Positions 1-35,081 of a stretch of 35,081 nt of DNA are shown piece after piece; the stretch's first letter is position 1; the number at the start of each line of letters is the position of its first letter. Position numbers and translations under genes: made by a program. The stretch spans positions 224,934 through 260,014 of the forward strand of contig NW_003153747.1 in the NCBI RefSeq assembly GCF_000003605.2, read 5' to 3'. Under the pieces are notes generated by a model. That model searched no databases. It was not told the origin of the DNA and worked only from the letters and a program-made list of their open reading frames with translations. The DNA comes from Saccoglossus kowalevskii (Eukaryota > Hemichordata > Enteropneusta > Harrimaniidae).

Positions 1-251
1 AACAGAATCAGCGAACTTCTTTGTTCTTTAAACAGCCATGTTCATTATAAAAAGGACACTTTCATAATGAAAAAATTATAGGATACACTCAGCTGTGTAT
101 AAATGGTCAAATCAGATTCACTCGGAAATTCCACTTTCTGTTAATACATACATATAAGTACATAAAACGTGTTATAACCGACAAATTTTTTTTTTCAGGA
201 AAGATCAATTTTTAATTGAAAAATCTACTTCAATTTGAGGTTTGATTTAGG

Positions 252-3200
252 ATGGCTGCATCAAGTTGTAGTAAAGGAACATGCATGTCACCTCAGAAGA
301 ATATGTTCAGTAACAGCCATGCTAAGGACATACTCACAACAATGAACAACTTGCGAAAAAACGGCACACTGTGTGACGTTGTACTTTCAGTTGAAAAGAC
401 TGAATTCCCTGCTCATAGGATTGTATTGGCCGCTTGTAGCGATTATTTCTGTGCAATGTTTACTAATGAGGTGAGAATTGCAAGTTATTTTTTGTTCAAG
501 AGATTACATTATATGAACAACTATCACATCACATCGGCATTTTTTGGACTTGCTCTTCATACCCTCTAAGTTGATATGACACGTCACTGTCACACACAGA
601 TTTGTTTGTGACTTAACAAAACAAGTATAAAAACAAAGGAAGTATTGTTCAACAACAGTTTTACTTTGTACCTTCAAAAACTCCTTGCATCCACATATAT
701 TCTTTGTTTTGAAGACCTCTTTCCCAAGTTTTCTACAACCTGACCAATTAAACTTCATTTTTGGAATTCCTTTGTGACTTAAGATTCGTACAAATTCACT
801 CCTGCTAGAGGACATTCTGTCATTGTCTGTAATCTTATGTCTTTGATTGTGAACAAATTTGTTTTTTATTTGTTCCATAATTTAATCATTGATATTTTCT
901 CACATCAGGCTTTCTGAAAATATATAGATTTCTATTGTTAGATGTATTGTAAATTATACAATGAATTTCATTTTTTTATGGAAATTTATAAAATATTTAT
1001 AAAACATTAACCCTCTAAGATCGTCGTGCTTCATTTGCTATATAAGTCATTTGGTAACATTTATTACCCATGAGTCTTTGCTGGTTTTCTTCAATCATTG
1101 GCATAGCCAAGTAGTTTTCAACCACCAATTGTCAATTTAAAAAAATTCATATATAATTTACATAAAAATAAATTCACTGTATTTGTTTAAAAACAAACTT
1201 TATTGAATGTAACTACTAGTACCGGTACCTTAAATTGTTTTTACATGTCATCATTACCAGGGCTTCATTGGTAAAGATTTCAACTCAAACTAAGTTACTC
1301 CTAATTATATATCAATTGTTTCTTCACTAGATGAGTGAAAGTCAAAAACAGTCAATAGAAATACAAGGTCTTACTGCCAATACTATGGAGGTACTGCTAG
1401 ATTTTGTTTACACTGAAACAGTCAATGTGACTGTTGAGAATGTTCAAGAGTTATTACCAGCTGCCTGTTTACTTCAATTGAAAGGTGAGTTACTGTGTTC
1501 ATATCAAACAAATAATTCATTGCTTGTTTTATTTCAATCATATTTTACTGGACATATTTGTGAAAATATACGCTAAAAAATGCTTAGTGCAAGGTTTAAT
1601 GGTTTATAATTTAACACATGCAATGTTATGCAATTAGAACTCAAGCTTGTTTTTGTCAAATCAAATCAAGTTGACAATTTTGTCAACTTGATTTGAAGGT
1701 GTGAACATTTTTGAAAGAAGTTAAATCTGAATTAAATGCCATTTTGAACCCTTTCTGAGAATCTAGACATTCATAATTAATGGTATGAATTGAGAGAACA
1801 CTCGTCTTAAATTCACAATAGAAGCCATTGAAATATTCAACATTACACCTAATATTGAAATGATTCATCTCCTGTTTTGAATAGTGATTTATTGTCCTGA
1901 GTTTGTTTTTCTGCAGACATGAATTGTGCGAGTCATTGCAAATTTTGTAGCAGATAAATACCACTGAGTCCAACAACTTTCGCTGGGGCCGAGTGAGTCA
2001 CAGCCACTTTTACTGGGGACCTAGGGAGTCAAAGCGACTTTCCCTGGAGTTCTAGGGAGCCATAGTGACTCTGAAGGAGCAACATCAACTTTAAAGCGGT
2101 AGGGTCCCAAGCGACGATAACAACACATGCTAAAAACACAAATGCTCATGAGTAGACACTTGTTTGTAAACAATGACCTGCTATGGCCATCTGACGCATG
2201 CGATGATGACGATTCCCCCGCTCTAACTAGGGTCCTAAGGACATAGTCACAGTAATTTTCGTTCTGGTCACAGTGACTTTCGCAAAATATTGTTCTCACA
2301 AACATTAAATCGTAGCGAAAATTCCTTTAACAAAATTAAACAGTTTACAGAATTTAGTATTTTACCATAGAAGTATGTTTTGCTATTCATGTTTTTAAAT
2401 ATTAGAGATAGGTACTCAACTTTTGGGTTTTGTTTGTGTGTTTTTTTTAGGCGTGAAGCGAGCATGCAGTGAATTTTTAGAAAACCAGCTAGACCCTACC
2501 AACTGCTTAGGAATCAAGAAATTTGCAGAGACGCATTCCTGTGCAGACTTGCTTCAAGCTGCTGAAAATTTCAGTTTTAAGTATTTCTCAGACGTGGTTC
2601 AGCAAGAGGAATTTATGGCAATTAGTAAAGAGGAAGTACAGGCACTGATAGAGAGTAATGACGTACAGGTTTGTGTTTATCTTCTACACTCAGAATGTAA
2701 ACTATGTTTTTGTAATCAAATCTTAAAACTAAAATTGCATCAAAATGTGTTTCCATGTTGTGTCTGAAAATGGTTGTACCGGTAATGTATATTTCATTTT
2801 TCATCCGACACAGTGCAATTCATACTCACCATGAGTAGCAATGACAAACAACTTATACTGGTTCTGTATGCATGTAGGCACTTGTGCATGTTAAAAATTC
2901 ATTTATTCACTATGTTAATTATGCCCATTATAAAAATTATCAATTTATCATGAAAAAGTAAGAGAAAAATTATCAGTTCTCCGATAGAAACATTTGATGG
3001 CTAAATTGCTGATGGCTAAATGCATTACTGGTGAGTTAAAACTCAGTGAATATGCAAAGTTAACAAACATCAGTCTTTCTGAAACCAGTAAATTTAAAAC
3101 CTAGTAAATGTCCCTGACACATCTAATATGTTATAATTAAATTATGGAGCTCTCATTATAGCTCCATGATTAAACCAAAATTGAATTAATCAAACATCAC

Positions 3201-6200
3201 AAGAACATTACTATAATATTTATATCAGGGGTTAGGCTGATGATCGATTGTTTCTGAATCTATTAATGCATCGTGTAACAAACTTAATACATCCCTTCCT
3301 GAAAGCATCTACATCGTCAGCAGGTGATGTAATAAAATGTGTCTTCTGTGACTATTTGTAACTAAACACAGAGTTCAGTGGTTGGCATTGTGTTAACAAA
3401 TTGGCTCTCTGTACACATTGAAAAGTATAGTGATGTGAGATTCTGTTATCAGCTTGTTACAGAAGAGCCAGTCTTTGCTGCAGTATTAAGTTGGGTTAAA
3501 CATGATGATGAGAAACGATCTCAATATTTGCCGGAACTACTTGGTTATGTAAGATTGCCATTGTTATCTCCAAAATATCTCACTGATGTTGTGGACATGG
3601 AGGTAAGTATTTATCAAACCTGTATAATTCATAGCTTCAAAATCAAAACTATACAGTACACGTATGGTATGGCAGGGTAAAAAACAACCTAAGTCAAGAC
3701 CTAACTATGTTTACATAGCTTTGCTAAAAGTTTCTAAAAAATGTTGTTATTTGTTTCTCATGATCAGTGAATTCTACAAATTTGTTGCTACATGATCAGT
3801 AGGATCATTATCAATGTCAGCCTTGTTTCATTTATACCATAGATGCTCTGTTAGAATCACATGTGTACCTGACTATCATGATGTCATTATATGGCAGTTG
3901 TACTGTTGATACAATTACATGTACTTTTGATTAAATAAACACAAACTCCATTGATAAAGTTTATTTGATCATTGATTAATTTTCATGAATTGCTCAACTT
4001 ATGGAAGAACATTTCAGTGACTTTACAACATTTGTCCTTCAATCATCAAATCACAAAAATATCTAGTAGTTATATTTAATGATGTTGTACTGTATTTTGA
4101 ATGTTTCACCTTGTAACGTATAAAAGCAATCTCACTAGTAGAAACTAAAGCTAACAATCACTAACTGAATCGTTGACTAATGACAACTAAAGCTGTCATA
4201 AACTATGGATTGGTGAGCAAATTTTATTGACTCTCATTGTCGTGTTCACTTGTTCTAAACCTAGTTGTATATTTCTACTTGAATCTCTTCAGCCACTGAT
4301 CAAAACCAGTCTGGAATGCAGAGATCTGGTTGATGAAGCTAAAAGGTTTCATCTGAGGCCTGAGTGCCGGGCTGAGATGAAAGGACCAAGAACAAAACAT
4401 AGAACAGGTATATGCCACAAATCTGTGATAAGAAGTTGTGAATGAATGAGACTGCAATGTAGACATGTTAGAAATTTGTATTACCCTGATCTGTGTGTAT
4501 TGTCTGCACACATTTAAATTTGTTTTTTGATTTAAAAAAATGTTTGAAGTTTAGGTCATAAAAGTATACACAGATGTAATGACAAATCTTGTTGTCTTTC
4601 ATTATAGGGTCAGATGAAAGATTAGTTGTAGTTGGTGGTTTTGGAACACAGCAATCTCCTGTAGCAAACGTAGAAGAGTTCAATCCTAAAAAACAGATGT
4701 GGAGATTCTTACCAGTGAGTTCTATTTATTTGGAGATCAATGATACTTTCCTCTGTTGATAAACAATGATGAAATTAAACTAATAATCATTTCTATTCAA
4801 GTCTAGCTGTAATCAGCTCCCATCAATATCTAGTCAAGTTGTTTTTCTATCAGCTTTTAGGTCACTGCAAAGCACCAAATTAAATAGAAGTAACTATGAA
4901 TATTACAGCAATGACTTTATGCCTTAATAACAAGAAATTAACTTGTGTATGTGTGGAGATTTCGTCCATAAAAAAACAAAATAGATGAACCAGAAATATC
5001 TGTACACAACCAGCAAACAAGGATTAACGACCTTGTCACCAGTCTTGTGGCCTTAAAGTTGGCAAACTTTCATTTGCTTCAAAGCATGTCAGGCACCAAT
5101 GGGAAAACACAAATCAGTCTTTGCACATATAATGTACGGCAGTTTTCATGTATGTCCATGTTACCAAATTTACAGCAAGCAAGTTAGGCACATGCTTTTT
5201 GTCTCCAAATTTTGTAAATTATTTATTAAACTATATTCTGTCACCAGAACTTAACTAAAAAGAGGAGATATGTAGCAGTGGCATCCCTTGGTGATAAATT
5301 GTATATTATTGGTGGTTTTGACGGTATGTCTAGATTAAACACAGTAGAGTATTTAGATTATACCATGGAAGACTTAGGGTGGTCTGCTATAGCACCTATG
5401 AATGTTAGAAGAGGACTTGCTGGTGTGGCTGTACTTGGAGGTAAGTCATTCAGAATTTAAAAACTTGTTCTAGCTTTACAGTTATCACACAGTGTGTTGA
5501 ATTTTGTACAGTGTATTTTACATGTGTTGTATATGTTGCATGGGACCCACAATAAATGTGACATGTGGTGCAACTACCCCGGTACTGTAAAAAAAAATAA
5601 AGTGCTTTGATTTACTGTTGACTAGCCACCGGATCATCGATAATCACAGTCAATAATGAACGTGCATCATATTTTTTCAACACACCATCCTGTATAGTTA
5701 ATGATAATAAGTTATTTCACAATGCAGAAATGATTTATGTGGCTGGTGGCTTTGATGGAATCATTCGACACCGTTCCCTGGAACGCTATGACCCCCACAT
5801 AGACCAGTGGAATGTTCTAGCTGAAATGGAAACTGGCAGAGAAGGAGCAGGATTGGTGCCTGCAAATGGAATGCTTTATTGCATTGGAGGGTATGATGGT
5901 GTCAATATTCTGAAGTCAGTGGAGAAGTTTGATCCGAATACAAACCAGTGGGTGTCTGCTGGATCAATGAGTACTAGAAGATCAGGTAAGGTAGAACAGT
6001 ATATTCTCTTGAGGTATACACTCGACTAATTGAACTTAAATTCCGTGAAAAAAACATGTATATATTAGTACCAGTGAGGTCACTGAGTAAGTTGCACACA
6101 AACATGGTAACACTGATGTACTACTGTCAACAAATGATCCAGTTTTAACACATCACCATCCACATACTATGCAATTCAATATCATTATATGTACATGATA

Positions 6201-7184
6201 TGAGAGGTGGTACCATAGGCATGCTGTACTTTCATTCACTTGAATATTTGTCATTGACATTAGCCATTGAACCTGCTTGTTTCATGCTAGCACATAGTAT
6301 GCTGCACACCACCATCGTTACCCTATTTCATATTCTGAATTCACTTCTGGGATGTCTCCCACCTTGTGACACTGTTCAATCAGATTTCACCTGTTTTATC
6401 ACTCCATGAGTTTATTGGGGAAGCTTTTACATTACAAACTGTAGAATTGGGGATGCATTGACTATTCTTGTTTTTTTTCTTCATTGCCGATAGGTGCAGG
6501 TGTTGCGTTGTTAAATGATATGATTTATGTGGTCGGTGGATATGATGGATCATCTCATTTGTCATCTGTGGAATGTTATAATCCAAGGACAGATACATGG
6601 ACACTTGTTACTAGTATGACAATACCAAGGTGTTATGTGGGTGCTACTGTCCTCAAGGGGAAACTATATGCTGTCGCTGGGTAAGACCCCGCCCCTCTGT
6701 GGCAATTTTATTGTATATCTACATGTATTAGTAGAACATGCATTTATATAAATGTAAGTGGCATATCTAAGGCCAGAAGAGGTCATATTTGAATGGTATA
6801 GCATGCAATTAATCGTTTATAAGCAACTCTATTGGAAATGTGCTTCTAACAGTCTAAGAGCAATTACGGTAGTACTCCCCTATACAGTAAAGAGTAGACA
6901 TCATTGGAGCGTTGCTTATAATTATTTGTTCTGAGCTTGAACTATATTGTGGTGTTTTTGCTTTTAGTTTGTATGTACTTGTAACAATATTGTAATTTAT
7001 TATATATGTTGTTTTATATGTAAATGCATATCTGTATTTTGTTTTTTTCCTGACTAGGTATGATGGCAACTCATTGTTGAACAGTGTAGAATGCTATGAT
7101 CCCATGTTGGATGTGTGGGAAGTAATGCCACCCATGACAGTGCAGAGATGTGATGCTGGAGTCACTGTGATGAGGAAAAAATAA
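252..7184 (+). CDS. KLHL12: Kelch-like protein 12 (BTB-BACK-Kelch CUL3 adaptor)
   Basis: Ten coding exons join in frame: 252-470, 1331-1484, 2451-2668, 3453-3602, 4293-4407, 4608-4714, 5248-5440, 5728-5985, 6494-6680 and 7058-7184 (TAA). The product is 575 aa; human KLHL12 is about 568 aa. Residues ~25-130 form the BTB domain ([18 protein letters not shown], then LLDFVYTE and [17 protein letters not shown]). Residues ~131-245 form BACK, with the [15 protein letters not shown] segment after it. Residues ~288-575 form six Kelch blades, seen as repeated GG[FY]DG/GYDG and Y-x(6)-W motifs. Similarity to human KLHL12 is close along the whole length, so orthology is well supported. In vertebrates KLHL12 brings substrates such as SEC31 and Dishevelled to CUL3-RBX1 ubiquitin ligase; that role is inferred here. 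A T-rich tract ending in CAG at 198 looks like a 3' splice site, so a 5' UTR intron probably lies upstream. AATAAA at 7925-7930 may be its polyadenylation signal. Confidence 0.97.
1661..1696. repeat. Perfect 17-bp inverted repeat with 2-nt loop in KLHL12 intron 2
   Basis: Positions 1661-1677 (starting TCAAATCAAGTTGAC) are exactly complementary to 1680-1696, with only TT between. On RNA this would form a very stable hairpin in the intron. No flanking direct repeat is visible, so it differs from the micro-hairpins listed elsewhere. Confidence 0.8.
1981..2073. repeat. Three imperfect copies of a ~31-bp tandem repeat, KLHL12 intron 2
   Basis: Three successive units of 30-31 bp each run roughly CTGGG-x-CCTAGGGAGTC followed by a CGACTTT-like end (units begin near 1981, 2011 and 2042). 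Fragments resembling the unit end (TCACAGTGACTTTCGC) recur at 2245-2283, so the original array may have been longer. It is locally more GC-rich than the rest of the intron. No coding potential is seen. Confidence 0.6.
3144..3168. mobile_element. Micro-hairpin element, ATGGAGCT family, copy B
   Basis: ATGGAGCT (3144-3151) and AGCTCCAT (3160-3167) enclose an 8-nt loop and are followed by one G. The flanks ATTAAATT (3136-3143) and ATTAAACC (3169-3176) match at 6 of 8 positions, as an aged target-site duplication would. The ends are identical to those of the hairpin at 26016-26047. It lies in KLHL12 intron 3. Confidence 0.5.
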
Positions 7185-9889
7185 CAATTTACAACCAACA
7201 ATGATTGCATGAATGCATGAAATGAATTTACCTGTACATCGCCCTCTTTAGTCTACTTTTGTCAACATGTTGAACCACCACTAGAGGGCAGTTTGCATAT
7301 AGTTGCTGCAATATATTTATATGACCCAATCATTGATGTGAAAAACAATTATTATAGTAAACCATGAATGGGTGCATATGGTAACCTGAAATTTGACTGA
7401 TCAAATAAGAACATATGAATGTTTCCGTAATGATAGGAGCAATCTGTGCAGGACTAAAGTGCCAGACTCACACTGCCATCAAAATGATAACACAGTGCTG
7501 ATAATTTAAAGTTCATCTAATCATGTTCTATGAGCCTAGTGTTCAAAAGCAAAATAATTTACCGATTTAATATGCCGATGCAGCTCGTTTTCTAATTTAA
7601 GTGTAATGCAGATATCCGTAATAGTTCTCATAGTAAATAATAATTCTATTACATGGGACGAGTGTGCATGTGTATTGTTTCGCAGTCTGATTTCTGTTAG
7701 AGGGAGTTCTAATCATTGACAAGCATTTTGTATTGTAAAGTTCAGGATGTGTCTATGTAACCTAGTAATCATTTTAAATAATGTATCGTGGCATAAAACA
7801 AATTATTGTGAATGTGGTAAGTATCAGCAATACATTCCTGTTTCAAAAAAATAGAAAATTTTGTATACCGATGATGTCCAAATTCATAATTGTGAAAAGA
7901 GGATTTATGAGTTATAGAACACAAAATAAATGATTGCTAAACAATTCACAATTATTAAGCAAAAATCTACAATAAATGCATACACTGCAAAATTAAGTCA
8001 AATCAATGGGAGAATGATACATGGAGACATGCAACAAGGAAGTGATTGAGTGAAAGTGTTCAAAAAACAAAAGTTTAGAATTATTTATTAACAGGGACTG
8101 TGAATGTCTTATTGCTGTCCTGGCTTGTTGCACCTTGTACGCAAATGATGAGAAACACTGGCCAAAGCAGTGTGGAACTCCCTTGTGATGTAATTATTTG
8201 AAGTGCGTTTTTTTTTCAATTTCAGTAATTTTTAAGTTACACCTCATCTAGCAGACTACTACATAAGGTGATAGTCAATTGGTTTAAACTAGTACATCAT
8301 GTGGGATTTACATGAGAACATCAATCCAATATGTTTGATTGGTTAGTGCAATGTATGTCATCAAAGTCTTTGGCAAGAGATGAAAACAATTTTGTGATGT
8401 AACTGATTGGTTTCGTTGACGGAAAACAGCTATCTTTTCATTCACTTACATCATATTAGAGTTTTACCGCGCATGACTGAACTACGAGTTATTCAGTTTT
8501 TCTCATATATATGCATAATTCTCAACTAAGCTATATGTATATTTTTTGTTCATATTTTAATTTGTATATTTTAAAAGATCATGAAAATAAATTTGTCATT
8601 TTGTTTAATATTCAGTTGTCTTATCACATAATGTTCTATACACTTTCATTATCACTGAAGTTTTTTGTCAAATTAATTGCTATATTGACAATTAATGCTA
8701 TCATCTCAGTGTGCTCACCTGGAATTTAAAAATCTTAAACTGATCTATAACTTTATGTGTTGAAGGCAAGACAACATACAGACATTTATGTCCAAATCAA
8801 GTTTAAAGTAAATTGTGGGTCAGGGTCTGAGTTGAGAGGACATCCATTTTTAAGGGCAGAATTTATAAAATGGCCGTGGCATATAGGAATAACAGACATT
8901 TGACAAATCAACTTGCACTACTGTGCAAGAACACAAATTGCCTGTTTGACACAATTGGACACTGACATTGATTTTTTGCATCAATCAAAATGGCTGCCAG
9001 TCGACCATCTAAGATTGGATTGTGACAACTTTGATCTACCGGGTATGTACACGAACACAATTGTATTATAAGTTTTGACATCAGACAGTATGAACTTGTG
9101 ATAAAACAGAATTGTCAAAAAGACTGCATAGCAACCAAAAAGAGCTCGTCTTGTAACAAATTTGAGTAGCAGTAATAAGAAAGAAAAGTAATGGTACAGT
9201 ACACAATCTGAGAAACTACTCTGCACATAAGATTCATTGTTTAAGTTTCTTTTAGGGTCAAATATGACTGCAAGTTCAAGACAATTGGGGAAATTAAGTA
9301 TGCATATCAACTACATACAAAGTTTTAAAAAAAACTATCATTGTGACATGACCCAATCTGTGTCCAGTAGAAGAAATTTTGAGTACTGAAGATCTAGTAA
9401 TTGTGCCAAGGGATTTGTATAGAGTTAGCTTACAAGTGATAAAGTCAATGTAAAATACATTGCACTATAGTCTAAGCTTCAATACAATGATATATAAAAG
9501 GGAACGGGCTCACATGAAAGATTGGCGGCAATGGCATATTTTATTTACTGTGTATGAAGCAACTCAATGCCTGCCACCATTGGTTAACCTACATTGGCCA
9601 CTGTAACTGAACAGTGCACACAGCAATTTGTACAATTTTTGGCAAATTCTTTTGGTTATCTATGATTACAGATTAACAATATACATATACGATGACAGAC
9701 AACAGAAATTTTGTCACTAATTTGGTCACTAACTATGACCCTCCCTTCACTTCACTATGTGCAAACAAAAAACTGGTAGGGTGCCCACATCATGGGGCTG
9801 GCAGGATAAGGGTTTATACACACTAATTCAACCCACTGTAACCAAGAATTGAGGCATAACTACATGGATTCACATTTGTAAATGCATAA
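7185..9889. other. Spacer between convergent KLHL12 and USP genes
   Basis: About 2.7 kb of AT-rich sequence without a convincing gene. The first ~750 bp are probably KLHL12 3' UTR. A CTCF-type site lies at 7277-7292. Around 8985-9025 is a stretch (AATGGCTGCCAGTCGACC) resembling one in a NICN1 intron near 22764, so part of this spacer is probably old repeat. Open frames here start at non-ATG codons and look unlike known proteins. Confidence 0.6.
7277..7292 (+). promoter_or_regulatory. CTCF-like binding site
   Basis: ACCACTAGAGGGCAGT fits the bilaterian/vertebrate CTCF consensus RCCASYAGRKGGCRSY at every position. It lies 93 bp past the KLHL12 stop codon, near the start of the spacer between the convergent genes. 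The match is seen in the sequence; binding and an insulator role are inference. AGAGGGCG on the opposite strand near 7240 resembles a partial second site. Confidence 0.45.
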
Positions 9890-9895
9890 TTTATT
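9890..9895 (-). promoter_or_regulatory. Polyadenylation signal AATAAA for the USP gene
   Basis: TTTATT on the plus strand reads AATAAA on the minus strand, about 27 nt after the USP stop codon. If used, the 3' UTR would be very short. Confidence 0.4.
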
Positions 9896-9921
9896 TTAAA
9901 ATAAAGGAATGCAACTTTCTT

Positions 9922-12666
9922 TTACTTCCTTTTGAAAAACAATAAATAAGCATTTTCCTTGATAACATCATTATTACACTCGTCCTCCATGTTGGATACC
10001 ATGGTTACGTAGTCATCATCAAATTTGTACCAATTGTCATCGAGAGCCTTGCTGTAAGCAACATAATGACCACAAGACGCACTCTGACCTCCGAGATGTA
10101 GACATAGGGAATATAAATAATACGCAGATCTGAGGTTAATAACTGGTTCTCGGTTTGTAACTGTGTCCAGTATCAGATTACTCAAGTCAAGTTCATTAAG
10201 TGGTATTGTAATTGGTGTGTGTTTTTTGTAGGTGCGGCATCGCAGTGAATCATATCGAAATCTCATTAGTTGGACTATCAGGCATTCAGGGAGCTGTCGC
10301 AGTAGTGATCTGCGCTGACCAGAAATAGGCGACTCGCTCGCATAGCTCTCCATTTTTTCATCTTCTGCAAGCTCCTTTGAATCCAGACTGGTTTTACCCA
10401 TTTGTTGTAATCTCTCAGATCTCCTAGGTGTTGATTTTTCGCGTGAACAACAGCAGTGAGAGCACACAAGACTGTCCCTACCAGAAAGCTCCTCCGTGCT
10501 GCTGAATGTAGCGATGCAATCTTTGAGCTTTACCTGGTCTCTGTATGCTACTTGTTCAGGCACTGCTACTGGTAGTACGGTGAAAGGCTCGGTACTCACT
10601 GATATATGACTACATTTGCAACAAAACCGTACATCCACAAACTGTCCAGTGAACATTTCATCAATTATGGAGTTATTCTGACGACAATACACCAACCATT
10701 CTAAATCTGATAGCATTGTTATGGCGTCAGCATAAGAGTCATTGTTAAGACCATTTGCGTTTTCTATTGTTTTTTGACACAGTTCTTTCAACTCTCTTAC
10801 TCTTTCATCACTCAAATCACCATAGACAAATTTCAACATGTTACCAGTATTTGTGGTGTCAGAGACAACATTTTGAAGTGTGTATTTATTATTTAAGATG
10901 GTTTGCAGTGCACTCAACAACCATGTTAAGAACTCTGAGGCATCTTGCTGAGATTGTGATCCAACGTCTGGATTGGCAATCAAACTGGGCATCATTCTGT
11001 TAGTGGCACTTCTGAAAGCAGTAGTGCTAATTGCTGCACTTGTGGTGGTTCCAGGCAAAACGTTCAAGACCTCAAGTAAATTACCAACAGCAGCTACCAA
11101 TGCAGACTCCAATTGGTTGGCAGATAGGGGTCTAACTTGGTTTGCAAAATGTGCAGCCAATAGAGGCGTATGTGCCAAACATTGTAAGACAGAGTTCATA
11201 AAGCACAAATTTTGTCCTCTGTTTTGGAGTCCGGGTGGAGTGTTAGCAGGTTTGAAATAGGAGAACCAATTAGTGAAAGATGGAGTATAACGATTGACCT
11301 GTTTATGCACACCAGTGACTTTTGTAGGAGGTGCTTCATCAGGAGGTGGGCTCTTCTGCGGGGATGTCCATGATTCACCAATTAGTATAGGACTTCTTTG
11401 CCGTGCAATTCCTGGTCGAGGAAGTAATGGACGTCTAACAATCTCTGAAGAGAGGTTTTTTTGCAGACTATCTTGGTAGTAGTTGACAGGCTTGCTACTG
11501 TAAACGTTTTTCTCAGCGTGAAACTGATTATATTGCCTCTGGTCCTTATGTAACATAGAACATCCAAATGTACAGATAATTAAAGCCCATAAAACAAATG
11601 GCTGGTGAATGTAAATTGTAATCAGCCCACTAATTAAAAGAAGGATGAGAGCTTCGTACAACCAGATTTGACGTCTCTGCAATGAAGTCCTGTGTTTGAA
11701 CAAACAAAATAAAAATTACACAACCATTTGCTACTCAAAATAGTTCTTTTTACGGTTACTCATGACCATTCAACAGAAGTTGCACTGATGAATACATGTA
11801 TAAAAATAATATGAGGTTATTATGAGGATACTGAAAAGTAAGTACGAAAACAGTACAGCAACCAACACGCAGCGGAGGTCGATGTGCCATGAACTGTCTG
11901 AGTGGTATCCTCATGATAACCTTATTATTATACATCTTTTCCTCCCAAGGATACATCATGGGATGCCGAAATCAAAAAAGTTGAGCAGAGGATGATTATG
12001 CGCGTAAACGTTCAATATTTGGAATTTGCATTTCCTAATATGGTAGAATGAAAATATCCAGTGCAATACAACAAAATTAAGGCACGCTGTAACTTATGGC
12101 GTTACGGTGACAGATGTATAATAATAATCTTCGTTGAACTCGTATCCCCATTGGGATTTTGAATAACATGGCAATAGAGAAAAAAATGACATAACACAAT
12201 AATAATGATGATGACTATTTAAAAAAAGTGTTATACATTTTTTGATATTTCATTTACCGTTACCCATTAATAGAATTCAAAGTCATTTGCTGTACTACGG
12301 TACGAATTTGCAGTCGTCCAACCTCGACAGTGTATGGGCACAATTCTGGAAGCTGTACCTACCACGTACTGTCTGTGGAGAAAGAGTCCCGTAACTACCA
12401 ACCCAAGCGCCAACATAAATAGAGGTTGTCATCTTTTTTTACCCCCATGTACACAATAAAGCTTTACTTGTAGTTGTACACCATTACCTTGTTCGGCTGA
12501 GAAAACTTTTCGCTATGCCATCGATGGTGATGAACAGAACAATCTCTGCGATGAAACGAAACGCAAATGTCAATGGGATCAGGTACTCCGTGATGACTAA
12601 CCACAACGATTCCTGTGATATGCTGGCCAGAATACGGGCCACAGCAGGCGACGCACTGTCATTCAT
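9922..12666 (-). CDS. Membrane-anchored USP-family ubiquitin carboxyl-terminal hydrolase (peptidase C19)
   Basis: Two coding exons on the minus strand, 12666-12488 and 11689-9922, join within an Arg codon (AG|G) to give 648 aa. The long exon has no ATG near its own 5' end, so the upstream exon is needed. Hydrophobic stretches at ~21-48, ~68-86 and ~91-105 predict an N-terminal membrane anchor, followed by a Pro/Ser-rich linker. The catalytic domain starts at ~212. It has a Cys box GLQNRGQNLCFMNS (Cys222), the QQDASEFL motif, two CxxC pairs (FCCKC and VCSHC) as in a zinc ribbon, and a His box with GHY (His601) and WYKFDDD (Asp617). All three catalytic residues are present, so it should be active. 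The Cys box has one residue more than the usual NxGxTC. I cannot name a vertebrate orthologue: the anchor recalls USP30, while GQN-x-CF recalls USP53/54. Removal of ubiquitin from membrane-associated substrates is inferred. Confidence 0.93.
11796..11937. repeat. Imperfect inverted-repeat element in the USP intron
   Basis: The left arm around 11796-11831 (ending GGTTATTATGAGGATAC) is complementary, with a few mismatches, to 11905-11937 (beginning GTATCCTCATGATAACC). The arms are about 30 bp and the spacer about 70 bp, so it looks like a small MITE remnant. No clear target duplication was found. Confidence 0.5.
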
Positions 12667-13076
12667 AATTAAAATTTTTACTTCCAAATTCTAAAGTCAA
12701 AAATAGATCGGACGACGTCGACGATGTGGTCGTGGATGTCAGGTCTGGTTGTTCATAACTGAAGCTAACAGTATATTGTTTCATCCCAACACTATAACTT
12801 AATTTTCGGTGATGTGCGTCACTACGGCACATTTTTAAATGACGAAATAAATAACAGAGACTTTCTACACCGATAGTTAGAAATTATTAAAACCTCGCGA
12901 GCGTTAACTTCGACTGGCTGCCATTTTGACGAATGGTCGAGCGCCTCTGGCGGTTGACCGGCGAGCATTTTTGGAATTCCTCGATAGAGGGCAGTCATTA
13001 GTTGCATTCAACAACTTCTAAGAACTAACACAAAATACGACACTACGTATTTATTACCGTCTTCAGTGAGTCTACC
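12667..13076. promoter_or_regulatory. Divergent promoter of USP (-) and EAR gene (+)
   Basis: 410 bp separate the two inferred start codons. It is more GC-rich than its surroundings. It holds CTCGCGAG (12894-12901), the core of the TCTCGCGAGA motif common in vertebrate divergent promoters, and GCCATTTTG (12920-12928), which fits a YY1 site. TAGAGGGCAGT (12985-12995) resembles half of a CTCF site. Motifs are seen; function is inferred. Confidence 0.55.
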
Positions 13077-16000
13077 ATGTTGAATCCATTTACGCGTTTA
13101 AGGTAAGAATGTACATATATAAAGTAGTTGCATGTAATTTTACCTCCCGGTTAAACCTGTGTTTTTAAAATTGTATTAAACTTGTTTGACTAAACTGATT
13201 GTATCACAGTCCCTCTATCTAGAGGGACTGTGATTGTATGTAAAAACGTCATTTAGTTAAATAGACATGGTTGAGTTGTCAGTTGACTGGCGGAAGAAAC
13301 ATTTTATTGTCTGGCACAACAAGGTCAAGTGGGGCATATGCTTAATTAATTAGACATGTCTTATTGTAGCTCTATATTTGAATTAAACTTACCTGGTAAT
13401 GATTGTTATGCACAAATGAAAATACTTTCCAATCCTATACTTTCCCCAACTTTAATCCTAACTAACTTTAATTGTTTATGTCTGTCTTGAAGACACATCT
13501 AGTTATGGGGTGGAGAGTTAGCATCATAGTCAGGGGAAGAGCTGTGGTGTACATTGGAAAGTCTCTGCGAAAATGTTGAAAACAGATGCACCCATATGCA
13601 GAACGTTTCTAATGTATACAAGCAAATATTTACCAGCTAAAAATTACCTTGAGTTTCCCCAGCCAAAAGAATGGTAGATTGGTTGTTCAGGCAACCTTCC
13701 AAATGCAGTCAACATTTTGTCTGCTATTTGTCATTCTATTCACTTCACATGCGTCAGTGCATTTGACCTTATGTTATACTCTGGCCACACGTGGTCAAAC
13801 CGACATAAGTCAATATTCTTTCATGTTTACAGAGGGAAACCAGTCAAACTACGTGAATGATGTTTTTATAGAACCATGTCTTGGATGTTACTAGCTACCA
13901 ACATCTGTAATATACTAATTCAGTACCATATACTGGTGTCAGGAGCAGTGCAGGTGAGATTTATATAATTTGTTATTATGAGTCCCCAATATGAATTCAG
14001 AGACTGAAGGTAGTAATCCAATGCGAGTAAAAATTCATGACCTCATGAATATTCATGAAGTATTCCTCATCATGCATGAACAGTTCACTAAAGGTCAAAG
14101 TGACTTTCATGAAATAATTTGGTTCCATACATTAAATGATGTACATGAGTATTTGATGTAAAATACATTCATAATTGATATAACTCATTAAGATATCTTT
14201 TTCTGTTTTGTTTTTCTAACCATTCCTTGTTTTCCGTTTTTATTTTTATTTTATTATGTTTTCATTTTGTCTTCATTTATATTTTGTCTTGCCATTTTTG
14301 TATGTATCTGAAACTTTATTGTATTTTAAAAATCCAGATCCTGAACAGGATATGATTTCAATAAAGGCATTATTATAATTCATAAACTTATATTGTTCAT
14401 TCATAAATTGTTTGGAATGCATGAAAGTTTTATGAATATTTCATGGAATAAAATACTGTAAAACATGTCTTTTTAACTAACATATTATTTTAGCTAATTT
14501 AGCTAATCTGTAATTTTGCTAATTCAAAATGCAGCTAATTTAACAGTAAGTATATTCTCACAGGGGGGGTAGTCGACACTTTAGATAAATTAAAATTCTG
14601 TTAATTCATGCCAAGAGTCAAATTTGCTGAAATCGCATGCAGCTATTTCAACATGTTGTGTTCTACAGTAGTTTAGTCTCAATAAAAAAGATAATAACAC
14701 ATTCAGCTTCTCTGGTATGACAGTTTTATGTTAGAACACCCAAAATGTGAAAAACAGTCAAAAATTCTTGAATTGTGACCAAACAGAGGTCACTCTGTTG
14801 CATTTTACAAAACACAGTGAATTATGAGAGGTGAGACCATTCCACAACAACAAAGACATCTTTAGTATGCTACTTTTATATCTTTATTTCATGAAGTAGT
14901 ATCAAACTTATTGAATGGTTGAGCTTTAAATCTAACTACACTTTTACAGATTGAACTCAAGTTAATCCAACTCAAGTAAACTCCAAACTGTGCAAGTTAT
15001 CTGAATGCAGCATAATCTAGATGTGTTGTCGCATTTTTATAGCTAACAACATATGTATGGCTTCTCTTTGGCTCAGTGAGTCACGCAAAAAACATGATTT
15101 ACCCACAGCCATGTGAAAATTGAGATTGTACATTATAATGGTAGTTCTCTCAATGTGATGTGATGTGGTTCTCTGTGATTCCCAGTGCTTAATATGCCAG
15201 CCAGTGTTGCAGTAGAATTACATGTCATATAGATTGTTATATTTTCTCTTGTATTTTGTGTGTTACCAGGGATATGATGTTGACACTGTGTGCAGTGATA
15301 ATCAAGCACTTGTACAGCTTCCTGGAGGACAACAACTTTGCCTCAATACTGGTAAATTTGCATCACTAATTTGGATTATCAATATTTGTTGTGAACGAGT
15401 ATGACATCAAATTACTTTTGTTAGTGTGATATCATAAATATAATTTTCACAGTGATGAAATAAATGTGTCAAATATATGACTTGAGAAATCCTGAAAAAA
15501 TTATTTTCACAAATAAAATATCACAAGTAGGGACTCTCCAATCACATCTCAATTTTTATGTACGTGCATATGTATCACACTACAGTCCATCTTTTGAATG
15601 TTGTATACTGTATGTACTAATAAACATGTTCAAACTGCTGAACCCTATGCAATAATAATTCTGGTTTTGCAACATTCCAGATAATTTGCCTATACTACTA
15701 ATTTGCTCACTTAATTTGCTTATAGTGTCACATTTTCAACCTGAAATGTTAGTAAAGATAAACAATTTAAGCCAAGAAACAGATTTATATACCGTAAAAC
15801 ATGTCTTTTTAGCTAGCACGTTATTTTAGCCAATTTAGCTAATTTTGCTAAATTAAGATGTCGCTAATTAGAATATATTCTCACAATGAGATTGTTGACA
15901 CTTTAGCTAAATTAAGATTCAGTTAATTCATACATGGAGGCGAATTCGATAAAATGGCATGTAGCTATTTCAAAGTGTTTTACAGTATTTCCATTCACTC

Positions 16001-17357
16001 ACTAACTTGTTCACTGGTAAATGTTCCTGCAATTATTTAAATTTCTGTTCTTATCAATTATCTTAAGAACTGAATGGATTTGTACCATATGGTGATATTG
16101 ATTGTGGAAGTGAAGTGCTGAGTATCAGGAGTTTTCACATTGAAAGAGAGGCATACGTAGCTATAGCAGATAGAGACAATGGTAAGTCATCATACCCTAC
16201 AAATAGTAACTCCGTTGGTAGGCTTACCCAATAAGTGATCAGCTCCTACCCTGGCATGTGGGACACTCAATGTCTCATTCCCAGTCCTCTAACAAGGACT
16301 TTGGATAAGCCTTGGGCAAGGTGTTTTTTTTTTACATGATTTAAACACACAAGGTTTATTCTGCATTTGTTCCATTTTAGATGCAGTACTGATCTACAAA
16401 TGGCATGACCAGACATTTATATATCATCAAACGATAGACGTACCTGCTGTGCTTAGTTTGGAGATTTTCAGAATACATAATGACACGTACCTTGGCACCG
16501 CGGCATACCGTACTGGATCAATTGACACCTTGTATCAAATTGTTCAGATTGTTGGTCTTCAAATACTTACGCAACCAGTCATTTACAAGTGGAAAGAAAA
16601 TGAGAGTACATTCATAGAATTTCAGCGACTCAATGTTTTGGAAGCAAAGACCTTAAAATTTGTGGAATTTTCCCAAAGCAGGGATATTACAAAGTATTTT
16701 CTCATTGCGACTAATGGTTCGTATGCCAATACAACTCTATATGAATGGGACAGTGATGGATTTGGGGTTGTTCATCATCTGCATGCAAAATCCAAGCATG
16801 TAGCATTTATTCAAGAAAACTATCAGTTCTGGATGATACTAACAAGTGATCGTGGCACCACAGTCTGGAAATGGACCGGACAGCATTTCTATGTCCTGAA
16901 ATCAGCCTCAATCAATTTAAAAGCACCAGACTCTGTTAGTCTGGATACTGCTAATTTTCACCACATCACGTTCATATGCATGGTTGATAAAAGACGACAA
17001 TTACCGGTGTACATCACAAAATGGCACAGTGAGCAAGAACAATTCATCCTAGTCGAAAACCTTAAACACCACCATGCAACAACATGTCAGTTTGTCAACT
17101 ACGCTGGCCAACTTTACTTACTCACTGGTAGCCGCCTTGGGGCAAATATTTACAAATATGACCAAGTCTTCAATAATTTCCACCTGATAGACGAGTTAGA
17201 TGGCATTAGCCACGTCACTGCCACAGAACATGTAAATATTAATGGTGTTCTTTATTTACTTTTAAAAGTAAAGTCCAGACAGTACACCAATGATGGAAGA
17301 GTTTCAGATGTCTGTCGATATTACCAGGGCCAGTTAGTTTTTTTAAATGCTGGATGA
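13077..17357 (+). CDS. Secreted or membrane EAR (EPTP)-repeat beta-propeller protein
   Basis: Proposed coding exons are 13077-13102, 13663-13852, 15270-15351, 16068-16181 and 16381-17357 (TGA), 462 aa; phases agree at every join. The last three are solid. The donor at 13853 (GTGAAT) and the first exon are less certain. An alternative start at 13703 gives a cleaner signal peptide (MQSTFCLLFVILF). The body from about residue 105 contains seven repeats of ~45-50 aa with a V-x-Y-x-W / F-x(4)-L pattern, for example AYVAIADRDNDAVLIYKW and YFLIATNGS-x-LYEW. Seven EAR repeats make the seven-bladed propeller known from LGI proteins and TSPEAR. No leucine-rich repeats precede it, so it is not an LGI protein, and there is no room for the large N-terminal domain of TSPEAR. 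An extracellular, adhesion-type binding role is inferred. It is head-to-head with the USP gene. Confidence 0.85.
13205..13231. mobile_element. Micro-hairpin element, ACAGTCCCT family, copy 1
   Basis: One C is followed by perfect 12-bp arms ACAGTCCCTCTA (13206-13217) and TAGAGGGACTGT (13220-13231), loop TC. It is flanked by identical 8-bp repeats GATTGTAT (13197-13204 and 13232-13239). This looks like an insertion of a bare hairpin with an 8-bp target duplication, in the first intron of the EAR gene. Confidence 0.65.
14200..14375 (+). mobile_element. Possible 3' tail of a non-LTR retrotransposon
   Basis: A T-rich stretch leads into CCTGAACAGGATATGATTTC, then AATAAAGGCATTATTAT. An AATAAAGG(ATT)-type terminus after a short hairpin (CCTGAACAGG) is typical of CR1/L2-like 3' ends. 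No reverse transcriptase sequence is nearby, so this would be a 5'-truncated copy in an EAR-gene intron. It could also be chance or an internal polyadenylation site. Confidence 0.3.
14454..14670. mobile_element. TA-flanked MITE-like element, CTGTAAAAC family, copy 1
   Basis: Starts TA-CTGTAAAACATGTC and ends TTCTACAG-TA, so the termini are complementary with one or two changes. The interior has repeated TTAGCTAATTT motifs. Left and right halves share these motifs and the TTGACACTTTAG-type segment with the copy at 15790-15987. TA on both sides is the duplication expected for Tc1/mariner-type transposition. Non-coding. Confidence 0.6.
15790..15987. mobile_element. TA-flanked MITE-like element, CTGTAAAAC family, copy 2
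   Basis: Starts TA-CCGTAAAACATGTC and ends GTGTTTTACAG-TA. It runs parallel to copy 1 through most of its length (CTTTTTAGCTA, ATATATTCTCACA, GACACTTTAG, GCATGTAGCTATTTC-like segments). It lies in the intron before the fourth EAR-gene exon. Confidence 0.65.
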
Positions 17358-17487
17358 ACTAAACTGAGTTTGTACATTTTCATTAATTGGTTCAAAATGT
17401 TGTATTTTTATTAATTACCAAAATTGTTTCTTGAATGCAGCCACAATGACTATTGATTCACTTGCATGCTGGTACATAAGCTGCATC

Positions 17488-18368
17488 NNNNNNNNNNNNN
17501 NNNNNNNNNNNNNNNNNNNNNNNNNNNNNNNNNNNNNNNNNNNNNNNNNNNNNNNNNNNNNNNNNNNNNNNNNNNNNNNNNNNNNNNNNNNNNNNNNNNN
17601 NNNNNNNNNNNNNNNNNNNNNNNNNNNNNNNNNNNNNNNNNNNNNNNNNNNNNNNNNNNNNNNNNNNNNNNNNNNNNNNNNNNNNNNNNNNNNNNNNNNN
17701 NNNNNNNNNNNNNNNNNNNNNNNNNNNNNNNNNNNNNNNNNNNNNNNNNNNNNNNNNNNNNNNNNNNNNNNNNNNNNNNNNNNNNNNNNNNNNNNNNNNN
17801 NNNNNNNNNNNNNNNNNNNNNNNNNNNNNNNNNNNNNNNNNNNNNNNNNNNNNNNNNNNNNNNNNNNNNNNNNNNNNNNNNNNNNNNNNNNNNNNNNNNN
17901 NNNNNNNNNNNNNNNNNNNNNNNNNNNNNNNNNNNNNNNNNNNNNNNNNNNNNNNNNNNNNNNNNNNNNNNNNNNNNNNNNNNNNNNNNNNNNNNNNNNN
18001 NNNNNNNNNNNNNNNNNNNNNNNNNNNNNNNNNNNNNNNNNNNNNNNNNNNNNNNNNNNNNNNNNNNNNNNNNNNNNNNNNNNNNNNNNNNNNNNNNNNN
18101 NNNNNNNNNNNNNNNNNNNNNNNNNNNNNNNNNNNNNNNNNNNNNNNNNNNNNNNNNNNNNNNNNNNNNNNNNNNNNNNNNNNNNNNNNNNNNNNNNNNN
18201 NNNNNNNNNNNNNNNNNNNNNNNNNNNNNNNNNNNNNNNNNNNNNNNNNNNNNNNNNNNNNNNNNNNNNNNNNNNNNNNNNNNNNNNNNNNNNNNNNNNN
18301 NNNNNNNNNNNNNNNNNNNNNNNNNNNNNNNNNNNNNNNNNNNNNNNNNNNNNNNNNNNNNNNNNNNN
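17488..18368. other. Assembly gap (881 N)
   Basis: A run of N. The true length may differ. The 3' end of the EAR transcript and the last exon of NICN1, if there is one, could lie inside. Similar short words (CTGCATC before, ATGCATC after) sit at the edges, which can happen when a repeat caused the break. Confidence 0.99.
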
Positions 18369-19953
18369 ATGCATCACTACCCACTTCATCGCAAATATCT
18401 TAAACACTCCACCAGTTGATTATAAAGTAACCTTTATAATCAAGTATAAAACACTACTACCTTTACCCATTGTCCTTGTGAGGGGAACAATATTTTGTAT
18501 TTATATTACCAAGAATATTCAATTTTATATAGTATCAGTAAGTACCCTGAATAACACCATTTTGCTTCTTATCTTCCCACATCAGTTTGAATCTTGGCAC
18601 CATTTCACATCATATCAAGTGTGCAACATACAGTAGAATGTGAAAATGTTTGTTTTTCTATTTACAGATAATTTATATATTCGAAAGCAATATTTAATAA
18701 ATGTTAAACATTGAACATGCATCTTCTTGCAGTATTGAATAATCCTAATAGATAAAGAAAGGGGTACCAGGTAAAAGTAATTGTGTAAATAACTTAGAAT
18801 AAATGGAATGATTGTAAAGATTGAGTGAATAAATAGAACTGTTCATTCTTGTTAAAGTTGTGGCACCAGGGCATGTAAAAAATATTTACTTCTTTTGACT
18901 TTGAAACAGTAAAAGCAATCAGTATTCAGCGATATGAGACTTTTTCTCTCATTGTATAGAATAGTAATAATTTTTGAAGACAGTTTGTCAAACAATCGGT
19001 ACCAATACAATACAATGTGATTTTATTTAAATTTTAAAAAAATGAGTTTTGTAATATAATGTACATTACATTGAAAATATACAGTAATAAATAAATACAG
19101 TTGATAACACACCTACAACTTTGCACTATTAAAGATGCAATATGGATAAAAGAAAACATTTTTTTTCTTTTATATTAATGTTCAATACTCCATACTGTAG
19201 CCCAAATCAAACTATGCATGTGTATTGGAAAATGTCATTGTTACATCATACATGTACTCAGATGTGTGCTACAAGAACAACATATTCATTTCATGATAAA
19301 TCATTGTCCCATGCATTCATCACCAAATAGTATCAAATAATAATATTAAAAATCGCTCGTCCATGCTGCACTGCAATCAAAAGATTAGAGTCTGACAAAC
19401 TGATTAGAGTGTATAAACTGATATACACACATACAAAAACAAACGGGTATCGTAACTTAAGCTACCATCTCTAGAAATGATGAAGCTTTATCATATCGAT
19501 ATAAAACATAATCTTCTATTTGGCTCAACCCCCCCCCCCCCCTTTTGAAATGTTCATATAGTAGTCTTAAAATAACACTGGAATGATTAGGTATATAGAC
19601 ATGTCACTGTATAATCTAGCTGGTGCCTGAATACCATTGGTAGTACCAGGATCCTTTTCACCATACCTCATAGTACCACTTCCAGGTCACATCTTATATC
19701 ATGTGTAGGAGAGTAAGTTGATTTCATAACAGCCATCAATCTACCATTACAAGAAATATGATCAGTTGATTAAAAACAGAATGGCTGTAGTTAGTAGATC
19801 ACAAATAAGAATTGATTTGGGTAGATGATTACAGTTACAAATCAGATTACTTGTGTTTGAGTACAGGTCAGAGTGGTTGTGAATAGTTAATTACGTGTTA
19901 TGAATACAAATGATTATACTGATCTACTTAGATTACTATGTGCATATACTCAC
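18369..19953. other. AT-rich stretch beyond NICN1 exon 6, no gene recognised
   Basis: A homopolymer of 14 C lies at 19529-19542. I searched the minus strand for a final nicolin exon encoding the usual C-terminal end and found no convincing match. Open frames here are short and unlike known proteins. Confidence 0.6.
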
Positions 19954-22900
19954 ATCATATCTTCCTAAAGATGCAGCTGTTTGATTGGCTCTCACTGATT
20001 CAGTTAAAGCCCATAGCTGTTGAAGACCTGATGAGATATTGTCAATAGGAGGAACGCCCTATGGGGAAAATAAAATCTCTTGTAAAATACCAACTATTTG
20101 AATAGATTAATTAATGGATTAATTTCTTCTCTGGTAAAAGTGTGTATGATAACATAACATTGTTTTTGTCTCTGTCGTCTCAAGAAGAACAAACATTATA
20201 CATAAACACTGTATAATTAGAATACTGTAAAACATGTTGAAAAAGTGACATGCAATTTTAGCGATTTGTGGTAAAATGACGTAATAGTGAAATGTTGATT
20301 TAGCGAATCTCTCTTGTTATTGTTGATTTCTTTGTTTGGCGGCCATTTTGAATTTATGATAAAGTCATTAGCGACATCTTGAATTAGCGAATCAGTTCTT
20401 TCGATAAATTCGCGAAAAAGAAATGTTTTACAGTAACTAGTATTTTTGAACACTTTGACTTTCACTATCACTAAGGATTTTCTTGACCCAAAGACCCAAA
20501 GTACCGTAAAAACTCCAAAATTACGACCGGTTTTAAATAATTAGTGTTGGAAACGTGACGTGTTTTTTTAGAGTCAAAATTAAGGTGCATTTTTGGACGG
20601 TCAAATTTTTCAGAATAGAAATCAGCAAATGAAAAAAATGGGAATGATAGACAGTGTGCTTCGTTAGTTTTTAAAAAATGCAATGTCCGTCAATTGACGT
20701 AAACTTCCCCATGTTTCACGGTAAAAGCAAAGGTCTTGGCCGAGTTGTAGGCTGAACAACTCAAAATCAAAACAAAGTCATCAATCAGTGAGTATTATGA
20801 CAAGGAAAACAAAACATCAAGACGCGGAGAAGAGGTCAGCACAAAACTAATAAGACAAAGTTGTCTCTCACTACCTAGGAAAACTTGCGAATGTTCGAAG
20901 TACAGGTACCCATTTGACAAAAGATACATGGAAGTTTAGCAAACTATCTCCCCGACCCAGTGCAATGTATTCGGTTAGAATCAAAGCTCACGTATCCCTT
21001 ATTTGAGGGACCAGATTCTGCCGTAAATTCGCTCTTGGATTAAAAAATAAAATGGGATTTAAGAAAATAAAATGGGACTTTTAAGGTGTATTTTGGCGTC
21101 ATTTTTCAGACATTTCAATCATTCCTTACTGCTAAAATAGTCTAAGTTATACCGTAGTCATTGATGTCTATTCAAGAGTATTATTTTTATCGTGACTAGC
21201 GTGAACGGGTAAGCTTCGTTTCGACAAAGAGCTGTTATCACTGTAAACAATGTTAATTATTCTTCAAATGCCCAGTTTATTTTTTAAAAACAACTAATTT
21301 TTTGATTTAAAAAAAAATCATGCCGTTTTCGCATCAAAATCCAAGTCAAAAGATCGTACTACAACATCAATCTCTTTCGCATTGCGTTCAATAACATTAA
21401 CATATTTAAATAAGCTATGGTAATTTGAACACGTTGGCATCATCTAGCTTTTTCATTGGTTAATTAGCGATTTGACCTATTTGACCTAAGAGAACATGGC
21501 GGATATCCTACAGCATCGAACGTTTACACAAGACCGTAATCAAACAATTAGGCCGTCCGAAATTTTGGAGTTTTTACGGTAGTCCACTCATTGTTGCTTT
21601 GCTTTTCACCCTCATCACCTGGCGAACACACATGTATTCCGACATTGGTGTATACATAAACTTCATTGCACATCACAGTATAAGATTATGAAAGTCTCAC
21701 TCCCATGTTAAGTATGCTCATTTCTCACCTCTAAATAAATTTCTTCTTCCTTGTCTTCATCCTGTGTATCATTGTCATTGTCACCATCATCTCCAGTGTG
21801 TCTTAGCAACCACTGAGGTAATGAGACAGGTGAGGGTGCCTTGAAAGAATAAGAATCACTAAAACTGAAAGCTCAGAAACAATCACAATTTCTATTTGGA
21901 ATGATTATGAAAATAATATGCAAATGATATGCATATTAGTACATCAATTTTTGCCACCACTCTGGTTGAAATTTCTGAGGAGAACAGGCAGCGTACTGAA
22001 GATAGACGGAAATATGAAATAAAATAACACTACAGTCACGTTTCACATGGATCTACAGCTATAGGCACCACTGAAGGTACTGGTAAATAGTCAGCACATT
22101 CAGTACCGGGGGTATGTTTCCAATGACCTCTTATTTAATACATATGAACAATGTCAGTTCATGTACAACAATTGCACACAAATTAAGTTATATAACACAT
22201 TAGACTTACATCTACTTTGTACTCATAGAGGTTGATGTCTTCTATTATAAAATGACTCCACACTGGTGATGGTTGCTGTAGAATAAATCTCACGGCTGCT
22301 ACTCTGTTTGGTTCGGCTAACATCTGAATTCAAGCACACAATCAATTACAATGAGGGTATTTGTTTCAATAGAAATTAAATTCAAATGTTTGAGACGCAA
22401 AACCTGTTCTATTGAAAGAAGATGGTCATAAGCATACATGTAATATGTCAACAAAGCACATCTATAATACAGAAAGAAAACTTGAAGCCGCTATTTTGAA
22501 TTAAACTGCTAAACACAATGAGATGAATACTTATAGTAACCCACCATGTGTAATGTAAATACAAAGTTTGAATGAAATCAACAAAGGCATGCCAGAGAAA
22601 CTGTTGATAACAAAAATGGTTTTGGTCTATCAAAGGTCAAGGAAATGAACTATGTGCATATGTACATGTAATCCATTATAACTTGTCTTTGTAACAACTT
22701 CCAGCAATTTGGTCAAAGCACAACAAAAAATAATTATAAGAACACATAAAATTAAAACCAACATGGCCACCAGTCGATTATTTTGAATCAAAACACAAAA
22801 ATGTATGTGCATCAGTTACCCATCATGTGTGACGTTCATACCAAGTTTGAGAAAACTCAGCCATGCAATTATGGTTTGACAAAGCATATTATTAAAGTTT

Positions 22901-25086
22901 CATTCTATTGTGTCAATGGGAAAATAAGCTTCACACAAATGAAACTTGCCCAGTTTACAGATAGGACTGGTTGTGAATGCAAGAAATATTCACACCATTA
23001 TGTCTTTTGAACCAAATTAAAACAAAATCAATGAAAGTGTATCAGCATGAAAAACTGGTATGACACATGAATATTGAATCAAATCATAGAAACAAGGTTT
23101 GAAAGCAAGCACCATGGCGACAATTCAAACAAAGCATCTGGTAATGACAATACATGTACATGTACATATCTATGAACATTACAAAGTGAAGGCATACCTG
23201 CTTTCTAGAAATTGTAAAATAATCTTGACTTCCTGGTTCACAATGCGGATCTGGCATCAGGGGATATCTTCTCAATACTGTTTTCCATTTAGTATCTCCT
23301 GCAATGGTGCATGTTTCTATTATTTGGGAGTACATAATAAAACACAACACATATTTTCAGACATCGCTTTATCATAGGTGCAACAAAGTCACCTAGGAAT
23401 ATAACATGTACCTTATCTGCTCTATTAATAGCACTGGAAAGGAAGGATAGATAGCGTAACACACTTTTGACATAGTACATTAATTTTGTTTGCAATTTTC
23501 AAAAATTTGTTCAATGCAACTGGGACCTCCAAACTAGTTTTTAAATTATTAACTTTAGTTGAATTAATATCAACCAACCATAAATTCTAAATGTTCATCA
23601 GAGTAATCACAAACTCATTATTTCTAATGAAAAAAACTCAGGTACCTACTGTAGTTTTTAATTTGCATTTTGTTATTGCAGAATAGTACCCTCAAGTGTT
23701 TATAGTTTGTTGTAAACCCTTCTCAGAGAACAACATAACTCATTGTTTTTTTCACTACAAATGTAGAACTACCACCCTAATCTCACCATGGACAACTCAA
23801 ACACTTGTATTACAAAACATCTTAATCTATACTTACTGCCCGAAACTTCAGAACTCTTGAAACTGCATCTGACTTTGATTGATAAATAAGCAGTGTAATT
23901 ATTCTTGAAAGTGACTTCTCCAAGCTGCAATGATAGAATTACCAGAATGTTATGTCTGTTATTTTGTAAACAATACAGCCTCTCATATACTGTAATATAA
24001 AATGTTTTTTGGCAGTCTCATAACATTCAAGCAGGAGATTCAAAGTTACCAGTGCCTAAAACACATTATGATTATGGCTGCATTGTAAACCATTGAATTT
24101 TCATAAGTTTTTGTGACATTTTCATTTTTCATGAAAGAACCCTAGCATCAGTAACTTCACACACAATTTACCTGACTCACTATCAAAGAAATGGTCATCT
24201 ACCTGTAAGGCCGTCACTGATTGGCGCATGCGTCGGATGACAATTTACGATTCAAAGACCCCAGGGAAGTGTTCTAGTTTCTTTGTATTTGTATGCAAGG
24301 AATTTTTCCACACAAAAACAACAATTTTGGCCGAATTTTGTTAGCGGTTGACTTAATGTTGGCCAATCGTTTGTCCGTGAAAGTTTGCTATTTTTTTTAT
24401 TTGTAGAAATCATTTTTTTAATCTGAAAAACCTGTTTCTCAACTTTGTTCTTTATTTAGTTTTAAGCAGTATTCAAGATAGCAGCCCCATACAGTAAATT
24501 AATCACATTCATTTTATTATCACTTATACACCAGCTGACCCATGCATGAATGCACAGTGACACTAGACTCATAACATTCAAGCCCAAATATATAATTATT
24601 TGACCTTTAATGAGAATTATCTATTATTAAAACACATGCAATGAGTGATGTCTTCAATATTCAATATATAGAGTCGGTCATAATAAAATGTGCTTTAACC
24701 AAATATTGGTTGTTGGATCATTGGTTTGTCGGACAGATGAACCCTCCCCAATTTCTGCATGGTCCACCCCTCTTTTCCACAGAACACAGCACAATCTGAA
24801 CCAATTTGTTTCTCCCCATGAGTGATCCCGCGTGAGTACAGTTGGTGATCAGTGGGTGAAAAAATGCATGCCGAGAAAGTATATTTCTAAGCCCCAACGA
24901 TGTTTACATTTACATTGGCACATGAACATGTACTATAATTGTAATAACAGTACTCACGTCAACAGATTTTATGTTGGGCATTGCAATTTCAATGACTGCA
25001 GCACCGGAACTGAATTCCGTCCTTGGATCACCGATTTTTAGCACCACGGGTTTTTTAACGATGCAGTTGAGTGGTTTTGATGCCAT
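19954..25086 (-). CDS. NICN1: Nicolin-1 (tubulin polyglutamylase complex subunit)
   Basis: Six exons on the minus strand join in frame: 25086-24958, 23924-23837, 23298-23198, 22323-22210, 21839-21729 and 20058-19954, 216 aa together; human nicolin-1 is 213 aa. Diagnostic matches are ITFKNYYTAFLSIRV (here VTFKNNYTAYLSIKV), LMPDPHSEEGAQEY (LMPDPHCEPGSQDY), LILRQPSPLW (FILQQPSPVW) and QQMWALTE (QQLWALTE). Nicolin has been found with the TTLL1/TPGS1/TPGS2/LRRC49 tubulin polyglutamylase complex, which adds glutamate chains to axonemal and neuronal microtubules. Exon 6 ends GRYD at a strong GTGAGT donor. Reading through it meets TAG at 19938-19936 after five codons, so the protein either stops there or has a short last exon, perhaps in the gap. 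Exon 5 encodes an acidic Asp/Glu/Asn run. It is head-to-head with PIERCE1. Confidence 0.94.
20223..20435. mobile_element. TA-flanked MITE-like element, CTGTAAAAC family, copy 3
   Basis: Starts TA-CTGTAAAACATGTTG and ends ATGTTTTACAG-TA. The termini are complementary and match the two copies in the EAR gene, but the interior differs (GCGATTT and GAATTAGCGAAT motifs in place of GCTAATTT). Probably a related subfamily. It is in NICN1 intron 5. Confidence 0.6.
20502..21581. mobile_element. 1.08-kb non-autonomous DNA transposon with ~20-bp TIRs
   Basis: The left end TACCGTAAAAACTCCAAAAT and the right end (rc TACCGTAAAAACTCCAAAAT) are identical over 20 bp. The match continues loosely inward (ACGACCGG against TCGGACGG). 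TA at both outer edges is consistent with a Tc1/mariner-type TA duplication. Internal segments near 20577-20615 and 21074-21114 (TTAAGGTG...TTTTTCAGA) are related to each other. No transposase frame is visible. It is in NICN1 intron 5, next to a smaller element with similar tips, so the same trans-acting transposase may serve both. Confidence 0.75.
22488..22890. repeat. Two diverged copies of a ~288-bp dispersed-type repeat, NICN1 intron
   Basis: CGCTATTTTGAAT...ACCCACCATGTGTAATGT...AAAGTTTGAATGAA (from 22489) and CGATTATTTTGAAT...ACCCATCATGTGTGACGT...CAAGTTTGAGAAAA (from 22775) keep the same order of motifs. A weaker third echo is seen near 23060-23120. Likely fragments of an old interspersed repeat. 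Non-coding. Confidence 0.45.
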
Positions 25087-25623
25087 CTTTCATTTGACAG
25101 ATTCAAACACTATAAACTAAACTATAAAAACTGAACGATGTTTTCTGTTTTGATTGAAAGAAAACATCAAGACAATATTGCCGCCATGATGGTTCTCGTT
25201 TTTTCTCGCGAGTGTTTGTTGTGCGAGTGAACGAGATTTTATACACTAAGACTATACCATTATTATATAGGGTAATATGGATTTTAATAAACTATATATT
25301 CAAATATATGCAATATTTCAAAGCACTCCGATTTATTTATTTATCAATCAACTATTCATAAATAAAACAATATACCTAATTCTTCAAGACGTACGAATGC
25401 AAAGCTGCTTCAAACTGACGTTCTTGATATATGAAACAACTGACCCCTTCGAACTACTTAGGTTGACGTCACCCAACGTGTTTATCTTTTGGTCAACATA
25501 GCAACGACGCATATAAATCGCCCGATAAACATTGAATTCGCCATATTTATTTGTTGAGCCGTTCTAACGTGAGCTGTCTATACTGTCTAGATTTCTAAAT
25601 TTTTCATTTTAGTAACATTCAAC
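25087..25623. promoter_or_regulatory. Divergent promoter of NICN1 (-) and PIERCE1 (+) with X-box
   Basis: 537 bp lie between the start codons. Near NICN1 is TCTCGCGAG (25204-25212). Towards PIERCE1 are TGACGTCA (25464-25471, a perfect CRE), TGTTTATC (from 25479, forkhead-like), GTCAACATAGCAAC (25492-25505) and GATAAACA (from 25523, forkhead-like). The 14-mer has two inverted half-sites spaced by AT. The right half fits the RFX X-box exactly (RGNAAC) and the left at five of six positions. RFX and FOXJ1 are the usual ciliary-gene regulators; their use here is inferred. Confidence 0.6.
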
Positions 25624-28176
25624 ATGGCTGGTGCCGAAAATAAGCTGACTTTGCCACACGAGGTAAGACAAAGTTGATGTTTTTTTTAAACGCTGAAAAG
25701 GGACAACAAATGTAATACATTCGACATTATCCATTTACTTCATTTTGCACGCAACGAAACACGAAAAGTGACGTTGTTTGTCCAACCCGACGCTCTTGTA
25801 AAAGCAACGATTGTATTTCAGGTAGACACCCGGTCTAATACAGCCATTACAGCAAATTACGTAAAACTCGTGATTTGTCTTTGCATAGTACATTTGGAAT
25901 GTTGCGAAACATTGCTTTTTTTCACCGAAATGGCGTTATTTTTGTGTTAAACTTTCATTGATGAGGCCACAGTCCCTCTACAGGGACTGTGATTAGGCAG
26001 GTTATGACACTGATCATGGAGCTAAAATATAATATTTTAGCTCCATGCACTGATCAAGATGTCTGTGAACATAAACTTGATATGTAGTTTAGGAAGGTTT
26101 CGGCATTGTCAGTACCTCATTATGAAAATAAAAAGTGTTTGTCTAAAACCTTTATTAACCAAAAAAAAAAGTCACATTATCTTTACGGTACTAATATAAT
26201 AATATAGAATTTTATTCTATTTTTTTCTATATTGAAATAGAAGGTAGTAATTGCTGGTCTGTTCATTTGTTGTTGATTATTTATAGCTACATGTATTTTG
26301 AAAAAAAAATAGACATTTTCGCTCAAATGTTGATAGGTTTGTAGAAATCTAGCCTATCAAATCAAATTTTGTATATAAAACATCAAGTACTGTACTGTCT
26401 GAAATGACAGGCAGACAGGTGGCTGGCTAAATGCCTGACGTGATGTCTCTGGTACATGAAATTGACAATATGGAGAAAATATTTGACTTTTATGAAAGAA
26501 AATATGACATTCACATTGGGATATAACAATTCTTCTTCATGACCTACCATGAGCATCTTTTATGTATTGTATATCACGAATTGTGTTGCATTTATTTATT
26601 TCCCCTCAAATGAACCCCAGATATATAAATTTATATAAATTATTATGTCTTCATGGACACACATGTATAAAGTCATTTGTGTCATTTAATATTAAAATAT
26701 GGAAGTTTCTTGCAAATACTAGATAATTAGTATTTCCATAGTTTCATGACTAAAAATTATGCTGTGCAGGAGCAGGATTCTGCATACTTAACTGTCCAGA
26801 ACTACTGAATTATTTCTCTAGCTAAAAAAAATGATACAACTCTTGATAATTTTTGTTATCTTTTTGCACAGGTAATAGATGATTCACAGTACCCACAAGA
26901 ACGTACAGGAGAACAAGCTTGTGATACCAATGCAGCTTCATTAACAGGTGCAAAAACGTCTGACCTCTACAGGACACATGATATTCCTGACCGTTTTGAC
27001 AATCCTGGTATGATTTGTGATTTTCTTTAAATGAAGTCTGGTCGTCAACCCAAACTGAACGCACATGTCTTCAGTCAGTACATATATTTTTTGGCTTCCA
27101 TGCTTATCTTAAAGATAGCTCACATAAATTACATAATTGACTGAGTACTGGTATGTTTACATAATAAGTACATGTAGTTCAGTTTGGGTTGTAGACTGGC
27201 AAGTTCATTTCTATCACTAATTAATTTCTCTTTATTATTTAGAAAACATGCCTCCATGTGCTAGTCCAGGTAATCCAATATTTTCCTGTATGGAAAGGCC
27301 AACAATAGAAGCACCACAACAAAGTGATGAAGGTGTGTACTGTTGAGATGCTAGCTGTCCAAACCCTCCAAAAATAACACATGATTTTGACCATTTTTTG
27401 CAGCATATATTCCATGTATTTGGTGAACTTTTTTTGTGTGTTAATTGTAAATTGCTTTATATACATATTTGAGTTGAGAAGTGTCTAAATGCATTGTAGC
27501 ACATCTAGAATTCAGCAATATTACATTGATCACACTACACATTTTTATAATTCCGAAAATGGAGCACAGAGATCTGAACAGTATGACTGGTGGGTGGAAA
27601 AAATATTGTTTGTTCACAAAGTATAACTTGAAACACTCCCACAGTGGGTACACTCTCAGCGCTAGAGTATCATCTCTCCTATAAATAATGGTATGCTATT
27701 TGACATTATGGCACTAGTGATAACTCTTATACCCTTACATTATTTTTGTGTCTGTGACAGATCTATTTTCTAATAAAGTTTTTTTTTGTTCCACGTACAG
27801 GTTGGTTTGAAGGTTATGGCACAAAATCACAACACCCAATGTACAGAACAACAAACTCCAAATATGGCTCCATGCCTCCAAGTGTCCACACAATGCCAAC
27901 AAGTTTTCATGCTAGGTCACAGAAGTTCTCAGAAGTGAGTGTCTTTTCAACAATATATACATGCATGTATATAGTAAAAAACATGGTATCGGTATCGGAC
28001 TAGACTAAAAGTGGCTATAATGCTACTGGTGTATCAGATCTATTGAGTATCTGTTAGCATTGTACATTGCATATTTGTGACATTTCTCTTTTATTTTTTT
28101 ATTGCAGCCTTTAGGAAAATGTGGAATGTATCGCAATAAAGGACTCAACACAGGAATGGACCAGAGTAAAGTTTAG
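25624..28176 (+). CDS. PIERCE1: PIERCE1-like ciliary microtubule inner protein
   Basis: Five exons join in frame: 25624-25662, 26872-27007, 27243-27332, 27801-27934 and 28108-28176 (TAG), 155 aa. The conserved core reads TSDLYRTHDIPDRFDNP, GWFEGYGTK, MYRTTNSKYGSMPPSVHTMP, SQKFSE and GMYRNKGLNT. This follows mammalian PIERCE1 (C9orf116) motif by motif (YYRVSADLPGRFNNPGWFRGY, YRTSNQAYGSRAPTVHEMP, GMFRNNTLN). PIERCE1 and PIERCE2 are microtubule inner proteins of axonemal doublets, needed for docking outer dynein arms and for left-right patterning. The paralogue split is uncertain. Exon 3 (90 nt, phase 1 at both ends) adds 30 residues between DNP and GWF, which are adjacent in mammals, so it may be a cassette exon. 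Any tail after the GMYRN motif is much shorter than in mammals. AATAAA at 28349-28354 is a likely polyadenylation signal. Confidence 0.92.
25968..25990. mobile_element. Micro-hairpin element, ACAGTCCCT family, copy 2
   Basis: One C is followed by ACAGTCCCT (25969-25977), loop CTAC, and AGGGACTGT (25982-25990). The flanks GATGAGGC (25960-25967) and GATTAGGC (25991-25998) match at 7 of 8 positions. Same structure and sequence family as 13205-13231. It lies in PIERCE1 intron 1, 17 bp before another micro-hairpin. Confidence 0.6.
26016..26047. mobile_element. Micro-hairpin element, ATGGAGCT family, copy A
   Basis: Arms 26016-26030 (ATGGAGCTAAAATAT) and 26032-26046 are perfectly complementary with a 1-nt loop, followed by one G. 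On the minus strand this reads C plus hairpin, as in the other family. The flanks CACTGATC (26008-26015 and 26048-26055) are identical 8-bp repeats. Confidence 0.65.
27046..27191. mobile_element. 146-bp MITE-like element in PIERCE1 intron 2
   Basis: The terminal 15 bp CAACCCAAACTGAAC (27046-27060) and GTTCAGTTTGGGTTG (27177-27191) are perfectly inverted. The match continues inward with gaps (CACATGT against TACATGTA). No clear target duplication is seen. Non-coding. It sits just upstream of the cassette-type exon 3. Confidence 0.6.
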
Positions 28177-28402
28177 CAGCTGCCACTAAAACAAACACTT
28201 ACATTTAAATTTTTCTCACTCTTAGTTAGATTCTAAATATGTCAAATTATAGGTTTCCAAAATGAGAAATCTTCTAAATATGCTCTATTTGTGTACAGTA
28301 TGGTATAATTAGTAATTGAAACATAACATGAAAAACAACTGTAACTAAAATAAAATACATTTGTAGATTTACACTTTTGTTTAAGTTGTCCTATCCATAT
28401 AC

Positions 28403-28607
28403 TACTGTAAATTACTTTATTTTCGCTTGGAATTAATTATTGCTTTTGCTGAAGGATCGATTCAGTGTAAATAACGTCCAGTGTATATACCTTTTTTTAT
28501 TTTACATTCAACTCATCAATTATCAGTGAAAATAAATTACATACAAAACACCCAAAAAGCTTTTTCAGCGAAAATTAATTCCAGGTAAAATAAAATATTT
28601 TACAGTA
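28403..28607. mobile_element. 205-bp TA-flanked MITE-like element
   Basis: The left end TACTGTAAATTACTTTATTT and the inverted right end TACTGTAAAATATTTTATTT are similar. The similarity continues through GGAATTAATT on both sides, giving TIRs of about 38 bp with a few differences. TA lies at both edges. The tips resemble the CTGTAAAAC elements in the EAR and NICN1 introns, but the interior is unrelated. Confidence 0.65.
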
Positions 28608-29450
28608 GATGATCTGTGATGTGATATACAGTAGCTATATGGTGTACCAATATGGTTAGATGAAGCAATGAAAGATGCTAGATTATATACTAGTATAGTT
28701 TGCTAAACTATTCCACATTTAGACAGTACCAAAATTACATGTAAACAAAAAATATATTTTACATTAGGAGACCCACATACAACACAATGTGGGGTGGAGC
28801 TGTGATAGTGCTTTAGTATTGCATGTTATTTGTGCATAATCCACATCACATTTAACACATCTACAGTAAATAAAAGGCTCACAGTTTCCCTGTAAGTACC
28901 ACAATGTCCACTCATACCATGGAAAGTAATAGGACCTCTGTGCTAAAGTTAATCAGAGAGCTTATATATTTCCATGTTTCGAGGCAGATCAATGAAAAAA
29001 CTAAAAATTTGCTAATTATTATGCAATTTACATTGCACAAACTACAACCAGGAAACAATTAGGTGTGTAGATTTATTATTACAGATCACCTATATACCAA
29101 GTTTCAATCAAATCTAAGCAGTTTTGAGATATCTGTTAACGGTTAAAATAAGCTTTATATACTGAGGCAATTAATAAGCCCAAAACTTAATCAGGTCTGT
29201 GGATTATCAGTTTAATTCTTGCCTGAAATATCTAACTGCTGTTAAAATTAGGTAATTAACATGCACAAATTTTCACCCCAAACTTACCAAGTCCATCTGA
29301 AATTACACTGAAATCTAATATTTGTAAAAACTTGTTTTTGAAATTTATTGGTGTGAAGACATGTACACTTTACTGGCACACATACAGACAGGGTAATAAA
29401 AAGATTTGCATTGTGTGCTTTGCATACTGTAGGCAAAAATTTACACCCAA

Positions 29451-29482
29451 TACAATCCCTCTATCTATGATAGAGGGACTGT
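29451..29482. mobile_element. Micro-hairpin element, ACAGTCCCT family, copy 3 (decayed)
   Basis: ACAATCCCTCTATC (29452-29465) pairs with GATAGAGGGACTGT (29469-29482), with one G-to-A change in the left arm and loop TAT. The leading base is T rather than C. The flanks ACACCCAA and TTACCCAC agree at only 5 of 8 positions, so the duplication is eroded or absent. Confidence 0.45.
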
Positions 29483-29907
29483 TTACCCACGTAATAACAT
29501 GGAAAACAAATAGAGTACACAAAAGGCAACTTAAACCAGTTCAAGTTGCCGTTGATGGCGTACTTTATAGAACCCCAATAGCCAAAGACATGCTGCCAAC
29601 GCTTGGTACTACTGATTGAAGAATGTCAAAGTATCGCATGTGCAGCATTCTTCATTGCCAAACCAAAACACAGCTTCTCCCATTTGATTATGGTCATTGT
29701 ATAACCATGGTGATATCGCAAGTGTGTAATTTTTCTATAATCAGTTTGTAATTTTTAAAAGTGCAGTGCACGAAAGCACAAAGCAAATAATGATTTGTAT
29801 TGATGGTTCATTGAAATGACAACATAACTAACTTAGTATGCACACATACTATATTGCATACTCAGTATTTATCGCATACAAGCTGTACATTATAGACTTA
29901 CACACTA

Positions 29908-30099
29908 TCAATTCCTGTCTCGGGGCTCATTTTTAGAAATATGTCTTTTCAAAAGAAAAAGATAAAAGCGAGGTAATCTCCACGTCTTAATTTTGTTGAA
30001 ATTTACTGGCGTACCAACCGGCGAATCTCCATCACGTTTAGAATTCCCTCGCAAATAGTATTTGCCTTTCATGTCTTGGAATGGGTTACATTTTTGCAT
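29908..30099 (-). CDS. Small open frame of unknown function (63 aa), doubtful
   Basis: From the ATG at 30099, a 63-aa frame starts MQKCNPFQDMKGKYYLRG and ends KRHISKNEPRDRN. It is basic, of mixed composition, and less AT-biased than nearby frames, so it reads more like a coding exon than most frames in this spacer. I recognise no family, and there is no signal peptide or clear splice partner. It may be an exon of an unseen gene or chance. Confidence 0.22.
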   Translation of the reverse strand: MQKCNPFQDMKGKYYLRGNSKRDGDSPVGTPVNFNKIKTWRLPRFYLFLLKRHISKNEPRDRN

Positions 30100-32113
30100 A
30101 TGTGTATGCACATTTAAACTTTAGAGGCTTCTATAAAAAACCATGGGTACCCATGATCAAATTCAAGTGCCCCCTGGGCCATCTTACCGTAGAACTACCC
30201 TCACAATTGGTTATATAATAGACTAGATTGTTGACTTACTGGTCGATCTTCAGGGCAGTGCTGTAGCACATCAGCTTCACCATCATGCACCTAATAGCGA
30301 TTATGATGTTGATTACCGGTATATTAATGTATTGAAGATGATTAAAGACATGGCAAGACATTAGTTCCAAAGTTGGCGTATTAAAGGGCGGTGGTTGACA
30401 CACCGCGCATGTGCGACATTTGTATTGATAAACAGTAAATTTCCCACAATCCAATGCGCTCTTCTAATGGAAATCGCAACGTGGGCTAATTGCCGTCGAT
30501 GGTTCCTCCAATACCTTCCAGTCACCAAAGACATTACCTAGTTAAAGCTTGGCAACCTTTCAATTTGTACTCGTTGGTCTGCGCATTAGCAAAGTCGCTC
30601 TTTAACATGTCACGATCATGGATGGATAATACAGTAACGGCAGCGAGGGAAAGCTTTGTTACAATTATGCAAGAATATTGAATTGCACATAGGTCATATA
30701 ACGATATGATGACAAAGCACGAATTGACTTTTTTCTCTTGAAGTAAAATTGGACTCCCAAGTAAAGTTCTTTCTTTGGTTTTACGTACAGGTTCAAAACA
30801 CCCTATAAAAGGTAAGTAGAAAGCTACCCCAGCCCCTAAACGGAGCTGGTTATCTGGAAGTTGTTGAGATATGGCATATTATAACCTTATTTTTATCTGC
30901 CATTCTCAATATCCAGTTTTGTGACGAGATGTAACTGCTGAACATTGTTGAAGTGCTCCTTCTAGGGGGTCGCATTCTAATATTCTTTTGTTTCGCTGCA
31001 TCATCCTCCTCTCAATAAATTTATGACAACAGCATTACTTTCAATCCCCATGCAAGGATCTTGGCAGCGGCACTGTAACAAACCAAAGTTGGAGAAAGGA
31101 TGGGCAAATCTTTACAGTGATTTTAAGCCAACTCGTAGTACAGATATGTAATGATCGTCTTGAAAGTGATTATATTTCTTTTATAAAGCGTCGCAACACA
31201 TTGTCCTCCTCTAAGCGTCGGTCGACACAATCATCGTACTGCCTTCGCACATACGTTGCGGAATTCTCGTAATGACCTCATAGTATTCGAATTTATCTCT
31301 AATAGGGTCCTGCTAAATCTTGATCGTTATAACTAAATTTAAAACCCGCAATTTCCAAAATATGGTAGATTATGTGTTGGCAAAATATTTTTTTTTAACA
31401 GTGAACTATATACGGCAATTTACTTGTATACTCACAGCGAAGAGTATTTAATAATTCTTGTAGATTTTTTGCCGGGATACTATCATAGCGGTGTCAGCCG
31501 CATAGAGTAAAGTCTTTCAAATTTGAAATAGCAAAACAATGTCCCCATGGAAAACCACTTTCCCTAATTCACAGACTGAACTATTTCCTCGGCGGTAATT
31601 ACGACTGAACCACTGAATACTTGTTATTTGCACCAATTTTAAAAATGCCGTGCCACTAGAAAACCTTTTGCAGATTTAATGTAATCTGTTATATATGTAC
31701 ATGGATAATATATTTTTCAGTTGAGTAATACCCACCGAAGAAACCATATTGCATGGAAGTCTATTTTAGACGAGCTGTTGCTCCACCTTCTAGCATTTTG
31801 AAAACAAAATTTATAAAACCGACTGAACGGTAGTTTCTTTCATCAGTTCTAGAGTTCTTATTTATATAGAGGTTTTACTGTCGCCATAAGCATGTAGACA
31901 GGGTTCCAGTCTGTTGCCTCTGTGCCGCTGTGACACAGCTGTATATAATAACTAGAACCGCTAAGGGCAGTACATCAGTAAACAAATAACGCCTGGGTAA
32001 AGACACAGGCTTGAAGTCGAATCTAGCCATATGATCGCCAAAATTTATATTCAAGCCATGTTATCTTGTCCACGTAATTCATACAATACAATCTCATTCT
32101 AGAGCAAATGTTT

Positions 32114-32160
32114 TCTGTGTTTGTTTGTTTGTTTGTTTGTATGTGTGTGTGTGTGTGTTT
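32114..32160. repeat. TTTG / TG simple repeat
   Basis: A GTTT-type tetranucleotide run is followed by about seven TG dinucleotides. A compound microsatellite, likely variable in length. Confidence 0.85.
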
Positions 32161-32689
32161 CAAGTATGCAATACTGTAACAATGAAATGTTTAGGGGAAA
32201 TAAAAATAATAATAACCACTAATAAACTAAGTAAATAATATCCCACTTAAGTGACTTCAGTAAAAGACATTTTTCCCACTGCTAACATTAAGATGAGTCC
32301 CTTACGGATTTCGCAGCGCACCTAAAAATATAAAAACTGAGCTAATTCTAAGAAGTACTGATAAAGTGGCCATTGACGCAAACTATAATTCTGATATGCT
32401 TCATACGTACCATGTTAATATATAATTAATTTAAAGATAAACCACGAGTAGTAATGACTTAATTACCAGTGGCCACTTGGACTAGTCTGAATTCCAGCTG
32501 TCATATCATTTCATTCTTAGAACACAATGGTTACGTTCAATTTAAATTTCTGCGATGCTAGACTGTCCGACTATTTTCTTAGCGTATTTCGAGCTTGAGA
32601 TTTAGAATCCCAGAATAATTACAGAAAACTAATAATAAGTAAAATAATAATATATAATCGGCTTGACGAATATGAATGAACCGACTATG

Positions 32690-32697
32690 TGACGTCA
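32690..32697. promoter_or_regulatory. CRE upstream of the sulfotransferase gene
   Basis: TGACGTCA lies 107 bp before the sulfotransferase ATG. TATAATTA and TATATAT tracts lie between them and could act as TATA elements. Motifs are seen; function is inferred. Confidence 0.4.
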
Positions 32698-32760
32698 CAT
32701 TGTACGTCAGCTAGCAGAGAATTATCAGCTAAAACCAGTGTATAATTAGTTATATATCAG

Positions 32761-32780
32761 TTCAGTTCAGTTCAGTTCAG
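32761..32780. repeat. (TTCAG)4 pentanucleotide repeat next to the start codon
   Basis: Four exact TTCAG units end 23 nt before the sulfotransferase ATG, probably in the 5' UTR or at the transcription start. A partial unit (TCAG) precedes them. Confidence 0.85.
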
Positions 32781-32803
32781 TGCGAAACAGGTCGTGCTTG
32801 ACC

Positions 32804-33946
32804 ATGCCTGCAAAATATAAACTGCTGTTCACGGTACTCTTGTTAGTAGTTTTCATAGTTACTGTTCTGTGTATGGGGAAAATAAATACTGTTAGCAGTG
32901 TTTATTCGCTGTCAAGGTCGAAGTCTCGAAGAAGACGGGATTCATATACACCGATACCTACTTATTGCGAGCGAGAACTACAACGTGATCTCAGTGACCA
33001 GCTATGTTCGGAACAATTCGCTATCCTAAGGGAGTGTCCGCCAAGAGAACCACATGGTAGAGAACCACTTGGAAATTTCTATCTCGCATATAAAAACGAC
33101 ACTTCATATACAGATCATAGTGCTCTTTACAAAGACGCGAATATAGGATTTGTACACATTCCAAAGGCTGGTGGTACTTCTGTTGAAGAGGTGCTGTCAA
33201 AAGCTCCAAATCTGAAGAAAGAGAGGAGAAATAAAGTCGGTATCACTGTCAGCCACTGTTGTCAATTCACGACGATTGCACGGCAAATGGTAAACGAGAG
33301 CTCTAAAACATTGTTTATATCCAAACGAACATACGGGATTCATAATTATGCCTATCCATATCGATCTTTTGTGTATGTGACATGGTTACGACATCCTATC
33401 TCGAGGGTTGTTTCCAATTATTATTACATGAAACAACACAGACCTTTCAACAAAGGGCATGATCTGAGCGAACAATTTATTAAACAAAGCTCGAATTTGA
33501 CTGATTTCTTGAAAAGAACAGAGAATATTATTCACCAAGACAACAACAATTACAGCGTCCGTTTGCTGTTGTTTGGCGAATTCCCAAATATTGATGCTTC
33601 ATTTGAAGACTACGCGCCTCATACTGGGGACCCATTACAAGTACCACGGGTTGAAGAAAGACACTATTTACAAGCCAGAGAAAACCTTAGGAAACACATG
33701 GCTTTTGTTGGGTTGTTGGAATACTGGAATACATCACAGGAAATGTTGACATCCATGTTGAACATAGAAGACAACAATGTTTACGTTCACGTAAATGCCA
33801 ACTCGCACCACACTGAGTTGACGGAGTATGAGCGTTTGGAAATTGAGAGACGTAATTATTGGGATTTAAAGTTATATAAAGATGCAATCGACATATTTAA
33901 TGAACAGAAATACGTGTATTCGCAGATGAAATCACAAAGTGCATAA
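32804..33946 (+). CDS. Golgi-type polysaccharide sulfotransferase (Sulfotransfer_2-like), single exon
   Basis: An intact 380-aa frame from ATG 32804 (context ACCATGC). An earlier in-frame GTG is not a plausible start. It has the plan of a type II Golgi enzyme: short N-tail, membrane helix at ~7-24 (LLFTVLLLVVFIVTVL), basic stem (SRSKSRRRR), then the lumenal domain. FVHIPKAGGTS at 116-126 is the 5'-phosphosulfate loop that binds PAPS. WLRHPISRVVSNYY at 194-207 is the 3'-phosphate motif, with Arg196 and Ser204. Several NxS/T sites (NDT, NES, NLT, NTS) suit a lumenal glycoprotein. It should transfer sulfate from PAPS to a glycan. The HIPKAGGT and RHPISR loops resemble heparan/dermatan-type sulfotransferases, but the acceptor and vertebrate orthologue cannot be fixed. 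It has no introns, unlike most genes here, so it may be a retrocopy or belong to an expanded intronless family. Confidence 0.92.
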   Translation: MPAKYKLLFTVLLLVVFIVTVLCMGKINTVSSVYSLSRSKSRRRRDSYTPIPTYCERELQRDLSDQLCSEQFAILRECPPREPHGREPLGNFYLAYKNDTSYTDHSALYKDANIGFVHIPKAGGTSVEEVLSKAPNLKKERRNKVGITVSHCCQFTTIARQMVNESSKTLFISKRTYGIHNYAYPYRSFVYVTWLRHPISRVVSNYYYMKQHRPFNKGHDLSEQFIKQSSNLTDFLKRTENIIHQDNNNYSVRLLLFGEFPNIDASFEDYAPHTGDPLQVPRVEERHYLQARENLRKHMAFVGLLEYWNTSQEMLTSMLNIEDNNVYVHVNANSHHTELTEYERLEIERRNYWDLKLYKDAIDIFNEQKYVYSQMKSQSA

Positions 33947-34218
33947 TGATACCACCTTAATTATGTAGTGACATTTACAGGATATAGTTTAGACATTCGA
34001 ATGTTTAACCAAGCACATAGTTTTATATTATATGTATATTAAATGTTAATATATATATTCTACTCTTATAAGCAAACATAGTCTACAACATAATTAACTA
34101 CTAGTATAATGTACGCTACCTATTTTTTTGGTGTACAAATTGTACAATTTAATTATTGTTTGTAATACTCGAAAGATGTTGCACAAACGGTTTATTATCC
34201 GTATTGTGCACAATATCT

Positions 34219-34942
34219 GATTTAATTAAACATCAGTTGAGAGAAACAGCTGCCGTGCTTCGGTCGACGTTTTTCATTAATCCAGAAGAGCTCGAGTATG
34301 AAGGTTTTATCCAAATTGAAACCTGTCGCCAAATTATGAAAATTTCTGAGCCAACAGCGATACTTTTACTTTCGCAATGAGGTTTGCTCTTCATTTATAA
34401 ACATGAAACATTCGCTGGTATTTATAGATAATTATTTCATTGCAGTGACTAGTATATAAAAATACCAAGCACGAGGGGATTATTGGTCACTTTTAACAAG
34501 TACTCATATAAAACAATACAACTTTGACGTGATTTCCTTTTAATATATGCTTTTTATATGAACTTTGCGGTGTTTCTATAAATATTTGTCATTAGAAAAA
34601 TAAACTTTTCAACCTCAGTCGCGCGAGAAAAACCTGATGTATGTGAGCTGCGGTTCTACGCGTACGCTAGCGATACAAGATTTACCGTGAACTTGTTATA
34701 TGGTGTAACTGATGTGGAGCACTGCAACATATTACAAGAAGCATCGAATAGTCTAGAAATTCTTCACTTATTTGATGAAGTTTTGCATTTAACTAATGAC
34801 AACGGTCTTCCTGTTTTATTACCTCGTGATACTATAGTTTTGCTTGATTAGTGGAATAGAACTTGATACGAAAAGTTTTCTGCAACTGTATTCACCGGAA
34901 TTCAACACGTGCGAGGGAATACCCGAGTTGTATTAGTAAAGT
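34219..34942 (+). pseudogene. Coding-like but interrupted segments of an unrecognised gene
   Basis: Three successive plus-strand frames read like protein. Segment A, 34219-34380, begins LRETAAVLRSTFFINPEELE and ends LLLSQ-stop. Segment B, 34619-34851, starts after a good 3' splice-like site (CTTTTCAACCTCAG), includes CELRFYAYASDTRFTVNLL and ends LLD-stop. Segment C, 34850-34942, overlaps the end of B in another frame and reads SGIELDTKSFLQLYSPEF to a stop. AT-rich, intron-like DNA separates A and B. The richer use of TCG, GCG, CGA and CGT codons differs from the noncoding flanks. I recognise no family. This could be a decaying gene, a gene with a sequencing indel near 34845, or exons continuing past the window. 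Confidence 0.3.
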
Positions 34943-35081
34943 TTTCTAATATAGCAATCATGGTTGCAATGATAAAAAATAGAGGGTACAATTTCTACAG
35001 GCACTGTGGGTATGTCTTTGATATAGGGTGACCAGCCCCAGAAACTTTTATATAAACAAAAATACTGGTTGTTCATAACTT

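Follow-up and report, generated by a model that had tools for sequence, protein, structure and literature searches.

Members of the P superfamily of DNA transposons duplicate 7 or 8 bp of target DNA, and their transposases combine an N-terminal THAP domain, a GTP-binding insertion and a C-terminal RNase H part; the terminal inverted repeats of the Drosophila P element are 31 bp long. Drosophila P transposase makes a staggered cut of 17 nt (PMC7776569), which in the accessible text of two papers is ascribed solely to the Drosophila enzyme (PMC7776569, PMC10983969). At the junctions left by excision of Drosophila P{wa}, the two copies of the duplication enclose remnants of the left and right ends, each of at most 17 nt, with microhomology or filler between them (PMC2895639, Tables 1–3), and two of these junctions recur, 14 times each (PMC2895639). 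The scars described below share this layout, together with the CA start of the tips, templated insertions and recurrent junctions (PMC2895639). However, the P{wa} junctions have an 8-bp duplication and were laboratory-induced in repair mutants, with some ends deleted further (PMC2895639), whereas the scars here are natural and inherited, number in the hundreds, fall into several families and have a 7-bp duplication.

Two other systems are close. Galileo, a P-superfamily element of Drosophila, has 7-bp duplications (GTANTAC) and a target preference, G-T-N-N-N-A-C, similar to the GTYNRAC-type one given below, but differs in its long foldback-like repeats (PMC2775673, PMC4168063); the word ‘footprint’ is absent from the accessible text of one Galileo paper (PMC4168063). 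Zebrafish THAP9 and Pdre2 likewise represent P-type elements and transposase outside Drosophila, but with 8-bp duplications and 13-bp terminal repeats (PMC10983969, PMC7776569). No earlier report of natural P-type footprints was recognized among the best-ranked papers of the open-access literature, so such reports may nevertheless exist. The hairpins analysed here had originally been put forward as a candidate for an undescribed system, a claim that does not survive comparison with Drosophila, in which excised P elements are known to leave 17-nt remnants (PMC7776569, PMC2895639). The excision mechanism is already known, and the natural archive of it is unusually rich.

Probable excision scars in the window and their target duplications

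The window, that is, the whole stretch of 35,081 nucleotides of Saccoglossus kowalevskii DNA analysed, contains all five hairpins of the original prediction, and each of them is very probably the healed excision site, or footprint, of a P-superfamily DNA transposon. Their anatomy is that of a symmetric C...G palindrome made from both transposon ends, with a 7-bp target duplication outside (coordinates are given without strand). As read in the window, ATTAAAT (3136..3142) and ATTAAAC (3169..3175), matching at 6/7 positions, enclose a 26-bp family B scar (3143..3168) that retains 9 + 10 nt of the two ends and whose outer C has decayed to T. The family A scar at 13205..13232 (28 bp; transposon ends of 15 nt + 13 nt) has ATTGTAT on both sides (13198..13204 and 13233..13239; 7/7). 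Another family A scar, of 24 bp (25968..25991), is composed of 13 nt + 10 nt and one filler base, and lies between ATGAGGC (25961..25967) and ATTAGGC (25992..25998; 6/7). It is followed by a 33-bp family B scar (26015..26047), consisting of 13 nt, a 7-nt filler and 13 nt, within two copies of CACTGAT (26008..26014 and 26048..26054; 7/7). At 29451..29483 is a decayed 33-bp family A scar, its outer bases mutated at both sides, which differs by three substitutions from the commonest family A junction; its flanks, CACCCAA (29444..29450) and TACCCAC (29484..29490), are also decayed (5/7).

Nine hairpins in the window have perfectly paired arms that are 8 nt or longer and contain three or more G/C (shuffles: mean 3.8, maximum 11). 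Four of these nine have direct-repeat flanks matching at 6/8 positions or better, against a mean of 0.18 and a maximum of 2 in 200 dinucleotide shuffles. The details of the predicted architecture, flanking 8-mers around an asymmetric ‘C + hairpin’, are not borne out. The latter appearance arose because 7-bp duplications were taken as 8-mers, with decay adding to the effect: the base adjoining the duplication is the element's own terminal base in three copies, and in two (3143 and 29451) terminal bases are mutated.

Among the copies read with their flanks, 57 of 84 have an exact 7-bp duplication (31/45 rows in family A and 26/39 in family B). Duplications immediately flanking terminal palindromes of at least 7 bp were also counted by length in 224,312 non-redundant bases around known copies, where exact cases numbered 28 at 5 bp, 3 at 6 bp, 63 at 7 bp, none at 8 bp, 5 at 9 bp and none at 10 bp; 27 of the 28 cases at 5 bp are without family A or B tips. 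The target preference at insertion sites is of the GTYNRAC type.

Tip families, full-length elements and the limit of the arms

In the 572-Mb genome the family A tip pattern, CACAGTCCCTCTA..GGGACTGT, has 253 forward and 248 reverse matches, and the family B pattern, ATGGAGCT..AGCTCCATG, has 134 and 125; among the places listed, forward and reverse matches are mostly single palindromes seen from both strands. The two tip families therefore recur in the genome. The tips found begin with CA, and in this respect the families are not wholly unrelated. One exception is L028, where the 7-bp duplication appears only when the tip is started at CCA. The palindromes read range in length from 18 to 47 bp. 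Of 7 non-bait scars in 181,760 bases, 5 remain when two deliberately chosen copies (L062:86 and L079:1009) are left out, which scales roughly to about 16,000 in 572 Mb, an estimate that is biased because all the sampled DNA adjoins other scars.

In full-length relatives of family A the terminal repeat is 31 bp long and the duplications are of 7 bp. L106 (1329 bp; duplication ATTAGCC) and L107 (1646 bp; ATTTAGC) have exact duplications and terminal repeats matching at 31/31 and 30/31 positions, respectively; the duplications of L102 (616 bp; GATACAT) and L108 (191 bp; GCAAAAC) are also exact, and that of L105 matches at 6/7. A duplication of the 7- or 8-bp length that marks the P superfamily is accordingly present at the scars, at these four elements with exact copies and at a further element, C785; terminal inverted repeats of the P type are present in L106, L107 and C785. 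There are 103 intact 25-nt family A ends in the genome at no more than one mismatch (control, 0), and the 100 of them that are listed include 12 inward-facing pairs spaced 1.1–1.74 kb apart. When L001–L101 and the window were scanned for long elements whose arms measure 12 bp, two candidates emerged, of 608 and 8551 bp, neither with family A or B tips. An empty site is also available: a 34-bp scar with one 7-bp copy is present in L102 and absent from the same place in L105, L106 and L107.

The arms of the scars were counted against the canonical family A 31-nt repeat, with C or T allowed at nt 17, after the terminal G (family A) or C (family B) had been supplied to the scar strings by assumption. 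Among the 65 listed family A scars the longest arm is 13 nt in 4, 14 nt in 12, 15 nt in 19, 16 nt in 4 and 17 nt in 26; nt 17 of the terminal repeat is thus reached by 26/65 and nt 18 by 0/65. A separate check of nt 18 gave 0/52 family A scars (strand duplicates counted; nt 17 as C only). In family B the base that follows the 17-mer is A in 12 of the 18 arms extending that far, and family B scars may run to nt 18; among the scar families examined, the stop at 17 nt is established for family A only. For that family the arm lengths are consistent with staggered cleavage at 17 nt.

Our working model is as follows. An element whose terminal inverted repeats are long (in family A, 31 bp) would insert and duplicate 7 bp of its target, a duplication that is evident at intact elements. 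A P-type transposase would then cut the two strands at different positions, one at the element's edge and the second within the terminal repeat, at a depth of about 17 nt, so that the donor site would retain from either end a remnant of at most about 17 nt; we infer a stagger of this size because the family A scars stop there, and it is known for Drosophila P. The non-complementary tails would be trimmed and end-joined, presumably by repair enzymes, via small microhomologies, blunt joins or filler partly copied from the tails. Microhomology, blunt and filler junctions are observed among the family A and family B scars. Since each tail is one half of an inverted repeat, their joining would yield a near-perfect palindrome flanked by the 7-bp duplication. 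The proposal of one common mechanism for both sequence families is supported, but the hairpin would be the remnant of an excision and not, as first suggested, the inserted unit.

P-type transposase genes

The P transposase RNase H model, PF21787, has 13 matches in the genome and none in 14 control genomes, so that the search is without a positive control; PF12017 has no match in this genome, but likewise none in every control genome. One of the PF21787 matches is the L104 ORF (E 3.3e-27), which sits between segments related to the internally deleted C785 element, and both edges of C785 carry the 31-nt end (matching at 31/31 and 30/31 positions), with a 7-bp duplication that is exact. A third scar family, of 144 pattern places, begins with the initial 11 bp of the end of this CATAGACCCTC-tip element, L104/C785; L019 is the sole one of these places read together with a duplication. 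Of 29 such places with letters shown, one continues with L104's own end sequence, and the remainder would therefore be sister subfamilies. The association of a P-type transposase with the CATAGACCCTC-tip element L104/C785 is supported, from one L104 end.

For family B, a tip at C1737, where one element end was read, faces a PF21787 match that lies 2.0 kb inward and is interrupted by an internal stop; assuming 11 transposase loci, the probability of such proximity by chance is about 0.007–0.015. For family A, no element was found that has the tips and also codes for a transposase: 0/100 listed ends are within 100 kb of a PF21787 match, and the nearest of these 100 (out of 103), on C662, is about 144 kb away. 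Family A and B tips are absent from L103 and L104. No THAP domain was among the Pfam matches of three ORFs, and three short L104 pieces had no Pfam match. In PDB, neither the L104 ORF nor one of these pieces had a match, another piece had P transposase as its best match at an E of 0.43, and the best match of the L103 ORF was P transposase (E 0.0048).

Alternative explanations and what the scars may record

If the short palindromes were themselves mobile minimal elements (micro-MITEs) that insert with a 7-bp duplication, the exact duplications around 57 of 84 copies would be accounted for. So would one family A junction product seen in 5 of the 65 listed scars, three of which, read with flanks, each have a different duplication; recurring junctions would also fit a moving short copy, though Drosophila excision junctions recur too. 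The interiors are, however, largely unique (47/65 distinct in family A and 41/53 in family B, among listed scars) rather than few and repeated, the family A scars are without nt 18–31 of the 31-bp repeat, and full-length elements bearing the same tips are present. P transposase requires an internal binding sequence, and the family A scars are without any internal sequence to which it could bind. We consider mobility of the palindromes improbable. Still less probable is an origin as chance palindromes or as internal deletions of MITEs through random breakage. The genome is AT-rich and short palindromes are common, but reversed-pattern controls in the same genome gave 0 for both tip patterns against 134 and 253, a Markov control, at 7 bp only, averaged 0.1 duplications over 20 runs against the 63 observed, and the family A arms stop at 17.

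Short terminal repeats and direct repeats that at first look measure about 8 bp are also what elements derived from hAT, or footprints of hAT excision flanked by 8-bp duplications, would give, and the original prediction looked to a longer hAT element carrying the same tips. Longer elements do carry the tips, but hAT is unsupported because the duplications are 7 bp (63 exact cases, against 0 at 8 bp) and the terminal repeats and transposases indicate the P superfamily, the linked transposases fitting the P-type model PF21787. Moreover, hAT footprints change flanking bases instead of retaining about 17 nt of each end, as these scars do, and we regard a hAT origin as hardly conceivable.

Healed excision of P-superfamily elements being the reading we prefer, it is interesting to consider what the scars may record. 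If it is true, end-joined excision may have been a frequent fate of P-type elements in this genome, which preserves a record both of their cutting and of break repair, a natural germline end-joining archive. The stagger that is the hallmark of one well-studied enzyme, Drosophila P transposase, would then be visible elsewhere as natural scars, without biochemistry. It is possible, although we hold this with some doubt, that the 17-nt stagger is ancient in the P superfamily and legible, family by family, in genome sequence alone, and that inherited scars of the order of ten thousand may outnumber the surviving elements. The scars would document many repairs of germline double-strand breaks starting from known ends, and in a non-model species they would allow measurement of microhomology use and filler copying, and likewise of how often excision is accompanied by gap repair and how often it is not. 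The same scars may account for short palindromes with direct repeats, possibly misfiled as tiny MITEs. A pair of scars considered as two excision products of one site, L041 and L058, was rejected as such, the two being copies of one 1.5-kb repeat that are 90% identical; this repeat carried a single scar along, and the difference between the two may therefore stem from later mutation.

Palindromes in the window and their flanks

The window contains five short palindromes, three of which are assigned to family A, with the tip CACAGTCCC, and the other two to family B, with CATGGAGCT. When these are taken as symmetric C...G elements, the 7-bp direct repeats beside them match at 7/7 positions for the family A copy at 13205-13232 and the family B copy at 26015-26047, at 6/7 for the family B copy at 3143-3168 and the family A copy at 25968-25991, and at 5/7 for a decayed family A copy at 29451-29483. 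The original prediction, a hairpin with an asymmetric extra C between flanking 8-mers, must be amended on both points: 7-bp duplications had been taken as 8-mers, because the next base happens to be identical to the element's own terminal base (three copies) or the terminal bases are mutated (two copies). The predicted excess over shuffled sequence held when flanks were counted (four G/C-containing hairpins with flank matches of at least 6/8; shuffle mean 0.18, maximum 2, n=200) while hairpins alone (nine) exceeded the shuffle mean of 3.8 but not the maximum of 11, and it is therefore the flanks that carry the signal. In the assembly containing the window (572 Mb, 4830 contigs) the family A pattern matched 253 places on the forward strand and 248 on the reverse, and the family B pattern 134 and 125; neither reversed-pattern control had any match.

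An exact 7-bp duplication lies directly outside the scar in 31/45 family A and 26/39 family B records. These 84 records with flanks come from 60 pattern-match loci (many of them one place counted on both strands), 40 further regions and the window, the decayed copy at 29451 being left out. Doubtful records among them are eight with an altered or absent terminal base (regions L001, L014, L023, L030, L041, L052, L069 and L101) and the partly duplicated scars of L084 (two records) and L051 (cut short). A scan of 224,312 non-redundant bases found 63 duplications of 7 bp around any terminal palindrome, the majority from family A or B since the choice of DNA was biased, against a mean of 0.1 in a Markov control (20 runs). 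The same scan gave 28 duplications of 5 bp, three of 6 bp and five of 9 bp, and no exact duplications of 8 or 10 bp. Further tips emerged at 7 bp (CATGGAACTATAAACCC, CACGGTTAC, CAAAGACACTAGAAAAA, CATAGACCCTC, CATGGACGT and CATGGATGTACTAA), together with a variant of the CACAGTCACTCT tip. A nearly palindromic target preference of the GTYNRAC type is seen in the 55 exact duplications whose tips are intact.

Scars of two different families adjoin at L032:1453-1534 and L010:1451-1527, with target sites common or abutting, as if old sites attracted new insertions. In L041 and L058 a scar occupies the identical place in both copies of a 1.5-kb repeat (~90% identity), and probably spread together with it.

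Arm limit and junctions

Family A scars retain at most 17 nt of a 31-bp terminal repeat. Measured against the canonical repeat (nt 17 being C or T), the longest arm at the 65 places listed was 13 nt in four, 14 in 12, 15 in 19, 16 in four and 17 in 26, and at none of the 65 did it reach nt 18; the search pattern permitted elements of ~42 bp, so that a longer single arm would have shown. The family B 17-mer is reached at 17 of the 53 places listed. The limit in this family may be 18, as the following base is A in 12 of the 18 arms extending that far. Junctions are variable, comprising filler, blunt and microhomology types in family A (36, 18 and 11; n=65) and family B (32, 9 and 12; n=53), and some fillers repeat the arm sequence itself (L084, L051, L101).

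Drosophila P transposase is described as cutting one strand at the element's 3' end and the other 17 bp inside the 31-bp repeat (PMC7776569), and Table 1 of PMC2895639 lists fly excision junctions in which the two copies of the duplication enclose two stretches of up to 17 nt, themselves joined by microhomology or an insert, with larger end losses in some. The scars are equal in anatomy to these tabulated junctions but differ in their 7-bp duplication, a length shared with Galileo, of the P superfamily, whose GTANTAC target is also near the preference seen here. We infer that the scars of all families were made through excision by P-type transposases; the breaks would then have been closed by end joining, with polymerase theta probably taking part.

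Full-length elements, an empty site and transposases

The proposed check for longer elements carrying the hairpin tips was positive for family A, whose ends are present on L102, L105, L106, L107 and L108. The L102 element (4574-5189, 616 bp) has an exact GATACAT duplication and ends that agree over 16 nt and diverge beyond. A DNA search with this element reached relatives in L106 (1329 bp; identical 31-bp terminal repeat, exact ATTAGCC), L107 (1646 bp including an assembly gap; repeat 30/31, exact ATTTAGC), L108 (191 bp; exact GCAAAAC) and L105 (duplication 6/7). The first 25 nt of the family A end occur, with up to one mismatch, at 103 places in the genome, and 12 inward-facing pairs 1.1-1.74 kb apart are found among the 100 places listed. 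For family B, by 17-mer matches, inward pairs lie ~1 kb apart on contigs C1341, C2397 and C2501 and 162 bp apart on C3943. Within the L102 element a scar of another family, CATAGACCTTAGAAAGAGATTTCTAAGGTCTATG, is nested between two ATTGTAC copies; L105, L106 and L107 have the equivalent sequence with a single ATTGTAC and no scar. This empty site indicates that the scar is added sequence which arrived with a 7-bp target duplication.

P-type transposases are present in the genome. The P transposase RNase H model PF21787 matched 13 places, and none in 14 control genomes, which leaves the model without a positive control; none of the 13 places could be linked to family A. One match lies in region L104 (E 3.3e-27). 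A relative found on contig C785 with the L104 query keeps both flanking segments without the transposase stretch, and carries the 31-nt end CATAGACCCTCAACAAAGGGATAGGAAACAA at each edge (31/31 on one, 30/31 on the other) together with an exact duplication of ATCAAAT. The initial 11 bp of this end stand at the head of 144 pattern places, one of which, in L019, has an exact GTTCATC duplication. Of the 29 places compared by sequence, one continues like the L104 end; the others diverge and thus belong to sister subfamilies. On contig C1737 a family B tip faces a PF21787 match 2.0 kb away that contains an internal stop, a proximity with a roughly estimated chance of 0.007-0.015 (11 transposase loci).

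A high-copy repeat of ~320 bp (L104:1-323 and G000:C2039:389602-389920, 96-98% identical; at least 35 further copies) occurs as two direct copies ~0.9 kb apart in the P-type element, an arrangement like the termini of a small LTR-type element nested there.

Other features of the window

By Pfam, the forward-strand ORFs at 252-569, 3378-3680 and 5730-6029 encode BTB, BACK and Kelch domains and are probably exons of one gene; further matches are an EPTP domain ORF (16449-17357, forward), a sulfotransferase ORF (32780-33946, forward) and a ubiquitin carboxyl-terminal hydrolase ORF (9922-11703, reverse). A short tandem repeat of about three ~31-bp units occupies 1965-2070, and the family B scar at 3143 sits between the BTB and BACK ORF pieces.
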